A stretch of DNA of 64,000 nt, taken from the NCBI RefSeq assembly GCF_041821065.1, contig NZ_JBGUAX010000008.1, positions 186,001 to 250,000 of the forward strand, read 5' to 3'. The translations under genes were made by a program, and so were the position numbers. The DNA is from Egicoccus sp. AB-alg2 (lineage in GTDB: Bacteria; Actinomycetota; Nitriliruptoria; Nitriliruptorales; Nitriliruptoraceae). Below the pieces are notes generated by a model that ran no database searches, was not told the DNA's origin, and was given only the letters and a program-made list of their open reading frames with translations. Of the stretch, positions 1 to 64,000 are shown in pieces. Position 1 is the first letter of the stretch. Each line of letters begins with the position of its first letter.

Positions 1-2
1 TC

Positions 3-386
3 GCGCGGTTCCCCGAGTTACGCTTCGTCATCCCGCACGGCGGCGGCGCCGTGCCGTACCACTGGGGTCGCTACCAGGGGCTCGCGACCCGACTGGGCCG
101 TCCCCCGATCGAACAGCACGTGATGAACAACGTGTTCTTCGACACCGCCGTCTACCACCAGCCCGGCATCGAGTTGCTCACCCGTGTCGTCGGCATCGAC
201 AACCTGTTGTTCGCGTCCGAGATGCTGGGCGCCGTCCGCGGCGACAATCCCGACACCGGCTCGGGATGGGACGACACGCTTCGTTACCTCGAAGCTGTGG
301 ACCTGACGCCGGACGAGCGCAAGCGCATCTACGAGGCCAACGCGCTGCGGGTCTACCCGCGACTCGCCGCGCGACTCACCGGATGA
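3..386 (+). CDS. ligJ: 4-oxalomesaconate hydratase-like amidohydrolase, 3' part only
   Basis: The frame is open from the window edge, so the N-terminus lies outside and only about 127 residues are visible. They include IPHGGGAVPYHWGR, FFDTAVYHQPGI and LLFASEMLGAVRG, motifs I associate with LigJ, the 4-oxalomesaconate hydratase of 4,5-cleavage protocatechuate and gallate pathways, a member of the amidohydrolase superfamily. LigJ hydrates 4-oxalomesaconate to 4-carboxy-4-hydroxy-2-oxoadipate in the cytoplasm. The next gene starts 46 bases downstream on the same strand. The match comes from remembered family motifs, and another amidohydrolase-2 decarboxylase or hydratase is possible. Confidence 0.8.
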   Translation, partial: ARFPELRFVIPHGGGAVPYHWGRYQGLATRLGRPPIEQHVMNNVFFDTAVYHQPGIELLTRVVGIDNLLFASEMLGAVRGDNPDTGSGWDDTLRYLEAVDLTPDERKRIYEANALRVYPRLAARLTG

Positions 387-432
387 GTGCACGGCGGTCG
401 GCGTCTCGACCGATCGCCAGGGAGGAAGGTCC

Positions 433-1425
433 ATGCCACCACTACCGCTGACGTTCGCCTGCGGCGATTACGACCGCACCCGGGCACTCGAGGAAGGCAC
501 CGTCCGGGCCAGCGGGATCTCGCTCAACTATCTGCGGCTGCCGGTCGAGGAGACCTTCTTCCGCATGATGCGCCATCAGGAGTTCGATGTCGCGGAGATG
601 TCGTTCTCGTCCTACGTCGTCTCGCTGCAGCGGGACGACCCACCCTTCGTCGCGTTGCCGGTGTACACCTCACGGATGTTCCGGCACGGCGGGATCTTCG
701 TGCGCTCCGATGCCGGGATCGAGCAACCCGAGGACCTCGTCGGCAAGACGGTGGGGTCGCCGGAGTTCCAGCTCAGCGCTTGCGTCTGGATCCGCGGCAT
801 CCTCGCCGAGCACCACGGCCTGCCGGTCGACTCCGTGCGCTACCGGACCGGTGGGCAGGAGAAGCCCGGCCGCATCGAGAAGGCAGCGCTGGATCTCCCG
901 CCCGAGATCGAGGTGGAACCGATCGCGCCCGGCCAGACGTTGTCGCGGATGCTGGTCGAGGGCGAGATCGATGCCATCTATTCACCGCGGATCCCGTCCC
1001 CGTTCACGGAGGGTGACCCCCGCGTCCGCAGGTTGTTCCCGGACGTGATCGCGGCCGAGACCAAGTACTTCGGCAAGACCGGCATCTTCCCGATCATGCA
1101 CGTCGTCGCCATCCGTCGGGAGGTCTACGAGACCAACCGGTGGATCGCGCAGTCGCTGATGAAGGCGTTCTCCGAGGCGAAGGAACGGGCATACCGCCGG
1201 TTCGACGACTCGTCCGCGCTGCCGTTCACCTTGCCGTGGATGACCCTGCAGTTCGAGGAGGCGCGACGGCGACTCGGTGACGACTTCTGGTCGTACGGGC
1301 TCCAGGACAACTGGGACGACCTCGACGCCTTCCTGCGCTACCACCATGAGCAGGGGTTGTCCAAGCGCCGCGTGACGCCCGAGGAACTGTTCGCGCCCGA
1401 GGCGTTGGAGTCGTTCGTGATCTAG
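433..1425 (+). CDS. 4,5-dihydroxyphthalate decarboxylase (Pht5) family protein, copy 1
   Basis: This 330-residue protein has the whole-length pattern of the Pht5 family: an early ACGDYDRT, EMSFSSY near residue 57, SRMFRHGGIFVRSD, VWIRGIL and KTGIFPIMH near residue 215. The fold resembles type II periplasmic binding proteins, but there is no signal peptide, so it is cytoplasmic. Characterised members decarboxylate 4,5-dihydroxyphthalate to protocatechuate. A strong GGGAGGAAGG site sits just before the ATG. It follows a LigJ-like gene, which fits a protocatechuate-type route. A paralogue lies at 28128-29114. Substrate specificity cannot be read from the sequence. Confidence 0.82.
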   Translation: MPPLPLTFACGDYDRTRALEEGTVRASGISLNYLRLPVEETFFRMMRHQEFDVAEMSFSSYVVSLQRDDPPFVALPVYTSRMFRHGGIFVRSDAGIEQPEDLVGKTVGSPEFQLSACVWIRGILAEHHGLPVDSVRYRTGGQEKPGRIEKAALDLPPEIEVEPIAPGQTLSRMLVEGEIDAIYSPRIPSPFTEGDPRVRRLFPDVIAAETKYFGKTGIFPIMHVVAIRREVYETNRWIAQSLMKAFSEAKERAYRRFDDSSALPFTLPWMTLQFEEARRRLGDDFWSYGLQDNWDDLDAFLRYHHEQGLSKRRVTPEELFAPEALESFVI

Positions 1426-1467
1426 GCCGGACGTTTGTCGCGGCCGGTCACCGCAGGTGGAGGCACC

Positions 1468-1965
1468 GTGATCGATCCGAGGTCCACGCCGACGCGGACC
1501 TTCCTGGTATGGCCCGTGCTCGTGCTCGTCGGCTCCCGTCTGGCGCGACGGCCGCTCGACTGGCGGTTCGCGCCTGTCGCCGCCGGCGGGTACATGCTGT
1601 ACCGAACGGCCGGCACCTACCGCACCCGTCACGGTGGCGGCGGCCCGGGGATGGCCCAACCGGCGGAGCGTCTCGTCACCACCGGCCCGTACGCGATGAG
1701 CCGTAACCCGATGTACCTGGGGCATCTGCTCACGTTCGCGGCCTTCGTCGGGGCGACCCGCTCCCGCTGGTCGGCAGCGGTGTTCGGGTGGCACCTGCGA
1801 TGGTTCGACGACCGCGCCGCCACCGACGAGCGCCAGCTGCGGGAGCGCTTCGGCGAGGACTACGAGCACTACCGCGCTGCCGTGCCGCGTTGGCTGCCCT
1901 GGCGCGGGGGTCAGCTCAGGCGACTGCTCCGGCCGCCCTCCGGCACCGCCGGCGCCGACGCATGA
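1468..1965 (+). CDS. isoprenylcysteine methyltransferase-like integral membrane protein
   Basis: The protein has about 165 residues. Two hydrophobic N-terminal segments precede TGPYAMSRNPMYLG near residue 75, the hallmark of the ICMT/PEMT membrane methyltransferases, and ERFGEDYEHYRAAVPRWLPW near the C-terminus is also typical. Family members methylate small lipids or prenylated thiols with S-adenosylmethionine at the membrane. I placed the start at the GTG preceded by GGTGGAGG; an upstream TTG at 1435 is possible. The gene ends in an ATGA overlap with the class II aldolase, so the two are translationally coupled. Its role in the catabolic cluster is unclear. Confidence 0.75.
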   Translation: MIDPRSTPTRTFLVWPVLVLVGSRLARRPLDWRFAPVAAGGYMLYRTAGTYRTRHGGGGPGMAQPAERLVTTGPYAMSRNPMYLGHLLTFAAFVGATRSRWSAAVFGWHLRWFDDRAATDERQLRERFGEDYEHYRAAVPRWLPWRGGQLRRLLRPPSGTAGADA

Positions 1966-2702
1966 GCGGAGTCGACGTGCAGCAGCTCCACGAGGATCCC
2001 GCCCGGGCCGTCGCCGAAGCCTGCCGGGCGCTGGCGGTCGCCGGCGTGCTTGACGGCATCCTCGGCCACATCTCCCTGCGTGCCGACGAGCGCAGCCTCT
2101 GGGTCCGCTGCCGCGGCCGTGACGAGCCCGGCCTGCGCTACTCCCGTGCGGCCGACGTGCACCTGGTCGGGCTCGACGGTGAGGCGCCGGCCACCCCGGA
2201 ACACCGCGCCCCGAACGAGCTGCCGATCCACACCGCCGTGTTGCGTGCCCGGCCCGACGTCCACGCCGTCGTGCATGCGCATCCGCCGCACGCGCTGTTG
2301 GTCGGGCTGGCGGATCTCGCTCTCGAACCCATCTTCGGTGCGTACGACATACCGGCCATGCGTCTCGCGGAACGGGGGGTGCCGGTCTATCCGCGGAGCG
2401 TGCTCGTCAACGACGACGAGATCGGCCGTGAGGTGGCGGAGGCGTTGGGGCCGGCGCAGGTGTGCCTGCTCCGCGGCCACGGCATCGTGGCGGTGGGCTC
2501 CTCGCTCGCCGCCGCGGTCGTGGCGGCGGACACGCTGGAGCGGCTGTGTCGCGTCACGGTGGAGCTCGCACGTCTGGGGGCTCGCGCGGCTGCCGTGCCC
2601 GAGGCCGACCGTGCACAGCTGCCGGACCTCGGAGCCGGGTTCAACGACCGGTTTGCCTACCAGCACCTGCTGGCGCGACTCCGTGCCGTCGAGGGGAGGT
2701 GA
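1962..2702 (+). CDS. class II aldolase/adducin-domain protein (possible hydroxyaromatic decarboxylase)
   Basis: This is a 246-residue class II aldolase fold. HAVVHAHPPHALLVG supplies the paired zinc-binding histidines and LLRGHGIVAVGSS the third; PNELPIHTAVL precedes them, as in the family. Known activities include fuculose-phosphate aldolase and, in phthalate pathways of Gram-positive bacteria, decarboxylation of 3,4-dihydroxyphthalate (PhtC type). The neighbouring Pht5-like and LigJ-like genes make a decarboxylase or aldolase of an aromatic intermediate more likely than a sugar aldolase, but this is inference. It starts at an ATGA overlap with the previous gene and ends one base before the convergent MFS gene. 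Confidence 0.8.
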   Translation: MSGVDVQQLHEDPARAVAEACRALAVAGVLDGILGHISLRADERSLWVRCRGRDEPGLRYSRAADVHLVGLDGEAPATPEHRAPNELPIHTAVLRARPDVHAVVHAHPPHALLVGLADLALEPIFGAYDIPAMRLAERGVPVYPRSVLVNDDEIGREVAEALGPAQVCLLRGHGIVAVGSSLAAAVVAADTLERLCRVTVELARLGARAAAVPEADRAQLPDLGAGFNDRFAYQHLLARLRAVEGR

Positions 2703-2703
2703 G

Positions 2704-3888
2704 TCACGAGCCGCCGGCGTCCGCGTCGAAGGGTGCCCGCATGACGACGCCGGCGCTGCTGGCGAGCAGTACGCCCAGCGCGACGAAGATGGCCGCGACC
2801 CCCGCGGCGCCGCCGATGGCGCCGAAGGCGGCCGGCAGCGCGACCTGACCCCCGCGGTTGCCCATGAGCCGCACGCCGATGGCGATGCCGCGTGAATCCG
2901 CTGGCACGGCTCGCGTGACCCAGGCCAGCGACATGGGCTGGCCGAGCCCCAGCCCGAAGCCGGCGACGGCCAGGAGGACGCCGAGCAGCGGCACGCTGGT
3001 CGTCGTCGGGAACAACAGCAGGGCGAGGCCGGGCAGCAGCAGCCCGAGCAGGAAAAGGTGCCGTCGCCCGAGCCAACGCAGCAGCGGCACCAACGCCAGT
3101 CGGGACAGGACCGACGCCGCCGCGCGAAGCGAGAGCAGGAGCCCAACGGCCGCGACCGAGATGCCGTTCGCCTCGCCATAGACGGGGACGTAGGCCACGA
3201 GGATGTCGATGGTCGCGAGGACGGCCAGGCTGGCCAGCATCGCCTGTGGCATGGACCGAAGCCGCAGGATGCGGACCATGGCGGCCAACGCCGCATCGGT
3301 GCGCGGGGGCGTCTTCTCCCGTACCCCCGACGGTGGCGGCCAACGGCGCAGCGATGCCGCGAGCACCACGAGACCGACCAGGAAGGTGACGCTCGCCCAC
3401 AGTGCGGTCGTGGTGCCGCCACCCGCGAGCGACGAGACGAACCCACCCACGGCCGGTCCCGTCACCTGGCCCAACGACCCCATCACGGCGAAGGCGCCGT
3501 ACCGGGCGTCTCTCTGGTCCGGCGGGCTGCAGTTGGCGACGAGGGTCTGCAGCGCCACGAGCCCGAAGATCTGCCCGGCTCCGAGCACCGCCTGGGCGAC
3601 CCCGAGCATGAGGACGCTGCTGACCACCGCCAGCCACGCCGCCATGGCGGTCATCACGATCGCGCCGCCGAGGAGGAAGCGCGACTCCCCGAAGCGATCG
3701 ACCCACTGGCCCGTCGGGACCGCCACGACGAACGACAACAGGGCATACGACGCTGCCACGTAGCCGATCTGTGCGGTGCTCGCGCCGATCTCCAAGGCGC
3801 GGTAGGACACCATCGGCCGGATGACGTTCAGGGAGGTCGTGAGCAGGAACACGCAACTGGCGCAACGCAGGAACCATCCGGCCGTCAT
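2704..3888 (-). CDS. MFS transporter
   Basis: This 394-residue protein has about 12 hydrophobic segments. The MFS motif A equivalent, GQWVDRFGESRFLLGG, lies between the second and third segments near residue 60, and a second loop near residue 258 reads RWLGRRHLFLLG. It is the last gene of a leftward group starting at the TctC gene (TctC, cupin, isochorismatase, MFS). The reverse-strand GAGGA precedes the ATG by about six bases. It could import a substrate or export an intermediate of the pathway; the sequence does not say which. It is one of four MFS genes in the first 31 kb. Confidence 0.85.
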   Translation of the reverse strand: MTAGWFLRCASCVFLLTTSLNVIRPMVSYRALEIGASTAQIGYVAASYALLSFVVAVPTGQWVDRFGESRFLLGGAIVMTAMAAWLAVVSSVLMLGVAQAVLGAGQIFGLVALQTLVANCSPPDQRDARYGAFAVMGSLGQVTGPAVGGFVSSLAGGGTTTALWASVTFLVGLVVLAASLRRWPPPSGVREKTPPRTDAALAAMVRILRLRSMPQAMLASLAVLATIDILVAYVPVYGEANGISVAAVGLLLSLRAAASVLSRLALVPLLRWLGRRHLFLLGLLLPGLALLLFPTTTSVPLLGVLLAVAGFGLGLGQPMSLAWVTRAVPADSRGIAIGVRLMGNRGGQVALPAAFGAIGGAAGVAAIFVALGVLLASSAGVVMRAPFDADAGGS

Positions 3889-3965
3889 GGCTGTCCTCGC
3901 GCCTCGCGGCGGTCTCGGGGATCGGGCGGAGGCGGACGCCGCACACCGCGCCGGGGACGCCGGCG

Positions 3966-4670
3966 TCAGCCGGCCGGAAGCAGGTCGTGACTCGGCGCCT
4001 GCAGACAGCGTCGCCCGAGCCCGAGGTCGACGACGGTGGCGTACTTGCGGTGCATGTCCAACAGGTTCACCGCGTGGGAGACGGGGCTACGGTCGAAGAC
4101 GGCGTCCTCGACCACGGCCACCTGGAACCCGTGTGAGTAGGCGTCGACGACCGAGGCGCGCACACAACCGCTCGTGCTCTCACCGGCCACGACCAGGCTG
4201 TCGACGGAGCGTTGGCGCAGCCACGTCGAGAGCGGCGTCCCGAAGAAGGCGCTCGCGCGGGTCTTCCGGACGAGCAACTCGCCCGCCACCGGCGTGAACT
4301 GCGGCATGAGGCGGTAGCGCTCACCGGTCTCGTCGGCGTTCTGGCGGCGCGCGGTGGCGGCACCGAGTGTCGATTCCGGCCTGTCCTCGCCGCTCGTGTG
4401 CGCGATCGGCACGCCCGCCTCACGCGCTGTCCCGAGCAGTGTCAGCAATGGATCGAGTGCCTCCCAGGCAGCCGGGCCGCACGATCCCGGCCACTTCTCG
4501 ATCGCGGTCTCCAGTGGCTCCGGCCCGTCACCGAAGGCCGACACGTAGAGGTCGATGAGCAGCAGCGCCGGACGCGTGCCGAACCGTCGGTTCCTGACGT
4601 AGCGGTCGGCGAAGACGCGGTCCTGCTCGGTCAGCAGGTGGTCCCAGGGCCGCACTGAGGAGGCCGTCAT
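3966..4670 (-). CDS. isochorismatase-family cysteine hydrolase
   Basis: This 234-residue protein has the complete catalytic triad of the isochorismatase-like amidohydrolases: Asp40 in LLLIDLY, Lys136 in RKTRASAFF and Cys169 in GESTSGCVRAS. Members include N-carbamoylsarcosine amidase and maleamate amidohydrolase (NicF), which hydrolyse C-N bonds in catabolic pathways. The context of a cupin and transporters makes amide or ureide hydrolysis plausible, with the substrate unknown. Its ATG overlaps the stop of the upstream cupin gene (ATGA), so the two are translationally coupled. Cytoplasmic, with no signal peptide. Confidence 0.85.
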   Translation of the reverse strand: MTASSVRPWDHLLTEQDRVFADRYVRNRRFGTRPALLLIDLYVSAFGDGPEPLETAIEKWPGSCGPAAWEALDPLLTLLGTAREAGVPIAHTSGEDRPESTLGAATARRQNADETGERYRLMPQFTPVAGELLVRKTRASAFFGTPLSTWLRQRSVDSLVVAGESTSGCVRASVVDAYSHGFQVAVVEDAVFDRSPVSHAVNLLDMHRKYATVVDLGLGRRCLQAPSHDLLPAG

Positions 4671-5119
4671 GCCGGGTCGCCGAAGTGGAGGCCGTCGGGG
4701 GCCGGGACCGGGGGCACCTTCTTGTTCTGCGCCGAGTCACCCGTGAGGAGGTGGCCGTCCGTCCCGACGCGGTCGTTGCCCTCCGGCGGCTTCCCGGTGC
4801 CGACGCGCAGGAGGACGAGATTGCCCTCGCCGGTGCTCTCGAAGCGGTAGTAGATGCCGCGGGGGAGCAGGATGCCTTCATAGGGGCCGACCGTCATGGC
4901 GTCGTCGTTCGCGTCGTAGAACGTCGCCTGCCCTTCGAGCACCACGAACGTGTGGTCCTCGTGCTGGTGTGCATGCAGCGCGTTCTCGCCGCCCTTCGCG
5001 TAGACCTTGACGCGGACGGCCAGTTGATCGGTCCGTGCGACGGTGGTGTTGCTCCGCCCCTCCACGAGGTACGGCGTGCGGAGCGTGAAGTGCTGTGGCT
5101 TCTGGGCGACCGTGCTCAT
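4667..5119 (-). CDS. single-domain cupin protein
   Basis: This 150-residue cupin has motif 1 at LHAHQHEDHTFVVLEG (residues 48-63), with clustered histidines and Glu54 as likely metal ligands, and motif 2 around PYEGILLPRGIYYRFES. Such single cupins can be small-molecule dioxygenases, isomerases or sensors. AGGAGGACAGGAAGAAG lies upstream of the chosen ATG. The frame stays open further upstream through the hairpin and into the TctC gene on the other reading frame, but nothing there is cupin-like. It overlaps the isochorismatase start by four bases and follows a strong intercistronic hairpin. Confidence 0.8.
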   Translation of the reverse strand: MSTVAQKPQHFTLRTPYLVEGRSNTTVARTDQLAVRVKVYAKGGENALHAHQHEDHTFVVLEGQATFYDANDDAMTVGPYEGILLPRGIYYRFESTGEGNLVLLRVGTGKPPEGNDRVGTDGHLLTGDSAQNKKVPPVPAPDGLHFGDPA

Positions 5120-5143
5120 GTGCTTCTTCCTGTCCTCCTCGCC

Positions 5144-5175
5144 GGACGTCGGCCGCTCGAGTGCGGCCGACGTCC
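5144..5175 (-). terminator. 13-bp perfect stem-loop downstream of the first tctC
   Basis: GGACGTCGGCCGC pairs perfectly with GCGGCCGACGTCC around a six-base loop, starting 18 bases after the TctC stop. No U-tract follows on the reverse strand. It is therefore either a U-less actinobacterial terminator or a stabiliser and attenuator that lets the binding protein be made in excess over the downstream cupin-isochorismatase-MFS genes. A similar hairpin follows the second TctC gene at 21632-21664. Confidence 0.65.
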
Positions 5176-5193
5176 GTCCGAGGTTCGCCGGCG

Positions 5194-6279
5194 TCAGCTG
5201 TTCTCCGCGATGATGGCGCGAACGCTGTCGGGTGTGTCGAGGGCGGTCGCGATGATGCGTTCCACCTCCTCGTGGCCGCGCCAGTCCAGCTCCAGGTCCT
5301 GACGCTCGAACTCCTCGATGAAGGCGGGGTCGTTGGCGATGTTCTCCAACGCCTGGCGCAGTTCGGCCAGACGGTCGGCGGGCACACCGGGCGGCGCGGC
5401 GAGGGCCCGGCCGAGACCGTTGATCGCGACCAGCGACTCCGCCATCACGAGCCGTTCGCCTTCCAGGCCGATGTCGTACAGCGACGGAACGCCCGGGTAC
5501 ATGTCTTCGAGCGGCTCGTCGCCCACCACGACCAACACGCGCTGGTCGCCGGCCTCCACGAACGGCAGTGACGTGCTCGCCGTGTTGGCGTCGGCCATGA
5601 CCTCGCCGGCGACGACGGCCAGGTTCGACTCCGCACTGCCTTCGAAGCCGCTGATGAAGCGTGCGTTCTGCAGGTCCAGGATCTCCATGAGGAGCGCGGA
5701 CGTCAGGTGCGACCCGCCGCCGGGGCCCGTGGTCGCGAACGTGATCTCGTCGTCGGTTCCCATGAGCTCCTGGATGTCCTCGTAGGGCAGGTCCGCGTAC
5801 ACGTTCATGACCCGCGGTTCGGCCGCGAGCCGCCCGAGCCACTCGAACTCCCCGATCTCGAACTCGACGCCCTGCGCATCACTGAGGACCGAACCGAGCG
5901 TGCCGGTCCCATTGATGAGCGTGATGACGGTGCCGTCGTTCACGCCGGTGTAGACCTGGTTGAGGTTGAGCAGGCCACCGGCTCCCGGGTTGTTCGAGAC
6001 GGTGACGTCGGCGTCGAGTTCCTCCGCCAGGAACGGCGCCAGGGCGCGCGCGTACGTGTCGTAGCCGCCACCCGGGCTGACGCCGAGCGAGATCTCGATG
6101 AGTTCTCCGGCGAACAGCCCACCGGCATCGCCGGCAGCGGCGTCGGACGTGTCCGCGCCCTCCGGCTCGTCGCTCGCTGCCTGGCCGGCGTCGGTTCCGG
6201 TCCCGCCGCAGGCGCCGAGCAGCAGGGTGAGGGGCAGCGCGACGCCGGCGAGCGCTCGCCGCGGACGGGGGATCAGCAT
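5194..6279 (-). CDS. tripartite tricarboxylate transporter substrate-binding lipoprotein (TctC family), copy 1
   Basis: This 361-residue exported lipoprotein begins with arginines, a hydrophobic run and the lipobox LLLGAC, followed by an acidic linker to about residue 55. The TctC (Bug) fold follows: ISLGVSPGGGYDTYAR, SNNPGAGGLLNLN and TTGPGGGSHLTSALL are the ligand-contact motifs of the family. It captures carboxylates outside the membrane and delivers them to TctA/TctB, encoded about 10 kb away at 16683-18804. I chose the ATG after GGGAG; the frame extends 22 codons upstream without a signal-like sequence. A FadR-type operator lies 55 bases upstream. Confidence 0.87.
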   Translation of the reverse strand: MLIPRPRRALAGVALPLTLLLGACGGTGTDAGQAASDEPEGADTSDAAAGDAGGLFAGELIEISLGVSPGGGYDTYARALAPFLAEELDADVTVSNNPGAGGLLNLNQVYTGVNDGTVITLINGTGTLGSVLSDAQGVEFEIGEFEWLGRLAAEPRVMNVYADLPYEDIQELMGTDDEITFATTGPGGGSHLTSALLMEILDLQNARFISGFEGSAESNLAVVAGEVMADANTASTSLPFVEAGDQRVLVVVGDEPLEDMYPGVPSLYDIGLEGERLVMAESLVAINGLGRALAAPPGVPADRLAELRQALENIANDPAFIEEFERQDLELDWRGHEEVERIIATALDTPDSVRAIIAENS

Positions 6280-6333
6280 CGAAGAACTCCCAGGAGTGAG
6301 ACAGCCGAGCGTCGACTGAACGCCCGTGGACCA

Positions 6334-6346
6334 ATGGTATAACAAT
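6334..6346. promoter_or_regulatory. FadR-type GntR operator upstream of tctC copy 1
   Basis: ATGGTATAACAAT fits the FadR-subfamily consensus TNGTNNNACNA exactly. It lies between the CDC48-like gene and tctC. On the reverse strand it overlaps TATACC, a plausible -10 hexamer for tctC, so binding would repress. It is one of about ten similar sites in this cluster, whose likely reader is the GntR protein at 26121-26870. Confidence 0.6.
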
Positions 6347-6374
6347 CACACGCCGCGGGGGGCCGGTGACGGCG

Positions 6375-8561
6375 TCAGCCGAGGTGGCTGTCCATCTCGA
6401 GGGCCCGTTCGAAGTGGGCGACCTGCAACTCCGCGTCGGGCTGCATGCCGGCGGCTTCGACGGCCACGAGCTTCGCGTTGTGGCACAGGAAGGCGAGGTC
6501 CGCGCCGACCATGCCGTCGGTCCGCTCGCTCAGGTGCTCGACCAGTCGATCGACGCCGGTCTGCTCGGCGATCGGGGCATTGCGCAGGTGGATGCGCAGG
6601 ATCGCCGCGCGTTCGGCGGCGTCCGGGGCCGAGACGTGCAGGTGGATGCCGAAGCGGCCCGGCCGCAGAGCGGCCGGATCGACCATCTCGAGCCGGTTCG
6701 TGGCGCCGACGACGACCACGCGGCCGCGACGCTCCATGCCGTCGAGCTCCGCGAGCAGCTGGTTGACCACCCGCTGGGGGGCGCGGGTGCCCTCGTGTTC
6801 GAGGTCGCTGCGTCTGGGGACGACGGCGTCGAGTTGATCGAAGAAGATGATGCACGGTTCGGTTCGGCTGGCGACGTCGAAGACGTGACGCACGCTCTCC
6901 TCGGACTCGCCCAGCCACTGCGAGAACAACTCCGGACCCTGGATCGGGATGAAGTTGACGCCCGACTCCCGTGCGATCGCCTGCGCCAGCAGCGTCTTGC
7001 CGGTGCCCGGCGGGCCGTGCAGCAGCACACCCAGATTCCGCGACAGTCCCGCCCGCTCGAACACCTCGGGATGGCGCAGCGGCAGCTGCACGAGATCCTG
7101 CAGGCGGCGCTTGACGTCCTCCAGGCCGCCGATGTCCTCCCAGCCGACGTCGGGATAGGAGATCAACGACTCGCGCATCGCCGATGGGTGGACCTTGCCG
7201 AGCGCGTCCTCGAAGTCCCGCTCACGCACCACGAGCTCCTCGGGTGCCGGATAGTTCGCGATCGAGGGCGACTCGACGAAGCGGGCGGCGGCGTGGCGCA
7301 GGGCGTTCAGGCCGGCCTCGCGCGACAACTCCATCAGGTCGGCGCCCACGTAGCCGTATGCCCGCTCGGCGATGTTCGGTAGTGCCGCTTGGGCATCGTC
7401 CGCCAGCGGCATCTCGCGGGTGTGCACGCGCAAAATCTGCTCGCGGGCGGCGCTGGAGGGGGTGGGGAAGTAGATCTCCCGGTCGAACCGTCCGGCCCGG
7501 CGCAGGGCCGGATCGATCGCGTCGATGCGGTTCGTCGTCCCGATCACGATCACACCCTCGGCGTTCTTGAGGCCGTCGAGCAGTGCCAGCAGTTGCGTGA
7601 CGGACCGAGCGTCCGACTGGCTCGAGGCCATCCGCCGGAACGGGGCGATCGCGTCGATCTCGTCGATGAAGACGATGGAGGGTGGCTTGAGGCTGGCTTC
7701 GGCGAAGACCTTGCGCAGATTCGCCTCGGTCTCGCCGGAGTAGGTGCCGACCACCTCGGGGCCGTTGATGTAGAACAGCTCGGCGTTGATCTCGTTGGCG
7801 ACGCTGCGCGCGAGCAGGGTCTTGCCGGTGCCCGGCGCCCCGTAGAAGATCACGCCGCGGGGCGGGTTGATCCCCAGTTGCCGGTAGACCTGGGGAAAGA
7901 CCAGCGGCAGTTCGACGAACTCGCGGACCTCGCGAATCTGTACCGTCAGACCACCGACGTCCTCGAACGTGGTGTCGACGACGGTCTCGGACAGGCCGGC
8001 ATGGTCGTGGTCGTGATCCGACGGCCCGTGATGGTGGTGGTCCTCGTCGATCAACCAGACGGTCGTGTCGTCGACGACCACCCCCTCGTCGTTCGCATCG
8101 CCCTTGACGTAGTGGACCGCGTAGGTGATGCCGGCGAGCGTCCCTTCGAGACGGACGTAGAGCAACATGCCCGGACGCACCGCCACGTGTTGGGCTGCCA
8201 GCTGCCGCTTGAGGGCCGGTACCACGTTCGGGTCGTAGTGCTGGCTCATGTCGATGCCCGGGATGAGACCCACCTCGACCGCAGGATCGGGGGTGGCCGA
8301 TTCGATCTCGACGGCTTCGTGCGGGTAGGCCTTCAGTGCCTGGCGCGTGAACCGGTCGATCCGGATCGAGCCGGGATGGGGATCGCCGTCCCCGTCGACG
8401 ACCTGGCAGAGCGTGCTGCGCTGGCGTTCGGTCCGCAGCCGCACGTGGTCGCCGGTGGCGACCCCGAGTTCCTCGCGAAGGTCGTCCGCGAGCGCGGCGC
8501 CCGCCACGCAGGCCGTGCGGTAGTCGATGGGGCGAGGGTCGACGACGCCGGACGCGGACAA
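6375..8561 (-). CDS. CDC48-like double AAA ATPase
   Basis: This 728-residue protein has an N-terminal double-psi barrel-like domain (about 1-165), a histidine-rich linker (174-187, DHHHH and DHDHDH) and two AAA modules. D1 has GAPGTGKT near 241 and Walker B FIDEID; D2 has GPPGTGKT near 515. D2's Walker B reads FFDQLD, with Gln where the catalytic Glu normally stands. The actinobacterial homologue Cpa is a proteasome-linked unfoldase. An unfoldase in a catabolic cluster is unusual and might remodel an oxygenase or turn over regulated enzymes; that is inference. It is divergent from the bicupin gene and shares its regulatory region. Confidence 0.88.
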   Translation of the reverse strand: MSASGVVDPRPIDYRTACVAGAALADDLREELGVATGDHVRLRTERQRSTLCQVVDGDGDPHPGSIRIDRFTRQALKAYPHEAVEIESATPDPAVEVGLIPGIDMSQHYDPNVVPALKRQLAAQHVAVRPGMLLYVRLEGTLAGITYAVHYVKGDANDEGVVVDDTTVWLIDEDHHHHGPSDHDHDHAGLSETVVDTTFEDVGGLTVQIREVREFVELPLVFPQVYRQLGINPPRGVIFYGAPGTGKTLLARSVANEINAELFYINGPEVVGTYSGETEANLRKVFAEASLKPPSIVFIDEIDAIAPFRRMASSQSDARSVTQLLALLDGLKNAEGVIVIGTTNRIDAIDPALRRAGRFDREIYFPTPSSAAREQILRVHTREMPLADDAQAALPNIAERAYGYVGADLMELSREAGLNALRHAAARFVESPSIANYPAPEELVVRERDFEDALGKVHPSAMRESLISYPDVGWEDIGGLEDVKRRLQDLVQLPLRHPEVFERAGLSRNLGVLLHGPPGTGKTLLAQAIARESGVNFIPIQGPELFSQWLGESEESVRHVFDVASRTEPCIIFFDQLDAVVPRRSDLEHEGTRAPQRVVNQLLAELDGMERRGRVVVVGATNRLEMVDPAALRPGRFGIHLHVSAPDAAERAAILRIHLRNAPIAEQTGVDRLVEHLSERTDGMVGADLAFLCHNAKLVAVEAAGMQPDAELQVAHFERALEMDSHLG

Positions 8562-8633
8562 CGCAGGCTCCGATTCTCGGTCGTGGGCACCGTGGCAGGC
8601 GCTTCCGATGAGGACAGGATACCCAAAGCTCTA

Positions 8634-8646
8634 TTGGTTAGTCCTA
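8634..8646. promoter_or_regulatory. FadR-type operator in the CDC48-bicupin divergent promoter
   Basis: TTGGTTAGTCCTA matches the local operator pattern (GGTnnnTCC variant) and is almost the same as the site upstream of the gntR gene (TTGGTTCATCCTA). It overlaps the start of TATAGT (8645-8650), a good -10 hexamer for the rightward bicupin gene. A perfect TCCTA-5-TAGGA inverted repeat (8642-8656) overlaps the same spot. Confidence 0.6.
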
Positions 8647-8725
8647 TAGTGTAGGATCGAGGAGTTCCGCCGGCCGCAAGCGAGGCGCGCGGCCGGAGCA
8701 TCTGACGGATCGGGAGGAGCACGTC

Positions 8726-9772
8726 GTGGAGCAGGTTCGCACGCAGACACAGACGCGAGAGCAGACGAAGCAGAACGTGCACGTCTACACCGAGCACTAC
8801 GACAAGAAGCGCATCTACGTCCGCGAGGTGAGCAGCAACCGCTACAGCCTGGCTGCCGAACGACGCGAGCGACTCGACCGCATCCCGCGGGTGTTCACGC
8901 CGGAACTCGGGCACGGCAAGAAGGAGAACTGGGCGGTCATGCGCCCGGGCGACGAGACGTTTCGCTCGCAGAGCCTCGACGTCCACTTCGTCACCGTGCA
9001 ACCCAACGGCCGCAACGACGGGCACGGGCATCAGAACGAGGCGATGTTCTACGTGCTCGAGGGCGATGGCGGCTACGAGATGCACGACGGCAAACGGTAC
9101 GACTGGAACGCGGGTGACGCCGTCGCCGTGCACAACGACTGCGTGCACTGGCACAACAACCCGAATCCCGAGAAGCGGGCCGTCTGCCTGGTCATGAAGC
9201 CGAAGCCCCTGGCGCTTTTCCTGGGACTGACCTACCAGGGAAAGATCGGCTACAAGCCGGAGAACGAGCACCTGTACGAGCCGCGCAGCGAGTGGCTCAC
9301 GGCCCGGCCGGAAGGCGACGACGAGATCCCCAAGGTCCTGCCCAAGGATGCCACCCCCTTCGAACTGACGCCCTTCGGGTACACGCGCCGTATCGCCGGC
9401 GAGGGCGTGCCGCTGCGGATCAAGGGTGTCGAGGCCTATCTGCACCAGATCCCGGAGGGCAGCCGATCGGGCAAGCGGTGGAAGATGCCCGACGAGGTCG
9501 CCTACGTCCGTGAAGGTGAGGGCTACGACCTGCACTGGGACGTCGAGGCAGAGATCGACGACCAGTACTACGCGCGCATCGCCAAGAAGCCGACCAAGTG
9601 GGAGTGGAAGCAGGGCGACGTCATCTGGACGCCGCACAACACCATCGTGCAGCGCTTCAACACCGGTGCGGGGACGGCCGAACTCATCGCCGGGTCGAAC
9701 CGGGTCTTCAACCTGCTCGGCTACTCACGCGTCCACTACTTCGAGAACGCGCCCGAGTACGACGCTGGCTGA
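8726..9772 (+). CDS. bicupin dioxygenase-like protein (gentisate 1,2-dioxygenase family)
   Basis: This 348-residue protein has two cupin domains. The first carries the probable iron site DGHGHQNEAMFYVLEG (His100, His102 plus His141-143 in CVHWHNN); the second, around residues 225-320, has lost most metal ligands. This asymmetry is typical of gentisate, salicylate and 1-hydroxy-2-naphthoate ring-cleavage dioxygenases, which open aromatic rings between a hydroxyl and a carboxyl. The GTG start has GGGAGGAG eight bases upstream. Together with the Rieske and FAD hydroxylases it is the best ring-cleavage candidate in the window. The lower conservation of known gentisate motifs leaves the substrate open. 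Confidence 0.78.
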   Translation: MEQVRTQTQTREQTKQNVHVYTEHYDKKRIYVREVSSNRYSLAAERRERLDRIPRVFTPELGHGKKENWAVMRPGDETFRSQSLDVHFVTVQPNGRNDGHGHQNEAMFYVLEGDGGYEMHDGKRYDWNAGDAVAVHNDCVHWHNNPNPEKRAVCLVMKPKPLALFLGLTYQGKIGYKPENEHLYEPRSEWLTARPEGDDEIPKVLPKDATPFELTPFGYTRRIAGEGVPLRIKGVEAYLHQIPEGSRSGKRWKMPDEVAYVREGEGYDLHWDVEAEIDDQYYARIAKKPTKWEWKQGDVIWTPHNTIVQRFNTGAGTAELIAGSNRVFNLLGYSRVHYFENAPEYDAG

Positions 9773-10005
9773 CACGTCCGGCAGTTGCCGACTCCTGTCC
9801 CGGACGCGCCGCGACACCCCTCCGCTGGCTCCGCGACCGGCCCTCCTGCTGTCCGGCGAGAGGCGCGCGGGGGGCGATGTCTGGATGAGTCGGCCGCCGG
9901 GCCCATGCGGTGTTCGGGCCCGGGGGTCTGCCGGCTCCTCGCTTCGCCCTGGCGGACGTGGTGGATCCCCTCGTGCTCATCTCCGATTCGCCCGCGCTGG
10001 CGTCC

Positions 10006-11280
10006 TCATCGACCCGGGGTTCTCGTAACGCGACCCTGACCCGGAGGCAGCGGTGCCGCATCGCTGGCCTCACCGGTTTCGGCGCCGCTCGGCGTCCGGG
10101 CAGGGCGACCGTGTCGGAGGGCGGCGATGCCCAGGAGGGCCAGGCCGATCCCACCACCCGCAAGGAACCCGAGCGTGAGGCCGACGGCCGACATGAGGGG
10201 TCCGACGACGACCGGGGCGGCCGTCGAGGCGCCCTGATTCACCGTCCCGCGGAGTCCCAGGGCCAGGCCGCGACAGTCGTCGGGCGCGGCCGTCGTGACG
10301 ATGCTGATCAGCAGGGGGAGGCTCAGTCCGATCGCGACCCCGATCAGCGCCGGCGTGAGGAACACCCACGGCATGGCGGTCGAGGCGGGCGCGATGAGCA
10401 GTCCGACCGCCCCGCAACCCAAGCCGGCGATCGTCGCCCACTGGGGGGTCATACGCTGCGCCCAACCGCCGGCGGTGGGTGCCATGCACGCGGCGACGAA
10501 GCCCGCGGTCGCCATCACGACCCCGGCAACGGCCGGATCGACCGCTTGCTCGACGAGGAACACCGGGAGAAACGTCGAGAAGATGGTGGAGATCCACAGT
10601 CGCGCGGAGGTCAACACCAAGGCCACCTGGATGCCAGGTATCCGGGTCAGTCCTGCAGCAGCACGCAAGCCGGTGCCGCGCTTCTTGGCAGCAGCCGATG
10701 CCCCACCGGGCTGGGTCTCTCGTAGACCGGCGCCAATGGTCGCGAACAGCAGCGCGTACACGGCAGGCACGAGCAGGGCCCAGCGAAAGCCGACGAGGCT
10801 GGCCGCCCCACCGACCAGCAACGGGCCCGTCATCTTGCCGACGTTGCCGAAGAACGCGAATCGGCCGGTGAGGCGCGGTCGTTCGTCGGCGTCCACGGCG
10901 GCGGCCGTGATGTAGGTCTGCGACGCGACCCAACCCAGGTTACGGGCGACGCCGTGCAGCGGCTGGAGGAGCAGGAACACCCACACGCTGCTGGTCATCG
11001 CGAACGCCACGGAGACGAGGCCGGTCGCGATCGCTCCGACCACGAAGCTGCGTTTCGGCCCCAGGCGATCGATGATGGCGCCGCACGGTATGGAGGTGAG
11101 TGCGGCAGCCAGCGCGCCGGCACTCACGATGAGCCCGATGAGGTCGAATCCCGCGCCGAGCTCACGTGCGCGGAGGGGCACCAGGAACGCGACCTGTGCG
11201 GTCATCGCGAGCCCGAAGGCGCCGACGAGGTAGGCGAGCCAGAGGCGGCGCGTCCGTGTATCGCCCCGGGGAACCCCCAT
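10006..11280 (-). CDS. MFS transporter
   Basis: This 424-residue, roughly 12-helix major facilitator carries CGAIIDRLGPKRSFVVG, the motif A loop, near residue 65. Its C-terminal tail (about 30 residues) is polar and proline-rich. GGGAGGT precedes the ATG at ideal spacing, and a FadR-type operator lies 25 bases upstream of the start. The FAD monooxygenase gene ends 38 bases upstream on the same strand, so the two may also be cotranscribed. A role in moving an aromatic acid or its breakdown products across the membrane is inferred from context only. Confidence 0.85.
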   Translation of the reverse strand: MGVPRGDTRTRRLWLAYLVGAFGLAMTAQVAFLVPLRARELGAGFDLIGLIVSAGALAAALTSIPCGAIIDRLGPKRSFVVGAIATGLVSVAFAMTSSVWVFLLLQPLHGVARNLGWVASQTYITAAAVDADERPRLTGRFAFFGNVGKMTGPLLVGGAASLVGFRWALLVPAVYALLFATIGAGLRETQPGGASAAAKKRGTGLRAAAGLTRIPGIQVALVLTSARLWISTIFSTFLPVFLVEQAVDPAVAGVVMATAGFVAACMAPTAGGWAQRMTPQWATIAGLGCGAVGLLIAPASTAMPWVFLTPALIGVAIGLSLPLLISIVTTAAPDDCRGLALGLRGTVNQGASTAAPVVVGPLMSAVGLTLGFLAGGGIGLALLGIAALRHGRPARTPSGAETGEASDAAPLPPGQGRVTRTPGR

Positions 11281-11304
11281 CCGCTACCTCCCTCGCTTCA
11301 CCCA

Positions 11305-11317
11305 TCGGTCAGACCAT
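11305..11317. promoter_or_regulatory. FadR-type operator upstream of the MFS gene at 10006
   Basis: TCGGTCAGACCAT has the GGTnnnACCA core of the cluster's operator. It sits between the stop of the FAD monooxygenase and the MFS start, which suggests a separate regulated promoter for the MFS gene. Confidence 0.55.
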
Positions 11318-11318
11318 A

Positions 11319-12950
11319 CTACCGCGATTGTGCGCGAGTGAACCGATGGGTGAGGCGTGTCCCGCTCGGCCGCTCCCGGCCGGTGATGGTGGCGAGCAGG
11401 TCCGCAGGGTCATCCGTCACCTCGTCGCCGGCCCAGGCGACGAACTGGTCGGGCCGCACCAGGACGTAGCGGGCCTCGTAGGCGCCTCGCCCGCCGGCCA
11501 GATCGTCGCGGACCACGGTCAGCGGGATCCGTGCCTGGCTCGCCGCCTGCGCGAACCGCTGGAGTTGCGCCTCGTCCCCATCGAACGACAGCAGGGTGAA
11601 TCCCGTGCCGAGCGCATCGAAGCTCGTCATGCCCGACGACAGCGGCTGCGGGGCGAGGTGGTGGCCGGGCCGGGCCTCGAAGCGGTGCTGCCCGAGGCCG
11701 CTCGTCCGCGCGCCATCCGCGGCGAGCACAACGGGAGACCCGCCGTAGTGGGGCTCGAAGCGTGCCAGGCGTTGGCCGAAGCCCATCGCCATGTCCTCGA
11801 ACGCCGCCGCGAACGCTTCGCGGTCGCGGTCAGGAGAGTAGTTGGCCAGGAACCGGCGGTCGTCTCGGATCCACCCACCGATGATCTCCTCGCCCACGTC
11901 GCGGAAGACGGGTTGCCGTTCGAGACTGTAGGAATCGAGGAGCGCCTCGCCGCCCCAGCCCTGCAGCACGGCGGCCAGCTTCCAGCCCAAGTTGACGGCA
12001 TCTTCGAGGCCGTTGTTGAGGCCATAGCCGCCGTAGGGCGGGTGGGTGTGGGCTGCGTCACCGGCGATGAAAGTTCGCCCGGAGCGGTACGTCGTTGCGA
12101 CCTGCACCCGCAGGTCCCAGAAGCCGACGTGGTCGATCGTCGCTCGGAACGGGAAGCCGGCGGCCTCGTCCAGGGCGCGCTGGGGGTCGAACGTCTCGGA
12201 CGACATGCCGCGCGGCACAGGGGCGTGGAAGAAGAACTCCTCGTCCGCGTCGACCCGGCCGAAGAATCGCCAGTACCCCTCGAGGTCGGGATGCATCACG
12301 CGGTAGGTCGAACGCTCGGGATACCGGCGCGCGAGCTCGTCGTGCAGATGGCGGCTTCGGAACACGACCAGCGTGACGAGTTCGTCCCAGTCGGTTCCCT
12401 CTCGGGCGATGTCGGCCTGTTCACGGACGAGCGAGTGGCCGCCGTCGCACCCAACGACGTACTCGGCGTCGAAGCGCTGCTCCTCGCCCGCGACGACCGC
12501 GCGGACCCAGGCCCCACCGCTGTCCTGTCCGATCGCCACGACCTCGGCCCCGAACTGGGCGTCGACACACGGAAAGTCCTGCAGGCGTCGACGCAGCACG
12601 GCTTCCGTCCGGTATTGCGGAAGGCGCTCGTTCTCGCGCGCGTAGTAGCCCTTGACGACTTCCCGGGTCGGCTTGACGTGCCAGTGGTCGCTCTGCAGGT
12701 CCCCGTAGACGGTGACCTGGCCGATCGGCATGTCGCGCGGCATGAGCCGCGCGTCTCGGATCTCTGCTTCGACCCCCCAGTTCGCGAACGTCTCCAGGGT
12801 GCGTTGCGAGAGTCCCTGGCCCTTGGGGATACGCGACAGCTCCGTGCGTTTCTCCAGAACTGCGCACGTGATGCCGCGGCGGCCGAGTTCGAGCGCGAGT
12901 CCGACGCCCACCGGCCCGCCGCCCACGATCACGACCTGGTATCGAGACAT
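11319..12950 (-). CDS. FAD-dependent aromatic monooxygenase (class A flavoprotein hydroxylase)
   Basis: This 543-residue protein starts with the FAD-binding VGGGPVGVGLALELGRRG (residues 9-26), has the mid-chain CDGG near 160 and the second FAD motif FIAGDAAHTHPP near 293. A C-terminal thioredoxin-like domain follows, as in phenol hydroxylase, TfdB and MhpA. These enzymes use NAD(P)H and O2 to hydroxylate phenolic substrates in the cytoplasm. I chose the ATG with GAGGAA six bases upstream rather than an ATG nine codons earlier. It is divergent from an MFS gene across a shared FadR-type operator. The likely step is ring hydroxylation before cleavage. Confidence 0.87.
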   Translation of the reverse strand: MSRYQVVIVGGGPVGVGLALELGRRGITCAVLEKRTELSRIPKGQGLSQRTLETFANWGVEAEIRDARLMPRDMPIGQVTVYGDLQSDHWHVKPTREVVKGYYARENERLPQYRTEAVLRRRLQDFPCVDAQFGAEVVAIGQDSGGAWVRAVVAGEEQRFDAEYVVGCDGGHSLVREQADIAREGTDWDELVTLVVFRSRHLHDELARRYPERSTYRVMHPDLEGYWRFFGRVDADEEFFFHAPVPRGMSSETFDPQRALDEAAGFPFRATIDHVGFWDLRVQVATTYRSGRTFIAGDAAHTHPPYGGYGLNNGLEDAVNLGWKLAAVLQGWGGEALLDSYSLERQPVFRDVGEEIIGGWIRDDRRFLANYSPDRDREAFAAAFEDMAMGFGQRLARFEPHYGGSPVVLAADGARTSGLGQHRFEARPGHHLAPQPLSSGMTSFDALGTGFTLLSFDGDEAQLQRFAQAASQARIPLTVVRDDLAGGRGAYEARYVLVRPDQFVAWAGDEVTDDPADLLATITGRERPSGTRLTHRFTRAQSR

Positions 12951-12986
12951 GCGTTCCTCATCTCTGTCTATGCCCACGACGGGCTA

Positions 12987-12999
12987 TAGGTTATACCTT
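12987..12999. promoter_or_regulatory. FadR-type operator between FAD monooxygenase and MFS genes
   Basis: TAGGTTATACCTT is an almost perfect palindrome (AGGTTATACCT) with the GGTnnnACC core, placed in the divergent space about 37 bases from the monooxygenase start and 93 from the MFS start. The A/T-rich centre could also serve as a -10 element for either gene. Confidence 0.6.
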
Positions 13000-13091
13000 T
13001 CTGGCCAAGTATTGGTTCGGTCCCGTGCGTCGACGCACGGCTGCGGCGCCTTTTCTCCGGGAACGTGCGCCGACGGCAGGAGGAGTGCCTG

Positions 13092-14294
13092 GTGACCAAA
13101 GACACTCCCGGTCCTGTGGGATACGGCCGCGTACTGCGCTCGAGATGGGCGCTCGTGTCCGTCGCGACCCTGCTGTACTGGACAGCGGCGCACGCGCTGC
13201 GACCGCTGGTACCACTCCATCTCGATGCGCTCGGAGCGAGCGAGGCCACCGTGGGACTGGTGATCGCGCTGTTCCCGCTCAGTTCGCTCGGGCTGGCGAT
13301 CCCGAGTGGCCGCCTCGTCGACCGCGTCGGTGTCCGCCGCGTGTTGGCGTTCGGTCTGGTCGGCATGGTGTCCGGCGGTGTCGGTTTCGCCGTCGCTCCG
13401 ACGGTTGCTGCCGTGGCTGCGTTCACCGTGCTGATCGGTCTGGCCGAACTGGCCACCTGGGTCTCGCTGCAGGCGTACGCCAGCGAGGGCGGCCGCGGCG
13501 ACTTCCTCACCCGCCAGCTCGCGCTCTTCTCCCTGGCGTGGGGCGGTGGCATCGCTGGCGGGCCCATCATCGGCACGCTTCTCTACGACAGGTACGGGTT
13601 CTCCGCGGTAGGCGTGTGTTACGCGTTGTGCGGAACCATCGCCGTCGTGGCCTTGTGGGTGGCACCCCGCGTCGGGCGACCGGCGGTGCGGGAGCGCCGG
13701 TCGGTGCGATCGGGCATCGCCAGCATGTGGGCCACCCTGCCGGTTCGGGCGACGCTGTTGTCCAGCTTCGTCGCCCTGTTCGTGCAAGGCATCAAGGCGT
13801 CGTTCCTTCCGCTGTACTTGGAGCGCGCCGGCCTCGACGTGCCTCTGATCGGCGTCCTCCTGTCCGTCAGCGGTATCGCGGCCCTGGTGGTGCGCCTGCC
13901 TCTGCCCCGCGTCGTCAGGCGGCTGGGGCCTGGGCGCGCGCTCGTGTTGAGCATGTGGCTCGCGGTCGTCCCGATGGGCCTGTTCCCCTTCACCCGCGGA
14001 TTCGCGGTGTGGCTCGCGCTCGCGGTGTTCGTGGGGGTCGGCCTCGGGGCGAACCCGCCCATCACCGTGGAACTGATGGCTCGCCACACGGATGCCGCCG
14101 AACGTGGCGTGGCCATGGGGCTCCGGCTGACGGCCAACCGCCTCGCGCAGGTCATTCAACCCATCGCCTTCGGCGCACTGGTGTCCGCTGCCGGCTTCGC
14201 CACCGCGTTCACCGCGGCCACCGGGGCGCTGGCCGTGATCACCGGGTGGACGAGCTCACTTCGAGACGCGCTCGCACCCTCGGGTGACGACTGA
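13092..14294 (+). CDS. MFS transporter
   Basis: This 400-residue major facilitator has about 12 hydrophobic segments and the motif A loop SGRLVDRVGVRRVLAFG near residue 65. The start is the GTG with GGAGGAG about eight bases upstream; the frame is open nine codons earlier from another GTG. It resembles the proteins encoded at 2704 and 10006 in layout, so the cluster carries three related single-gene permeases besides the Tct system. It is divergent from the FAD monooxygenase gene and lies upstream of the Rieske oxygenase genes, 124 bases away. Confidence 0.83.
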   Translation: MTKDTPGPVGYGRVLRSRWALVSVATLLYWTAAHALRPLVPLHLDALGASEATVGLVIALFPLSSLGLAIPSGRLVDRVGVRRVLAFGLVGMVSGGVGFAVAPTVAAVAAFTVLIGLAELATWVSLQAYASEGGRGDFLTRQLALFSLAWGGGIAGGPIIGTLLYDRYGFSAVGVCYALCGTIAVVALWVAPRVGRPAVRERRSVRSGIASMWATLPVRATLLSSFVALFVQGIKASFLPLYLERAGLDVPLIGVLLSVSGIAALVVRLPLPRVVRRLGPGRALVLSMWLAVVPMGLFPFTRGFAVWLALAVFVGVGLGANPPITVELMARHTDAAERGVAMGLRLTANRLAQVIQPIAFGALVSAAGFATAFTAATGALAVITGWTSSLRDALAPSGDD

Positions 14295-14418
14295 CGTGGT
14301 CGCTGCCAGGCCAGGGGCCGTCTTCACCAGCCACTTGCACGGTGGACCCCAGCAGGCAGCTGCGGCGCCCCTCTGGCTGAGGCGTCGCTATCCTCGCAAT
14401 GGTCTGAGGGTTCGACAG

Positions 14419-15720
14419 ATGAATGGTGATGGTCCGATGACGATCACGAAAGAGCCGCTCGAGTTGTCCTCGTTGGTCGTGGACGAGCCGTTCCGGTTCC
14501 GCGTCGACAGCCGTATCCAGCGGGATGACAACATCTTCCGGCTCGAGCTGGCCCGCATCTTCGGCCGGACGTGGCAGTTCGTGGCGCACGAATCCGAGGT
14601 GGCCGTGCCGGGCGACTATCGGACCACGGTGCTGGCCGGGCAGCCGGTCATCGTCAGCCGCGGAGAGGACGGTCGCATCCATGTCGTGCTCAACCGCTGC
14701 ATGCACCGCGGCGCGGTCGTCTGCCGGTCCGAACGCGGCCATGGCAACCACTTCCGGTGCCCCTACCACAACTGGGTCTACCGAAACGACGGCGCGCTCG
14801 TCGGTATGGCGCAGCGCGCCGGCTACGGGCCGAACTTCGAGGCCGGTGAGCTCGACCTGGTCCGCGTGCCGCGTGTCGACACGTATCGGGGGCTGATCTT
14901 CGCGTGCCTGGATCCGGATGCGTCCGACCTCGAGGAGCGACTGGGGCCGACGGCCTGGTACATCGATCAGTGGGCCGACCGGTCGCCGCACGGCTCGGTC
15001 CGGGTCACGTCCGGCGTGCATCGCTATCGCTACCCGGGCAACTGGAAGTTCCAGGTCGAGAACGGCATCGACGGCTACCACGGCAACTACGTGCACGAGT
15101 CGTTCGTCACGTTGCTCGATCGCTCGGGTGAGCGCCGGCGGCAGGAGGTCGTCCGAGCCCGCAACGAGCAGGCCACGAACAACCATGCCCGCAGCCTGGC
15201 GAACGGCGACAGCATGCTCGAACGCGAGGAGGGCATGCTCGGCACGTTCGACTACGCCGCGAATCCGCGCTACCGGCGCCAGCTCGAGGAGGCGCACGGC
15301 GCCGATCGAGTCGCGGACATCCTCACGCAGCGCAACCTGTTCATCTTCCCGAACCTGTACCTGTTCGAGTCCCACATCCGGGTTATTCGGCCGCTGTCGG
15401 CCACGGACACGATCGTGGACGCTCTGCCCACGTGGCTCGACGGCATCGACGACGACATCAACACCGCGCGACTTCGTGAGCACGAGCGGTTCTTCGGCCC
15501 GTCCAGCTTCGGTGCAACAGACGACATCGAGATCTTCGTCCTCAACCAGACAGGCGTGCAGGCGACAGCTGCCCGATGGCTGGACTTCTCCCGGGGACTC
15601 GAGCGAGAACGCCGGCAGCCCGATGGCAGCATCGTGGGGCACTCGACCGACGAGGTGCCGCAACGCGCGCTGTATCGCACCTGGTTCCGGATGCTGCAGC
15701 AGGAGCGGGCGGATGGTTGA
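14419..15720 (+). CDS. Rieske non-heme iron oxygenase, alpha subunit
   Basis: This 433-residue aromatic-ring-hydroxylating oxygenase large subunit has its Rieske [2Fe-2S] ligands at Cys94, His96 (RCMHRG), Cys114 and His117 (CPYHNW). The mononuclear iron ligands lie in NGIDGYHGNYVHES near 215-228. It inserts O2 into an aromatic ring together with the beta subunit. The relatives I would expect are benzoate, anthranilate or salicylate hydroxylases. The start chosen has GAGGG nine bases upstream; an ATG six codons later is possible. No ferredoxin or reductase gene is visible nearby, so electrons must come from elsewhere. Confidence 0.9.
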   Translation: MNGDGPMTITKEPLELSSLVVDEPFRFRVDSRIQRDDNIFRLELARIFGRTWQFVAHESEVAVPGDYRTTVLAGQPVIVSRGEDGRIHVVLNRCMHRGAVVCRSERGHGNHFRCPYHNWVYRNDGALVGMAQRAGYGPNFEAGELDLVRVPRVDTYRGLIFACLDPDASDLEERLGPTAWYIDQWADRSPHGSVRVTSGVHRYRYPGNWKFQVENGIDGYHGNYVHESFVTLLDRSGERRRQEVVRARNEQATNNHARSLANGDSMLEREEGMLGTFDYAANPRYRRQLEEAHGADRVADILTQRNLFIFPNLYLFESHIRVIRPLSATDTIVDALPTWLDGIDDDINTARLREHERFFGPSSFGATDDIEIFVLNQTGVQATAARWLDFSRGLERERRQPDGSIVGHSTDEVPQRALYRTWFRMLQQERADG

Positions 15721-16225
15721 GCCGGCGGCCCCGACGCTCACGGTGGCGGAGGCCGCAGAGCTCCTCTACACCGAGGCGGCCCTACTGGACGACCGACACC
15801 TCGACGAATGGCTGGCGCTGTTCACCGAAGACGCCCGCTACTGGTTGCCGATGGCCGACGAGGACCCGTCGTGCGAGCCGTCGCTGGTGTACGACGATCG
15901 CGCACGCCTCGACGAGCGCGTCTTCCGGCTGCTGGACACGCCGGCGTACGCGCAGATGCCGCCGTCGCGCACCCAGCACGACGTCACCAACGTTCGCGTG
16001 CTGCAGCAGCATGGTCGGGACGCGGTCGTGGGCTGCAACCTCGTGGTGCACGAGGTCCGGGTGGGGGACCCCTCACAGATCGGTCTCGCGACTCCGCGCA
16101 GCCTCGCCGGGCGTAGCACCTACGGGTTGCGGTGGGCGCCGGACGAGGGTTGGCGCATCGCCGAGAAGACCGTGCGTCTGCTTGCCCGGGAACTGCCGCA
16201 GTTCAACCTGACCTTCATCATCTGA
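15713..16225 (+). CDS. Rieske oxygenase, beta subunit
   Basis: The 170-residue small subunit of an aromatic-ring-hydroxylating oxygenase has an SnoaL-like fold. EAALLDDRHLDEWLALF, EDARYWLPM and the closing NLTFII are typical family landmarks. It assembles with the alpha subunit as an alpha3beta3 hexamer in family members and is structural rather than catalytic. The ATG overlaps the alpha stop by eight bases, so the subunits are translationally coupled. Confidence 0.9.
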   Translation: MVEPAAPTLTVAEAAELLYTEAALLDDRHLDEWLALFTEDARYWLPMADEDPSCEPSLVYDDRARLDERVFRLLDTPAYAQMPPSRTQHDVTNVRVLQQHGRDAVVGCNLVVHEVRVGDPSQIGLATPRSLAGRSTYGLRWAPDEGWRIAEKTVRLLARELPQFNLTFII

Positions 16226-16238
16226 CCACGAGGTGCAC

Positions 16239-16514
16239 GTGCCAACGCCCTGGGACTCCCTTGCAGGTGGCGAGGACCTCCAGGCCCGGTCCCGCGACGG
16301 ACAGGACTACCTCGTGATGCGCAACGAGTTCGCCACTGTCTGGCTCGCTCTCGACCGCACGCCCAACGGTGTGCGCCTCGTGGTCACGGACGCGGATGCG
16401 CGCACGAGCATCGCCCTGGACCCCCTGGAACTCGAGGCCATCTCTCGCATGCGCCACGAGGACTTCGACGTCCGCATCCTGGAGCGGGGCAGCGGGCCGG
16501 AGCCAACCGCATGA
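16239..16514 (+). CDS. small protein of unknown function in the Rieske operon
   Basis: This 91-residue acidic protein has no cysteines, so it is not the missing ferredoxin, and it has no membrane segment. It follows the beta subunit by 13 bases, with ACGAGG before a GTG start (another GTG two codons upstream is possible), so it is probably translated from the same transcript. I do not recognise a family. Position suggests an accessory role in oxygenase assembly or regulation, but that is inference. Confidence 0.65.
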   Translation: MPTPWDSLAGGEDLQARSRDGQDYLVMRNEFATVWLALDRTPNGVRLVVTDADARTSIALDPLELEAISRMRHEDFDVRILERGSGPEPTA

Positions 16515-16573
16515 ACGCTGCCGACGCGCGTCTGCCGCGGTCGGCCGTGGCTCGGTCGGACAATTATTCCTCT

Positions 16574-16586
16574 TTGGTCGAACCCT
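16574..16586. promoter_or_regulatory. FadR-type operator 1 upstream of tctB
   Basis: TTGGTCGAACCCT is a near match to the local operator. It overlaps the first base of TTGACG (16586-16591), the likely -35 hexamer of the tctBA promoter. A second copy lies 37 bases downstream at 16611-16623. Confidence 0.5.
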
Positions 16587-16615
16587 TGACGGGTGCCTGC
16601 GGAATCCCTTAAGGT
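16586..16615 (+). promoter_or_regulatory. candidate sigma-70 promoter for tctBA
   Basis: TTGACG (16586-16591) and TAAGGT (16610-16615) are 18 bases apart and lie 67 bases upstream of the tctB start. The -10 is imperfect (three matches to TATAAT). Both hexamers touch FadR-type operators, which supports repression of this promoter by the cluster's GntR protein. Confidence 0.4.
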
Positions 16616-16623
16616 CCGACCAA
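16611..16623. promoter_or_regulatory. FadR-type operator 2 upstream of tctB
   Basis: AAGGTCCGACCAA contains GGTCCGACC, very close to the well-known FadR core GGTCnGACC. It overlaps the presumed -10 element of the tctBA promoter. Confidence 0.6.
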
Positions 16624-16682
16624 ATGTGGGTGTTCCCCGAACGGTGCCGGGCGGTCATCAGGGCGGCCGGGAGGAGCTCGGA

Positions 16683-17291
16683 ATGGCGTCTCGACGGCAG
16701 GATGTGATCCTGACCGCCTCGCTGCTGGTGGCGATCGGTGCGATGACGTTCATGGCCTTCGATTTCAACGAGCAGGCACGACGCATTCCGCTGGTCGTCG
16801 GGATCCCGACCACCGCCCTGCTGGCCGTGCAGCTGCTGCGCAGTCTGCTCGCCCTTAAGACAGGCAACCCGGCGCTGGCGGACACCGCGGAAGCGGTCGA
16901 CGAGCAAGAGGACGGCCTGGGGGGCGGCCGTGATCGCTCCGGAGGCGACGCGTCGGAGGTCTCGGCCGACGAGGCCCGGGCGGGCACCGCCATCGAGGCG
17001 GCGAAGCCCTCCCGGCTGGAGACGTCAGCGGCTGCGTCCATGCCGATGAAGGCCTCGACGCTGAGTGCCTTCGGCTGGGTGCTGGCGCTGGGCGTGTCGT
17101 TCTACCTGCTGGGGATGCTGGCCACGGTGCCGGTGTTCTTCCTGGCGTTCATGCGCCTGTACGCCAGGGAACGGTGGTGGGTCATCGCTGTTGCGTCGGG
17201 TGTGACGCTGGCGGTCATCCACGTGTTCTTCGTGGTCCTGCTCGAGGTGCGGCTCTATCAGGGCCGCTTCGGCGAACTGCTGCCCTGGTGA
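16683..17291 (+). CDS. tctB: tripartite tricarboxylate transporter small membrane subunit (TctB)
   Basis: This 202-residue protein has four hydrophobic segments in two pairs (about 10-65 and 135-195). A long acidic, glycine-rich cytoplasmic loop (about 70-115) separates them and is longer than I would expect for TctB. TctB partners TctA in secondary uptake of carboxylates captured by TctC. The start is the ATG after GGGAGGAG. The TctA gene follows 34 bases downstream. Two FadR-type operators and a candidate promoter lie directly upstream. Confidence 0.85.
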   Translation: MASRRQDVILTASLLVAIGAMTFMAFDFNEQARRIPLVVGIPTTALLAVQLLRSLLALKTGNPALADTAEAVDEQEDGLGGGRDRSGGDASEVSADEARAGTAIEAAKPSRLETSAAASMPMKASTLSAFGWVLALGVSFYLLGMLATVPVFFLAFMRLYARERWWVIAVASGVTLAVIHVFFVVLLEVRLYQGRFGELLPW

Positions 17292-17325
17292 GTTCGCTGC
17301 CCGCGCGCCGACGGAAGGTGCCCCC

Positions 17326-18804
17326 GTGCTGACCGACATGTTCAGCGGACTGGGTCTGCTCGGCGGCACCGCCCTCCTCTACATGCTGATCGGGATCGTG
17401 TTCTCGACCATCGCGGTCGTGACCCCCGGCCTCGGAGGCCTGTTCGCGATCGCCATCGTCCTCCCCTTCGCGTTCCAGCTCGAACCGCCGGTCGGCATCG
17501 CCCTCATCATGGGCGTGACGGTGGTCAGCGGCACGGGCAACACGATCACCTCCGTCCTCTACGGCATCCCCGGCTCCGCGTCCGGGGTGGCCACGACCTT
17601 CGACGGCTACCCGATGTCGCGGCGGGGCGAAGGCATCCGGGCCGTGGCTGCCGGGCTGACGGCGTCGGCGATCGGCGGTGTGTTCGGCGCGGTGGTCCTC
17701 GGGTTCGCGCTGCCGGTCCTACGGCCGTTGGTCCTGCTGTTCCGGTCGCCCGAGTTCCTCGCGCTGATCCTGCTGGCATTGGTGTTCATGGCGTTCGTCG
17801 GGCAGAGCGATCCCATGAAGGGGCTGATCTCGGGCGGCATCGGACTCATGCTGTCGTTCGTCGGCCTCGAGCAGAGCACCGCGGCGCAACGGTGGACGTT
17901 CGGGCAACTCTATCTCTGGGACGGCATCGCGCTGGTTCCCGTCGTGCTGGGTCTCTACGCGATCACGGAGATGATCGACCTCATACGTCAAGGCAGCGCC
18001 ATCAACGAGTCCGGCCAGCAGGAGCACTGGTGGGTCCAGATGCGCCGCGGCATGGCCGACACCGTCCGGCATTGGAGGGCCACGTTGCAGAGCTCGTTCG
18101 CGGGCCTGTGGGTGGGCATGGCGCCTGGCCTGGGGGACGCGGCGGCACAGTTCGTCGGTTACGCGCAGGTGGCGAAGACCTCCAAGAATCCGAAGGCGTT
18201 CGGCACCGGCACCGTGGAGGGGGTCATCGCGGCCGACGCGGCCACGAACTCGAAGGAGGGTGGCGCGCTCATCCCGACCCTGGCATTCGGGATCCCTGGC
18301 AGCGCCTCGATGGCGATCGTGCTGGCAGCGTTCCTGGCGTTCGGTATCCAGCCGGGTCCGTCCATGCTCAGCGAGAACATCAGCATCGTGTGGATGATCA
18401 TCTGGATCCTGGTCATCGGCAACCTCATCGGCACCGTGGTGACCCTCGCGATCACGCCGGGGATGGCCAAGCTCACCGAGTTGCGGACGTCCCTCATCGT
18501 GCCCCCCATCCTCATCGCGAGCATCTTCGGTGCCTTCAGTGCCAGCAACGCGATCGGCGACGTCGTGGTCATGATCGCCGTGGGGTTCCTGGGCTGGCTC
18601 CTCAAGCACAACGGCTATTCGCGCGCGATCTTGCTGATCGGCTTCGTGCTCGGCCAACTGCTCGAGCAGAACTATCTGCTGATGATGCGGGTCTATGGCG
18701 CCGGTGCGCTCACGCGCCCGATCGCCGTCGGCATCTATGCCCTGACCGCGTTGATCATCGTCGTCCCATTGTTGAAGTGGCTGTACCGGGTGGTGCGGGG
18801 GTAG
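17326..18804 (+). CDS. tctA: tripartite tricarboxylate transporter large membrane subunit (TctA)
   Basis: This 492-residue integral membrane protein has about 11-12 helices. The family's duplicated signature GIPGSAS occurs twice (LYGIPGSASGVATTFDGYP near 82 and AFGIPGSASMAIVLAAF near 323), as expected of the inverted-repeat TctA fold. It forms the translocation channel for carboxylate taken from TctC, probably driven by an ion gradient. A GTG start follows GGAAGG. It is coupled to tctB upstream, and a separate promoter for the aldehyde dehydrogenase begins 17 bases after its stop. Confidence 0.92.
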   Translation: MLTDMFSGLGLLGGTALLYMLIGIVFSTIAVVTPGLGGLFAIAIVLPFAFQLEPPVGIALIMGVTVVSGTGNTITSVLYGIPGSASGVATTFDGYPMSRRGEGIRAVAAGLTASAIGGVFGAVVLGFALPVLRPLVLLFRSPEFLALILLALVFMAFVGQSDPMKGLISGGIGLMLSFVGLEQSTAAQRWTFGQLYLWDGIALVPVVLGLYAITEMIDLIRQGSAINESGQQEHWWVQMRRGMADTVRHWRATLQSSFAGLWVGMAPGLGDAAAQFVGYAQVAKTSKNPKAFGTGTVEGVIAADAATNSKEGGALIPTLAFGIPGSASMAIVLAAFLAFGIQPGPSMLSENISIVWMIIWILVIGNLIGTVVTLAITPGMAKLTELRTSLIVPPILIASIFGAFSASNAIGDVVVMIAVGFLGWLLKHNGYSRAILLIGFVLGQLLEQNYLLMMRVYGAGALTRPIAVGIYALTALIIVVPLLKWLYRVVRG

Positions 18805-18820
18805 CGCCCGATTCGCTCCG

Positions 18821-18849
18821 TTGACACCCCTCACCCGGCACCCTACGCT
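18821..18849 (+). promoter_or_regulatory. sigma-70 promoter for the aldehyde dehydrogenase operon
   Basis: A perfect TTGACA (18821-18826) is followed after 17 bases by TACGCT (18844-18849), a normal actinobacterial -10. The FadR-type operator at 18854-18866 covers the predicted transcription start, so this is one of the clearest promoter-operator pairs in the window. Confidence 0.7.
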
Positions 18850-18853
18850 CGTT

Positions 18854-18866
18854 TTGGTCGGACCAT
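18854..18866. promoter_or_regulatory. FadR-type operator upstream of the aldehyde dehydrogenase
   Basis: TTGGTCGGACCAT is a perfect TGGTnnnACCA site placed just downstream of the -10 element, an ideal position for repression by a ligand-responsive GntR protein. Confidence 0.75.
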
Positions 18867-18901
18867 AAAACCAACTGTCGCTCTTCCGAGGAGGCCGAGC
18901 C

Positions 18902-20416
18902 GTGGCCGTCGACGTGGCGCACGACGTCACCTTCCAGCGCCAGCAGATCGCGAGTCGGACCTACGGCTTCCGGATCGGTGGCTCGCGCATCCAGCAGGAG
19001 CGTTCGACGCTGCCCGCTGTGGATCCGACGACGGAACGCACCATCACGGACGTGCCGCTGGCGACGATGGACGACGTCGACGATGCCGTCGCAGCCGCGA
19101 ACGAAGCGGGGCGTGCCTGGGGCCGGCTGCATTGGACGGAGCGTGCACGTGCGCTGCGGGCCTTCGCCGACGTCATCGAGGAACACGCGGAGGAACTCGG
19201 CCGACTCGACACGGTCGATGCCGGCCTGCCGATCTCGACCGCCGTCAAGGACGCGCACGACGCGGCCAAGGCCTGTCGCTACTTCGCGGGACTAGCGGGA
19301 GAGGTCGTTGGCCGTGCGTTCCCCTGGTCCCCGGGTGCGCCCTTCATGCACACGAACCGCGAGCCGTACGGCGTGGTCGGCAAGATCGTGCCGTTCAACC
19401 ACCCGGTGAAGTTCGCCGCGGTGAAATCCGCACCGGCGCTCGTCACCGGCAACAGCGTGATCGTCAAGCCGAGCGAGTTCACCATGCTCTCGGCACTGCG
19501 CCTCGCTGAGCTGGCGGACGAGGTGCTGCCGCCCGGGGTCTTCACCGTGCTGCCGGGCGGTGCCGACGTCGGTGCCGCCCTGGTCGAGCATCCGGACGTG
19601 CCACGGCTCGCATTCACCGGTTCCGTGGCGACGGGCCAGCACGTCATGCGGGGCGCCGCGACCGAGATCAAGCACGTCACCGCCGAACTCGGCGGGAAGA
19701 ACCCGCTGCTGGTCTTCCCCGACGTGGACATCCCGCAGGTCGCTCGCGCGGCGGTGAACTCACTCGACCTGTTCCGCTCACCGGGGCAGGCGTGCTGGTC
19801 CACGTCGCGGGTCTTCGTCCACGAGGCGATCCACGACCGTTTCCTGGACGAGGTGCTGCGGGTCGTCGCGACCATCCAGGTCGGCGACCCGCTCGACCAG
19901 GCGATGGACATCGGGCCCGTCGCCTACGAAGGGCATCGCGACCGCGTGGACGAACTGATCCGCTCGGGCATCGAGGAAGGAGCCCGGCCTCTGGCCGGCG
20001 GCATTCCCGATCGTGAGCGCACCGGCTTCTTCGTGGACCCGACCGTGTTCGCAGACGTCGAGCCCGGCATGCGGATCGCCCAGGAGGAGGTCTTCGGCCC
20101 GGTCATGTCGGTGCTGCGGTGGTCGGACGAGTCGTCGCTCTTGGCGGCCGCCAACGACGTGCCCTACGGCTTGACCGCGGCGATCTGGAGTGCCGACGTG
20201 GGACGCGCACAGGTGATCGCTCGTGAACTCCAGGCCGGCATCGTGTGGATCAACACCGCCTCGGCCCGTCCCGTGGGCATGCCCTTCGGCGGCTACAAGC
20301 GCAGCGGCGTCGGCAAGGAAGGCAACTTGGAGGACCTGTTCAGCTACACGCAGGAGAAGGCGGTCATCGTCGGGACGGACGCTCGGTCCTCGGAGGACCT
20401 CGATCCGGTGTGCTGA
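18902..20416 (+). CDS. NAD(P)-dependent aldehyde dehydrogenase
   Basis: This 504-residue ALDH superfamily enzyme has the oxyanion and cofactor region VPFNHPVKFAA near 161, catalytic Glu near 262 in TAELGGKNPLL and catalytic Cys near 298 in SPGQACWSTSR. It oxidises an aldehyde to a carboxylate in the cytoplasm. The ThDP decarboxylase-like enzyme encoded downstream could supply that aldehyde from a 2-oxoacid, as in benzoylformate pathways; that pairing is inference. The GTG start is preceded by GAGGAGG. It has its own strong promoter with an overlapping FadR-type operator. Confidence 0.9.
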   Translation: MAVDVAHDVTFQRQQIASRTYGFRIGGSRIQQERSTLPAVDPTTERTITDVPLATMDDVDDAVAAANEAGRAWGRLHWTERARALRAFADVIEEHAEELGRLDTVDAGLPISTAVKDAHDAAKACRYFAGLAGEVVGRAFPWSPGAPFMHTNREPYGVVGKIVPFNHPVKFAAVKSAPALVTGNSVIVKPSEFTMLSALRLAELADEVLPPGVFTVLPGGADVGAALVEHPDVPRLAFTGSVATGQHVMRGAATEIKHVTAELGGKNPLLVFPDVDIPQVARAAVNSLDLFRSPGQACWSTSRVFVHEAIHDRFLDEVLRVVATIQVGDPLDQAMDIGPVAYEGHRDRVDELIRSGIEEGARPLAGGIPDRERTGFFVDPTVFADVEPGMRIAQEEVFGPVMSVLRWSDESSLLAAANDVPYGLTAAIWSADVGRAQVIARELQAGIVWINTASARPVGMPFGGYKRSGVGKEGNLEDLFSYTQEKAVIVGTDARSSEDLDPVC

Positions 20417-20454
20417 ATCGTCGCGGCACCACGAAGGCGGCGCGACGCGGGAGT

Positions 20455-20477
20455 ACCACCACCGATCGGTGTGGTGG
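20455..20477. promoter_or_regulatory. stem-loop between ALDH and tctC copy 2
   Basis: CACCGATCGGTG is a 12-base perfect palindrome extended by CCAC/GTGG with a two-base bulge. It sits 23 bases upstream of the TctC start and 39 after the ALDH stop. It could be an RNA processing or stability element, or an operator for another regulator; nothing in the sequence decides between them. Confidence 0.4.
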
Positions 20478-20499
20478 AGGCGATAGAGGGAGAAGCCAC

Positions 20500-21615
20500 A
20501 TGAACGGCAAACGACTGCGAGGCGTGATCGCGGTCCTCTCTGCGGCAGCGCTGCTCCTCGCGGCGTGCGGCGGAGACGACGCGACCGAGACGGAACCGGG
20601 AGCGGAGACCGCGACCGACACGGACCCGGCCGAGGGTGACGAGGCGGGCGCCGAGGAGGACGCCGACGCCGGCGGCGAGATCCCCGAGGACAATCCGCTC
20701 GCCGGAGAGCAGATCACCCTGACGGTCGGCGTCGGACCCGGTGGCGGGTACGACGCCTACGTGCGGCTGATCGCCCCGTACCTCGAAGAGCAACTCGGGG
20801 CGACCGTGGTGATCAACAACGAGCCCGGCGCCGGAGGCCTCGTTGCCCTCAACAACCTGCTCGCGTCGCCGCCCGACGGTACGCAGGTCATGTTGATCAA
20901 CGGCTCGGGCATCGCCGGCTCGGCACTCGCCGAGGCGGAAGGTGTCAACTTCGAGCTCGAGGACCTGACGTATCTCGCCCGTGTCTACGCCGGCCCGAAG
21001 CTGATCGGTTCCGGCCCGGACTCCGGGTACGAGACGCTCGAAGACCTCGAGAACGCCGACGACCCCTTCCTGTTCGGGGCGAGCGGACCCGGGGCTTCCA
21101 CCTACGTCGAAGCACTCCTCGTCATGGAGATCCTCGGCTATCCGTACGAGATCGTGACCGGATACGACGGTTCGTCGGATGTCCTCGCCGCCATGCTCGT
21201 CGGCGAGGTCGACGGCATCATCGTCGACCTCGACACGCTCGGCCCCACGGTCGACGAGGGCGACGCCATCCCGATCCTGCTCACCGGCACCGAGGAGCGC
21301 TCCGACCAGGTGCCGGACACGCCCATCCTCCGGGAGCTCGACCTCGACAGTGAGCAACAGGAGCTCGTCGACGCCTTCGAGGCGCTGCTCGATCTGGGAC
21401 GCAGCCTGGTCGCGCATCCGGACACGCCCGACGAGTTGGTGCAGACGCTACGGACGGCGTTCGACAACATCCTGACCGATCCCGACTTCGTCGAGGATGC
21501 CGAAAGCCAGGGACGTCCGATCGGGTACGTCGATGCGGCCGGCGTCGAGGACCTCGTCGACACCATCACACAAGCGCCCGAGCGCTTCCGCGAACTGGTC
21601 AGCCTGGGCTTCTGA
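20500..21615 (+). CDS. tripartite tricarboxylate transporter substrate-binding lipoprotein (TctC family), copy 2
   Basis: This 371-residue exported lipoprotein has a signal peptide with lipobox LLAAC at residues 18-22, then an acidic Glu/Asp/Thr-rich tether to about 60. The TctC fold follows: LTVGVGPGGGYDAYVR, NNEPGAGGLVALN and GASGPGASTYVEALL. It is about as long as copy 1 (5194-6279) and clearly a paralogue, so two receptors may feed the single TctAB pair with different ligands. The ATG follows GAGGGAGAAG. A 14-bp stem-loop follows the stop. Confidence 0.88.
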   Translation: MNGKRLRGVIAVLSAAALLLAACGGDDATETEPGAETATDTDPAEGDEAGAEEDADAGGEIPEDNPLAGEQITLTVGVGPGGGYDAYVRLIAPYLEEQLGATVVINNEPGAGGLVALNNLLASPPDGTQVMLINGSGIAGSALAEAEGVNFELEDLTYLARVYAGPKLIGSGPDSGYETLEDLENADDPFLFGASGPGASTYVEALLVMEILGYPYEIVTGYDGSSDVLAAMLVGEVDGIIVDLDTLGPTVDEGDAIPILLTGTEERSDQVPDTPILRELDLDSEQQELVDAFEALLDLGRSLVAHPDTPDELVQTLRTAFDNILTDPDFVEDAESQGRPIGYVDAAGVEDLVDTITQAPERFRELVSLGF

Positions 21616-21631
21616 GCTCGCTGCGCGGCAT

Positions 21632-21664
21632 CGTCGGGTCCGACCTCCCGGGTCGGACCCGACG
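21632..21664 (+). terminator. 14-bp perfect stem-loop downstream of tctC copy 2
   Basis: CGTCGGGTCCGACC pairs perfectly with GGTCGGACCCGACG around a five-base loop, 16 bases after the TctC stop. No T-run follows. It mirrors the hairpin after the first tctC gene, so both binding-protein genes end in strong structured 3' regions, either as terminators or as transcript protectors. Confidence 0.65.
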
Positions 21665-21670
21665 GCGCTG

Positions 21671-21698
21671 GACACCATCTGACCGACACCATCTGACC
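21671..21698 (+). repeat. 14-base tandem duplication
   Basis: GACACCATCTGACC occurs twice without a gap, between the tctC hairpin and the Shine-Dalgarno site of the ThDP enzyme gene. It is probably a recent slippage duplication in the leader of that gene. Confidence 0.8.
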
Positions 21699-21711
21699 AT
21701 GGAGGTCAGCC

Positions 21712-23376
21712 ATGCTCGTCGCCGACGCACTGGTGCGCCAGCTCCAGGCCCTCGAGGTCGAGTACGTCTTCGGGCTACCTGGGAGTACGGAGGGCCCGCT
21801 CCTCGACGCGCTCGGCCGTGTCGACCAACCACGTTTCGTGCTCGGCCTGCACGAATCCATCGTCGTCGCGATGGCCGACGGGTACGCACGGGTTTCCGGT
21901 CGACCTGGTGTGGTGTCGCTGCACACGTCGGTCGGGACCGGCAATGCCGTCGGGCAGGTGATGAACAGCTGGGTCGATCGCTCGCCGATCGTTGCCATCA
22001 TCGGTCACAAGGATGCGCGCATCGCCAACCGCGATGGTTTCTGCACCGTCGAGCACCTACCGGGATTGTTGCGCCCCTACACGAAGTGGAGCCGGTCCGT
22101 CGAGGACCCGCAGCTGGCCGTCGAGGACCTGACGCGTGCGTTCGCGCTGGCGCAGCGCATCCCGACGGGTCCGGTGGCGCTGGTCGTCACGGAGGACCGC
22201 GCCGCGGCCGACGTCGAGCAGGCGAAGGAAGCCACCATCGGTGCGACCCCGGCCGGCGCAGCGCCGTCATCAGCGGCGATCGAGGAACTGCGGCAGCGGC
22301 TGCGTGGCGCCAGCCGGCCCCTCTTCCTCGCCGGCGACGGCGTCGCGCGCACGGGCGCCCGGCAGCTCCTCGTCGAGGTCGCCGAGGAGTTCGGCGTGCC
22401 GGTCCTGCTCGAACCTCGCCGTTCCGCGGCACGCATCAACGTCCCGACCGATGCATCGGTGTGCTGCGGCGAGTACCAGCCGGATCACCCGGCTGTTCGC
22501 GACGCCGACCTGGTGGTGGCATTCGGCGCCCGCGTCTTCGTGGAGTTCGAGCCGGCGACGGGGTCCGAGCTTCCCGAGGGCGCCGCACTCGTGCACGTGC
22601 ACGACGACCCGAGCGAGCTGAACAAGCGCTACCCAGCGGATCAGGCAATCGTGGCGAGCAGCGCGGAGACGCTACGGGCGCTACGGGGGACGGCGGACCC
22701 GATGGCAGCCGAGGAAGGTCGAGGCCGGATGCGCGAACTCGTGCATGCGTATCGGACCGCGCGTCAGGAACGACGTGATGCGGCCGTCGACGACGACTCG
22801 TCGCTCAGCGTCGACCTGGTTGCGCAGACCCTGGACGAACGGCTCGCCGATGACACGATCGTGATCGACGAGGGTGTCCGCTCCTCACGTGTGCTTCTGC
22901 GGCATCTGCAGATAGGCGCCGATCGTGAATACCACCGCAACACCGGTGGCGCGATCGGCTGGGGTTTGCCGGCGGCAATCGGAGCGAGGTTGGCGGCGCC
23001 GGAGCGTCCCGTGGTGCTGTTCGTCGGCGACGGCAGCGCGCTGATGTCGATCCAGGCCCTGTGGACTGCGGCCCGCTACGAGCTCGACGTGACCGTCTTC
23101 GTCTCGAACAACCGTGGATACCAGGCGGTGCAGGCCGCCGTCGAGAAACATCGCGCAGGTCGGCTGGACGGACCGGCGGTGGGGGCGGGGATCGACGGGC
23201 CCGCCCCGGACTTCGTCCCGCTGGCCGCCGGTTTCGGCGTGCCGGCGCGAGCGGTCGACACCGTCGGCCAGCTCCGTGAGGCGATGGACTGGGCCAGAGA
23301 CGAGACGGGGCCGACACTCATCGAACTGCGACTGGAGGCGGGCGAACACGTCGGAACCGGCGCCGTCGGAGGCTGA
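21712..23376 (+). CDS. thiamine diphosphate-dependent enzyme (benzoylformate decarboxylase/acetolactate synthase family)
   Basis: This 554-residue protein has the three-domain ThDP architecture. Glu48 in LGLHESIVV activates the cofactor, and FVGDGSALMS near 436 with the downstream Asn in SNNRGYQ is the Mg-ThDP motif. Family members decarboxylate or ligate 2-oxoacids. With an aldehyde dehydrogenase encoded two genes upstream, 2-oxoacid to aldehyde to acid is a reasonable but unproven sequence. An ATG follows GGAGGTC. It ends 19 bases from the convergent molybdenum hydroxylase gene. Confidence 0.85.
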   Translation: MLVADALVRQLQALEVEYVFGLPGSTEGPLLDALGRVDQPRFVLGLHESIVVAMADGYARVSGRPGVVSLHTSVGTGNAVGQVMNSWVDRSPIVAIIGHKDARIANRDGFCTVEHLPGLLRPYTKWSRSVEDPQLAVEDLTRAFALAQRIPTGPVALVVTEDRAAADVEQAKEATIGATPAGAAPSSAAIEELRQRLRGASRPLFLAGDGVARTGARQLLVEVAEEFGVPVLLEPRRSAARINVPTDASVCCGEYQPDHPAVRDADLVVAFGARVFVEFEPATGSELPEGAALVHVHDDPSELNKRYPADQAIVASSAETLRALRGTADPMAAEEGRGRMRELVHAYRTARQERRDAAVDDDSSLSVDLVAQTLDERLADDTIVIDEGVRSSRVLLRHLQIGADREYHRNTGGAIGWGLPAAIGARLAAPERPVVLFVGDGSALMSIQALWTAARYELDVTVFVSNNRGYQAVQAAVEKHRAGRLDGPAVGAGIDGPAPDFVPLAAGFGVPARAVDTVGQLREAMDWARDETGPTLIELRLEAGEHVGTGAVGG

Positions 23377-23395
23377 CCACCCTCCGGCGCGTCGC

Positions 23396-26095
23396 TCAGG
23401 CCGGCGTCGTCTGCTCGCTCCGCAGCAGCTGGTCACGGACACGTTCGGGCGTGAACGGCAGCGATCGCAGACGGACACCGCAGGCGTCCGCTATCGCATT
23501 GGCGATCGCCGGGGCGACGAGTGGCGTGGTGGCCTCACCTGCTCCGAGCGGCCGGCTGCCGGGACGGTCGAGCAGTACGACGCGCATGCCGGGCACCTGC
23601 GAGGCGCGTGCCACCCGATAGCTCGCCCAGTCGGTCGTCACGACGCCGGTCCGATCGACGCGCAACTCCTCGCCGAAGGTGCGGCTCAGGCCGTGCACCA
23701 CGCCACCCTCCAGTTGCTGCCTGAGCCCGTCTGCATCGACGACGGCACCGGCGTCGACCGCGACCGTCAGGTGCAGGGGCGCGAGCAGGCTGGCCTCGAG
23801 ATCCACCGCCACACGGGCGACCACGGCCGCATACGCCTTGTCGCCCGCATAGCGTGCCAGCGCCACACCTCGGCCGATCGGCATCGCGCCCGACGACGGC
23901 ACGGAGGTGTCGTCGACCCGCAGTGCCTCGTCCAGCACCCGTCGGGCGCGGTCGTTCTGAAGGTGGCGACGCCGCAATTCGACCGGGTCGAGCTGCAGCC
24001 CGGCGGCGATCTCGTCCATCATGGATTCGATGGCGAAGACGTGCAGGACGGCTCCCAGCGATCGCAGCGAACTCGTCCGCAGCGGTCCGTCGACGTGACG
24101 TGCCCGCGCGTGGACGGCGTCGAATGCGTAGATCGGATCGAGGTTGCGCCCTCCACCGCCACTGGCGCCGAGCTCCGGACGTCCGACGTCCCCGGCACGT
24201 AGCCAGGCGGGGATCAGGCGGTCGCCCTGCCCTCGGGGCCGGGCGCCGTGGGCGTCGGTCAACGCGTCGTGCCGCCAACCGGCCACCTTGCCGTCCGCAG
24301 TGACCCACGCGTCGACGTCGGCCCGCATCGCCGAGCCATACGGCTCGACGACGAACTCCTGCCACGGCTCGAACGCGAAGCGGACGTGTTGCCCGGGCAC
24401 GATGTCGGCGGCCAGCATCGCGAATGCCGCGGCATCGTCAGCTGCGTTGTGGCCATAGCAGCCGGGCCCCGGCACTTGGTGGACCGTGATCTGGTTCTGG
24501 GCCCGGCCACTGATCGCGGCGAGTTCGGCACGGAGCGGGAAGATTCCTTGCGTCTGTGACCAGACCTGGAGGCCGTCATCTTCACTGAGGGCGACAGCGG
24601 CGGACGGCGCGATGGGAGCGTGCGCCTGATAGGGCTTGTCGTAGACGGCGCGGAAGTGACGGAGTTCCTCGTGATCCGCCGGGAGCGTGTCGTCGCGTGC
24701 GGTCCACGCGGTCCCGTCGTCGTCACCCAACAGCCGGTGGTCGGCCGGGCCGGGTCGCAGCGTCGGGCCGGACCAGCGCGCGCCCGCCGCGATCGTGTCG
24801 GCACCGCGCCGGGCCGTCTCCTCGTCCTGTGCGACCACCAGCACGAGGCTGCCGTCGACGGCGACGGCACATACTTGCGACCACGACCGGACGGCCTTCG
24901 TGGCGGCAGACTCCAGGCGAGCCTGAGGATGTGGCGGAATGACGGCCCGCGCGTGCAGGAGCCCCGGGGGCTGCAAGTCGTGCACGTATCCGGTCTCGCC
25001 ACGAAGCTTCTGCCGGAACTCGTGGTGGCCTTCCTGTCGAACCGCGGAGGCGAACTGCCAGCTTGGCGACACGTCCGTGCGGATCCGACCGACGACGGGA
25101 TCACCGTCGACGAGTTCGGCGATCGAGAGGTGCGCGGTGCCGCCGACGAGCACGGCGTCGTGACGTATCGACCACTCGTCGGCGCCGGGGGCCCGGGCGC
25201 GGGCCCGTTCGATCAGGATCTGTCTCGCCGTGGCAGCGGCGAGCGCGACGGCCAGTCCACTTTGCTGCATGGAACGACTGCCCGAGGTGAACCCTTCGTT
25301 TGGGCTCGTCGCGGTCGTGGGGGTGTCGACCCAGACACGCGCGGCCTCGACGCCCAGCGTCGCGGCCGCGACCCGGCGCAGCGCGGTGTGCACCGCCTGC
25401 CCGATGTCGGAGCGCCCGCTCAGCAGCTGCACCGTCCCGTCGGCGTGGAACCGAAGCCAGTGCTCGACGCGGGGTGCGGCGGTGAGCTCTGGCGGCAGTT
25501 GCGCCGGTCGGGCGTCGACGGCGTCATCGTCGATCCTGATGAGCTCGCAGGCACTGATGTCGTCGCTCGGTTCGACGGCGCGTGCCCGGCTGGTCGTTGC
25601 TGCGGCAGGCACGGCGGCGATGCCCAGTACGCGGCGCGCTGCCTGGAGTAGCCGGGGATACGCGCCGCAGCGGCACAGGTGCTCGTCGAACGTCGCGCGC
25701 AGATCGGCGTCCGTGACCGGGTGTGGTGTCGCGGCCAGGCCGACCGTCGCTGCCACGAAACCTGGGACGCAGTAGCCGCACTGACCTGCGTCGATCGAGG
25801 AGAAAGCGTCCCGCGCGAGCTGCCATGCGGCCGTGTCCGCCTGGGGCGTGGTGACCTCGCGTCGCGCCACCGTGGCCAGCGTCCGGTCGCAGCTGGTCGC
25901 TCGCTCGCCGTCGACGAGGACCGCGCACGTCCCGCACTGGCCGGCTCCGCATCCGGCCCGGACCGCCCGCGGGCCACGCAGCTCCCGCAGCACGTCGATC
26001 AGGCGCCGATCGCCGCCGCCGCTACGCACCGCCCGCCCGTCGAGCCGGAACTCGACGACGGCGTCGGGCGGTGGCGTGTCGTCACTGGCAGCCAC
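23396..26095 (-). CDS. fused [2Fe-2S]/molybdopterin hydroxylase (xanthine oxidase family, isoquinoline 1-oxidoreductase-like)
   Basis: This single 899-residue chain joins two subunits that are usually separate. Residues 1-155 form the two-cluster iron-sulfur domain with all eight cysteines (49, 54, 57, 69 and 106, 109, 141, 143). The remainder is the molybdopterin-cytosine-dinucleotide subunit, ending in GAGEATTP, which carries the catalytic Glu. No FAD subunit is encoded nearby, as in IorAB-type enzymes that pass electrons to cytochromes. These enzymes hydroxylate N-heteroaromatics or oxidise aldehydes with water as oxygen donor. The GTG start lies 25 bases after the gntR stop, so the two are probably cotranscribed. 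Confidence 0.87.
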   Translation of the reverse strand: MAASDDTPPPDAVVEFRLDGRAVRSGGGDRRLIDVLRELRGPRAVRAGCGAGQCGTCAVLVDGERATSCDRTLATVARREVTTPQADTAAWQLARDAFSSIDAGQCGYCVPGFVAATVGLAATPHPVTDADLRATFDEHLCRCGAYPRLLQAARRVLGIAAVPAAATTSRARAVEPSDDISACELIRIDDDAVDARPAQLPPELTAAPRVEHWLRFHADGTVQLLSGRSDIGQAVHTALRRVAAATLGVEAARVWVDTPTTATSPNEGFTSGSRSMQQSGLAVALAAATARQILIERARARAPGADEWSIRHDAVLVGGTAHLSIAELVDGDPVVGRIRTDVSPSWQFASAVRQEGHHEFRQKLRGETGYVHDLQPPGLLHARAVIPPHPQARLESAATKAVRSWSQVCAVAVDGSLVLVVAQDEETARRGADTIAAGARWSGPTLRPGPADHRLLGDDDGTAWTARDDTLPADHEELRHFRAVYDKPYQAHAPIAPSAAVALSEDDGLQVWSQTQGIFPLRAELAAISGRAQNQITVHQVPGPGCYGHNAADDAAAFAMLAADIVPGQHVRFAFEPWQEFVVEPYGSAMRADVDAWVTADGKVAGWRHDALTDAHGARPRGQGDRLIPAWLRAGDVGRPELGASGGGGRNLDPIYAFDAVHARARHVDGPLRTSSLRSLGAVLHVFAIESMMDEIAAGLQLDPVELRRRHLQNDRARRVLDEALRVDDTSVPSSGAMPIGRGVALARYAGDKAYAAVVARVAVDLEASLLAPLHLTVAVDAGAVVDADGLRQQLEGGVVHGLSRTFGEELRVDRTGVVTTDWASYRVARASQVPGMRVVLLDRPGSRPLGAGEATTPLVAPAIANAIADACGVRLRSLPFTPERVRDQLLRSEQTTPA

Positions 26096-26120
26096 GTGTA
26101 CCCCTACTTCGCCGTCAAGA

Positions 26121-26870
26121 TCAGGTGTCGAAGCTCGGAAGGATGGTGGTGTCCCCGTCGATCCGTTCGAGGAGACGCCGTAGGTGGAGGGCGAGGATCT
26201 CCTGCGCTTCCCGTTCGTCGCGGCGGCGAAGCGCGTCGATCAGTTGCCGATGCTCCGCGATGCCCTGCTCGGCCATGTGGGGGGCCTTGGCGGCCGCCCG
26301 GATCATGGATCGCAGCACCGGTTCGTGGAGGGCGTCGATGATGATCGCCGTGGCGGGGCTGTGACTGGCACGCGCGAGCGCAACGTGGAACGCCACGGAG
26401 TGGTGGAAGTCGTGTTCCCCCTCGCGCAAAGCGACCTCGGCACGGTCGGTGAGGGCCTCGAGCTCGCGGAGGTCGGCTTCCTGGGCGCGGCGGCAGGCGA
26501 GCGGGATGGCGCCGAGTTCCAGGACGGCTCGCGCCTCGGTCACCTGTGCGGGGCTGAGATCGTCCAGCGCCAACATGTGCGTGATCCGCTCGGCGATCAG
26601 GCCCGGTGGCGGCTTGGTGACGAACGTGCCGCCTTTGGCGCCCACTCTGACGGTGACGAGGCCTTCGGCCTGCAGGGTGCGCAGCGCATCTCTGACCGAC
26701 CCGCGGCTGACCCCGAAGGCTTCGGCGAGTTGCCGTTCCGGGGGGAACTGGTCGCCGGTCGCGACCGTCCGCGACAGGATCACACGGCGTAATCGCCTCG
26801 TGATCTCGGAGGCTGGCGACGTGCTGTCGATCGTCTGCACGTCGAGCTGGTCGAGCTCGAGCCGGCTCAT
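26121..26870 (-). CDS. FadR-subfamily GntR transcriptional regulator
   Basis: This 249-residue protein has an N-terminal winged helix (about 18-85; PPERQLAEAFGVSRGSVRDALR is the recognition unit, GAKGGTFV the wing). A C-terminal all-helical FCD domain contains a probable metal and ligand site (Glu and His residues including FHHSVAFHVAL and EHRQLIDAL). FadR-type proteins bind TNGTNNNACNA operators and usually release DNA on binding an organic acid. Ten such sites occur in this cluster, one 57 bases upstream of this gene, implying autoregulation and control of the whole region. The upstream AAGGAGG is about 12 bases from the ATG, which is rather long. Confidence 0.9.
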   Translation of the reverse strand: MSRLELDQLDVQTIDSTSPASEITRRLRRVILSRTVATGDQFPPERQLAEAFGVSRGSVRDALRTLQAEGLVTVRVGAKGGTFVTKPPPGLIAERITHMLALDDLSPAQVTEARAVLELGAIPLACRRAQEADLRELEALTDRAEVALREGEHDFHHSVAFHVALARASHSPATAIIIDALHEPVLRSMIRAAAKAPHMAEQGIAEHRQLIDALRRRDEREAQEILALHLRRLLERIDGDTTILPSFDT

Positions 26871-26926
26871 GCAGTCACGCTTCCTCCTTGCGCTCCATCG
26901 CGCCGCGGAGGCAAAGGTATGATGGT

Positions 26927-26939
26927 TGGTTCATCCTAG
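26927..26939. promoter_or_regulatory. FadR-type operator upstream of gntR (autoregulation)
   Basis: TTGGTTCATCCTA differs from the bicupin-promoter site TTGGTTAGTCCTA only in two of the three spacer bases. It lies 57 bases upstream of the regulator start in the space between gntR and the ornithine-cyclodeaminase gene. Confidence 0.6.
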
Positions 26940-26986
26940 CTGGTCCCGGCAGGTGCCGCGGCGGAGCGGTGGGCAGAACGCGCCGC

Positions 26987-28120
26987 CTAGTCGCGGATGT
27001 CCTGCAGGAACCACTCGCGAGGGAGTTGTCGGCCCAGGCCACGCTCGCGAGCCTTCCGGTACACCACCTGCCCGACGCTGGAGAACTGCAGGCCCTGGTT
27101 GCCGACATTGCGGTAGAAGGTGACCTGCTCCGGGCTGGTACGTCCCGGGACTTCGCCCGCGAGCAGCGCGGACAGATCGGGTTTGTCACCGCCGCGCCCG
27201 CGATCGGTGAAGCGTGGGTCGTCACCACCAAACCCGGGATTCGGGTTGGGCGGGGGGATGCGCTGCAACTGCTCGCTGGTGCCCCCGAGGTAGGCAGCGG
27301 GCGACATGCCGCGCTCGGCTTGGAACCGCTCCGTCTGCGGCATTTGGACGCCGGCCGTGCCCTGGCGGATCACGACGTCGAAGCGGCTCATCGCGGCCTC
27401 GGGGAGCTCACGGCGCCCAAGGTTCGTGACATGCATCCCGGGCTCGATCCATGCCGCGTCATAGACAGGCTGCATGGAATCGGTGCACGACGCGAGGATG
27501 TCGACCCCCGCGACGGCCTCACGGGCCGAGTCGACCGCGGTCACCTCGATGTCGAGGCGCTCGGACATCTCTCGCGCGTAGGTCTCGCGATTTGCCACGG
27601 TGGGGCTGTACACCTTGCATCGCTCGATCGGCCGGACGCAGGCGAACGCCTCGAGGTAGGTCCGGGCCATGCCCCCGGAGCCGAGCATGCCGACGGCCGT
27701 GGCGTCCTCGCGGGCGAGTAGTTTGACGCCGATCGCCGCACCGCCGCCGACCCGCATGTGCTGGAGCACGCCGTCATTGATCAGTGCCAGCGGCTCGGCG
27801 TTGACGGTGGAGATGAGCAGGATCAACCCGCAGTAGGTCCCCGGCTCGACGGCGTACTTCTCCTCGGTCCAATTGCCCGCGTCGTCGGTCGGCCACTCGA
27901 CGACATCGGACTTCATGCGGATGGCGAAGTAGCCGTCATTGGCACCCTCCATCGAGCCCCAACGGAAGTAGCCCGTCGGTGGACCGGGAGCGTAGAGATC
28001 GATGCGCGGACGATGGATGGACTCGCCGCTCCGCAGCCCGTCGAAAGCGCGCTCCTGAGCGGCGATGCAGTCCTCCATGGTGAGGACCTGGCCGACGGTC
28101 TCGTTGTCGATCAGCAGCAT
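26987..28120 (-). CDS. ornithine cyclodeaminase/mu-crystallin family protein
   Basis: This 377-residue protein has the family's substrate-domain arginine and lysine motifs (HRPRIDLY, FAIRMKSD) and a Rossmann NAD-binding loop GMLGSGGMART near 143-153. It carries an extra proline/glycine-rich stretch (about 285-315) that is unusual for the family. Members act as ornithine cyclodeaminases, alanine or imine reductases. Here it is encoded seven bases after a Pht5-like gene and is probably an NAD(P)-dependent dehydrogenase or imine reductase of the catabolic pathway. Biosynthesis of proline is unlikely in this setting. Confidence 0.83.
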   Translation of the reverse strand: MLLIDNETVGQVLTMEDCIAAQERAFDGLRSGESIHRPRIDLYAPGPPTGYFRWGSMEGANDGYFAIRMKSDVVEWPTDDAGNWTEEKYAVEPGTYCGLILLISTVNAEPLALINDGVLQHMRVGGGAAIGVKLLAREDATAVGMLGSGGMARTYLEAFACVRPIERCKVYSPTVANRETYAREMSERLDIEVTAVDSAREAVAGVDILASCTDSMQPVYDAAWIEPGMHVTNLGRRELPEAAMSRFDVVIRQGTAGVQMPQTERFQAERGMSPAAYLGGTSEQLQRIPPPNPNPGFGGDDPRFTDRGRGGDKPDLSALLAGEVPGRTSPEQVTFYRNVGNQGLQFSSVGQVVYRKARERGLGRQLPREWFLQDIRD

Positions 28121-28127
28121 GCGTTCC

Positions 28128-29114
28128 CTACTCGTTCGACACGTGCAGCGGGAGGAACAGGTCCTCAGGTGCCGGGGCGGACTCCAGGAAGCGTTGGTCG
28201 ACGAGGAAGTCGAGGAACGCCTCGATGGCCGCGCGATTCGCTTCCAGGCCGTAGGGCCACGGGTCGCCGTGGAACAGGATGTCGACCTCTTCGAGATCGG
28301 CGTGCAACCACGGAAGCGTGTAACGACTCGAGCCCGAGAAGCGCATCTGTTCGAGACACCAGGACTTGGATGCCTGGAACGCCTTGAACAGCGACTCGGC
28401 GATCCACGGATGGCGCTCCACGAGGGGCTCGCGCAAGACCAGCGTGTGCATCATGGGGAAGATGCCGGTACGTGCGTAGTAGTCCCGCTCGGCCTCCCGG
28501 TAGTCCGGGAAGAGTCGATCGACCACGTGGCTCGACCGGTAACTGTCGGGCATACGTGCGCCGAGGTAGGCGTCGATCTCGCCGTCGCGCAGCAGGTCGG
28601 AGAGGCACACGTCATTGCCGACGAATTCGATGTCGAGGGGTCCGCTCGGACGCAGGTCAAGCACGTCGGGGTCGCGGGGGGCGTTGACGCCGCCCTCTTT
28701 CCAGGCGATCGACGCGAGGTCGACACCGTATTCGGAGGCGAGGATGCCCCGGATCCACACACCGGCGGTCTGGTGGTACTCCTGCACCCCGACGCGCCGG
28801 CCCTCGAGATCCTTGGGGTTCGCGATGCCACGATCGGAGCGGACGAACACGTAGCCGTGTCGGAACATTCGCGAGGGGAACACGGGCAGTGCGACGAAGG
28901 GGAACCCGCCCCGGGACCGCAGTTGCGTGTAGAGCGACAGTGACATCTCGGACGCGTCGAACGAGTGCTTCTTGATCATCCGTGCGAACAGTTCCGGTGG
29001 TGACTGCACCGGCACGTACGTGACGTCGATGCCCTCCGGTTGCACGATCCCGCGCTGCAACGCCTCCATACGGTCGTAGGGGCCGCAGGCGATCGTCACG
29101 GGCAAGGTGCGCAT
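28128..29114 (-). CDS. 4,5-dihydroxyphthalate decarboxylase (Pht5) family protein, copy 2
   Basis: This 328-residue paralogue of the protein encoded at 433-1425 carries the same landmarks: IACGPYDRMEAL, EMSLSLY, FPSRMFRHGYVFVRSD, VWIRGILASEYG and RTGIFPMMHTLVLRE. No signal peptide is present, which argues for a cytoplasmic enzyme and against a solute receptor despite the binding-protein-like fold. The ATG chosen follows GGAAGG; an ATG eight codons upstream would abut the operator at 29139. It heads a two-gene operon with the ornithine-cyclodeaminase homologue. Sequence divergence from copy 1 suggests a different substrate. Confidence 0.82.
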   Translation of the reverse strand: MRTLPVTIACGPYDRMEALQRGIVQPEGIDVTYVPVQSPPELFARMIKKHSFDASEMSLSLYTQLRSRGGFPFVALPVFPSRMFRHGYVFVRSDRGIANPKDLEGRRVGVQEYHQTAGVWIRGILASEYGVDLASIAWKEGGVNAPRDPDVLDLRPSGPLDIEFVGNDVCLSDLLRDGEIDAYLGARMPDSYRSSHVVDRLFPDYREAERDYYARTGIFPMMHTLVLREPLVERHPWIAESLFKAFQASKSWCLEQMRFSGSSRYTLPWLHADLEEVDILFHGDPWPYGLEANRAAIEAFLDFLVDQRFLESAPAPEDLFLPLHVSNE

Positions 29115-29138
29115 CGGCTTCCTTCCAGAGGCGGGCAA

Positions 29139-29151
29139 ATGGTACTACCAA
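29139..29151. promoter_or_regulatory. FadR-type operator upstream of the Pht5 copy 2 operon
   Basis: ATGGTACTACCAA is a perfect TGGTnnnACCA palindromic site, 24 bases upstream of the chosen start and just after the universal stress protein gene. Confidence 0.72.
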
Positions 29152-29163
29152 TGCGCCATCTTG

Positions 29164-29577
29164 TCACCCTTCCTTGAGCGCGGCGCGGACCACCAACACC
29201 GGGCAGTCGGCACGCAGCAGCAGGTGTTGCACCGTGCTGCCGAGCACCAGCTTGCCGACGGGGGAGCGGTGACGGCTCCCCACGACGAGCAGATCGGCAT
29301 CCAGATCCCGTAGGACCGACAGCAGGACCCGCCCGTGCTCGTGGGGTTCGAGCAGTACCTCGGCTCGCCCCTCGACACCGTCCTGCGCCAGCCGCTCGCG
29401 CAGGTTCTCCATCAACCGGCGGTAGTGGGCGATGACCTCGGGCCGCTCGTTGCGTACGCCGACCCGGGCGACGTGGAGGACGTGCAGGGTGGCCTGTCGT
29501 AGTTTCGATTCGGCGATGCCGGCGTCCACGGCGGCGTGGCCGTGCGGCGTGTCGTTGAAGGCGACGACGATGTTCAT
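29164..29577 (-). CDS. universal stress protein (UspA family)
   Basis: This 137-residue single-domain USP opens with the strand MNIVVAFNDT and carries the ATP-binding signature VVGSRHRSPVGKLVLGS (G-2x-G-9x-GS pattern) near residues 98-114, so it is the ATP-binding type. It follows the MFS gene by 17 bases and is probably cotranscribed with it. USPs modulate survival or partner proteins under stress, and several are encoded next to transporters. Confidence 0.88.
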   Translation of the reverse strand: MNIVVAFNDTPHGHAAVDAGIAESKLRQATLHVLHVARVGVRNERPEVIAHYRRLMENLRERLAQDGVEGRAEVLLEPHEHGRVLLSVLRDLDADLLVVGSRHRSPVGKLVLGSTVQHLLLRADCPVLVVRAALKEG

Positions 29578-29594
29578 CCGGGCTCCTGTCGATC

Positions 29595-30812
29595 TCAGGT
29601 GGCGACGCGATAGGTTCGTAGCCGTCGGCCCCACAAGCCGTAGCCCCCGACAGCCAGCAGTGGGAGGATGCCACCCAGGGCCAGGGCATTGGCCGGCCCC
29701 AGCAGGGCCGAGACCCACCCGACGTTCGCGTCACCGATGGCGGGACCGCCGCGGACGGCGACCTGGTAGAGGGAGGTCACCCGACCGCGGAGGTGGTCCG
29801 GCGTCTCGAGTTGCACCGCTGAGTGGCGTACGACGCTGGCGACCGCATCGGTCGCGCCAAGGCAGACGGCGGCTGCCACGGCTAGCGCGAACGCCGGCGC
29901 CAACGCGAGCCCCATGACCGAGCTGCCGTATGCGGCCGTGGCCGCGAGCACCAGCGACCCGCTGAGTGCGCGGTTTCCCCAGCGCACCATGATGGCTGTG
30001 CCGACGAGGGCTCCGGCGGACGGTGCGGCCGCGAGCAGGCCGTAGGCGACCTCGCCGACGCGCAGCACCTCGACGGCGAGGGCGGGCAGCACGGCACGCC
30101 AGCCGGCGAGCAATGTCGTTGCGAGGTCGAGGCTCAGAAATTGGAGGATGACCGGACGGCCCCGGATGAATCTGGCGCCTTCCGCCATCCTCCGCCAGAC
30201 GCGGATGGGCTCGCCGTCGGCACGGTGGGCGGGGATGCGCAGCATCGGCAGGATCAGCACCAACGCCAGGTAGGTGGCGGCGTCAAGGAGATACATCAGC
30301 CCGGGGCCGCCGATGGCGATGAGGGCGCCGCCGAGTGCCGGCCCCAGCAGGACGGCGAGCTCGCGCGTCGGGTTGACGATCGCGAACGCCTGTGCCAGCT
30401 GCTCGCGGGGGACCAGTGCGGGGATCAGTGCGGTCCTCGTCGGACTGTCGAAGGTTGAAGCAGCCGTGTTCACGAGGACGGTGATGTAGATGTGCCATGC
30501 CTCCACCGCCCCGGCAACCGACAGCAACCCCAGCGTGAGGCTCGCGACCAGAGACAGGAACTGGGTCCCCTGCAGCAGGCGCCGGCGGTCGACCCGGTCC
30601 GCGATCACGCCTCCGAGGGGTGAGAGCGTGACGAGCGCGAGCCCCTGGACGACTCCGACCACGCTCACGAGCGCGGTCGAGCGGGTCAGGTCGTAGACGT
30701 GGTAGAGGTTGACGACGAACGTGCCGCGCACGCCGATCTCGGACAGCATGACGCCGCACCAGTACAGGCTGAAGTCGCGATTGCGGAACAACGACGACAG
30801 GTTCGACGGCAC
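29595..30812 (-). CDS. MFS transporter (EntS/MFS_3-like exporter)
   Basis: This 405-residue permease has about 12 helices and GGVIADRVDRRRLLQG as the motif A loop near 58. The layout (short N-terminus SSLFRNRDFSLYW, VNTAASTFDSPTRTALIPALV) is that of the EntS-like MFS_3 group, commonly exporters. The frame runs open for another 150 codons upstream, but only the GTG with GGGAGG nine bases before it gives a sensible N-terminus and leaves the FadR-type operator upstream. It probably forms an operon with the universal stress protein gene. Confidence 0.84.
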   Translation of the reverse strand: MPSNLSSLFRNRDFSLYWCGVMLSEIGVRGTFVVNLYHVYDLTRSTALVSVVGVVQGLALVTLSPLGGVIADRVDRRRLLQGTQFLSLVASLTLGLLSVAGAVEAWHIYITVLVNTAASTFDSPTRTALIPALVPREQLAQAFAIVNPTRELAVLLGPALGGALIAIGGPGLMYLLDAATYLALVLILPMLRIPAHRADGEPIRVWRRMAEGARFIRGRPVILQFLSLDLATTLLAGWRAVLPALAVEVLRVGEVAYGLLAAAPSAGALVGTAIMVRWGNRALSGSLVLAATAAYGSSVMGLALAPAFALAVAAAVCLGATDAVASVVRHSAVQLETPDHLRGRVTSLYQVAVRGGPAIGDANVGWVSALLGPANALALGGILPLLAVGGYGLWGRRLRTYRVAT

Positions 30813-30849
30813 CGTCAGAGGCCTCCCGGCGGCCGGAGGATGGGGAGCA

Positions 30850-30862
30850 AAGGTTAGTCCAT
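30850..30862. promoter_or_regulatory. FadR-type operator upstream of the MFS-USP operon
   Basis: AAGGTTAGTCCAT shares GGTTAGTCC with the bicupin-promoter site. It lies 38 bases upstream of the GTG start and is the right-most member of the operator set, next to the integrase remnant. Confidence 0.5.
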
Positions 30863-30959
30863 TTTGGACCCGCGGCACAGGGCGTGAGTGGCGCTGCCGT
30901 GATGGCAGGCACACAATTGTCGATTGCCGAACCGCCATCCCCGGTTCGCGCGTGTCTCG

Positions 30960-31515
30960 GTCCGCGTTCATCCAGTACGTGAAGGCGAGCGGTTCTTTGC
31001 CGCGTGGCTGCCGTTGACGAACGGCATGCGCCGCGGCGAGGTCGCCGGGCTGTCCTGGGATGCCCTCGACCCTGGATGGCAAGCGCCTCACGGTGCACTG
31101 GCAACTCGGGCTCGTCGACAACCGACCGACCCCAAAGCGCGACTCGAAGTCGCGTGCCGTTCGGCACGATGGCGCTCTATTTCGCGAAGTCGAGGCCGTC
31201 GAGCCCGGAGCGCAACAACGGCAGAAGCGTGCGATCGCCGCCGAGCTCTGGCAGCCATCCGGACCGATCACCTCGGCACGGCGCGTTCCATCACCTGGGA
31301 GGACGGGCGCCTCATCAACCTGAGCGGTTCACGACCTGGCTGCAGCGCCGCTCTTCGACTCCGGGCTGCCCGCGATCAGGCTCCACAACGTCCGCGAACT
31401 CCGACGCCTCTGCAGGACTGGAGAAGGCGATCAACCGGCGGTCGACGAGGCGACCACGCTCGCGCGCGCCATCCTGGGCGTTAACGACCTTCTGGGGCGC
31501 TCGCCGAGCTTCTGA
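30960..31515 (+). pseudogene. tyrosine recombinase (phage-type integrase) remnant
   Basis: Integrase pieces appear in order but in three different frames. FFAAWLPLTNGMRRGEVAGLSW (near 30990-31060) is the helix around the first catalytic Arg. LDGKRLTVHWQLGLVDNRPTPK (31063-31140) is the following beta-sheet. ITWEDGRLIN and RFTTWLQRR (31290-31350) precede GLPAIRLHNVREL, which has lost the HxLRH box, and the frame ends in TGA at 31515 without the catalytic Tyr region. It points toward, and ends 145 bases from, the 3' end of tRNA-Leu, the classic integration site. This is an inactive relic. Confidence 0.78.
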
Positions 31516-31659
31516 GTCCGCCGACGGCGGGTCCGCGCACTCGGTAGGGAACCCGCTGTCCTGCTCTTCACCAGCTCTCGTGTCCACCGCGGTCCGCGAG
31601 CGGCCGTCACGGTGCGGTCCTCGCAGCCATGTTCGCGCTTCTCCGCAGGTCAGATGAGG

Positions 31660-31744
31660 TGCGAGCGGGGGGACTCGAACCCCCACAGCCTGTTGGGCCA
31701 CTGGGACCTAAACCCAGCGCGTCTGCCAGTTCCGCCACGCTCGC
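31660..31744 (-). tRNA. tRNA-Leu (UAG anticodon)
   Basis: The reverse strand folds as a class II tRNA. The acceptor stem GCGAGCG pairs with CGCTCGC, and the anticodon stem CTGGG/CCCAG encloses a TTTAGGT loop, giving anticodon UAG that reads CUA. A long variable arm and a TTCGAGTCC T-loop follow. The discriminator is A, followed by CC then T, so CCA is not fully encoded. The integrase remnant abuts its 3' side. Confidence 0.95.
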
Positions 31745-31777
31745 GCGGGCGGCAGGGTAGGCCGTCGGCCGCCCCGC
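31745..31777 (-). terminator. GC-rich hairpin between the small membrane-protein gene and tRNA-Leu
   Basis: GCGGGCGGC pairs with GCCGCCCCGC (one bulged C) around a 14-base loop. It lies 41 bases after the stop of the small membrane-protein gene, immediately upstream of the tRNA 5' end, and has no T-run. It could terminate the upstream gene or be a processing structure. Confidence 0.4.
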
Positions 31778-31817
31778 GTGACAGCCGGGAGGCAGAGGCC
31801 CACGCCGAGGCGGGAGT

Positions 31818-32009
31818 TCAGCGCGAGGCGACGAAGAAGAACACGGCGGCGACCACCGCGGCGATCAGCAGGCCCACGACACCGCCGAGATAGATGCCGA
31901 CGACCGTCAGGCCGATGACCACGCCCCACACCCAGCCGCGGCGGGCGAAGACGGGGTCGTTGGCGCGCTCGGCGCCGGGGCGCTGCGGTTCGGGGTCGGA
32001 CTGGCTCAC
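31818..32009 (-). CDS. small single-pass or hairpin membrane protein
   Basis: This 63-residue protein has a polar, Pro/Glu-rich N-terminal 23 residues, FARRGWVWG, then a long hydrophobic run that could cross the membrane twice, ending VASR. CAGGAG lies seven bases before the GTG start. I do not recognise a family. It is the first gene to the right of the tRNA and appears resident. Confidence 0.65.
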   Translation of the reverse strand: MSQSDPEPQRPGAERANDPVFARRGWVWGVVIGLTVVGIYLGGVVGLLIAAVVAAVFFFVASR

Positions 32010-32237
32010 GGACGTCTCCTGCGACGGCTCGGATGCACAGTAGGGACGCCGGTGGCGGCAAACCCCGTCGTGCGTCAACGACGGACGCCCGACCTCGCCG
32101 AGTCGGACCGGACGAGGCCCCGCAGTCCGTCCTTGGCGCGTCGAGTTGGTCGCCCGTACAGTCCGGGCGCAGAAGTCGTCGGCCCCCGTCGTCGGCGACG
32201 CCGAGGGGCTGGCACGCGCTCGACCGGGAGCGACGGC

Positions 32238-32495
32238 ATGGAGCAGTGTGTGGCGTGCGACCGCCTCGGAGCACCCGTGTGTTCCCTGGCGTGTGTGCGC
32301 CGCGCCCGGGCGGAGTTGCGCAGCAACCTGCGAGAGCTGCGCCGCATGGCCGTCGACGCCGCCCACAGCGACCGCCGCCAGGACCTGCAGGAGCGCAACG
32401 GCCGGCTGACGTCGGCACTCATCGCCTGGCGCCCGGCGCGGCCGTCGAACGATGCCTGCTCTGCCAACGGCTCCCGCCACGACCGGTCCGACTGA
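32238..32495 (+). CDS. small cysteine-motif protein
   Basis: This 85-residue protein begins MEQCVACDRLGAPVCSLACVRR, with two closely spaced cysteine pairs that resemble a treble-clef or zinc-ribbon knuckle. A basic, probably helical segment (about 24-55) follows. GGGAG is seven bases upstream of the ATG. The C-terminal third is low-complexity and might be unstructured. No family is recognised; DNA- or RNA-binding is a guess from the metal-site-plus-basic-helix layout. Confidence 0.5.
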   Translation: MEQCVACDRLGAPVCSLACVRRARAELRSNLRELRRMAVDAAHSDRRQDLQERNGRLTSALIAWRPARPSNDACSANGSRHDRSD

Positions 32496-32534
32496 CGGCG
32501 ACCGGACGCGCCCGGTCCAGTGGCCGCCTGCTCG

Positions 32535-33875
32535 TCAGTCGTCCCCGCCGTCGCGACGAAATGGCGGGCCGGGCCGAGGCGCCTGCTCCTCGAGACCGCG
32601 ACCGTGCTCGCCGGGGACGAGCAGGCGCCCGACGTAGATGACCTGCGCGGTGAGGGCGACGAAGCCGGCTGTCGCGAGGTAGAAGCCGGTCGGCAGCGGC
32701 AGCGCCGTCGGGATGACCGCGCCGACGACCCACGCCAGCGCGAACAGCGTCTCCGAGCGCGTGAACGCCATCCCGCGTCGCTCGGCGTCGACGCTGGCTT
32801 GCAACAGGCCGTCGAAGGCCAGCTTGGCGGTGCCCCAGGCGAAGCCGGCCGCCAACGCCAGCAGCGCGCCGGTCGCCAGTCCGAACGCCTGTCCGGCCAG
32901 GAACGCCGCCGCCGCCTCGACGGCCAGCGCCGCGACCACCATGGGCTCCTCGCGCAGCCGCGCCTCGAGATACGGCGCGGCCAGGGACGCCAGCGCGAAC
33001 CCGGCCCCGCCGGCGGCCAGCAAGGCCCCGAAGTCCAGCAGGGCGCCCTCCACCTGGTGGAACGCGAAGGCCAGGAGCAGCAGCAGGAAGCCGTTGAGGG
33101 CCCGCACCACGGCGGTCGAGATCTGCGCAGCCCGAACGGACGGCGGCAGGTGCACACGCAGCATGCCCTTGACCGACGGACCCGGGTGCCGTGCCGGCTC
33201 GACGACGTCGTCCTCCGGGTCCGGCAGTCGCCGCGCCAGCCAGGCAGCGGACAGCGCCGCCAGGCTCGCGAGGTACAGCGGCGCCGAGGCACCCCCGAGC
33301 CACAGCGCCAGCACACCCAGGGCGCCGGCCACGAGGCCGGCGAGTGTCCCGATCCACGCCAGCCGCCCGTTCGCGGCCACCAGCGCGTGCCGCGAGTCCA
33401 GCGCGATCGGTAGCAGCGCATGGCGGGTGATCGCATGCACCCGGGACAGCAGCAGCAGTCCGAAGGCGGCCGGGAACAGCCACCAGGCATCCGGGTTCAC
33501 CGCCACCAGCAGAGCGAGGGCCGCGCGACCCCCGGCGGCGGCCACCATCGCGCTGCGAACGGCCAGCGGGGAGCGGTACAACACCCGTCCGAGCACCGGT
33601 CCGATGACCGCGAACGGTGCGACCGTCAGCAGCAGGTACAGGGCGACGTTCGCGCGGGCCTCGGCCGAGGGCACCCCGAAGAAGAGCGTGCCCGCCAGGC
33701 CGACGGCGATCAGGGTGTCGTGCATGGTGCTGGCCACCTGTACGAACGCGAGATCGCGAAAGCCCCTCCCGCCGGTCTCGAACAGGCGGCGCACCCGCTC
33801 GCCGACCCACTGTGCCCCCAGCCGGCCGGCACGCCCCGAACCGGTGTCGTCGGGGTCGTTGCTCCAGGTCGCCAC
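32535..33875 (-). CDS. MFS-like multi-spanning transporter
   Basis: This roughly 446-residue protein has about 12 hydrophobic helices after a polar 30-residue N-terminus. Major-facilitator features include LAFVQVASTMHDTLIAVGLAGTLFFG, ARRLPDPEDD in the central loop, and FDGLLQASVDAERRGMAF near residue 360, typical of drug-efflux-like MFS members. The first in-frame GTG downstream of the divergent promoter region was taken as start; the frame is open another 22 codons. A TCACCC/GGGTGA palindrome lies 75 bases upstream and is shared with the divergent DUF7144 gene. Confidence 0.72.
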   Translation of the reverse strand: MATWSNDPDDTGSGRAGRLGAQWVGERVRRLFETGGRGFRDLAFVQVASTMHDTLIAVGLAGTLFFGVPSAEARANVALYLLLTVAPFAVIGPVLGRVLYRSPLAVRSAMVAAAGGRAALALLVAVNPDAWWLFPAAFGLLLLSRVHAITRHALLPIALDSRHALVAANGRLAWIGTLAGLVAGALGVLALWLGGASAPLYLASLAALSAAWLARRLPDPEDDVVEPARHPGPSVKGMLRVHLPPSVRAAQISTAVVRALNGFLLLLLAFAFHQVEGALLDFGALLAAGGAGFALASLAAPYLEARLREEPMVVAALAVEAAAAFLAGQAFGLATGALLALAAGFAWGTAKLAFDGLLQASVDAERRGMAFTRSETLFALAWVVGAVIPTALPLPTGFYLATAGFVALTAQVIYVGRLLVPGEHGRGLEEQAPRPGPPFRRDGGDD

Positions 33876-33950
33876 GACCGGGACGCTAGCGGCCCGGCGC
33901 GACGCAGGCGCGGCATCGACGCGAACACCCGAACGTCGCACCGGCGACGA

Positions 33951-33967
33951 TCACCCGGCCCGGGTGA
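33951..33967. promoter_or_regulatory. TCACCC/GGGTGA palindromic operator (5-base spacer)
   Basis: TCACCCGGCCCGGGTGA is a perfect 17-base inverted repeat in the divergent space between the MFS-like gene (start 33875) and the DUF7144 gene (start 34072). It is the left-most of a family of sites that continues to 51.9 kb; its spacer is longer than the usual three bases. Confidence 0.6.
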
Positions 33968-34071
33968 CGCGCACGCGACGATTCGGGTGCATCGTGCGAG
34001 CGTGCGGGGTCGTGCTACGAGGGAGCGCCACGCGGGAGGCGCTGCGCGAACCCGCCGGAGGGCGGAAGGTC

Positions 34072-34473
34072 ATGCAACCGGTCACTCGTCTTCGTGTGCC
34101 CGAGGTCGTCGTCTTCGACCGCACCTGGATCCTGCTCGCGGCCCTGCTGTTCGTCATCTCGGGCTCGACGAACGTCGTCGCCGGGCTCGGGATGCTGTTG
34201 GGCGGCAGGCTGTCCTCGGTGCTCACGCCGTTCGTCGACCCACCGGTCTGGGGTTGGACGCTGGTGGCCCTCGGTGGGCTGCAGGCGCTGAGCTGCCTCG
34301 GGCTGTTCGCCCACCGGGCCTGGGCGGGGTCACTCGGCATCGGCACGGCCGGGACGACCGTGTTCGTCCAGGCCATGCTGCTGCCGCTGGCGCCGGCGGT
34401 GGCGGGCCCGCTGATCGGCGTCAACGTGCTGGGGATCTCGTCGGTCGTGGGACGCGGACCGAGCAGCACCTGA
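34072..34473 (+). CDS. DUF7144-family membrane protein, copy 1
   Basis: This 133-residue protein has four hydrophobic segments; FVISGSTNVVAGLGMLLGG and WGWTLVALGGLQALSCLGLF give the DUF7144-like pattern also seen in the protein encoded at 43382-43816. GGAAGG precedes the ATG. The function of the family is not known to me. A TCACCC/GGGTGA operator lies 104 bases upstream, linking it to the regulon proposed for this region. It converges with a small gene at 34497. Confidence 0.72.
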   Translation: MQPVTRLRVPEVVVFDRTWILLAALLFVISGSTNVVAGLGMLLGGRLSSVLTPFVDPPVWGWTLVALGGLQALSCLGLFAHRAWAGSLGIGTAGTTVFVQAMLLPLAPAVAGPLIGVNVLGISSVVGRGPSST

Positions 34474-34496
34474 AGGCGGCGGCGACCGGTTCTGTG

Positions 34497-34748
34497 TCAG
34501 GCGAACCGTCGGCGTGCCCATGCCAGGGCGCCCGGCGCCATGCCCTTGAACTTCGGGACCTCGTGCAGCTCGGCGACCAGCAACGGGGTGCCCGGCGGTA
34601 GCGCGTCCTTCAGGCCGTGGTAGACGGTCGATCGCGACTGCTCGCTGTCGACGAACAGCAGGCCGGGGCGCAGTTCCCGCAGCTCGCGCCACGGGCCCGC
34701 CGTGCCGGTCGGCAGCGCGTGTCCGTCGAGGTCGGCCAGGTACAGCAC
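34497..34748 (-). CDS. hypothetical 83-residue protein
   Basis: MLYLADLDGHALPTG opens a soluble 83-residue protein with a basic, alanine-rich C-terminus. GAGGAGG sits six bases before the GTG, so translation is likely. No family is recognised. It is divergent from the patatin gene, 99 bases away, and they may share a promoter region. Confidence 0.62.
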   Translation of the reverse strand: MLYLADLDGHALPTGTAGPWRELRELRPGLLFVDSEQSRSTVYHGLKDALPPGTPLLVAELHEVPKFKGMAPGALAWARRRFA

Positions 34749-34847
34749 GGGTCCTCCTCGGCGTCGCGTGGGCGGCACCCTAGGTGTGCCGGGCCCGCCG
34801 GGGGTGGGGGCGATACGGTGCCGCCGCCGGTGTCCCGAGGAGCGGCC

Positions 34848-35753
34848 GTGGACGACGTGGCGGTGGAACCGAACCCGACCGTCGTCTTCGTGCTCGGCGG
34901 CGGCGGCGTCCACGGTGCCGTCCAGGTCGGCATGCTGCAGGCGCTGCAGGAGCACGACATCCGCCCCGACCTCATCCTCGGCACGTCGGTGGGTGCCATG
35001 AACGGCGCCATGCTGGCCGCGCGACCCGACGACACGGTCCAGCGGCTGCGTGCGCTGTGGACCAACCTCGCCGACTACAGCCCGTTCGAGGCGTCGCTGC
35101 TCGAGCGCGCCAGCACGCTGACCAGGTCCCGGACCCATCTGCACGGCAACCACCGGCTGCGGCGGCTGTTGCTGTCGTACCTCCCCGCGCGGACGTTCGG
35201 CGAGCTGGTGGTTCCCTTCCAGTGCGTTGCCGCCAGCATCGAACGGGCCGGCGCCCGCTGGTTCGCCGACGGGCCACTGATCGACGCGCTCCTCGCCTCG
35301 ACCGCCGTCCCCGGCCTGCTGCCACCGGTGGCGCTCGGCGGCGAGCACTACCTCGACGGCGGTCTGGTCGACAGCATCCCGGTCGGCCGCGCGCTGGAGC
35401 TCGGCGCCACCTGCATCTACGTCCTCCAGGTCGGCCGGGTGGAGCAGCCGTTGCGCGTCCCGACCAAGCCGTGGGAGGTCGGGTTGATCGCCTTCGAGAT
35501 CGCGCGTCGACACCGGTTCGTGGAGGCGATGGGACGCGTTCCCGAGGGCGTCGAGGTGCACGTACTGCCCACCGGGCTGTCCGACGCCATGGACTTCACC
35601 GATCCGGCACAGTTCCGCTACCGCGACACGACGAAGGCGGCCGAACGCATGGAGACCGCGCACCTCGCGTCGTCCGCCTACCTCACCGAACGGCAGCGGC
35701 CGGCGAGGAGGGCTGGGCGCGACGGGGGCGCGGCACGCGCCGAGGAGGGCTGA
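34848..35753 (+). CDS. patatin-like phospholipase
   Basis: This 301-residue patatin-domain lipid acyl hydrolase has the oxyanion-hole loop GGGGVHG (17-23), nucleophile Ser47 in GTSVG and dyad Asp near 169 in YLDGGLVDS. It cleaves acyl chains from glycerolipids, probably at the inner membrane face. The PlsC-type acyltransferase gene begins one base after its stop, so deacylation and reacylation of phospholipids appear to be coupled in one operon. GAGGAG lies upstream of the GTG. Confidence 0.88.
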   Translation: MDDVAVEPNPTVVFVLGGGGVHGAVQVGMLQALQEHDIRPDLILGTSVGAMNGAMLAARPDDTVQRLRALWTNLADYSPFEASLLERASTLTRSRTHLHGNHRLRRLLLSYLPARTFGELVVPFQCVAASIERAGARWFADGPLIDALLASTAVPGLLPPVALGGEHYLDGGLVDSIPVGRALELGATCIYVLQVGRVEQPLRVPTKPWEVGLIAFEIARRHRFVEAMGRVPEGVEVHVLPTGLSDAMDFTDPAQFRYRDTTKAAERMETAHLASSAYLTERQRPARRAGRDGGAARAEEG

Positions 35754-35754
35754 C

Positions 35755-36879
35755 ATGCTGCCGCCGCGCTGGGCGCGCCGGCTCGTGCTGGCACCGGCCG
35801 TACCGCTGCTGACCCTCCTCGTGCTGACCACGCTGCCGCTGACCCTGCTGGTCGCGGCGTTCGCGTCGCCGGTCCTGCCGGGGCGCCTGCGCCCGCTGCG
35901 CATCCTGCTGTTCGCGCTGGTGTTCCTGCTGGCCGAGTCCGTTGCGCTGGTGGCCATGGGCGCGTTGTGGTTGGCCAGCGGGTTCGGGCGGCGGATCGGC
36001 GAGGACCGTTGGCAGGCCGCGCACTACGCGGTCATGCGGCACTATCTCGCCGTCCTGGTCCACACGGCGCAGCGGACCTTCAAGCTGGACTTCGCGGTCG
36101 ACGACGAAGCGGCGATGCCCGGCGCCGACACCTTTGACGCACCCGCGCCGGTCGTGGTGCTCAGCCGGCACGCCGGTCCGGGAGACTCGTTCCTGCTGGT
36201 GCACGGTCTGCTGCAGCGCGGCCTGCGGCCGCGGATCGTGCTGCGCGCGGACCTGCAGTGGGCACCGGCCCTGGACGTCGGTCTCAACCGCATCCCGACC
36301 CACTTCGTGGCGCGTGGCGCCCCCCGCGGCACCGGCACGGCGGCCGTCGCGGTGCTGGCGGCCGGCCTGCGCTCCGGCGACGCCCTGGTGCTCTTCCCGG
36401 AGGGGCGCAACTTCACCCCCGCCCGACGGCTGCACTCCATCGCGCGGCTGGAGGAGCTCGACCGTCACGACGAGGCCGAGCAGGCCCGCCAGATGCGCCA
36501 CGTGCTGACGCCGCGGCCGGGCGGCGCCCTGGCGGCCCTGACGGCGGCACCGGCAGCCGACGTCGTCTTCGTGGCGCACACCGGGCTCGAGGACCTCTCC
36601 AGCGTCGTCGACCTGTGGCGTGGCCTGCCGATGGACTCGCAGATCGAGATCGAGGCGTGGCGCGTCCCGGCTGCAGAGGTGCCCACCGACCGCGCCGAGG
36701 CGGAGGAGTGGCTACTGACCTGGTGGCGACGGATCGACGGCTGGATCCTCGCGCGTCACGGTCCCGCCGCCATCCCCGACGCGGTCGTCACCGCCGTCGG
36801 CGGGGTCGAGCCGGGCGCCGACGCCCCGCAGGCGCCGGAGCGGGACGGCCTGCCGTCGGAGGAACCGTCCGGGCCGTGA
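35755..36879 (+). CDS. 1-acyl-sn-glycerol-3-phosphate acyltransferase-like (PlsC domain) membrane protein
   Basis: This 374-residue protein has two or three N-terminal membrane segments (about 10-80) and then a PlsC domain. The catalytic HX4D is SRHAGPGDSF near 137-146 and the substrate motif FPEGRN is near 214-219. It transfers an acyl group to a lysophospholipid. Pairing with a patatin in the same operon suggests a lipid-remodelling (Lands-cycle-like) module. The ATG starts one base after the patatin stop. The C-terminal 40 residues are low-complexity and acidic. Confidence 0.87.
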   Translation: MLPPRWARRLVLAPAVPLLTLLVLTTLPLTLLVAAFASPVLPGRLRPLRILLFALVFLLAESVALVAMGALWLASGFGRRIGEDRWQAAHYAVMRHYLAVLVHTAQRTFKLDFAVDDEAAMPGADTFDAPAPVVVLSRHAGPGDSFLLVHGLLQRGLRPRIVLRADLQWAPALDVGLNRIPTHFVARGAPRGTGTAAVAVLAAGLRSGDALVLFPEGRNFTPARRLHSIARLEELDRHDEAEQARQMRHVLTPRPGGALAALTAAPAADVVFVAHTGLEDLSSVVDLWRGLPMDSQIEIEAWRVPAAEVPTDRAEAEEWLLTWWRRIDGWILARHGPAAIPDAVVTAVGGVEPGADAPQAPERDGLPSEEPSGP

Positions 36880-36883
36880 TCGG

Positions 36884-38017
36884 TCAGGGTGCCGCTCCGC
36901 GGGCGTGCTGGCGCTGCAGCCATCGCCCGACGTCGGCCTGGCGGATCACCCCGACCACGCGCCCACCGTCGGCGACCGTCACGGTCCCGTCCCGCTCCGA
37001 CAGCAGGCCGTCGAGCATGCGGCCGACGTCGCTGTGCACGTCCACGGGCGGGTGCCGCGAGAACGGATCCATCACGTCGGCCACGGGCGTCGCCGAACGG
37101 TGTTCCGGGCGCACGGCGGTCAATCGGCGCAGCGTGACCACGCCGACGCTGTCGCCCGCCGCCGGTTCCTCCACCACGGCCGTGTCGCGCCGCCGCCAGA
37201 GGCTGGGATCCGCGATCGCCGAGGCCACGTCCACGTCGCCGCGGACACGGGGCGGGTCGGGCTCCATCAGCGCTGCCGCCGGCACGCCCCGCAGCCGTCT
37301 CCGCCACCGGCTGGTGGCGCCCTCCCGGCGAGCCGCGTCGGCCAGGAACCAGCCGATGGCCACCGACCACAGCCCGCCGAGGTCGCCGGTCGTCACCAGG
37401 GACGCGAGCCCGAGCGCGATCAACACGTAGCCGAGCAGCACGCCGGCGCGGCTGGCCACACGGGTGGCGAGCACGGGGTTGCCGGTGCGCGCCCACACCA
37501 GCGAACGCAGTACCCGCCCGCCGTCGAGCGGCAGGCCGGGCAGCAGGTTGAACGCGGCCAGGAACAGGTTGATGGTGCCGAGCCACGCCAGCAGCCACAC
37601 CGGCGCGCCACGGTCCGGCCCGCCCAGCCAGCTCGCGAGCAGCAGCAGCCCGGCGCCGACCAACCCGCTGGTCAGCGGTCCGACCACGCTCACCAACAGC
37701 TCGTCGCCCGGCCGCCGGTCCGCGACCTTGGCATGCGTGGCGCCGCCGAACACGAACAGTGTGATGCCGGTCACCTGGTAGCCGCGCCGGCGCCCGACGA
37801 GCGCGTGCGCCAGCTCGTGCACGAGGACGGAGCCGAAGAACACGATGGCACCCGCAAGGGCGAGCAGGAGTCCGGACGCCGGTTCGGTGCCTGGGAAGGC
37901 GGCGACGATGCGTGCGTCGAAACTGGAGACGATCAGGAACAGGATCAGGATCCAGGACGGGTCGATCCGCACGTCGACACCGGCGAGGCGCGCCACCCGC
38001 CAAGTGCTGCGTGCCAT
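36884..38017 (-). CDS. site-2 protease-like M50 metallopeptidase with CBS domains
   Basis: This 377-residue integral membrane protease has the zinc motif HELAH at residues 67-71 and NLLPGLPLDGGRVL near 160, which supplies the third ligand Asp. Two CBS domains follow in about 245-375. CBS-containing S2P homologues are regulated by ligand binding and cleave membrane-embedded substrates, often anti-sigma factors. GGAGGTCGCG precedes the ATG. It converges with the acyltransferase gene, four bases apart. Confidence 0.9.
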   Translation of the reverse strand: MARSTWRVARLAGVDVRIDPSWILILFLIVSSFDARIVAAFPGTEPASGLLLALAGAIVFFGSVLVHELAHALVGRRRGYQVTGITLFVFGGATHAKVADRRPGDELLVSVVGPLTSGLVGAGLLLLASWLGGPDRGAPVWLLAWLGTINLFLAAFNLLPGLPLDGGRVLRSLVWARTGNPVLATRVASRAGVLLGYVLIALGLASLVTTGDLGGLWSVAIGWFLADAARREGATSRWRRRLRGVPAAALMEPDPPRVRGDVDVASAIADPSLWRRRDTAVVEEPAAGDSVGVVTLRRLTAVRPEHRSATPVADVMDPFSRHPPVDVHSDVGRMLDGLLSERDGTVTVADGGRVVGVIRQADVGRWLQRQHARGAAP

Positions 38018-38086
38018 CGCGACCTCCGGCGTGAAGGTGCAGGCGTGCCCCGCTCCGCGGAGCAGGGCCGCCGAACGGCTCGTGCG

Positions 38087-38467
38087 CTAGACCGCGAGAA
38101 TGCGTGACTTCTGCGTGTTGTACTCCTCGTCGGTGAGGGCGCCGGTGTCGTGCAACTGCGCGAGCCGCGCCAGTTCGTCGGTCGTCGAGGTGGTGCCTGC
38201 GGCTTCCCGGATGTAGGCACGGGTCGCCTGGTCCATCTCGTAGGCGCTGCGGCGCTGCCGCTCCTGCATGGAACGCCCGCGCGCGATCAGGTAGACGAGC
38301 ACGCCGAGATAGGGGAGGGCCACGACGAAGATCGTCCATCCGGCCTTGCCCCAGCCGGACAGGTCGTGGCTGCGGAAGATGTCGGCGAAGACCGTGATCA
38401 GCAGCCAGAACCAGACGATCCAGAGGAAGAAGATAAGCATCGCCCAGAAGACGTCCAAGAGTGGCAT
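38087..38467 (-). CDS. SHOCT-domain membrane protein with PLDc_N-like region
   Basis: This 126-residue protein has two membrane helices. The first (FWAMLIFFLWIVWFWLLITVFADIFR) and WGKAGWTIFVVALPYLGVLVYLIARG have the PLD-nuclease N-terminal pattern found alone in many bacteria. It ends in a SHOCT motif, ELARLAQLHDTGALTDEEYNTQKSRIL. The ATG follows AGGAG at seven bases; the 16 extra upstream codons look non-coding. A TCACCC/GGGTGA palindrome lies 87 bases upstream. SHOCT is a short tail associated with oligomerisation. Confidence 0.85.
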   Translation of the reverse strand: MPLLDVFWAMLIFFLWIVWFWLLITVFADIFRSHDLSGWGKAGWTIFVVALPYLGVLVYLIARGRSMQERQRRSAYEMDQATRAYIREAAGTTSTTDELARLAQLHDTGALTDEEYNTQKSRILAV

Positions 38468-38810
38468 CAGGTGCTCCTTGTTGCGGCCACGGTGTCGCGC
38501 GGGCGCCGTGCCCATGCGCTGACCCGATCGTCCGTCGGCGGTGTTACTTCGGCATCACCCCGAGGGTGAGACGACCCGCCGCCGCGCTCCTCCTCCAACC
38601 GCTTGCAGCCCGTGGACCTCCGCTGCGGGTCCATCGTCACTGCTCATTGGGCCCCCTCCGGCCGAGGGGCCGGATGTGCACGGCCCACCCGCTGCGTCCC
38701 ATCGGGTGAGGCAACGGCAGCCCGTCGGCGGACGATGTCGGCACGGGCCGGCCGCCTCCGGACTGCCCCGGCCCGCAGCCGAGCACAGGATCAGGACGAA
38801 GGGATCCCCG
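38468..38810. other. 343-base divergent intergenic region
   Basis: This gap separates the SHOCT gene and the unknown gene at 38811. It contains the palindromic operator at 38555-38569. Between 38600 and 38800 no convincing ORF, RNA structure or repeat is seen; the 241-base leader of the rightward gene is unusually long. Confidence 0.5.
38555..38569. promoter_or_regulatory. TCACCC/GGGTGA palindromic operator (3-base spacer)
   Basis: TCACCC-CGA-GGGTGA lies in the divergent region between the SHOCT gene (87 bases away) and the hypothetical gene at 38811. Confidence 0.65.
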
Positions 38811-39419
38811 ATGGATCTGGCAGCGATCAACCTGGAGTCGGACGTGGTGGAGGCGCAGTTGGCCGCCTACGCGGACCATCACGATCGCGCTTCCACGGCC
38901 ATCAAGTCCGCACTGGCCGCCCTGCAGGCCGGGCAGATGGTCGTCGACCTGCGCACCGTCTTCCACGAGGCGATGTTCGAGGTCCGTGAGCGCCGCGACA
39001 CCACCTACGAGCACGCCCGCGAGCACGGTGGGACCGTCCGCACGACCTTGGCACGCGCCACCCGCACGACGCCGTCGGTCGCGATCGCACCGGCGCACCA
39101 CGCGGGCCACCAGCTGCGGCTTACGGTCCGCGGCTCGGGTGACCTGATCTTCCAGAGTGGCGTGTGGCAGCTGCGTGTCCCGCAGACGGTCCGCACCGCC
39201 GGTACCCGCCGCGTGCTCGACCGCTGGGTCGAGCGCGTGCCGGAAACCCCCGCCTACATCAGGAAGCAGCCCGGCGACCTCCTGCTGTGGGAGGCGAGCT
39301 GGACCTCGGTACCGCGCTCGGAGTTCGACCCGGCCCTGCTCGAGCACCTCGACGGGTGGCTCTACCTCGTGCGTGAGGTGTGGGACCTGACCGACGTCGA
39401 GCGTGGCGTGCTGGCCTGA
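38811..39419 (+). CDS. hypothetical 202-residue soluble protein
   Basis: No family is recognised. The protein opens MDLAAINLESDVVEAQLAAY, is probably helical to about residue 80, and then has a beta-rich half (LTVRGSGDLIFQSGVWQLRVP near 105) ending EVWDLTDVERGVLA. It has no signal peptide or membrane segment. It is followed by a DUF6325-type gene whose promoter carries the regional operator, and one also lies far upstream at 38555. Codon usage matches its neighbours. Confidence 0.72.
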   Translation: MDLAAINLESDVVEAQLAAYADHHDRASTAIKSALAALQAGQMVVDLRTVFHEAMFEVRERRDTTYEHAREHGGTVRTTLARATRTTPSVAIAPAHHAGHQLRLTVRGSGDLIFQSGVWQLRVPQTVRTAGTRRVLDRWVERVPETPAYIRKQPGDLLLWEASWTSVPRSEFDPALLEHLDGWLYLVREVWDLTDVERGVLA

Positions 39420-39438
39420 GGCGACCGGACGCCCGGCC

Positions 39439-39453
39439 CCACCCGACGGGTGA
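39439..39453. promoter_or_regulatory. TCACCC/GGGTGA-type operator (one mismatch)
   Basis: CCACCC-GAC-GGGTGA, with C in place of the first T, lies 62 bases upstream of the DUF6325-like gene at 39516 and 20 bases after the preceding stop. Confidence 0.55.
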
Positions 39454-39515
39454 GGCCGGGCACCGTGTCGACGTGTCACGGTCGTCGCCCCGCGAACCTC
39501 CAGAAGGGAGACAGG

Positions 39516-40052
39516 ATGACGATCGGACCCGTCCAACTGCTCGTGATCGGCTTCGAGCACCCCGACTTCCAGGGCGAGATCATCGGCGAGCTGCAGCGCC
39601 TCACCGAGAACGACCTGATCCGGGTCATCGACGCACTCGCCGTCCACAAGGACGCCGACGGCAACGTGGAACGTCTGCGTGGCACCGACCTCAGCGGTGA
39701 GGAACAAGCACAGTTCGGCGCCATGGTCGGGGCGCTCGTCGGACTCGGCATGGGCGGCGAGGAAGGGATGATGGACGGCGCCGAACTCGGTGAAGCCGCC
39801 GTCGAGCAGCGTGGCGGGATCTTCGACGAGGAGAACGCCTGGGACGTGCTCGCCGACATCCCCGAGGACACCGCCGCGGCGCTCATCCTGGTCGAGCACC
39901 GCTGGGCGATCCCCTTCCGGGACGCGGTCGCCCGGGCCGGCGGCTTCCGGCTGGCCGCGGAGTTCATCAGCCCGCTTGACCTCATCGCACTCGGCCTGGT
40001 GGCCGCGGACGAGGCCGAGCAGCTCGAGGCCGCCGACGCCGGCGCGCTGTGA
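39516..40052 (+). CDS. DUF6325/DUF1269-type protein
   Basis: This 178-residue soluble protein has the pattern IGPVQLLVIGFEHPDFQGEIIGELQRL...IRVIDALAVHKDADG, a glycine-rich middle (GALVGLGMGGEEG) and AALILVEHRWAIPFRDAV. These are features of the DUF6325 group related to DUF1269, one duplicate of which is encoded at 42472-42906. The function is unknown; relatives are recurrent in actinobacterial stress loci. AAGGGAG precedes the ATG. A 28-residue arginine-rich peptide gene follows 20 bases later. Confidence 0.82.
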   Translation: MTIGPVQLLVIGFEHPDFQGEIIGELQRLTENDLIRVIDALAVHKDADGNVERLRGTDLSGEEQAQFGAMVGALVGLGMGGEEGMMDGAELGEAAVEQRGGIFDEENAWDVLADIPEDTAAALILVEHRWAIPFRDAVARAGGFRLAAEFISPLDLIALGLVAADEAEQLEAADAGAL

Positions 40053-40072
40053 CGGACGCAGGAGGTAGGACC

Positions 40073-40159
40073 ATGCCAGGAGCACGACGCGTCGCCCGAC
40101 GGACCGGCCGCCGGACGGCGAGACGCACCACCCGGCGAGTCGCGCGACGCATGCGCTGA
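40073..40159 (+). CDS. 28-residue arginine-rich peptide
   Basis: The ORF encodes MPGARRVARRTGRR followed by more Arg-rich repeats (TARRTTRRVARRMR), with about 13 of 28 residues arginine. AGGAGG sits eight bases before the ATG and it follows the DUF6325 gene by 20 bases, so translation is likely despite its size. A 13-bp terminator begins 15 bases after the stop. It could bind nucleic acid or membranes. A 66-residue arginine-rich protein encoded at 56883 has a similar position. Confidence 0.6.
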   Translation: MPGARRVARRTGRRTARRTTRRVARRMR

Positions 40160-40173
40160 GCGAGCACCGAGAG

Positions 40174-40203
40174 GACGTCCGCCGGCCTGCGCCGGCGGAC
40201 GTC
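40174..40203. terminator. bidirectional terminator, 13-bp stem
   Basis: GACGTCCGCCGGC pairs perfectly with GCCGGCGGACGTC around a four-base loop and is followed by TCGTTCT. It lies between the convergent 28-residue peptide gene and the DUF3040 gene, so it probably serves both. Confidence 0.72.
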
Positions 40204-40209
40204 TCGTTC

Positions 40210-40548
40210 TCAGCCCTCCGTCGGCGGCCAGTCCGACCGGTCCGACCGGTTGGTGAAGGCCCGCATCGGTGCCAAAAGCAGCAGCACGCTGGTCAGCAGG
40301 CCGAGCACGGCGCCGGCAGTGGTCGAGAAGGCGCCGACCAAGATCATGGCCACGATCCCCAGGGGGACGAGCCAGGCGGCACGCCGCCACACCCAGGAGG
40401 CGGCGGTCATCGCGGCCTTGCGTCCGCGCTCGTGACCATGGCGTGTCGACTCGTCGTCGGCGAAGCACTGTGCGAGTTCGGCGAGCGCGCGTTGCTCGGC
40501 GGTCGTCAGCCTCACGCGGTCGTGGGCGGGCCCCATGCTGGCGGACAT
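40210..40548 (-). CDS. DUF3040-like small membrane protein
   Basis: This 112-residue protein has a soluble N-terminal helix (LTTAEQRALAELAQCFADDE) followed by two membrane segments near 55-95, the usual DUF3040 arrangement. Its function is not known to me. GGAAGG lies eight bases before the ATG, and a perfect TCACCC/GGGTGA operator lies 75 bases upstream. Confidence 0.75.
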   Translation of the reverse strand: MSASMGPAHDRVRLTTAEQRALAELAQCFADDESTRHGHERGRKAAMTAASWVWRRAAWLVPLGIVAMILVGAFSTTAGAVLGLLTSVLLLLAPMRAFTNRSDRSDWPPTEG

Positions 40549-40623
40549 GACCGGACCTTCCGTGCTGGTCGACGTCGTCGGCGGCTCACCTCGCGACTCT
40601 CGGACGAAGCGGCCTGGCCAGCA

Positions 40624-40638
40624 TCACCCGGCGGGTGA
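40624..40638. promoter_or_regulatory. TCACCC/GGGTGA palindromic operator (3-base spacer)
   Basis: TCACCC-GGC-GGGTGA, upstream of the DUF3040 gene and downstream of the stop of the next leftward gene. Its sequence is identical to the site at 43302. Confidence 0.7.
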
Positions 40639-40672
40639 TCCGCCGAGGGCGAGTTCTTCGGCGGCGGCCGGG

Positions 40673-42262
40673 TCAGCGCCGGCCACCGTCGTGCCCGCCA
40701 GGTGGGACGCCGCTGTTGGTCCCCGGGGTGGCAGCGGCGCCCGGCGCGGCGGGCGCGTCCCCGCGCGGCCTCTCCTGGCCGCCCCGGGAGGTCACCCGCG
40801 AGGTCGTCATCGCCGCCGCCGGCGATCCCGCGCGGCCCTCGGCCACGGCGATGCCCCACAGTGCGAGCAGCACCAGCGGGACGACCACGACGACGGACAG
40901 CAGCGTGATGCCGACGAGGGCGAGCACCAGGATCCCCAGGGCGATGGCTCCCAGGCGGAACGCGGTGTCGTAGCGGGCGACGAACCCCTCGACGTCGCTG
41001 CCGCCGGGCCGGCTGGCGGTGCTGGTGCGGATCACCTCGTACGTGCGCCGTGCCCAGGCCGGCCGTGAGGCGAGGTGGGCGGCGAAGGCGACCAGCAACG
41101 CCACGACCAGCACGAGCAGCATCGTCGTCCGCAGGGAGTCCAGGACGGAGTCCGTGAGCGTGCCCACGGCCGCCTGCCCCTCGGGTGTCGCCGCCTGGCC
41201 CGCGACGGTGCCCTGCAGGTTGCGCAGCAGCAGCATCGTGAGCACGGTCGCGATGGCCGTGCCGAGGCCGAGGTACAGCACGGTCCGGCGGCGGTGTCGG
41301 GACAGCACCACCGTGCCGGCGACGAGCGCGAGCGTGACGACGACCCCCAGCCACACCAGCTGATCGGCCGCGCGCGCGGCCGCCTGCAGCTGCGCCAGGT
41401 CGTCCTGCGACATGAGCGGAACCTGACCGAAGTCGCTGGGCAGGTCGACCCCCAGCGCCTCGCCCAGACGTTGCACGGCGGTCTCCGGGTCGACGTTCGC
41501 GGCGATGTCGGGGATCCTGGCGCCGTCGAACCCCGCCGCCTGCAGGCCCTGGTCGGCGAGCTGCGTCAGGACCTGCGCCACCGCTGGCACGAGGTTGAGC
41601 CGCACCTCGCCCGAGGCCACCTCGACGTTCGGCAGTTGCGAGTAGTCGCCGCGCACGAGCGCCACCGCCCGCAGGTGGGCGTTGCGTGTCAGGTCCACCA
41701 GGAGGTTCTCGAACTCCGGCGTCTGGACGATCCGGTCGATCAACTGGTCGATGCGCCCCTCGATGCCGCTGGCGATCGGGCCTGCGAGCTGCTCGAGCTG
41801 CGGCAACGGCAGCGACTGGACACGCTGCTGCTGTTGTGCGGTGAGCCCCAGCGCGCCCCCGAGGTTGGTGCTCAGCGTGTCGCCGAGCTCGGTCAGCGCC
41901 TGGTCGAGCCGGTTCTCCAGGTCCAATGCCTGCACCGTCTCGGTGGTCAGGCGGGTCGACACGGCCTCGGCGACCTGCAGGCTCGTCAGCCCGGGCTGGA
42001 CCGCGTCCATGAACCGGTTCGTGTCGAAGACGGTGCTGCGCAGCCAGATCGCGACGCTCGTCAGCGCGATCGCGAGGACCGTGAACACGACGAGGATCCA
42101 GGTGGCGATGTCGCGGACGCGCTGCCCGGTGGACGGCGGCTGTGCCTCGAGTTCCTGCACGCGCCGCTGCAGCCGCACCACCTCGACCTCGAGGAGTTGC
42201 CGTTGCGGATCGGCGTCGCCGCCGGCGGGCCGCCGGTCGCCGCCTGCTTCGGAGCTGCTCAC
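40673..42262 (-). CDS. large hypothetical membrane protein
   Basis: This 529-residue protein has an N-terminal coiled-coil-like stretch (about 20-45, LLEVEVVRLQRRVQELEAQ) and one membrane segment (about 50-75). A 230-residue extracytoplasmic domain rich in Gln and Leu (AQQQQRVQSLPLPQLEQLAG) follows, then about four further membrane segments and a disordered Pro/Gly tail. I recognise no family with a known role. The start is a GTG after GGGAGG. It is divergent from the DUF6325 gene over a TCACCC/GGGTGA site. Confidence 0.78.
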   Translation of the reverse strand: MSSSEAGGDRRPAGGDADPQRQLLEVEVVRLQRRVQELEAQPPSTGQRVRDIATWILVVFTVLAIALTSVAIWLRSTVFDTNRFMDAVQPGLTSLQVAEAVSTRLTTETVQALDLENRLDQALTELGDTLSTNLGGALGLTAQQQQRVQSLPLPQLEQLAGPIASGIEGRIDQLIDRIVQTPEFENLLVDLTRNAHLRAVALVRGDYSQLPNVEVASGEVRLNLVPAVAQVLTQLADQGLQAAGFDGARIPDIAANVDPETAVQRLGEALGVDLPSDFGQVPLMSQDDLAQLQAAARAADQLVWLGVVVTLALVAGTVVLSRHRRRTVLYLGLGTAIATVLTMLLLRNLQGTVAGQAATPEGQAAVGTLTDSVLDSLRTTMLLVLVVALLVAFAAHLASRPAWARRTYEVIRTSTASRPGGSDVEGFVARYDTAFRLGAIALGILVLALVGITLLSVVVVVPLVLLALWGIAVAEGRAGSPAAAMTTSRVTSRGGQERPRGDAPAAPGAAATPGTNSGVPPGGHDGGRR

Positions 42263-42379
42263 GATGCGCCTCCCGGAACCGGGGGTCCTTGGTCACGGAC
42301 GACGGCCGCGCGCCGTGTCCGCGAGGCGGCGCGCGCGGCCGGTGTGCCCGCAAGTCAACGTCCCGCTCCCGGCGGCGGC

Positions 42380-42393
42380 CTCACCCGCGGGTG
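42380..42393. promoter_or_regulatory. TCACCC/GGGTGA palindromic operator (2-base spacer)
   Basis: CTCACCCGCGGGTGAG is a perfect 16-base palindrome between the divergent membrane-protein gene (start 42262) and DUF6325 gene (start 42472). Confidence 0.68.
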
Positions 42394-42471
42394 AGGTTGG
42401 GCCGCCGGGGGCGGGGCACGGTGAGCGGGACCGTGTTCGCTCGTGTCGCGACCGTGCGAGGAGGCCGAACG

Positions 42472-42906
42472 ATGGCTGGCGGCGTGTACGGACCCATGGA
42501 CTTCCTCATCCTCGAGTTCCCGCCCGGGGCGAGCGGTGAAGGGACCGCCGCGGCGCTCCGCGACCTGGTCGACCGCGGCACGATCCGCCTCTACGACCTG
42601 ATGCTCGTGCACGTGAGCGAGGACGGCGTGTGCGGAGAGATCGATCCGATGGCCGCGGACGGCGAGCTGGCCGCGCTGGCCCCGTTCGTGGGTGCGAGGT
42701 CCGGCCTGCTCGCTGGTGACGACTTGGACGAAGCCGCCCGGGCGCTGGCGCCCGGCACCGTCGCCATGGTCGTCGTCTACGAGAACACCTGGGCCGTCCC
42801 GTTCGTCGCCGCGGCCCGCGAAGAAGGTGCGCAGCCGGTCGCGAGCGCCCGGCTGACGGCACAGCAGATCATGGACGCGCTCGACGCCCTCGAGACGGTG
42901 GGCTGA
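42472..42906 (+). CDS. DUF6325-family protein
   Basis: This 144-residue protein opens GVYGPMDFLILEFPPG and has RLYDLMLVHVSEDG and VVVYENTWAVPFVAAA, the DUF6325 layout shared with the protein encoded at 39516. Soluble, function unknown. CGAGGAGG precedes the ATG. The SHOCT-domain gene follows 22 bases later and they probably form an operon, with the DUF7144 gene further on. Confidence 0.85.
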   Translation: MAGGVYGPMDFLILEFPPGASGEGTAAALRDLVDRGTIRLYDLMLVHVSEDGVCGEIDPMAADGELAALAPFVGARSGLLAGDDLDEAARALAPGTVAMVVVYENTWAVPFVAAAREEGAQPVASARLTAQQIMDALDALETVG

Positions 42907-42928
42907 ACACGACGAGGAGGAGGCTTTC

Positions 42929-43237
42929 ATGCCGGGCTTGCTGCGAGGGGTCGCACGCACGGCCGTGGTGGCCGGGACGGCCAGTGCCGTCTCCGGTCGC
43001 GTCCAGCGACGACAGGCGGAGCGGTTCGCGGATCGCGACGCCGAGATCTACGTCGAACGCCAGCAGGCGTACGACCAGCAGATGGCAGCCGCGTACCCGC
43101 CCGCCGCACCGCCACCCGCTCCCGCTGCGCGACCGGACCGGCTGTCGCAACTGGAACGGCTGGGACAGCTGCGCTCGCAGGGGCTGCTCACCGACGAGGA
43201 GTTCCAGGCGGAGAAGGCGAGGTTGCTCGCCTCATGA
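42929..43237 (+). CDS. SHOCT-domain protein
   Basis: This 102-residue protein opens MPGLLRGVARTAVVAGTASAVSGRV, an amphipathic, glycine/alanine-rich helix that may touch membrane. A Pro/Ala linker then leads to the SHOCT tail RLSQLERLGQLRSQGLLTDEEFQAEKARLL. GAGGAGGAGG lies before the ATG. DUF6325-SHOCT pairs suggest that the SHOCT protein oligomerises or anchors its partner. Confidence 0.85.
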   Translation: MPGLLRGVARTAVVAGTASAVSGRVQRRQAERFADRDAEIYVERQQAYDQQMAAAYPPAAPPPAPAARPDRLSQLERLGQLRSQGLLTDEEFQAEKARLLAS

Positions 43238-43301
43238 GCCGGGTGCTCCGCCGCGCAGGGACGGCTCGTTCGGGGTTCTCGGGGACCCGCCCCGCCCGTG
43301 T

Positions 43302-43316
43302 TCACCCGGCGGGTGA
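43302..43316. promoter_or_regulatory. TCACCC/GGGTGA palindromic operator (3-base spacer)
   Basis: TCACCC-GGC-GGGTGA lies 65 bases upstream of the DUF7144 gene at 43382, between it and the SHOCT gene. Confidence 0.7.
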
Positions 43317-43381
43317 GGCGTCGGCGGATCGACCGGCGCATCGTCGAGGTGTCGGAACCCCATCCCTACGGAGGAAGGTCG

Positions 43382-43816
43382 ATGTCACAGACCTACGGCA
43401 CCGAAGCCCGCCGCCGCGCCGTGCCCGAGCAGACCAGCGGTTGGGCGGCCGGGTGGATGGCATTCGCGGCGATCATGATGATCGTCCAGGGCATCTGGTG
43501 GCTGACGGCCGGCTTCATCGCCCTCGTCGACGACCAGTTCTACGTCGTCGGGCAGGAGTACGTGTTCCAGTTCGACCTGACCACGTGGGGCTGGATCCAC
43601 CTGATCGTGGGCGCGGTGGTGCTCGCCGCCGGCATCGGACTGTTCAGCGGGGCCATGTGGGCACGCGTCGTGGGCGTCGTCGTCGCGTCCGTCGCGGCGC
43701 TGATCGCTTTCGCCTGGATCCCCTACTACCCGATCTGGGGTCTGCTGCTGATCGGCGTGTCCGTCGCCGTCATCTGGGCGATCACGGCGCACGGCCACTC
43801 GCTCGAGACCGTTTGA
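43382..43816 (+). CDS. DUF7144-family membrane protein, copy 2
   Basis: This 144-residue protein has four membrane segments. GWMAFAAIMMIVQGIWWLTAG, TTWGWIHLIVGAVVLAAGIGLF and a charged C-terminus fit the DUF7144 pattern, and it is a paralogue of the protein encoded at 34072. GGAGGAAGG precedes the ATG. Both copies have a TCACCC/GGGTGA palindrome upstream. Confidence 0.85.
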   Translation: MSQTYGTEARRRAVPEQTSGWAAGWMAFAAIMMIVQGIWWLTAGFIALVDDQFYVVGQEYVFQFDLTTWGWIHLIVGAVVLAAGIGLFSGAMWARVVGVVVASVAALIAFAWIPYYPIWGLLLIGVSVAVIWAITAHGHSLETV

Positions 43817-43905
43817 CGACGGGTCGGCCCGGCGGCGTTGCGTGCTCGAGGACGCCGCCGGGTCGTGCTCGTCGTGCGAGGTACTCACCCGTCACCGGGG
43901 CGCTG

Positions 43906-44033
43906 CCGGCAAGTTCGCGGACTACGGGATCGACGACGAGTGGGTCAAGGAGGTCGGGGAGAAGATCACGCCCGGCAACCTCTCGCTGGAGGACGAGCAG
44001 GCGCTTCGCGACGCCTTCGGCGCGGCGGCCTGA
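43906..44033 (+). pseudogene. C-terminal remnant of a DUF1269-family gene
   Basis: The residues GKFADYGIDDEWVKEVGEKITPGN match the region of DUF1269 proteins that precedes a conserved strand. The end LSLEDEQALRDAFGAAA matches their C-terminus, but the stretch between them and everything N-terminal is missing. This looks like a decayed, internally deleted copy. A 63-codon frame beginning at 43842 would carry an unrelated, cysteine-containing N-terminus. An intact DUF1269-like gene is at 51316. Confidence 0.65.
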
Positions 44034-44077
44034 CGGCCCCGGACAGGGAGGCCCACGCGCCTTCACCGAGGCCGTGG

Positions 44078-46204
44078 TCAGACCAGCCCGCGACGCCGGG
44101 CGCTGGCCACGGCCTCGCTGCGGCTGCGCGCACCGAGCTTGCGGTAGACCATCCGCACGTGCGACTTCAGCGTGTTCGGGGAGACCCCGAGCTGTTTGGC
44201 GATCTCGGTCTGGTCGAGCCGGCCCTGCAACCGGCGCAGCACCTGCAACTCGCGCTCCGACAGCGGATGGCCGAACTCGTCGGTCAGTTCTGCGAGGCGC
44301 TGCTGCAGCGCGTCCATCCGTGCGAACAGGCGACCGTCGTCGTGTCCGTAGCGGCGCCGCAGCACCTGCGCCTCCGCGAGGACGGTGGCGGCCCGCTCGC
44401 GGTCGCCGCGGTCCAAGGCGAACGCGGCGAGGATGGTGGCGGCGACGATGCCCGGCCACGGGCTGACGGGATCGAAGCGTCTGGCCTGCTGCCACGCCCG
44501 GTCGCGGAGCCGGGCCGCGCCCTCCGGATCGGCGCCGTCGTCGTGGCAGCCGGCCACGAGCAGGGCCGGCCACGTGATCGGATGGTCGGCGAAGCCCAGG
44601 CGTCGTAGGCGTCGCAGCGCTTCCCCGGCCAGCTCCCCGGCCTGTACGGGGTCGCGCTCGAGGACGGCGAGGGTGCTGGTCGTCAACGTGGCCGCCAGGA
44701 CGAGGGGCTGTCCGGCTGCGGCCGTGGCGGCCTCCGTGAAGTACCCGTCCGTGGCGTCGCCTCGGAGGTACGACAACCACGCCAACGCCAGGCGCGCGGA
44801 CGCCTCGCCCGGGGTGGCCCCACCCGCCTCCCGCGCGACCGCCTCACGCACCACCGGCAGCAGATCGGCGATCGGTTGGTAGCTGGCCAGCGCCTGCAGC
44901 ACGGCGAAGGAGGAGATGCCGGACGCGAAGCCGTCGACGGCCTCCCGCACGATCCCTTCCGCGGCCAGCCGTGACCAGGCGGCCAAGGCGTCGGTGTCGC
45001 CGCTGGCGGCGGCGAGCCACGCGATGCTCAGCGCGCGCCGCGGGTCGGCCTGCGTGGTGCCCCACTCCCACGCCCATCGCCATGCGGGCAGGTCGGCGGT
45101 GCGACCCGCCCGCAGCAGGTCGAACCAGTACGAGGGACCGAGCCGTCCCAGCCGCTGCTGGTCGGCGCCCTCGATCGCGTGGTGCAGCGCCTCGGCGAGA
45201 TAGCCGTGGCCCTCGAACCACGCCGCTGCCCGCCGGTGCAGCTGGCGGACCGCCACCTCGCCGTCGACGTCCGCGAGTCGGCGTCGCAGGACGTCCCGTA
45301 CCAGTGGGCGCAGCCGTGCCGTGGACCCGCTGGACGGCAGGGGGACGACGTGCTGCTGTGCACGCGCCCGCGCGAGCAGTGCCTCTGCCTGCGTGGACCC
45401 GGTGACCGCCGCGCAGGCGGCGGTGTCGAGGCGGTCCAGGATGCTGGTGCGATGCAGGAACGTGCGCAGCTCGGCGTCGATCTCCGGCAGGTAGGCGTCC
45501 TCGACGTACTCGGTCAGCGCGTCGCCGATGAGGTCCTCGTCGAACCCCGAGACCGGCCCCGGAACCGTGGCCGCCGAGGCGGCCACGCACAGGGCCCCCG
45601 GCCAGCCGCCGGTGTGTTCCCGCAGGTCGGCGATCCGGTCGACTCCCAGGTCGAGGCCGACGGTGCGTTGCAGCAGCACCGTCGCCTCGAGATCGGTGAA
45701 CGCCAGGTCGTCCGCGTCCAGTCGCTCGGGCTCCGTCACGCCGGGCGGGAGCCAGTCCGGCTCCGTCCTGCTGGCCAGGACGATCGTCAGACGAGGAGAC
45801 GGCGAGGCGACCAGAGCCGTCAGCATCGCCTGGCTCGGCTGGGACGTGACGGCGTCGACGTCGTCGAGCAGGAGCAGTGACGGGCCGGTCGCCCACCCGA
45901 CGGCGGCGAGCAGCCGCGCGCCGAGTTCGCCCGGGTCGTCGGCGGTCGCGTCGAGAGCGAGCCAGGCGACGTGGCGGGTTCCGCGCTCCAGGTGGGCCCA
46001 CTGGGTCAGCAGCGTCGTCTTGCCCCATCCGGCCGGCGCCGTGACCAGTACCCGGGCGTCGCCGGAGGGCAGGCGTCGCAGCAGCCGTGGGCGTCGGAGC
46101 CAGTGCGCCCGGAGGGGTGGCAGGAACGGCGCGGGCGCGGGCCACCGGGCAGCGGCCGTCGCGTCGCGTGATGAGACGTCGTTCGTGGGGTCGGTGCTGG
46201 TCAT
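44078..46204 (-). CDS. LAL/MalT-type LuxR-family ATP-dependent regulator, 1
   Basis: This 708-residue protein has a P-loop APAGWGKTT near 58 and Walker B LLLLDDVDA, then helical repeats and a C-terminal LuxR helix-turn-helix (HPLSERELQVLRRLQ, VSPNTLKSHVRMVYRKLG). LAL regulators bind an inducer and ATP, oligomerise and activate transcription. The start chosen is the ATG at the beginning of MTSTDPTND, with a weak G-rich site; upstream residues look non-coding. It is the last of three tandem LAL genes on this strand. Confidence 0.86.
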   Translation of the reverse strand: MTSTDPTNDVSSRDATAAARWPAPAPFLPPLRAHWLRRPRLLRRLPSGDARVLVTAPAGWGKTTLLTQWAHLERGTRHVAWLALDATADDPGELGARLLAAVGWATGPSLLLLDDVDAVTSQPSQAMLTALVASPSPRLTIVLASRTEPDWLPPGVTEPERLDADDLAFTDLEATVLLQRTVGLDLGVDRIADLREHTGGWPGALCVAASAATVPGPVSGFDEDLIGDALTEYVEDAYLPEIDAELRTFLHRTSILDRLDTAACAAVTGSTQAEALLARARAQQHVVPLPSSGSTARLRPLVRDVLRRRLADVDGEVAVRQLHRRAAAWFEGHGYLAEALHHAIEGADQQRLGRLGPSYWFDLLRAGRTADLPAWRWAWEWGTTQADPRRALSIAWLAAASGDTDALAAWSRLAAEGIVREAVDGFASGISSFAVLQALASYQPIADLLPVVREAVAREAGGATPGEASARLALAWLSYLRGDATDGYFTEAATAAAGQPLVLAATLTTSTLAVLERDPVQAGELAGEALRRLRRLGFADHPITWPALLVAGCHDDGADPEGAARLRDRAWQQARRFDPVSPWPGIVAATILAAFALDRGDRERAATVLAEAQVLRRRYGHDDGRLFARMDALQQRLAELTDEFGHPLSERELQVLRRLQGRLDQTEIAKQLGVSPNTLKSHVRMVYRKLGARSRSEAVASARRRGLV

Positions 46205-46353
46205 GTCGCCCCCGCGACCACGGGTGGACCGGGCGATCCGGCACCACTCCACGACACCACGCCCGGCGCCGAGGCGCCAGGGCACCGTGTCTCTGTCGGT
46301 TCCTGACCTGCGACTCGTGACCTGTGCCCTCGGCGGGACGGCCAGGTGGCGAG

Positions 46354-48921
46354 TCAGAGCACGCCGACCGCGCGGGCGCGGCGGACGGCATTGGCCCGGG
46401 AGTCGACGTCGAGCTTCCGGTAGATGCTCTTGAGGTGTGACTTGACCGTGTTGACGGAGACCTGCAGGTCCTGGGCGATCTCACCGTTGGACCACAGCGG
46501 CAGGCGTTGCAGGACGGCCAGCTCCCGTTCGGTCAGTGACTCGAGCGGTGGCTGCCGGCGTTCGCCGTTGACCGAGCGCTCCACGGCCGGCGGCGCGGCT
46601 GCGGTCGCCGGTCTGCTCGTCGGCCGGTGCAGCGTCATCAGCCCGTGCGTCCTGGCCAGTCGCTCGGCCTCATGACGCAGCCGTTGGGCCTCGGCCACCC
46701 ACCCGCGCCGTCCGGCCAGGGTGGCACGGAGGCGGAGCGTCTGGATGGTCAGTCGCGGACCGGTGCCCGCGGCGGCGCCGCGGAGCAGGTGCTGGGCGAC
46801 GTCGTGGTCACCGCGGCGGGCCGCGAGTTGCGCCGCGATGAGCCGGTCCTCCGGGGCGAGCTCGCCGGCGTCGGCCAGCAATCCCTGATGAAGTTCGGCC
46901 GCATGCTCGTGGTCGCCGAGCACGAGTCGCAGCGCGGCGTGCGCCCGGGCGAGACGCGAGCGGATGCCGGCGCCGGCGTCGACGTCGAGCAGTTCGCTCT
47001 CCAGCCGTGCGAGCGCCCGGTCCGCGCCCGCGACGTCGCCCCGAACGAGCAGGACGTTCGCCAGCAGCACCTCGAGTTCCACACGCACGGGTTGGTCGTG
47101 AACGGCGCTCGTCGACGTCCGCAGCGCCAGCGCCTGCTGGCGGGCGGCGTTGGGGCGACCGCGGTCGAAGGCGATCTGCGCCTGGGCGAGGAGCACGGCC
47201 GCCGGAGGGAGCTCCAGACCCGCCTCCTCGGCGCGCCGCTGCGCGCGCCGGCACAGCAGGTCACCCTCCTCGAGATCGCCGGCGGCCGTGCGTTCCCAGG
47301 CGAGATCACCGAGGATCGCCAGCGCGCGTAGCGGCTGGTTCGAGACGTCGTCGCTGCGGAGCGCGTGCCACAGCGCCCGTCGTGCCGCGTCGTGGTAGCC
47401 GTCGACGCCCAGGGCGACCCCCAGGGTGTGGGCGGTCACGGCGTCGACCGGTCCCCGAAGGTCGGGGTCCTGGCGCAGATGGTCGACGCTGTCTCCCCGC
47501 AATCGTGCCAGCGTCGCCCGTGCCCGACGCACGAACGGCTGGGCGGTCGCGCGGGATCGCGGCCACTCGTCCAGCGTGGCGAGCGTGCTCTCCACGGTGC
47601 CGCGGTCGCCGGCCAGCAGGGCCAGGTCGAGGCGCAACGCGAGCAGCGCGGGGCGTTCGGCGAGGTCCGCGTCGGACACCTGCGTGCACGTGCGCCGCAG
47701 CCACGCCTGACCGCCAGTGGCGAGCAGTTCCGGCAGGTGCTCCTCCAGCAGGCGCATGGCGGTCGGCCGGTCGCCGGCGGCCAAGGCCTGCTCCACGGCA
47801 CCGTGCCAGCGTCCCTGTCTGGTGAGCCACGTCGCGGCACGACCGTGGAGTACCGCCTCGCGGGCAGGATGCTCGGTGCGCAACTCTTCCAGCAACACCT
47901 GCCGCAGCAGACCGTGGTGACGGAACCGACCACCGTGTTCCACCGGCACCACCAACCCGGCGTTGACGAAGCGAGCGAGCGCGGCATCACCCTCGCGGCC
48001 CAGCACCGCGTCGCACAGCGCGGGCGTCAACTGTGGCAGCACGGCGGTGTCGCGCAGGCGTCGGCGGTCCTCGCCCCGTAGGTCCGCCAGCACCTCCTGC
48101 TCGACGTACGCGGCGATGGACCGGCTGACCCGGGGCAGATCGTCGGCCCCGTGGCGGAGGTCGACGGCCGCGAGGTGGACCGCGGCTGGCCACCCCTCGG
48201 TCGACTCCCACACCGCACGTGCGGTCGAATCGTCGACGCTGGCCCCGTGGACCTCGGCCAGGTAGGCGGCGGTCTCCTCCAGCGTGAACGCGAGCGGTTG
48301 CGGACCGATCTCCTGCACCCGGTCGAGGACGCGGAGCCGCTCGGATCGGATCGCCGGGTGCCAACGCGCGATGACCGCCAGGTCGGCGTGCGCGGGCAGC
48401 CGCTCGAGCAGTAGGCGCAGGATCTGGCCGGCGCCGGCTCGCAGCGCCGTGCCGCCGTCGTCGACGACCAGCACGAACCGCTCGCCGGTGTTCTCGAGCG
48501 CGTGCACGGCGGCACCGACGGCGGTCACGACGTCGTCGCCTCGGGACCCGGCTGCTACGCCACCGTCGATGCCGGTGGCACGTTCGACGCCGGCGAGCAG
48601 GGTCTGCGCCGCCCGGTCGGCGCGACGATCTGCCTCGTCGAGGTTGACCCACGCGGTCGGCCGGCCGAGGTCGCGGACCGCATCGGCGATGGCGGTCGTC
48701 TTGCCGAAGCCGGCCGGCGCGGTGGCCACGACCACCGCGCGTCGTGTGAGGGCGTCGACGACCAGTGCATCCAGACGCGGACGCCGCAGGGCCCACGACG
48801 GTCGCGGGGGGATGCTCACCTTGGCTCGCGGGACGAGCCGGAACGGGCCGGTTCTGGCCGGTCGGGTGAGCGTCACGAGGCTGGAGGGCGCAGACGGCGA
48901 GCGGTCCATGGGAACCTTCAT
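46354..48921 (-). CDS. LAL/MalT-type LuxR-family ATP-dependent regulator, 2
   Basis: This 855-residue regulator is the largest of three. P-loop APAGFGKTT lies near 68 and FVLVVDDGG near 150. A long tetratricopeptide-like middle region is followed by the C-terminal HTH (LESLTERELAVLQRLPLW, VSVNTVKSHLKSIYRKLDV). It is separate from regulator 1 by 149 bases. An imperfect TCACCC-G-GGGTGA site lies 49 bases upstream, so it may respond to or control the regional operator family. Confidence 0.87.
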   Translation of the reverse strand: MKVPMDRSPSAPSSLVTLTRPARTGPFRLVPRAKVSIPPRPSWALRRPRLDALVVDALTRRAVVVATAPAGFGKTTAIADAVRDLGRPTAWVNLDEADRRADRAAQTLLAGVERATGIDGGVAAGSRGDDVVTAVGAAVHALENTGERFVLVVDDGGTALRAGAGQILRLLLERLPAHADLAVIARWHPAIRSERLRVLDRVQEIGPQPLAFTLEETAAYLAEVHGASVDDSTARAVWESTEGWPAAVHLAAVDLRHGADDLPRVSRSIAAYVEQEVLADLRGEDRRRLRDTAVLPQLTPALCDAVLGREGDAALARFVNAGLVVPVEHGGRFRHHGLLRQVLLEELRTEHPAREAVLHGRAATWLTRQGRWHGAVEQALAAGDRPTAMRLLEEHLPELLATGGQAWLRRTCTQVSDADLAERPALLALRLDLALLAGDRGTVESTLATLDEWPRSRATAQPFVRRARATLARLRGDSVDHLRQDPDLRGPVDAVTAHTLGVALGVDGYHDAARRALWHALRSDDVSNQPLRALAILGDLAWERTAAGDLEEGDLLCRRAQRRAEEAGLELPPAAVLLAQAQIAFDRGRPNAARQQALALRTSTSAVHDQPVRVELEVLLANVLLVRGDVAGADRALARLESELLDVDAGAGIRSRLARAHAALRLVLGDHEHAAELHQGLLADAGELAPEDRLIAAQLAARRGDHDVAQHLLRGAAAGTGPRLTIQTLRLRATLAGRRGWVAEAQRLRHEAERLARTHGLMTLHRPTSRPATAAAPPAVERSVNGERRQPPLESLTERELAVLQRLPLWSNGEIAQDLQVSVNTVKSHLKSIYRKLDVDSRANAVRRARAVGVL

Positions 48922-48969
48922 GTGCGGAGCACCTCGTGGGTACCGAGCGGCCGGGTGAGGCGGCAGGAG

Positions 48970-48982
48970 TCACCCGGGGTGA
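48970..48982. promoter_or_regulatory. TCACCC/GGGTGA-type operator (1-base spacer)
   Basis: TCACCC-G-GGGTGA lies upstream of LAL regulator 2; an isolated GGGTGA half-site is found 20 bases away. The short spacer makes it a weaker member. Confidence 0.45.
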
Positions 48983-49024
48983 AATCCGCGTAGGGCCGGT
49001 GGTCCATCGGCGGGTCCGCACGAT

Positions 49025-51205
49025 TCACGGCGAGACCTCGAGCAGCCCGAGCTCGCGGGCTCGGGTGATCGCCTGTTCGCGCGTGGCGACGCCGAGCTTG
49101 CGGTAGATCGCCCGCAGGTGCGTCTTGATCGTGTTCGGTGACACGTACAACGCCTCGGCGACCTCACGACGCGAGCGCTGCACCGCGAGTTGGCGCAGGA
49201 TGTCCAGTTCGCGCTCGGTCAGCTGCGACGCCCCCGAGCCCTCGCGGATCTCCAGGCGTTGCAGCTGGGGGTCGAGGAAGAGGACGGGGACGGCCCCGGG
49301 GTCCGCCGCCCCCGCCAGCGCCTGCCGGGCCGTCTCGAGTGACCGTCGCACGCCCCGCCAGCGGTGTGAGCGCCGCTCGTCCTCGGCGGCGGTCAGCGCC
49401 GCCGTGAGGTCGGCGAGCCACCAGTGCCGCCGACCCGCCAGCGTCGCCGCGGTCTCGCGGGCCTCTCGCGTGCCTTCGTCGTCGTCCGCCCACGCCCGCG
49501 TCAGCGCCCACAGCAGCAGTTCGAGGGTGCGGTCGAGGCTCGGCAGGGTGCCGAGGGCGACGTCACCGGGCACGCTGACGGCCAGCACGCGTGCCTGCTC
49601 GGAGTCGCCGTGCTGGTAGGCGACGAACGCGCGCACCGCCGTGGAGTCCGCCGGGTCGACCCTCCCGTCGACCGACACCGGTCCACGGGCGAGGAACTCG
49701 ATCATCGCCCTCAGGCGGCGCGCCCGCGGTCCGCTCCAGCCGAGGTGCGCCGTGGCGCCGGGTGGGGGGTGAGCCGGCGTGTCGTCCAGCCGGAGGAGGC
49801 GGTCCCGGGCAGCCGCCACCTCGCCGGCGTCCAGGAGCGTGAGCGCCTCGAGCATCGCGAGGCCGCGCGCCAGCGCGTTGCGGCGATCGGCCGGGAGCTC
49901 GCCGGGCAGTCGCGCCATCGCCAGGAACCGCTCACGGGCGTCGCCGTCCTGCAACGCGAGGGCGGCCTCGGCACTCAGGAGGTACAGCTCGGGGTCCGAC
50001 GCCGTCAGGCGCTGCGGCAGCGACTCGACGGCCGCCAGAAGTCGGACGTGCTGGCCCCGACCGAGCAGTTCGTCGCCGTGGCCACGCAGCAGCCACGCCA
50101 GCAACCGCGGCTGGTGCCCCCACGTCGCGTACGTGAGCGCCTCCTCGAGCAGATCGTGTCTGGCGCACCAGCGTGCGGCGCGGTCCAGGACGAGATCGAC
50201 GCGCTGGGGCTGCGTGCGCTTGGCGAGAGCCAGCAGCCAGTCGTGCAGCAGCGGATGCAACCGCAGCCAACTGCCCGTCTCGGTGTATTCCAGGTCGGTC
50301 CACGGCCACGACTGCAAGGCCCGCAGCTGGCGGGCGACGTCGGGGCGTCCGGTGGCGGCTTCGCACAGGGAGACCGAGAGGCGCTCGAGTGGGGCCGTGT
50401 CGACGAGGAAGGTCTGCAGGGCGTCGTCGATGGTGGGGAGAACCTCCGAGGTGAGGTAGGCGTCGATGTCCGGGTGGTCGCCACCTGCGCGTCTGAGGCT
50501 CGCCCCGGGGTCGTCGGCCGAGCGCGCCGCCAGGCCGACCAACTGCAGCCCGGCAGGCCAGCCGTCGAGCCGGCGGGTCACGTCGGCGATCGTGTCCCGG
50601 TCGACTTCGAGGCCGAGGCTGGTGCGCAGCAGCGCGCTCGCCTCGCCGACGTCGAAGCGCAGGTCGTCGGGCCCGATCTCGGCGATGGCGAGCCACGAGC
50701 GCAGGCGCGGGACGCCGATCGGCGGGCGCGTGCGGGAAGTGAGGACGACATGTGCGCCCGAGGGCAGCGACTCGACGAGGCGCCGGACGAGGTGGAGCAC
50801 ACCCTCGTCTGCGGCGTCCAGACCATCCAGGATCGTGACCACCTCCCGGCCGTGGTGTCGCAGGCGATCCACGATCCGGTCGACCGCCGCCTCGGGCGGG
50901 AGGTCGAGCAGTCCGTCACCGCCTGCGGCGTCACGGCCGGTGCCGCCGAGTCCTTCGGCGAGCGCGCCGACGAACCGGCGGGGCTGGTCGCCGACGCGGA
51001 GGTCGACCCACGTGTAGTCACGCCGGGTGTCGGTCTGGCGCATCCACTCGAGCACGGCGCAGGTCTTGCCGTAGCCGGCCGGCGCCTCCAGCAACACGAG
51101 CGGCCGGTCGATCGCGGCTTCCAGACACTCGACGATCCGTGGTCGAGGCAGGAGGTGATCCGCGGCCGGTTGTGCAGCCGTGTCTGGTGCCTGCAGGATC
51201 GTCAT
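49025..51205 (-). CDS. LAL/MalT-type LuxR-family ATP-dependent regulator, 3
   Basis: This 726-residue protein has APAGYGKTC near 41 (Cys in place of Ser/Thr at the last position), TILDGLDAADE near 125, helical repeats and a C-terminal HTH (SQLTERELDILRQLA, VSPNTIKTHLRAIYRKLG). It is the 5'-most of the three tandem genes. The three differ in length and middle region, so they are old paralogues, not recent duplicates. It is likely an inducer-responsive activator. Confidence 0.86.
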   Translation of the reverse strand: MTILQAPDTAAQPAADHLLPRPRIVECLEAAIDRPLVLLEAPAGYGKTCAVLEWMRQTDTRRDYTWVDLRVGDQPRRFVGALAEGLGGTGRDAAGGDGLLDLPPEAAVDRIVDRLRHHGREVVTILDGLDAADEGVLHLVRRLVESLPSGAHVVLTSRTRPPIGVPRLRSWLAIAEIGPDDLRFDVGEASALLRTSLGLEVDRDTIADVTRRLDGWPAGLQLVGLAARSADDPGASLRRAGGDHPDIDAYLTSEVLPTIDDALQTFLVDTAPLERLSVSLCEAATGRPDVARQLRALQSWPWTDLEYTETGSWLRLHPLLHDWLLALAKRTQPQRVDLVLDRAARWCARHDLLEEALTYATWGHQPRLLAWLLRGHGDELLGRGQHVRLLAAVESLPQRLTASDPELYLLSAEAALALQDGDARERFLAMARLPGELPADRRNALARGLAMLEALTLLDAGEVAAARDRLLRLDDTPAHPPPGATAHLGWSGPRARRLRAMIEFLARGPVSVDGRVDPADSTAVRAFVAYQHGDSEQARVLAVSVPGDVALGTLPSLDRTLELLLWALTRAWADDDEGTREARETAATLAGRRHWWLADLTAALTAAEDERRSHRWRGVRRSLETARQALAGAADPGAVPVLFLDPQLQRLEIREGSGASQLTERELDILRQLAVQRSRREVAEALYVSPNTIKTHLRAIYRKLGVATREQAITRARELGLLEVSP

Positions 51206-51315
51206 CGCGGGTCACGGCTCGAGAGTTCGGCAGTGCTGGTCACTGTGCGCGGATCGCGGCCCGACTGCCGAGGGCCGACGTCCCAGCACTCGCTCCCACG
51301 CGGACCCGGCTCGAG

Positions 51316-51801
51316 TCACACCTCGTCGTCGACGAGAGCGCTGTCGCCGCCGAACGTGTCGGTCAGGGTGATCGGCGTTCGCTCGCCGAGCCACAGTGGG
51401 AACAGGTCGCCCGGGGCGTCGCGGACCGCCGCGAAGAGTTCGTCGGCGAGGTCGTCGACGAGGAAGAGGACCACGACGTCGCCGGGCGAGACGCCGCGAG
51501 ACACGGCGTCGGCCCACTCGGGCGTCAGCCGCCAGCGGTCCAGCCTCGCCGCCGCGGCGTCGACGGTCGCCGCCGGCAGACCCAGCCAGCGCGGCCACAG
51601 CAGCAGGCCGACCAGCAGGCCCCAGAACGCGCCGTGCGCGCTGGGACGCGGCTCCAGGGTGAGCCGCTCGTCCGGGCGCCGGTGCAGGACCGCGAGATCG
51701 TGCAGGCCGACGGCATCGCGATCGGCGAGCACCTCCAGCCGCGCGCAGAAACGGCTGGCCGCGGACTGGTCGTCGAAGACCACCGCGCCCAGGGCCGACA
51801 C
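51316..51801 (-). CDS. DUF1269-like membrane-associated protein
   Basis: This 161-residue protein has an N-terminal ferredoxin-like region (GAVVFDDQSAASRF) and a hydrophobic hairpin (GAFWGLLVGLLLWPRWLGLP near 78). SRGVSPGDVVVLFLVDD follows, the segment of DUF1269 just before its C-terminus. The function is unknown. GGAGGAGG precedes the GTG. A TCACCC/GGGTGA operator lies 55 bases upstream. Confidence 0.78.
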   Translation of the reverse strand: MSALGAVVFDDQSAASRFCARLEVLADRDAVGLHDLAVLHRRPDERLTLEPRPSAHGAFWGLLVGLLLWPRWLGLPAATVDAAAARLDRWRLTPEWADAVSRGVSPGDVVVLFLVDDLADELFAAVRDAPGDLFPLWLGERTPITLTDTFGGDSALVDDEV

Positions 51802-51855
51802 GACCGCCTCCTCCGCCGACTGCCGCGAGCATCGGTTCCGGGGCGCGCCCTGGCT

Positions 51856-51870
51856 TCACCCGCGGGGTGA
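51856..51870. promoter_or_regulatory. TCACCC/GGGTGA palindromic operator (3-base spacer)
   Basis: TCACCC-GCG-GGGTGA lies between the divergent DUF1269-like and TetR genes, nearer the former, and is the right-most clear member of the set. Confidence 0.65.
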
Positions 51871-51972
51871 GCCGAGCGTGCGCGCGAACGGCGCGTGCGG
51901 CACGGGGTCGCGCGTCCAAGGGCCGATCGGCGCAGCCGCCTTGACCTGTCGACGCGCGGGACGGAGACTTCG

Positions 51973-51990
51973 TTCGGTCGATCGACCGAA
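51973..51990. promoter_or_regulatory. 18-base perfect palindrome, probable TetR operator
   Basis: TTCGGTCGATCGACCGAA is an uninterrupted inverted repeat 27 bases upstream of the TetR start. This is typical of an autoregulatory operator for the TetR protein, which would control the hydrolase and downstream genes. Confidence 0.7.
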
Positions 51991-52016
51991 GAACGCCCGA
52001 GAGCATGGGAGCAAGG

Positions 52017-52613
52017 ATGGCACCCGAGCGAGCGCGCTCCCGCCGGACACGGGGCGAGCTGGTGGCGGCCACCGTCGCCTGCCTCGTCGAACGGGGCTAC
52101 GGGCAGCTGTCGACCCGGGCGGTGGCCGAGCGAGCCGGCCTGCCGGTCAGCCAGATCCACTACCACTTCGGGGGCAAGGAGGGGCTGCTGCTGGCGGTGC
52201 TGGACCAGCAGAACGCGCAGCTGCTCGACCGCCAGCGGGCGATGTACGGCACCCAGCTGCCGCTGTGGAAGCGTTGGGCACAGGCCTGCGACTACCTCGA
52301 GGAGGACCTCGCCTCGGGATACGTCCGGGTGCTGCAGGAGCTCATCGCCGTCGGCTGGTCGGATACGGCCGTCGCCGACGAGGTCGGCCGGCAACTGCGC
52401 GGCTGGGTGCAGCTACTGACCGAGGTCGCCGACGAGGCCGCCGAGGTTCTGCGGTTCGACGCCCTGACGCCCCAGCACGTCGCGACGCTCGTCGGGTGCC
52501 TGTTCCTCGGCGCCGAGGAGGTCGAGTTGCTCGGGCTCGGTGCCCCGCTGCAGGCCATCGACGCGCTGCGTGCGCTGGGGGAGCTGTTGCGTCGGGTCGA
52601 GGAGGGGAGCTGA
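52017..52613 (+). CDS. TetR-family transcriptional regulator
   Basis: This 198-residue protein has an N-terminal HTH (about 10-55; LSTRAVAERAGLPVSQIHYHFGGKEGLL) and a helical ligand domain. GGGAGCAAGG lies directly before the ATG; an ATG four codons earlier is possible. It overlaps the next gene by one base (TGATG) and is the first gene of a run reaching 56744 or beyond. It probably represses its own operon through the 18-base palindrome. Confidence 0.87.
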   Translation: MAPERARSRRTRGELVAATVACLVERGYGQLSTRAVAERAGLPVSQIHYHFGGKEGLLLAVLDQQNAQLLDRQRAMYGTQLPLWKRWAQACDYLEEDLASGYVRVLQELIAVGWSDTAVADEVGRQLRGWVQLLTEVADEAAEVLRFDALTPQHVATLVGCLFLGAEEVELLGLGAPLQAIDALRALGELLRRVEEGS

Positions 52614-53923
52614 TGCGTGCCCGGCTGCCGGACGTCGAAGGGTTCGTGGAGCGAGACGGCGTCAAGATCGGCTACGAGCTGTTCGACAACGACGCCCCCA
52701 CGGTGGTGCTGCTGCCCACGTGGTCGATCGTGCACTCGCGTGCCTGGAAGGCCCAGGTCGCCTTCCTGGCCCGCCACTGGCGCGTCGTGACCTTCGACGG
52801 GCGTGGCAACGGCCGCTCGGACCGTCCGGACACGCCCGAGGCCTACGCGGACGCGGAGTTCGTCGCCGACACCGTCGCCGTATTGGACGCCACCGGTACC
52901 GCCCGGGCCGTGCTGGTCGGCTGGTCGCGCGGCGGCAAGTGGGCGGCGTACGTGGCTGGGCTGCACCCCGACCGGGTCCTCGGTGCCGTGCTGTTCGCTC
53001 CTGGGATCCCGTTCACGCCGCACCCCCGGATCACCTCGGAGCGGTTCCTTGGCGACCACGGCCCGGACGCGACGGGTTGGGACACGTTCAGCCTCGCCCA
53101 CTGGCGCCGTGACTGGGCGGGCTTCCTGGCCTTCTTCCACGGCACGGTGTTCCCCGAGCCGCACTCCACCAAGCAGATCGAGGACGCGGTCGCGTGGGGC
53201 CTGGAGACCGATCCCGAGACGATCGCGCTGACGATGGCGAGTCGGCTGCAGGCGACGATCGATCCGGTTGCGGTGCTCGGCGCCGTCCGCTGCCCGACGT
53301 TGGTGGTCCACGCCGAGGACGACGCCGTCAACCCCTATGCATGGGGCGTCCGCGCCGCCGAGCTGGCCGGTGCGACGCTGGTGACGGTCGAGGGTGCCGG
53401 CCACGCGGTGCCGGCACGCGAACCGGTCTTCACGAACCGTCTCCTGCACGACTTCGCACGGCGCGTGACCGACACCGCGGACGAGGCGCCGCGCCGATGG
53501 ACGCGGGGGCCATCGCGACGCAGGCGGGTGCTGTACCTGTCGTCGCCGATCGGGCTCGGTCACGTGCGCCGTGACCTCGCGATCGCCGAGGAGTTGACGG
53601 CGCGGGTCGACGACGTGCAGGTCGACTGGCTGACCCAGGCCCCGGTCACGCAGGTCGTCGCGGACGCCGGCCACCGCGTGCACCCCGCCAGCGGCTGGCT
53701 CGCCAGCGAGTCGGCGCACCTCACCCACGAGGCGGGCGAGCACGACCTGCACGTCTTCGAGGCTTCCGCCGCATGGACGAGATCATGGTCGCCAACTTCC
53801 ACGTCTTCCAGGAGGTCGTGGAGGCCGGGGCCTATGACCTGGTGGTCGCGGACGAGGCCTGGGACGTCGACCTCTTCTGGCACCACGACCCGAGCCTCAA
53901 GCGCGCCCCGCTGGCGTGGCTGA
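52613..53923 (+). CDS. alpha/beta hydrolase fused to N-terminal part of a glycosyltransferase, frameshifted
   Basis: Residues 1-285 are a complete alpha/beta hydrolase: VVLLPTWSIVH forms the oxyanion region, GWSRGG the nucleophile elbow and GAGHAVP the histidine. The chain continues directly into RRVLYLSSPIGLGHVRRDLAIAEEL, an N-terminal glycosyltransferase (MGT-like) domain. Near 53765 the homologous reading leaves this frame (LHVFEA then FRRMDEIM in another), as if one base is missing, and the rest of this frame to 53923 is nonsense. It is either a pseudogene, a sequencing error or a programmed shift. The ATG overlaps the TetR stop. Confidence 0.75.
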   Translation: MRARLPDVEGFVERDGVKIGYELFDNDAPTVVLLPTWSIVHSRAWKAQVAFLARHWRVVTFDGRGNGRSDRPDTPEAYADAEFVADTVAVLDATGTARAVLVGWSRGGKWAAYVAGLHPDRVLGAVLFAPGIPFTPHPRITSERFLGDHGPDATGWDTFSLAHWRRDWAGFLAFFHGTVFPEPHSTKQIEDAVAWGLETDPETIALTMASRLQATIDPVAVLGAVRCPTLVVHAEDDAVNPYAWGVRAAELAGATLVTVEGAGHAVPAREPVFTNRLLHDFARRVTDTADEAPRRWTRGPSRRRRVLYLSSPIGLGHVRRDLAIAEELTARVDDVQVDWLTQAPVTQVVADAGHRVHPASGWLASESAHLTHEAGEHDLHVFEASAAWTRSWSPTSTSSRRSWRPGPMTWWSRTRPGTSTSSGTTTRASSAPRWRG

Positions 53924-54714
53924 CCGATTTCGTCGGCCACCTCCCCGTCGGTGAGGGCGCCCGCGAGGCCATGCTGACCGCTGATCACAACGCCGAGATG
54001 CTGGAGCAGGTCGCGCGCTACCGCCGCGTGCGCGACCGCGCCCTGTTCGTCGGCGACGCCGATGACGTCGTGGCGCACCCGTTCGGACCGGGTCTGCCGA
54101 GCATCCGCGACTGGACGCGGGAGCACTTCGCCTTCACCGGGTACGTCACCGGCTTCGCACCGCCCGACGAGGAGGAGCGCCAGCGCCTGCGTGCGGCGTT
54201 CGGGTTCCGCCCCGACGAGCGGGTGTGCGTCGTCAGCGTCGGCGGCAGCGGCGTCGGCCGGGACCTGCTGCGTCGCGCCGTCGCGGCCTACCCCGGCGCC
54301 GCGCGCGACGTGCCGGGACTGCGCATGCTGGTGGTCACCGGCCCGCGAATCGACCCGACCTCCCTCGACGCACCCGCCGGGGTCGAGGTGCGAGGCTTCG
54401 TGCCCGACCTGCACCGCCACCTCGCCGCCGCGGACCTCGGGATCGTCCAGGGTGGCCTGACCACGACGATGGAGCTGACCGCGGCCCGGCGCCCGTTCCT
54501 GTACTTCCCACTGAAACGGCACTTCGAGCAGCGGATTCACGTCCGCCACCGCCTGGAACGCTACGGCGCCGGCCGGATGATGGAGTACGACGACGCGAGT
54601 CCCGAGGTGCTGGCCGAGGCGATCGCGAAGGAGCTCCAGCGGCCGGTCGACTACCTCCCGGTCGCCACCGACGGTGCGGCCCGCGCCGCCGCCGCGCTCG
54701 CGGAGCTGCTGTGA
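53773..54714 (+). CDS. C-terminal part of the frameshifted glycosyltransferase
   Basis: This 313-residue frame continues the glycosyltransferase begun in the previous ORF. FVGDADDVVAHPFGPG, VVSVGGSGVG and the donor-binding GGLTTTMELTAARRPFLYFPLKRHFEQ are GT-B/UDP-glycosyltransferase features. The first ATG here is only the first in-frame Met and has no Shine-Dalgarno site, so independent initiation is doubtful. Restored, the whole protein would have about 700 residues, hydrolase followed by transferase. It ends in a TGATG overlap with the next gene. Confidence 0.7.
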   Translation: MDEIMVANFHVFQEVVEAGAYDLVVADEAWDVDLFWHHDPSLKRAPLAWLTDFVGHLPVGEGAREAMLTADHNAEMLEQVARYRRVRDRALFVGDADDVVAHPFGPGLPSIRDWTREHFAFTGYVTGFAPPDEEERQRLRAAFGFRPDERVCVVSVGGSGVGRDLLRRAVAAYPGAARDVPGLRMLVVTGPRIDPTSLDAPAGVEVRGFVPDLHRHLAAADLGIVQGGLTTTMELTAARRPFLYFPLKRHFEQRIHVRHRLERYGAGRMMEYDDASPEVLAEAIAKELQRPVDYLPVATDGAARAAAALAELL

Positions 54715-56744
54715 TGCTCGAGATGGGCACGCGTCGCGGCCCCCGCTCCGGCCCGCCGCCGGTGCGTCGGACGACCGTGGGCGAGCCCTTCGCCCCGCGG
54801 TTGGTCGGGCGCGACGCGGAGCTGGCGGCGCTCGTCCGGGCACTCGACGAGGAGGGCCCGAGCGTCACCTTCGTCCATGGGCCGCCAGGCGTCGGGACGT
54901 CGACGCTGCTGGCGGCGTTCGCGGCTGCTGCTGGCCGCCGGGGTGCCGCCGTGCACCTCCTCGACGGACGCTCGGTGGAACCCACGCCGGACGCCTTCCT
55001 GACCGCGTTGGCGGGCGATCGCGAACGGGACCGGCGCCCGGGCCCCGTGCTGGCGCGCCTGGCGGCGCAGGGTCGCTCCGTGCTGGTGCTCGACCACTGG
55101 GAGGCGCTGGGACTGCTCGACGACTGGTTGCGCCACGACGTCGTGCCGGTGCTGCCGGACACGGTGACGGTGGTCGTCGGTGGGGCGCGCCCGCCCGACC
55201 CGGCCTGGCGGGCCTCTGCCGACCGGGTCGCGCCCGTCCGGGTCCTGTCGCTGGGGATGCTGCCGCGCGGGGACGGTCTGCGCCTGCTGCGTGACGCCGG
55301 GGTGACCGGCGAGGCGGCCGAGCACCTCTACCGCCTGACCCGCGGGCTGCCGCTGGCGCTGCAGGTGGCAGCGACGGCGACGGCGCGGACGTCGGCACCG
55401 GACCCGGTGGCCGCGGCGCTGCCGGATGTGGTCGCCACGATCACGTCGGCCTACCTCGACTCCCTCGACGCGGGCACCCGGGCGGGCGTCGAGGCGCTGG
55501 CGGTCGTGCGACGCGGCACCGCCGGCCTGTTGCGGGCACTGCTGCCCGAGGCCGCTCCCGCGCTGGTCGACCGGCTCGCACGACTGCCGTTCGTCGAGGT
55601 CGCCGTGGACGGCCTCGCGCTGCACGAGGCCGTCGCCGGCCCCCTCGCCGCAGCCGTGCGCGCCACGGATCCCGAGCGCTACGTCCGCCACCGCCGCGTC
55701 GCCTGGCGGCACGCGACCAACGGGCTCGCGACGGCACGCCGCGACGAGCGCTGGCGCCACACCGCGGACCTGCTGTACCTGCTCGACCACCCGCTGGTGC
55801 GCGACGCGTTCTTCCCGCCGGCCAGCCCGCACCTACCGGTGTCGGCGGCGACCGCGGCCGACCTCGGCGAGGTGACGTCGATCACCGACGCCCGGCTGCC
55901 GGCCAGCCGTGCTGCCGCCGTGCGCGATGCCGTCGCGGCCGCCCCGGCCGCCGTCCGCGTGGCCCGCGACGGCGGCGGCGGGGTGGCCGGGTTCCTGGTG
56001 GCGCTCGACCGCTCGGCGTTGGCACGCGGCGCCGTGCGCGGCGACGCGGCCGCGCGGGCCGTCCGCGAGCACCTGCGTGCGCGGCCGGTGCCGGCGTCGC
56101 AGGACGTGCTCGTCGTGCTCGCCGCGCTCTGCCGTGCCGAGGGCGAGGCTCCCAACGCCGCCACCGCGGCCCTGTGGCTGGACCTGAAGCGGCTCTACCT
56201 CGACCGGCGGGGCCGGCTCCGTCGGGTCTACGCGGTGGTGGCCGACGCACCGGCCTTCCTGGCCATCGCCGAACCGCTCGGCTTCGCCGTCGCCGGTCCG
56301 CCGGTCCGGTTCGACGGCATCGCCCACCACCTGGCGGTGCTGGACCTCGGCCCGGCCGGGGTCGACGGCTGGCTGGCGCGTCTGGCCGACGAGCAGCTGG
56401 GGCCGGCGCCCGACGCGTTCGTGCTCGACCCGTCGACGTCGACCGTGCGCGTCGGCGGCGGCGATCCGGTCACGCTGTCACCGCTGGAGTTCGGCGTGCT
56501 GGCCCACCTGGTCGCCCGCGACGGTGCGCCGGTCGGCCGCGCCGAACTGATCCGCCACGTCTGGGGTCACTCCTACACGGGCGGCAGCAACGTCGTGGAC
56601 GCGGTCGTTCGCACACTGCGCCGAAAGCTCGGTGGGGCCGGTCGCGTCGTGGGAACGGTGCGCGGGATCGGTTACCGCCTGGAGGTCGCCCACCTCGACG
56701 CCCTCGCCGAAGGGTGGCAGGGACCGGCGGGCGCGACCGGCTGA
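54714..56744 (+). CDS. ATPase-GNAT-winged-helix regulator fusion with altered Walker A
   Basis: This 676-residue protein contains an N-terminal STAND/AAA-like ATPase whose P-loop reads GPPGVGTSTLL near 60: the essential Lys is Thr. LVLDHWEAL is a degenerate Walker B. An acetyltransferase-like middle domain (about 380-540) follows, then a C-terminal OmpR-type winged helix (about 580-660; LSPLEFGVLAHLVARDG, VVDAVVRTLRRKLG, VRGIGYRLE). The order is the reverse of SARP regulators, where the DNA-binding domain comes first. It is translationally coupled to the previous gene. It is likely a regulator, but ATP binding is doubtful. Confidence 0.82.
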   Translation: MLEMGTRRGPRSGPPPVRRTTVGEPFAPRLVGRDAELAALVRALDEEGPSVTFVHGPPGVGTSTLLAAFAAAAGRRGAAVHLLDGRSVEPTPDAFLTALAGDRERDRRPGPVLARLAAQGRSVLVLDHWEALGLLDDWLRHDVVPVLPDTVTVVVGGARPPDPAWRASADRVAPVRVLSLGMLPRGDGLRLLRDAGVTGEAAEHLYRLTRGLPLALQVAATATARTSAPDPVAAALPDVVATITSAYLDSLDAGTRAGVEALAVVRRGTAGLLRALLPEAAPALVDRLARLPFVEVAVDGLALHEAVAGPLAAAVRATDPERYVRHRRVAWRHATNGLATARRDERWRHTADLLYLLDHPLVRDAFFPPASPHLPVSAATAADLGEVTSITDARLPASRAAAVRDAVAAAPAAVRVARDGGGGVAGFLVALDRSALARGAVRGDAAARAVREHLRARPVPASQDVLVVLAALCRAEGEAPNAATAALWLDLKRLYLDRRGRLRRVYAVVADAPAFLAIAEPLGFAVAGPPVRFDGIAHHLAVLDLGPAGVDGWLARLADEQLGPAPDAFVLDPSTSTVRVGGGDPVTLSPLEFGVLAHLVARDGAPVGRAELIRHVWGHSYTGGSNVVDAVVRTLRRKLGGAGRVVGTVRGIGYRLEVAHLDALAEGWQGPAGATG

Positions 56745-56882
56745 CCGACGGCCGCCGCTCGTGCCTCTGCGCGGTGGCCGGCATCTCATCGAATGCTCAT
56801 CCGCGGCGGCCCGCGGCGGGTGAGGCTGAGCGTGGCGCCCGTCAGCGGCGGCCTCCCGCAGCGGATCTCTCCCGGAGTCGAC

Positions 56883-57083
56883 ATGCACGCCGACCTCAAC
56901 CTGCAGACCCTCTGGATCGCGGCCCGACGCGAACGCCTGTACGCGGTGCAGCGGGCGCGGACGCGTCGGCGGCTGCGCTCGTCCCGTCCGCCCCGGCGCG
57001 ACCGACGGCGAGTCTCGCTTCGGCGGCGGGTGCGGAGCCTGCTGCGCTCGCGCCGGCGCGCGCGTCTGGAGCGTGCGGCATGA
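56883..57083 (+). CDS. 66-residue arginine-rich protein
   Basis: The protein opens MHADLNLQTLWIAARRERLYAVQ, a helical start, followed by an extremely basic tail with about 22 arginines. GGAG precedes the ATG and the stop overlaps the next gene start (ATGA), both favouring translation. It is likely to be a nucleic-acid or ribosome-associated small protein. A half-palindrome GGGTGA lies 60 bases upstream. It resembles the 28-residue Arg-rich peptide encoded at 40073 in position and composition only. Confidence 0.62.
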   Translation: MHADLNLQTLWIAARRERLYAVQRARTRRRLRSSRPPRRDRRRVSLRRRVRSLLRSRRRARLERAA

Positions 57084-57805
57084 CGGCGAGTCCCGTGCAG
57101 GTGTCCCCGCTCGTGCGGTTCGCCCCCCGCTTCGTCGGCCCCTTCCCGGGCTGGACCAACGGCGGCGTGATCGCGGGCACTCTCGCCGACCGGCTCGGCG
57201 CCGGATGGCACCACGCCGTCTCGGTACGGATCGAACGGCCCGTGCCGCTCTCGAGCGGGCTCCAGGCCGAGGCGTCCGCCGGACGGGTCGTGCTGCGTGG
57301 TGGCGAGGGGATCCTGGCCACGGCACAGCTCGTCGACGACCCACCGCTGTCACCCGTACCGATCCCGGTGGAGGCCGCACGCGCCACCGCGCCCGTGCTC
57401 GAACCCGCCTCGCATCCGGCCCCGGGCTGCTTCGTGTGCGGACCATCGCATCCGGACGGTCTGAACCTGCAGCCGGGCACGGTCGCCGGCCACGAGGCCG
57501 TCGCGACGGTGTGGGAGCCGGCCGTCGACCTGGCCAGTCCCGACGGCACGTTGCCGCCGCCCGTGGTCTGGGCGGCGCTCGACTGTCCGTCCTGGTACGG
57601 CGCGACCCGCGGCCGGGCAGCCCTGCTGGGCGCCATGCACGGGCGCCAGTTCCGGCCGTTGCCCGCCGGGCAGCCCGTGGTCGTGACCGGCTGGGGCGAC
57701 GGTCGACAGGGCCGCAAGAGCTTCGCCGGTGCAGCCCTGCACACGCCCGGCGGTGAGCTGATCGCCGCCGCCGCATCCATCTGGATCCACCCCCGAGGAG
57801 CCTGA
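57080..57805 (+). CDS. hotdog-fold thioesterase-like protein
   Basis: This 241-residue protein carries CFVCGPSHPDGLNL near 115-128, a signature of tandem-hotdog PaaI-like proteins, and VWAALDCPSWYG in the second half. GKSFAGAALHTPGGELIAAAASIWI closes the second domain. No catalytic residues can be assigned with certainty, so acyl-CoA thioesterase is a guess. It overlaps the arginine-rich gene and is followed two bases later by a methyltransferase gene. Confidence 0.75.
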   Translation: MTASPVQVSPLVRFAPRFVGPFPGWTNGGVIAGTLADRLGAGWHHAVSVRIERPVPLSSGLQAEASAGRVVLRGGEGILATAQLVDDPPLSPVPIPVEAARATAPVLEPASHPAPGCFVCGPSHPDGLNLQPGTVAGHEAVATVWEPAVDLASPDGTLPPPVVWAALDCPSWYGATRGRAALLGAMHGRQFRPLPAGQPVVVTGWGDGRQGRKSFAGAALHTPGGELIAAAASIWIHPRGA

Positions 57806-57807
57806 CC

Positions 57808-58545
57808 ATGTCCACCGAGCCACACGCCGGCGCCGAGCGCGCCACGCCCCGCACCAGCCCCGACCATCCCGCTCAAGGCCCCGCCCCACGCTTCACGGCC
57901 GTCGGCGACGGCGGCTTCGACCACGGCGGCGTCAGCCGCTTCAACGCCTGGTTCTTCGACGCCTTCGACGGCTACATCAACCACATCGCACGACCGCACA
58001 AGCAGGCGGCGTTCGCGGGGTTGCAGGGACCGACCGTCCTGGAGTTGGGGGCCGGCGTCGGCGCCAACCTCGACTACCTGCCCGCCGGGACGCGACTGAT
58101 CGCGGTCGAGCCGAGTCTGCGCATGCACGCCCGGCTGCGAGAGAAGGCGGCGACGGCCGACGTCGAGGTGACGCTGCTCTCGCAGGGAGCCGAGGCGCTG
58201 CCGCTGGACGACGCCTCCGTCGACGAGGTCATCTGCTCGCTCGTGCTGTGCACCGTCGGTGACCCGACCCGGGTGCTGGCCGAGGTCCACCGCGTGCTGC
58301 GACCCGGCGGTCGCTTCCGGTTCGTGGAGCACGTGGCGGCGCCGACGTGGAGTCCGCGCCGGTGGCTGCAGCGCGTCATCCGCCGGCCGTGGGCATGGCT
58401 GTTCGAGGGCTGCACCCTGGACCGTGACACTGCCGCCGCGGTCCGCGCCGCCGGCTTCGCCGAGGTGCAGATCGAACAGCGCCGGTTCCGGCACTCCGCC
58501 TTCGTGCCGGTCAACACCACGATCTGGGGTGTCGCCACCCGGTGA
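57808..58545 (+). CDS. class I SAM-dependent methyltransferase
   Basis: This 245-residue Rossmann methyltransferase has motif I VLELGAGVGANL near 76-87, ICSLVLCTVGDP near 140 and HRVLRPGGRFRFVEH near 155. The architecture suggests the UbiE/METTL7-type group acting on small lipophilic or thiol substrates. GAGGAG precedes the ATG. It sits in a run of four rightward genes (57080-59332) with tiny spacings. Confidence 0.85.
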   Translation: MSTEPHAGAERATPRTSPDHPAQGPAPRFTAVGDGGFDHGGVSRFNAWFFDAFDGYINHIARPHKQAAFAGLQGPTVLELGAGVGANLDYLPAGTRLIAVEPSLRMHARLREKAATADVEVTLLSQGAEALPLDDASVDEVICSLVLCTVGDPTRVLAEVHRVLRPGGRFRFVEHVAAPTWSPRRWLQRVIRRPWAWLFEGCTLDRDTAAAVRAAGFAEVQIEQRRFRHSAFVPVNTTIWGVATR

Positions 58546-58585
58546 GTGCGAGGATCGACGAGGACGAGCCCTGGACGGGACGCGC

Positions 58586-59332
58586 GTGATCGAGTCAGGC
58601 CGTGTGCACGACGCCCATGCCGACGCCTGGGCGTGGGAGGGCCGTGTCCGCGAGCCGTTCGGTGGCGGGAGCGCCCGCCTCGGTGGCCTGCGGCTCATGG
58701 CGAGTGGCCTGCCCGACGCCCGTTGGAACAACGCCGACGTGACCGGACCCGATCCCGACCTGTCGGCCGCGGCGGCCTGGTATGCGGCCCTCGGCGTGCC
58801 GTGGGGGTTGCGGGTGCCCCACGGCCGGGCCGTGTCCGTCGGGACGCCGCTGTTCGTCAAGCGGTGTTTCGCACTCGCGGCCGGTGACGCCCGTTTCGCC
58901 GGCGCGCTGCCCGCCGACGTGGTGGTGCGGCGCGCGGAGCCGACCGACCTGGAGCGTTTCGTCGGCGTCGAGGCGGCGGCCTTCGGTGATCCGCTCGCCG
59001 TCGCCCGGCGCTGGATCGGTCCGGCGTGGGGTGCGCCCGGCTTCGAGCACTGGCTGGGGGAGGTGCGGGGCCGGCCGGCGGCCGTCGCGACGACGGTCAC
59101 GACGGCGGGCGATGCCGGCGGGGCCACGATGGTGACCGGGCTCGGCCGCCTGAGCGGTACGCCGGCGGGTCTGTCGACCGGGCTGCTCCGGCACGTGTTG
59201 GCGTCCCTCGCCGCGACCGCACCGAGGCAACTCGTGCACGTCCACGTCGCACCGGGCGACGACCTCGCGCCGCTGGCTCACCTCGGTTTTCGGGAGTTCG
59301 ACGGGCTGACGGTGCGTGTGGTGGTGGCCTGA
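58586..59332 (+). CDS. GNAT-family acetyltransferase-like protein
   Basis: This 248-residue protein has VVRRAEPTDLERFVGVEAAAFG (about 110-131), which begins a GNAT fold, and a C-terminal region VHVHVAPGDDLAPLAHLGFREFDGLT that ends it. The P-loop between is weakly conserved. The first 105 residues form a second, degenerate GNAT-like half. A GTG start with GGGA was chosen and is uncertain. The substrate is unknown. The gene converges with the EamA exporter gene, 25 bases apart. Confidence 0.72.
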   Translation: MIESGRVHDAHADAWAWEGRVREPFGGGSARLGGLRLMASGLPDARWNNADVTGPDPDLSAAAAWYAALGVPWGLRVPHGRAVSVGTPLFVKRCFALAAGDARFAGALPADVVVRRAEPTDLERFVGVEAAAFGDPLAVARRWIGPAWGAPGFEHWLGEVRGRPAAVATTVTTAGDAGGATMVTGLGRLSGTPAGLSTGLLRHVLASLAATAPRQLVHVHVAPGDDLAPLAHLGFREFDGLTVRVVVA

Positions 59333-59357
59333 CCGGTCCTGCCGGAGCGGGCAGCCG

Positions 59358-60263
59358 TCACCTCGTGCCGTTCCCGGGGCGGCTCGTGCCCACCACCGCG
59401 AGCAGGAGCAGGGTCCCGCCGAGCAGCTGGGAGGGGCGCAGCCGCTCGTGGAGGAACCCGACGGCCAGGGCGGTCGCGGTCAGCGGTTCGAGCAGCGTGA
59501 CGAGCGTGGCGCGCGAGGGCCCGACCGCCTGCAGACCCCGGAAGAAGAGGTGGTAGGCCACCGCGGTGGGCACGACGCCGAGGTAGAGCAGCAGCCCTGC
59601 GGTGGTGAGGTCGACCGTGGCGGAACCGCCGTCGGCCAGGGCGATCGGACCGAGCACGCTGCCACCCAACGCGAACGCGAGTCCGGTGCGGCGTCGTGGG
59701 TCGTCGTCCCGGTCTCCGCCGGCGCGGCCGGTCAGGGCCACCACGGCGTAGGAGACCGCAGCGGCGGTGGCGAAGCCGACACCCGTCCAGGAGCCGGCCG
59801 CGTCGGTGGCATGCACGCCGACGAGGAGGGCGAGGCCGACCAGGGCGAGGCCGGTGTGCGACCAGGTACGTCCGCCCTCGCCGCGCCCGCGAACGGCGTC
59901 GGCGACGCCGACCAGGACCGGGGCGCCGCCCAGTGCGACCAGCGTCGCCGTGGCGACGCCCGCGTGCCGGACGCCGGCGAAGTACCACGCCTGGTAGCTG
60001 CCAAGCCCGATGCCGATCGTGAGGAGCCGTGCGGGTGCGGCGACGCGTGCGAGCCGTCCTGGGGCGGCCGGCGATCGGCCGGCGGCGAGCAGCACCGCCG
60101 CGGCGATGCCCAGGCGCGTGGCGCCGAGCGCGGCCGCGCCCATGCCGCTGCCTGCCTGGACAGCGGCGCCGGCCAGCCCGCCGGTGCCCCAGAGCAGCGC
60201 GGCGGCGACCACCGCGGTCAGCCCGGCGCGGCGGTCGAGCGGTGCGGCCAGTGTGGCAGTCAC
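59358..60263 (-). CDS. EamA/DMT-family transporter
   Basis: This 301-residue membrane protein has ten helices in two EamA repeats: AALLWGTGGLAGAAVQ begins the first and VGFATAAAVSYAVVALTGRA the second. LLEPLTATALAVGFLHERL is the characteristic end of the second repeat. Members export amino acids, metabolites or drugs. AGGAGACGAAG lies just before the GTG. It is the 3'-most of three leftward genes from 61798. Confidence 0.86.
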   Translation of the reverse strand: MTATLAAPLDRRAGLTAVVAAALLWGTGGLAGAAVQAGSGMGAAALGATRLGIAAAVLLAAGRSPAAPGRLARVAAPARLLTIGIGLGSYQAWYFAGVRHAGVATATLVALGGAPVLVGVADAVRGRGEGGRTWSHTGLALVGLALLVGVHATDAAGSWTGVGFATAAAVSYAVVALTGRAGGDRDDDPRRRTGLAFALGGSVLGPIALADGGSATVDLTTAGLLLYLGVVPTAVAYHLFFRGLQAVGPSRATLVTLLEPLTATALAVGFLHERLRPSQLLGGTLLLLAVVGTSRPGNGTR

Positions 60264-60306
60264 CTTCGTCTCCTCGGATGTTCGGCGGCATGGCCGTGGC
60301 GAGCGA

Positions 60307-60343
60307 GGTCCGCCCCCGCCACGGGCGTTGGCGGGGGCGGACC
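60307..60343 (-). terminator. terminator after the DUF3237 gene, 14-bp stem
   Basis: GGTCCGCCCCCGCC pairs perfectly with GGCGGGGGCGGACC around a nine-base loop, 26 bases downstream of the DUF3237 stop on the reverse strand. There is no U-run, as is common in high-GC actinobacteria. Confidence 0.6.
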
Positions 60344-60369
60344 GGGAAACGGAGCGGGCGGGGAGGGGC

Positions 60370-60894
60370 TCAGCCGGGGTAGCCGGCGTAGGCGTCGCGG
60401 GGTTGCGGTCGCGACTCCACGGCCCCCGGCAGGTAGGCCTCGACCACCAACTGGCCGGTGGCGAGGTTCACCGAGCCGACGTGCACGACGGTGGTGCGGT
60501 TGAGGTGCGCGTGGGCCGGGGAGGCGGTCTCGAAGGTGGCGAAGCACTCGATGCGGAAGGGCACGTCGGGCCACGCGAAGTCCGGGCTCGACAGATCCTC
60601 CTTTGAGGGGACCGGCATGCCGGCGGGCGGCAGCACGTAGCCCTGCACGCGGACGCCGACGCTGTCCGCGCCCAGGGTCACGACCTCGTAGGCGTCCACG
60701 ATGCCGACGCCGTCGTAACGGACGCGGAAGTGGTCGATGCCGTCCACGTGGGCCCCGCGGAGCAGGCCCTCCGTGATCGTGCCCTCGAAACGGTTGTCGG
60801 CGCGCACGCCGTCGGTGACGGGGCCGATCGGTGCGCTGTGGGTGAGCTTGCCCTCGAAGCGGTAGACGGGGCGGTCGGTTCGGTTGGGGTACAT
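60370..60894 (-). CDS. DUF3237-family protein
   Basis: This 174-residue protein has a beta-rich pattern. ADNRFEGTITEGLLRGAHVDG, RVRYDGVGIVDAYEVVTLG and FRIECFATFETASP fit the DUF3237 layout of small beta-barrel proteins often found near oxidoreductase and catabolic genes. The function is unknown. It may bind a hydrophobic ligand. The gene lies 82 bases downstream of the MBL-fold gene and may be in its operon. Confidence 0.72.
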   Translation of the reverse strand: MYPNRTDRPVYRFEGKLTHSAPIGPVTDGVRADNRFEGTITEGLLRGAHVDGIDHFRVRYDGVGIVDAYEVVTLGADSVGVRVQGYVLPPAGMPVPSKEDLSSPDFAWPDVPFRIECFATFETASPAHAHLNRTTVVHVGSVNLATGQLVVEAYLPGAVESRPQPRDAYAGYPG

Positions 60895-60976
60895 GATGGT
60901 TCTCGCCTTCGGGTGGGGTGGTGCGGGAGACAGGGATGACGGGGGGCCGGGGACGACCGCGGGGGAGGCCCGAGGT

Positions 60977-61798
60977 TCAGGCGGCGCCGGGTTCGAACGT
61001 GGCGAGCAGGGCCTCCAGCTCGGCCTGGGTTGGCCCGGGGACGGGCTCCGCTCGCGGGGCGCGTCGCATCGTCTGCAGCAGTTCCTCGGTGCGGCCGATG
61101 ACCGGCGGCAGGTGCGAGCTCAGGACCGTGGTCGGCTGCATGCGCCGCACGGCGTCGAGGTCACGGGCGAAGACCTGCTCGTCGACCGAGGTCACCCACG
61201 GCATGTCGACGCTCGCCCATGCGAGCTGGCCCTGCGCCACCACCTCGGGGTCCAGCCCCATGGTCGAGTGGGCGGTCGCCTCCTCGAGGCTCGGCAGCGG
61301 GCCGCCGAAGCAGTCCGAGGCCACGAGCGTGCCGGTGGCGGCGTCGAGGAAGCCGGTCGTCGCCGGGCTGTCGAACAGCGGCGGGCGGATCGCCGTCAGC
61401 TCCCGGTCACCGACGTGGACGCGGTCACCCGCGTTGACGACGTGGAGCCGGTCGAGCGGGATCGGCGTCTCCGGCAACATCCGGCCGACGGCGAAGAAGT
61501 TGCTGATCAGGCGTGCCTGCGGTGCCAGCTCCAGCAGCCGCAGCAGGCTGCCGGTGTGGTCACGGTCCTCGTGGGTGAGCCAGATCCAACGCAGCCGCTC
61601 CAGCGGTAACACCGAGGCCACCGCGTCGACGAAGTCGTCGCCGAGGATGCCGGCGCCGGTGTCGACCAGGACCGGCTCGGCGGCGTGCAGCAGGAAGGCG
61701 TTCATCGGCAGGATGCCCGCGTTGGGCACCGGCCAGTAGGTCGGGACGACGTGCAGGTCGCGGCCGACCGCGAAGGGGTCGCCCAGGAAGGGATCCAC
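60977..61798 (-). CDS. MBL-fold metallo-hydrolase, flavodiiron/oxidoreductase-like metal motif
   Basis: This 273-residue metallo-beta-lactamase-fold protein has its metal motif at THEDRDHTG near 76-83. The classic HxHxDH reads H-E-D-R-D-H, with Asp in the second-His position, which suggests an iron rather than dizinc site, as in flavodiiron ODP domains (HxExDH). FLLHAAEPVLVDTGAG precedes it and VLSSHLPP is the late histidine. No flavodoxin domain follows. The GTG start has GAGGAG nine bases upstream. Confidence 0.78.
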   Translation of the reverse strand: MDPFLGDPFAVGRDLHVVPTYWPVPNAGILPMNAFLLHAAEPVLVDTGAGILGDDFVDAVASVLPLERLRWIWLTHEDRDHTGSLLRLLELAPQARLISNFFAVGRMLPETPIPLDRLHVVNAGDRVHVGDRELTAIRPPLFDSPATTGFLDAATGTLVASDCFGGPLPSLEEATAHSTMGLDPEVVAQGQLAWASVDMPWVTSVDEQVFARDLDAVRRMQPTTVLSSHLPPVIGRTEELLQTMRRAPRAEPVPGPTQAELEALLATFEPGAA

Positions 61799-61908
61799 GG
61801 ATGCGTTCTCCTCGGCGCCCCCGGGTGGGGCGCTCGAGGGCAGCCTGCGGGACCACGACCTCCGTGGCAGTGGGGGCGCGTACCCAGCTAAGGGCCGACG
61901 CCACCCGG

Positions 61909-64000
61909 TTAGGACGCGGCGGGATCGACGGGACGTGCGGCGCCCGCCACCGCGGCCAGCCCCGACCGATCGGGGCAGCCGGTCTTGCGCAGCAGGCTGG
62001 CGACGTGCTTCTCCACCGTCCGGGGGGACAGCACGAGTCGCGCGGCGATCTCCGCGTTGGTGAGTCGCTCGGCGACCAGCCACAGCACGTCCGCCTCCCG
62101 GCTGGTCACGCCGTGCGATCGGAGCTGGTCCGGGACCGTCGATTCCCCACGACCCTGGCGGGGGACCGGCGCGTCGGCCTCACGGAGTTGCCGTCGGCAG
62201 TCGGCCGCCAGCGGTTCGTGGCCGTGGGCGGCGAACCAGCGGACGGCGGCCTGCAGCCACGGCACGGGACGGCCCCAGCCGTGCGCCAGCGCTTCCGGGG
62301 CGATCAGCCAGGCCGTCAGGTGCGTCAGCAGTTCGTTGCCCTCGTAGCCGGCCAGGATCGCCAGGCCCGCGGCCGCGTCGGCGTCGGCCGCCGCGCGGTC
62401 ACCTTCGCGTCCGCGGACGACGGCGTCGGCCACGCCGAGCATCGCCCGGTTGTAGCGGGTGTCCGATCCCGCGGCGGCGGCGGCCTCGGCGCGTGCGGCG
62501 GCGTCGTCCTCGCCGGCGATCGTGCGGAGCAGCGCCCACAGCCCCCGGTGCGGGTCGTGGTGACCGGGCACCGTACGGAGCAGCTCGGAGGCACGGTCCA
62601 GCGCCGCCCGCGCGCCGTCGCGGTCCGCCCGGTGCAGGGCCCCCATGGCGCGGACGTGGCCCCAGGCGGTGGCCGCCAGGGCAGGGTCCTCGCTGCCGGA
62701 CAGCGCCCGGCGGATCGCGGCCTCGGCCGCGTCGGTGCGACGGTCCTGGGCGTCGGCACGGGCGATCATCAGCGTCGCCCAGGGGGCGGAGGCATGCCGA
62801 AGGCGTCCCGCCTAGGACTCCGCGCGCTCAGCGGCGGCACGTCCGGCGGCGGTGTCGCCGCGGGCGACCAGGGCCGCGGCGAGGTGCAGGTCGGCCACGG
62901 CGGCGGTCGCCGGTGCGCCCGCCTCGATGGCGGCACGTCGGGCGGCGACGAGCCGGTCGAGGCGCATGCGGTCGAGCAGGTCGATGGTGCCCAGCTCGTG
63001 CAGCGCACGGGCACGCCAGAGGGCGAGGTCGTGCGCCTCGGCGGTGGTCAGCGCGGTCGCGAACGCAGCTTCGGCGGCGGCGACGTCGTGCGGTCGCCGT
63101 GCCCGGCCCAACAACTCGAGCGCCTCGCACCGCAGGGACGGTGTCAACTCCGGGCGGTCGAGGATCGCTTCGGCCAGCTCGCGGGCCCGGGCCAGCTCAC
63201 CGCTCTCCGCGAGCACCAGCTGGACGCGCAGCAGGTCGGCACGGGCTCGCGCGTGGCGGTCGTCGTCGTCGACGGCGCGTTCGGCGCTCCGTTCGACGTG
63301 TGGCCGGGCGTCGGTCGGACGGCCGGCCTCGAGCAGCGCCTGCGCGAGCGCGAAGTCGAGTTGCGTGGCCCCGTCGCCGGCCTCGGCCGCGTGGGCCAGC
63401 GCCGTGTCGACGTCGCCGGAGCGGGCATGCAGTTCCGCCAGCAGCGCGTGCGCCTCGCCGTCGGCCTCCGCCGGCGCCGCCCCGAGCGCACGGCGGGCCG
63501 TGCTGGCAGCGGTGGCGAGGGCTCCGCGATCACGAGCGTGTCGCGCGGCCGCCAGCAGATATCGGCTCGCGGCCTCGCGGTGTCCCGCGAGCTCGGCCAG
63601 CTCGGCGGCCAGCTCGCTCGTGTCGCCGTCGAGCGCCGCCCGATCGGCTTCGAGGACCGCCAGCGTCCGCCGCGCCAGCGCCGCCCGCTCGGGCGGCAAC
63701 ATCCGGGCGACGACGTGGTCGCGGGTGAGTGCGTGGCGGAAGCGGATGCCGTCGCCCTCACCCTCGAGCAGGTGGGCGTCGGTCGCCTCCCGCAGGCTCG
63801 CCAGCACCGCCGCCTCGTCATGACGCGTGACCTCGGCCACCAGGTGCCAGTCGAACCGTCGCCCCAACAGCGCGGCCGCCGCCACCACGTCGCGACTCTC
63901 GTCGCCCAGGGTCGCCAGCCGCCGCTCGATCGATTCCGCGAGCGTCTGCGGCACCGTGGTCACCGTCCGAGACAGCATCAGGCGGGGCCCGTCGGGGCCC
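61909..64000 (-). pseudogene. LuxR-family ATPase regulator interrupted by an in-frame amber codon; 5' end outside
   Basis: The frame enters from the right edge (GPDGPRLMLSRTVTTVPQTL) and continues through helical repeats to TAG at 62812-62814. The same frame then resumes with AGRLRHASAPWATLMIARADAQ and ends with a LuxR HTH (VTSREADVLWLVAERLT, LSPRTVEKHVASLLRKTG). No shift is involved, so a single substitution has cut the protein into about 396 visible residues and a 286-residue HTH-bearing part beginning at ATG 62769. It may be a pseudogene, a sequencing error or a two-part regulator. The ATPase domain would lie outside the window. Confidence 0.72.

Follow-up and report, generated by a model that had tools for sequence, protein, structure and literature searches.

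Genes and palindromes of the locus

The window (the whole 64,000-nucleotide stretch of Egicoccus sp. AB-alg2 DNA that was analyzed) contains a group of genes for which the Pfam models return two DUF7144, two DUF6325 and two SHOCT proteins, a DUF1269 protein and three large LuxR-type regulators (Table 1). The SHOCT gene at 42929..43237 is probably co-transcribed with the DUF6325 gene at 42472..42906; the small membrane gene at 40210..40548 has no Pfam support at E ≤ 0.01 for the DUF3040 assignment it had been given. The original prediction placed a repeated palindrome at eight sites in front of these genes, and we found seven exact matches to TCACCC-N0..8-GGGTGA in the window, when 0.05 are expected from shuffled sequence (none of 100 shuffles reached seven), plus an eighth, CCACCC-GAC-GGGTGA at 39439, with one mismatch. 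Seven of the eight positions stand as first given, and 42380 should read 42381. The spacing of 1-5 bp between half-sites, three in five sites, is also correct with 39439 counted among the five; the motif as originally headed, with a single N, literally fits only the site at 48970, the other near-matches to that form being at chance level, but its N1-N5 form holds. The site at 48970 is the weakest in the window, with a 1-bp spacer, no -10 element and no flanking G (see below).

All eight sites fall between genes, although a simple gene caller leaves only 13.6% of the stretch intergenic and about 86% coding; four of them sit in divergent spaces. The 4.84-Mb genome holds 11 copies of TCACCC-N1..6-GGGTGA, seven of them inside this 18 kb, a clustering with a chance of about 1e-12, position allowed for; the reversed-pattern control has no copy genome-wide. 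The copies examined outside the region are without the promoter geometry at 22/23 nt described below and for the most part fall within or next to coding frames, and a promoter-anchored scan of the genome recovered six sites in this region and only two elsewhere, both with a spacer of 6. The real sites of this genome therefore appear to be confined to this region. One of the two spacer-6 matches looks like conserved coding sequence that is also present in relatives.

Table 1. Predicted operators and neighboring genes, in window coordinates
Feature	Position	Strand	Details
Predicted operator, spacer 5, toward DUF7144-like gene	33951..33967	+	-10-like CATCGT 33990-33995
DUF7144-like small membrane protein, diverged copy	34072..34473	+	Pfam PF23636, 9.6e-12
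Membrane protein with PLDc_N and SHOCT domains	38087..38467	-	Pfam
Predicted operator, spacer 3, toward SHOCT membrane gene	38555..38569	-	-10-like GACGAT 38527-38532
Predicted operator, one mismatch, spacer 3, toward DUF6325	39439..39453	+	-10-like CACGGT 39477-39482, offset 23
DUF6325 protein	39516..40052	+	Pfam PF19850, 2e-5
Small membrane protein without Pfam match	40210..40548	-	
Predicted operator, spacer 3, toward small membrane gene	40624..40638	-	-10-like GAGAGT 40596-40601
529-aa membrane protein, divergent from 42381 site	40673..42262	-	
Predicted operator, spacer 2, toward DUF6325-SHOCT	42381..42394	+	-10-like CACGGT 42417-42422
DUF6325 protein	42472..42906	+	Pfam PF19850, 2.9e-8
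SHOCT-domain protein	42929..43237	+	Pfam PF09851, 6.6e-9
Predicted operator, spacer 3, toward DUF7144	43302..43316	+	-10-like CATCGT 43339-43344
DUF7144 membrane protein	43382..43816	+	Pfam PF23636, 3.9e-40
MalT-like LAL regulator 1 (NTPase domain, C-terminal GerE HTH)	44078..46204	-	
MalT-like LAL regulator 2	46354..48921	-	
Weakest site, spacer 1, upstream of LAL regulator 2	48970..48982	-	no -10 at 22/23
MalT-like LAL regulator 3	49025..51205	-	
DUF1269-like protein	51316..51801	-	Pfam PF06897, 3.9e-6
Predicted operator, spacer 3, toward DUF1269-like gene	51856..51870	-	-10-like GATGCT 51828-51833
TetR-family protein, adjoins and diverges from 51856 site	52017-52613		

Conservation, promoter geometry and spacing

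When the 400 bases upstream of 80 DUF7144 genes from public genomes (1.28 Mb of locus DNA in total) were searched with no motif assumed, the commonest 6-mer palindrome was TCACCC-N5-GGGTGA; exact TCAYCC-N5-GGRTGA is present in these upstream bases at 11 of the 80 loci. Throughout the 1.28 Mb, TCAYCC/GGRTGA pairs number 40 at spacing 5 and at most three at every other spacing, with zero matches to the reversed control at spacing 5. Outside the genome of the window the spacer is fixed at 5 bp, which makes the site a palindrome of 17 bp. Its hosts include Acidimicrobiia, Nocardioides, Pseudonocardia, Jiangella, Rhodococcus, Actinomadura, Arthrobacter and Salsipaludibacter albus; the last belongs to the window's own family. 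Whole-genome counts in eight hosts gave 4-12 sites each, often clustered, and zero control matches. Of 119 genomes sampled across the phylum, 15 carry the N5 form anchored to a promoter, with a maximum of 16 matches per genome and two control matches overall; the distribution is patchy but real. A scan for TCATCC-N5-GGATGA yielded a single clear cluster (G072) among 41 genomes from the Dactylosporangium family. Three genomes of the same genus as the window have no DUF6325 or DUF7144 by the Pfam models, and so offer no close orthologous promoters for comparison.

The genes behind the operator also recur. It precedes homologues of the PLDc_N/SHOCT membrane protein (loci L092, L123, L143 and L197), of the 529-aa membrane protein (L092, L192 and L197) and of the DUF1269-like protein (L125 and L134), and in Jiangella (L104) and Dactylosporangium (L194) it stands in front of LAL genes. 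Two outcomes had been named in advance as telling against the original prediction, a motif at background frequency and a motif not kept upstream of orthologous genes; we found instead the excess over background given above, and conservation upstream of DUF7144, DUF6325, SHOCT, DUF1269 and LAL orthologues in distant Actinomycetota.

The original prediction overlooked both the fixed 5-bp spacer of other genomes and the promoter character of the sites, which have a -10 element at a set distance. In genomes other than that of the window, the palindrome is repeatedly followed, at exactly 22 nt, by a TAnnnT hexamer. By a looser -10 criterion, nAnnnT, 31 of the 44 distinct sites have the element at offset 22 and nine have it at 23, other offsets scoring 0-6. 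The window then served as a test of prediction: six of its eight sites have a -10-like element at 22 and 39439 has one at 23, with none at 48970, and all seven elements lie on the side facing a gene start. Moreover, the base after GGRTGA-N, which is G in 77% of sites elsewhere, is G in seven of the eight window sites. The fixed offset, the gene-facing side and the flanking G together mark the palindromes as predicted directional promoter elements. A -10 at 22 nt would place the start site about 34 nt after the palindrome, the same geometry as that of the operator of Actinoplanes, the 3' end of which lies 34.4 nt before the start site (PMC7567727).

Spacing sets this genome apart. Of 55 promoter-anchored sites with exact half-sites elsewhere, 54 are N5 and one is N4; the anchored sites of the window are N3 in four cases (five counting 39439), N2 in one and N5 in one, and the unanchored 48970 is N1. 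Such mixed spacing of 1-5 bp is peculiar to this genome. Since the near half-site keeps its 22-23 nt from the -10 in the anchored sites of the window, it is the far half-site that is displaced. An N5 register hidden within the N3 sites was considered and dropped, the hexamer at the N5 position of 43302 being GTTCAC, which does not match. We know of no MalT-type protein for which spacers of 1-3 bp are known to work.

MalT-like LAL proteins and described systems

The three LAL proteins of the window are large, with an N-terminal NTPase (Walker A) and a C-terminal GerE HTH, as is typical of LAL/MalT-like proteins, and their best NCBIfam match is MalT. The scores (168, 208 and 221 bits) do not reach the cut-off of the MalT equivalog NF003420 (537 bits), so that they are MalT-like and not MalT orthologues. 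In the PDB, too, MalT is the best match, LAL regulator 3 aligning with the solved structure 8bob at 1.8e-24. Walker A residues are common to both sides of the alignment with E. coli MalT, in which the MalT-like recognition region reads TTIKTHIRNLYQKLGV in E. coli and NTIKTHLRAIYRKLGV in the third window protein.

Among 64 related loci of at least 10 kb each, MalT-like LAL genes are found at 11 of the 17 with an anchored operator, against five of the 47 without (p=4e-5), although LALs are common in Actinomycetota and some association with the operator is expected for that reason. The palindromes are probably operated by the adjoining MalT-like regulator proteins. The association, which is genomic only, supports the local LAL proteins as the best candidate readers, as had been proposed originally.

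Our literature searches on DUF6325, and on TCACCC/GGGTGA together with LuxR, found no paper. The original prediction knew of no described regulator with such a site; one does exist. In Actinoplanes sp. SE50/110, a region of 51 genes has TCATCC-5nt-GGATGA upstream of 17 of its start sites (Droste et al. 2020, PMC7567727), and deletion and overexpression showed that the MalT-like LuxR regulator ACSP50_3915 activates about 40 genes of this large, maltose-regulated and mostly uncharacterized region, none of them for maltose use (PMC7567727). The window shares with it inverted TCAYCC/GGRTGA half-sites over the predicted -35 of several neighboring genes, the presence of MalT-like LAL genes among them, many uncharacterized membrane proteins and the absence of maltose genes; the position of about 34 nt also agrees, by way of the -10-like elements at 22/23 nt in seven of eight sites (start sites being predicted). 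A class II glutamine amidotransferase and a ThrE exporter are among the targets behind the operator in other genomes, as they are in the Actinoplanes region. In contrast, the window half-sites are all GGGTGA where those of Actinoplanes are GGATGA, the gene set is smaller and made up of DUF families, and the host is far from Micromonosporaceae. The spacer, fixed at 5 bp in Actinoplanes, is 1-5 bp and mostly 3 in the window (5 at 33951 alone and 3, 3, 3, 3, 3, 2 and 1 at the others), for which reason we class the window site as a variant of the Actinoplanes operator and not as the same site.

With E. coli MalT the window shares the half-site (MalT boxes, GGA[TG]GA), the Walker A residues and a MalT-like HTH. 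However, identity is 23-26%, the E. coli boxes form no fixed palindrome (those upstream of malP, at L210:2046-2087, are in mixed orientation) and the regulon is that of maltose use. Streptomyces SCO6993 is comparable as a LAL-family protein that binds inverted repeats and regulates itself, but its sites have no consensus and it represses antibiotic regulator genes (PMC9628970). The type of site is therefore already described; what is new is its breadth across Actinomycetota, the link with DUF7144, DUF6325, SHOCT and DUF1269, and the short, variable spacer.

Proposed regulation and its alternatives

We consider it likely that the palindromes are the activator operators of a MalT-like LAL regulon. 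From the sequence we infer binding by the LALs of the window, activation, and a tolerance of short spacers, as follows. One or more of the three LALs (44078-51205) would be activated by a signal and would put one HTH on each GGRTGA half-site, or MalT box. The gene-proximal half-site, which precedes a weak nAnnnT -10 by 22-23 nt, would occupy the -35 region, from which the bound activator is proposed to recruit RNA polymerase to the DUF7144, DUF6325, SHOCT, DUF1269 and related genes. The distal half-site would here have shifted nearer (a spacer of 1-3 bp, not 5), the proximal one staying in promoter phase.

Another MalT-like LAL, encoded elsewhere in the genome, might read the sites while the three local LALs have other targets. 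Six of the 17 operator-bearing loci have no LAL gene in the DNA covered, and of the two LALs in the Actinoplanes region one alone had a strong effect (PMC7567727). We nevertheless think this very unlikely, given that LAL genes concentrate at operator loci and that nearly all sites of this genome with promoter geometry lie in the region encoding the three LALs. A different dimeric regulator, such as the TetR-family protein encoded at 52017-52613 acting as a repressor, is very unlikely. TetR proteins do bind palindromes and this gene diverges from the 51856 site, but the conserved adjacency expected of a TetR operator is absent, homologues of the gene being present at none of the 64 related loci, and we dropped it as the reader. 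Moreover, the same half-sites are linked by experiment to MalT-like LALs in Actinoplanes (PMC7567727), and their position relative to the promoter is that of an activator's site.

That the palindromes are chance occurrences, hairpins or terminators, or a dispersed repeat element is barely credible. Inverted repeats can form hairpins, and hairpin-like N4 copies with a UUCG loop are present in relatives; these N4 palindromes, some with such loops, have no -10 at 22/23 where examined and were classed as hairpins or coding sequence. Chance is at odds with the 0.05 matches expected, and a repeat element with the finding that beyond the half-sites the flanking G and the -10 alone are conserved, with no longer repeat. 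As the original prediction rightly held, the sites do not behave as terminators: four lie in divergent spaces, they keep a fixed distance to the -10 and point toward gene starts, and no T-run is evident after the palindromes in the printed sequence.

Behind the operator in other genomes are genes for a PLP-dependent decarboxylase (glutamate-decarboxylase family), a class II glutamine amidotransferase, a glutamate-cysteine ligase of family 2, a ThrE exporter, a calcium-type P-ATPase, DUF2252, AI-2E and sulfate transporters, a lipid kinase and G6PD, although some sites were counted in both directions and not every gene listed need be a target. Seen alongside the arginine deiminase pathway that lies in the Actinoplanes region (PMC7567727), these genes may point to a response to acid or energy stress. 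We give even chances to the joint reading in which MalT-like STAND regulators control a patchy actinomycetotal regulon of DUF7144, DUF6325, SHOCT and DUF1269 proteins and non-maltose, stress-type enzymes, described to date solely as an Actinoplanes region, and in which the spacer is here unfixed, the promoter-proximal half-site alone being phased and the second HTH reaching its own on a flexible tether. DUF7144, DUF6325, the SHOCT partners and DUF1269, several widespread families without known function, would in this way gain a shared candidate regulator and an operator with a promoter signature, by which the regulon can be searched for in the sequence of any actinobacterium, and MalT-like LAL regulators would be taken another step away from sugar utilization.

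The natural series of spacers in one genome (1, 2, 3 and 5 bp) offers a test of how a MalT-like protein holds DNA at two half-sites. N3 sites are also found in a genome of the same class (G027), two upstream of the orthologue of the 529-aa membrane protein and another at G027:C13; they are too few for a lineage rule. By eye, TAGCGT follows one of the two sites of the 529-aa orthologue at 21 nt.

Genes preceded by the operator in other genomes

The genes that the operator (TCAYCC-N5-GGRTGA in other Actinomycetota) precedes in other genomes include those for a glutamate-decarboxylase-family enzyme, a class II glutamine amidotransferase, a family 2 glutamate-cysteine ligase, a ThrE exporter, a P-type ATPase and DUF2252; this set possibly represents an acid or energy stress regulon. 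Two genomes of genus g47, G125 and G139, apparently carry a large version of the regulon, with 10 and 16 N5 matches, respectively, anchored by a -10-like element (nAnnnT, 22/23 nt past the palindrome), and no control matches.

Coordinates of the features discussed
Feature	Sequence	Positions
Operator-preceded genes	L078	13113-14483
Operator-preceded genes	L192	10584-12593
Operator-preceded genes	L193	2381-8638
Operator-preceded genes	L123	7178-8569
Cluster genes lacking their own operator	window	34848-38017
Three-box array	window	48950-48982

N4 palindromes and cluster genes without an operator

TCACCC-N4-GGGTGA palindromes recur within the class (G000-G003, G022, G032 and G038), some copies having a TTCG loop (TCACCCTTCGGGGTGA). 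Those examined lack the promoter signature, and the class N4 palindromes look like hairpins or coding sequence. Within the window cluster, the patatin-like, acyltransferase-like and M50 protease genes have no operator of their own, and homologues were found in none of the 64 related loci of at least 10 kb.

Boxes upstream of a LAL gene

A third GGGTGA half-site lies about 11 bp from the palindrome at 48970, making three boxes of mixed orientation upstream of a LAL gene, an arrangement reminiscent of the MalT box arrays of E. coli.

Follow-up and report, generated by a model that had tools for sequence, protein, structure and literature searches.

The locus described here raises the question of whether a run of genes from poorly annotated families, lying beside three LAL regulators, is controlled as a unit, and, if so, by what and to what end. 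We analyzed a 64,000-nucleotide stretch of the Egicoccus sp. AB-alg2 genome (contig NZ_JBGUAX010000008.1; hereafter, the window). The genes form a real cluster that spans 33.9-51.9 kb of the window in a host genome of 4.84 Mb. The cluster is co-regulated and recurrent, and our preferred reading makes it a divergent form of a LAL/MalT regulon demonstrated once, in another actinobacterium.

A preliminary description had listed two DUF6325, two SHOCT and two DUF7144 genes, one DUF3040 gene, an intact and a broken DUF1269 gene, a large membrane protein of no known family and three LAL regulators, and most of these assignments held (Table 1). Pfam agreed for both DUF6325 genes (PF19850; 25.2 and 34.4 bits, cut-off 23.4) and both SHOCT genes, and found a C-terminal GerE domain in all three LALs (E 1e-13 to 2.5e-12). 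The intact DUF1269 protein (PF06897) is barely over the cut-off at 27.5 against 26.9 bits, and the broken gene resembles the end of intact DUF1269 proteins (4e-8). The large membrane protein (MEM529) indeed has no Pfam family. Both DUF7144 genes are genuine (PF23636; 137 and 45.5 bits, cut-off 27); one lies within the limits first drawn, and the other sits ∼4 kb left of them and has a palindrome of its own at 33951, which extends the cluster beyond those limits. The DUF3040 label (PF11239) had to be dropped, as the 112-aa protein scored 14.1 bits against a cut-off of 24.7 (E 0.058). NCBIfam, at its cut-off, gave no name to any of ten cluster proteins tested. In a whole-genome search, both DUF7144 genes and the sole DUF6325 gene recovered were in this stretch; DUF6325a (E 2e-5) was missed by that search.

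Table 1. Operators, -10 boxes and genes of the cluster as read from the window; offsets (+) are in nt after the gene-proximal half-site.
Feature	Position	Strand	Details
Operator, spacer 5 (TCACCC-N5-GGGTGA)	33951..33967	+	Upstream of second DUF7144; -10 CATCGT at +23
DUF7144, second copy, membrane protein	34096..34473	+	Pfam E 9.6e-12
SHOCT1, PLDc_N membrane part and C-terminal SHOCT	38087..38467	-	Pfam; relatives in 27 loci
Operator, spacer 3	38555..38569	-	Upstream of SHOCT1; -10-like GACGAT at +23
202-aa protein, family-less	38811..39419	+	No Pfam or NCBIfam match over cut-off
Near-operator, one mismatch, spacer 3	39439..39453	+	Before DUF6325a; -10 CACGGT at +24
DUF6325a	39516..40052	+	Pfam E 2e-5
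Arg-rich open frame, 28 codons, predicted	40073..40159	+	Read from sequence
112-aa membrane protein	40210..40548	-	DUF3040-like, below cut-off (E 0.058)
Operator, spacer 3	40624..40638	-	Upstream of 40210-40548; -10-like GAGAGT at +23
MEM529, 529-aa membrane protein	40673..42262	-	No Pfam over cut-off; 25 loci
Operator, spacer 2, divergent: DUF6325b/SHOCT2 (+), MEM529 (-)	42381..42394	+	+ side CACGGT at +23; - side TTGACT
DUF6325b	42472..42906	+	Pfam E 2.9e-8
SHOCT2, conserved DUF6325 partner	42929..43237	+	Pfam; 70/81 pairings
Operator, spacer 3	43302..43316	+	Upstream of DUF7144; -10 CATCGT at +23
DUF7144 membrane protein	43382..43816	+	Pfam E 3.9e-40
DUF1269 remnant, C-terminal part	43842..44033	+	phmmer against intact DUF1269 proteins, best 4.3e-8
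LAL1, STAND-type NTPase and C-terminal GerE/LuxR HTH	44078..46204	-	Pfam
LAL2, operator upstream	46354..48921	-	Pfam GerE; NTPase part below cut-off
Operator, spacer 1	48970..48982	-	Upstream of LAL2; CTCGGT at +23, weak -10
LAL3	49025..51205	-	Pfam GerE, AAA_22
DUF1269, intact	51316..51801	-	Pfam 27.5 bits
Operator, spacer 3	51856..51870	-	Upstream of DUF1269; -10-like GATGCT at +23

The Arg-rich frame at 40073-40159 holds the position where a SHOCT gene usually comes after DUF6325; its start resembles that of SHOCT2, and it may therefore be a remnant or replacement of a SHOCT gene. On the left, the cluster adjoins genes for a patatin-like phospholipase and then an acyltransferase-like protein (34848-36879). 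Further right, adjoining a glycosyltransferase-like gene (53773-54714), 54714-56744 encodes a STAND-type NTPase (AAA_16) in an unusual order with a C-terminal OmpR-type Trans_reg_C domain; an initial label as a further LAL proved wrong.

Most cluster genes had been said to share a TCACCC palindrome. We found six exact copies of TCACCC-N1-4-GGGTGA in 64 kb versus 0.01 expected, all inside 38555-51870. The genome holds ten in total, versus none for the reversed control; of the four outside the cluster, each falls within a uvrB-, sirtuin- or rpoB-like gene or just behind a gene (uvrB, sirtuin, rpoB, LapA, carbamate kinase and DHA2 are names from reading translations, unless Pfam is cited). The enrichment appeared because a variable gap of 1-4 was allowed: TCACCC-N4-GGGTGA with two mismatches was not enriched (2 matches versus 4.9 expected). 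The degenerate form TCAYCC/GGRTGA with a spacer of 5 adds the site at 33951 to the window set. The operator at 48970, upstream of LAL2, makes autoregulation possible.

We then followed the position of the -10 box (NAnnnT) relative to the gene-proximal half-site. Of 184 site-to-gene orientations, 80 had the box at 23 nt and 30 at 24 nt, against 0-11 at each of the ten other offsets printed (19-22 and 25-30). In the window, the box lay at 23 nt in six of nine orientations and at 24 nt in one, and each of the sixteen other offsets scanned gave 0 or 1 of nine; the binomial probability of six or more of nine at 23 nt is 3e-9 (intergenic background 0.0186). The two remaining orientations, the minus side of 42381 and 48970, have a -10 box without its A. 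The offset stays constant despite spacers of 5, 3, 3, 3, 2, 2, 3, 1 and 3 in the nine orientations, and we therefore reasoned that the half-site at -35 is fixed while the distal half-site moves. The sites are GC-rich inverted repeats, and the background of TCACCC-N1-4-GGGTGA is low in most relatives (0-10 per genome, present in 56 of 61 genomes), as might be said for terminators or for chance occurrences in GC-rich DNA. However, the sites are clustered, lie upstream of genes and keep a fixed distance to the -10 box; mainly because of this promoter geometry, we regard an origin as terminators or by chance as extremely improbable. Overall, a common operator and promoter layout across the cluster and its relatives bears out the co-regulation that had been claimed.

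Next, we asked whether the gene families recur together, the check that the preliminary description had proposed. A scan of GTDB genomes confirmed 454 DUF6325 loci, of which the best 80 were kept; the named loci are therefore biased to close relatives of DUF6325b. The distribution of DUF6325 is patchy (15 of 120 relatives). A SHOCT gene directly follows DUF6325 on the same strand in 70/81 cases (79 loci, from the best 80 of 454, with L086 left out), in agreement with the repeated pairing noted before. Over 101 loci (the best 80 of 454, 20 relatives and the window, with fetched flanks), we counted relatives of SHOCT1 in 27, DUF7144 in 32, LAL in 28, MEM529 in 25 and DUF1269 in 8. L079 and L086, equal in length, probably represent one contig, and L086 was dropped from the operator, LAL-association and pair counts and kept in the 101-locus tally; loci L187/L094, L194/L116 and L193/L091 overlap, and identical contexts were removed in two operator-context analyses. 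Across 13 whole genomes, 17 of 34 DUF7144 genes lay within 20 kb of DUF6325 versus 0.41 expected, and this colocalization was seen in 11 of the 13. The families thus occur together in many genera, contrary to the lack of co-occurrence that the preliminary description had named as its refutation.

The operator also recurs, mostly with another spacer. Near DUF6325 loci (the best 80 of 454, relatives and the window), TCAYCC-N5-GGRTGA had 89 intergenic and 9 coding copies on a base of 236 kb intergenic versus 1,604 kb coding DNA; genes were called by a codon-bias script of this analysis, and the intergenic counts therefore depend on those calls. In the same map, spacers of 0, 1, 2, 4 and 6-10 had 0-1 intergenic copies each and a spacer of 3 had eight, four of them in the window and two in G037, a genome of another family of the class. 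In G037, the two operators separate a MEM529 relative from another gene (L085:9772-9931). Since the genus mates of G037, G051 and G053, use a spacer of 5, spacer shortening may have occurred twice. All 12 whole genomes carried 5-25 copies of the N5 operator (control 0-1), in islands that hold LAL, DUF1269, MEM529, sulfatase and glutamate decarboxylase genes as well as YrhK, BrkB, DUF2252 and transport genes. At least one N5 copy was present in 43 of 66 genomes of the window's class, and several members of its own family carry islands with N5 sites. In the class of Kribbella, an N5 copy was present in 120 of 197 genomes and five or more in 34 of 197 (counted by hand from the table); the control never exceeded 3. 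LAL genes themselves are preceded by sites in the window, in Kribbella and Nocardioides and in a genome of the Acidimicrobiales.

This operator has been described before, in Actinoplanes sp. SE50/110. There, a large maltose-regulated genomic region (ACSP50_3900-3950) carries TCATCC-5 nt-GGATGA 34.4 nt before 17 starts (PMC7567727). Deletion of the LAL regulator MalT on maltose significantly lowered 32 of 51 region genes according to the results section of that paper (42 in its discussion and 40 in its abstract), and deletion together with overexpression is its evidence that MalT is an activator (PMC7567727). The paper confines the region to Micromonosporaceae, and the words SHOCT, DUF and sulfatase are absent from its main text (PMC7567727). 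Like the window, the Actinoplanes region has LAL genes inside, a palindrome with the same half-sites overlapping -35, and many poorly annotated co-regulated genes whose order is reshuffled between species. Judged from -10 boxes at 23-24 nt, the operator would overlap -35 in seven of the nine window promoters. In contrast, the window has TCACCC/GGGTGA with spacers of 1-3 (and one of 5), three LALs and no amino-acid genes, is far smaller and lies outside Micromonosporaceae. The Actinoplanes spacer of 5 occurs in relatives, including members of the window's own family, and in the window at 33951 only; the window is therefore a variant, not a member, of the Actinoplanes-type regulon. E. coli MalT resembles the window LALs in its STAND NTPase and GerE HTH, in a hexamer resembling GGRTGA and in its -35 position; however, its boxes (given in PMC7567727 as GGGGA(T/G)GAGG) repeat a bordered hexamer and serve maltose genes, whereas the window has inverted pairs at unrelated genes. 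The module had been called a possible undescribed stress or envelope system; "undescribed" is too strong, since Actinoplanes has the same operator, and a large, poorly annotated region there is activated by a MalT-type LAL (PMC7567727). Our literature searches found no paper on DUF6325 and, among the papers listed, no SHOCT/LuxR/arylsulfatase cluster in actinobacteria and no other such regulon of MalT-like or large ATP-binding regulators; a search combining the family names returned a single, irrelevant paper; for the Actinoplanes MalT region, they returned the 2020 paper and one on MalQ, the rest being unrelated.

BldM is a response regulator of the GerE class. A NarL/FixJ-type regulator of this kind might bind the palindromes in place of a LAL: the half-sites are identical to those of the Streptomyces BldM homodimer operator, TCACCC-N4-GGGTGA (TCACcCgnncGgGTGA; PMC8914203), and response-regulator genes lie near the clusters of some relatives (family 60, 5 loci). 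However, BldM acts with a spacer of 4 and on developmental genes in the available text (PMC8914203), and no N4 site is found among the window cluster sites; in the map above, N4 occurred once intergenic and once coding versus 89 intergenic N5 copies. Furthermore, the three LALs are the only GerE proteins that Pfam found among the window cluster genes, and the Actinoplanes evidence, as reported, points to a LAL (PMC7567727). We therefore consider a BldM-type binder improbable.

Covariation between operators and regulators gives independent support for a LAL. Cellulomonas and Cellulosimicrobium use TCAYGC-N5-GCRTGA (8 intergenic, 0 coding) and have no TCAYCC; their LAL recognition helices read NTVSTQVG, NTVGSQVG or NTASSEIG, whereas most other LALs have the NTV(R/K)(S/T)H type (helices were read by eye from LAL C-termini). 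These LALs nest among N5 LALs in our tree. Isoptericola and Occultella have a spacer of 6, a -10 box at 24 nt and the helix NTLKFHLK; the LALs of the two are sisters (100/100), while Isoptericola belongs to the family of Cellulosimicrobium and Occultella to another. The spacer-6 operators are at L165:6420, 9910 and 17262 and L155:9904, with the -10 box one base later (24 nt). Operator variants thus track the recognition helix of the linked LAL, in two lineages with few sites. Against a LAL, presence of such a gene was not associated with an exact N5 operator across 99 DUF6325 loci (15/47 with versus 12/52 without, p 0.37). The window LALs share at most 31% identity with any other LAL and form long branches, which fits the unusual operator yet limits transfer of the Actinoplanes result.

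Because the operator is that of Actinoplanes MalT and its variants track the LAL helix, we favor the reading of the window as a MalT/LAL-activated regulon that has diverged. We put at roughly 78% the probability that the cluster constitutes a single regulon, with about nine promoters under activation by at least one of its own LALs (MalT-type, STAND NTPase plus GerE HTH). Such activation was demonstrated in Actinoplanes only and would extend to the window by analogy. An inducer would open the LAL, which would multimerize and bind an inverted TCACCC/GGGTGA half-site pair; with the gene-proximal half-site at -35 and the -10 box 23 nt further on, the bound LAL would help RNA polymerase start (class II activation). 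The distal half-site would have shifted from 5 bp to mostly 3 bp in the lineage of the window. Against this model, only one of the eight window sites (39439 included) has the spacer of 5, and distances of 7-11 bp between half-site centers would be difficult for a dimer to accommodate. The two -10 boxes that lack their A also count against it. The products would be mostly small membrane or membrane-associated proteins around the conserved DUF6325-SHOCT pair.

Predicted structures gave little further indication of function. The AlphaFold model of DUF6325b (pLDDT 87) runs beta-alpha-beta, a helical stretch and again beta-alpha-beta, a putative ferredoxin/ACT-like fold; this arrangement is common and does not imply a function. 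Foldseek returned no match at E <= 0.001, the best VIA Z was 6.4 (rmsd 3.8, 97 aligned) for this common arrangement, and domains of the ACT and NikR-like types were among the best structural matches, at Z near 6. A PDB sequence search with the DUF6325b profile gave only chance matches to Dps (E 0.26 or worse), and one for DUF1269 gave none. MEM529 is modeled as a long helix (45-78), a segment of ∼200 residues and five long helices (pLDDT 77), with no significant Foldseek match. The strict order and strand of the DUF6325-SHOCT pair (70/81) might suggest that the products form a single physical complex around it, as the "functional assembly" of the preliminary description implied. However, the other families vary between genomes, and SHOCT was tested as an oligomerization domain and not supported as such in the available text of PMC3581485; we consider one complex unlikely.

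The role of the module had been described as unreadable from the sequence. It is less opaque once relatives are included: among their neighbors and targets, Pfam named Pyridoxal_deC (glutamate decarboxylase type), DUF308 (the HdeD family), Voltage_CLC, Na_H_Exchanger and Sulfate_transp (SulP), as well as Ion_trans_2, Castor_Poll_mid, cation P-type ATPase, Sulfatase, alkyl sulfatase, DUF2252, AA_permease_2, Peptidase_M24 and AA_kinase. Direct targets, with operator and -10 box (97/184 orientations), include DUF6325 (9 genera or genomes), DUF7144 (5), DUF308 (4), and sulfatase, MEM529 and amino acid permease (3 each); decarboxylase and ClC are single cases. The window itself holds the core only and none of those enzymes; its own role is therefore what we infer through relatives, and the acting LAL and the inducer are matters of inference too. 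By analogy with their targets, the regulon would most likely adjust cytoplasmic pH, ion balance and the envelope in late or slow growth.

Enterobacteria are known to resist acid by means of a decarboxylase, HdeD and ClC. The papers listed by our literature search on acid resistance concern E. coli. The arginine deiminase operon of the Actinoplanes system (PMC7567727) would fit such a role. We propose acid/ion homeostasis in particular only tentatively, at somewhat less than even odds. The regulon might instead serve carbon-source use or late-growth nutrient scavenging: expression of the Actinoplanes region climbs as growth proceeds, with higher levels on maltose than on glucose (PMC7567727), and sulfatases, alkyl sulfatase, amino acid permease, M24 peptidase and SulP are among the relatives' targets. 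The sulfatases, the peptidases and the maltose response would suit scavenging late in growth. However, the MalT deletion affected no maltose gene as reported in the accessible text (PMC7567727), the window lacks any such enzyme, and scavenging is a poor match for the decarboxylase, ClC, DUF308, Na+/H+ exchanger and ion channels. Scavenging is likewise a possibility that falls short of an even chance.

A wider reading builds on the glutamate decarboxylase, HdeD-type DUF308, ClC and arginine deiminase (Actinoplanes). A phylum-wide LAL/MalT regulon centered on DUF6325-SHOCT would be the counterpart of the enterobacterial acid-resistance regulons; operator and STAND regulator would co-evolve, with the distal half-site sliding (1, 2, 3, 5 or 6 bp) and the -35 half-site fixed. 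We regard this as doubtful in its full extent. For the LAL-activated regulon itself, the orphan families DUF6325, SHOCT, DUF7144, DUF1269, DUF2252 and MEM529 become candidate members of one actinobacterial regulon, and promoters and a regulator class can now be proposed for many actinobacteria. The natural series of operator spacings may offer a means to study DNA binding by MalT-type STAND activators, and the maltose- and Micromonosporaceae-only view of the single published example is called into question.
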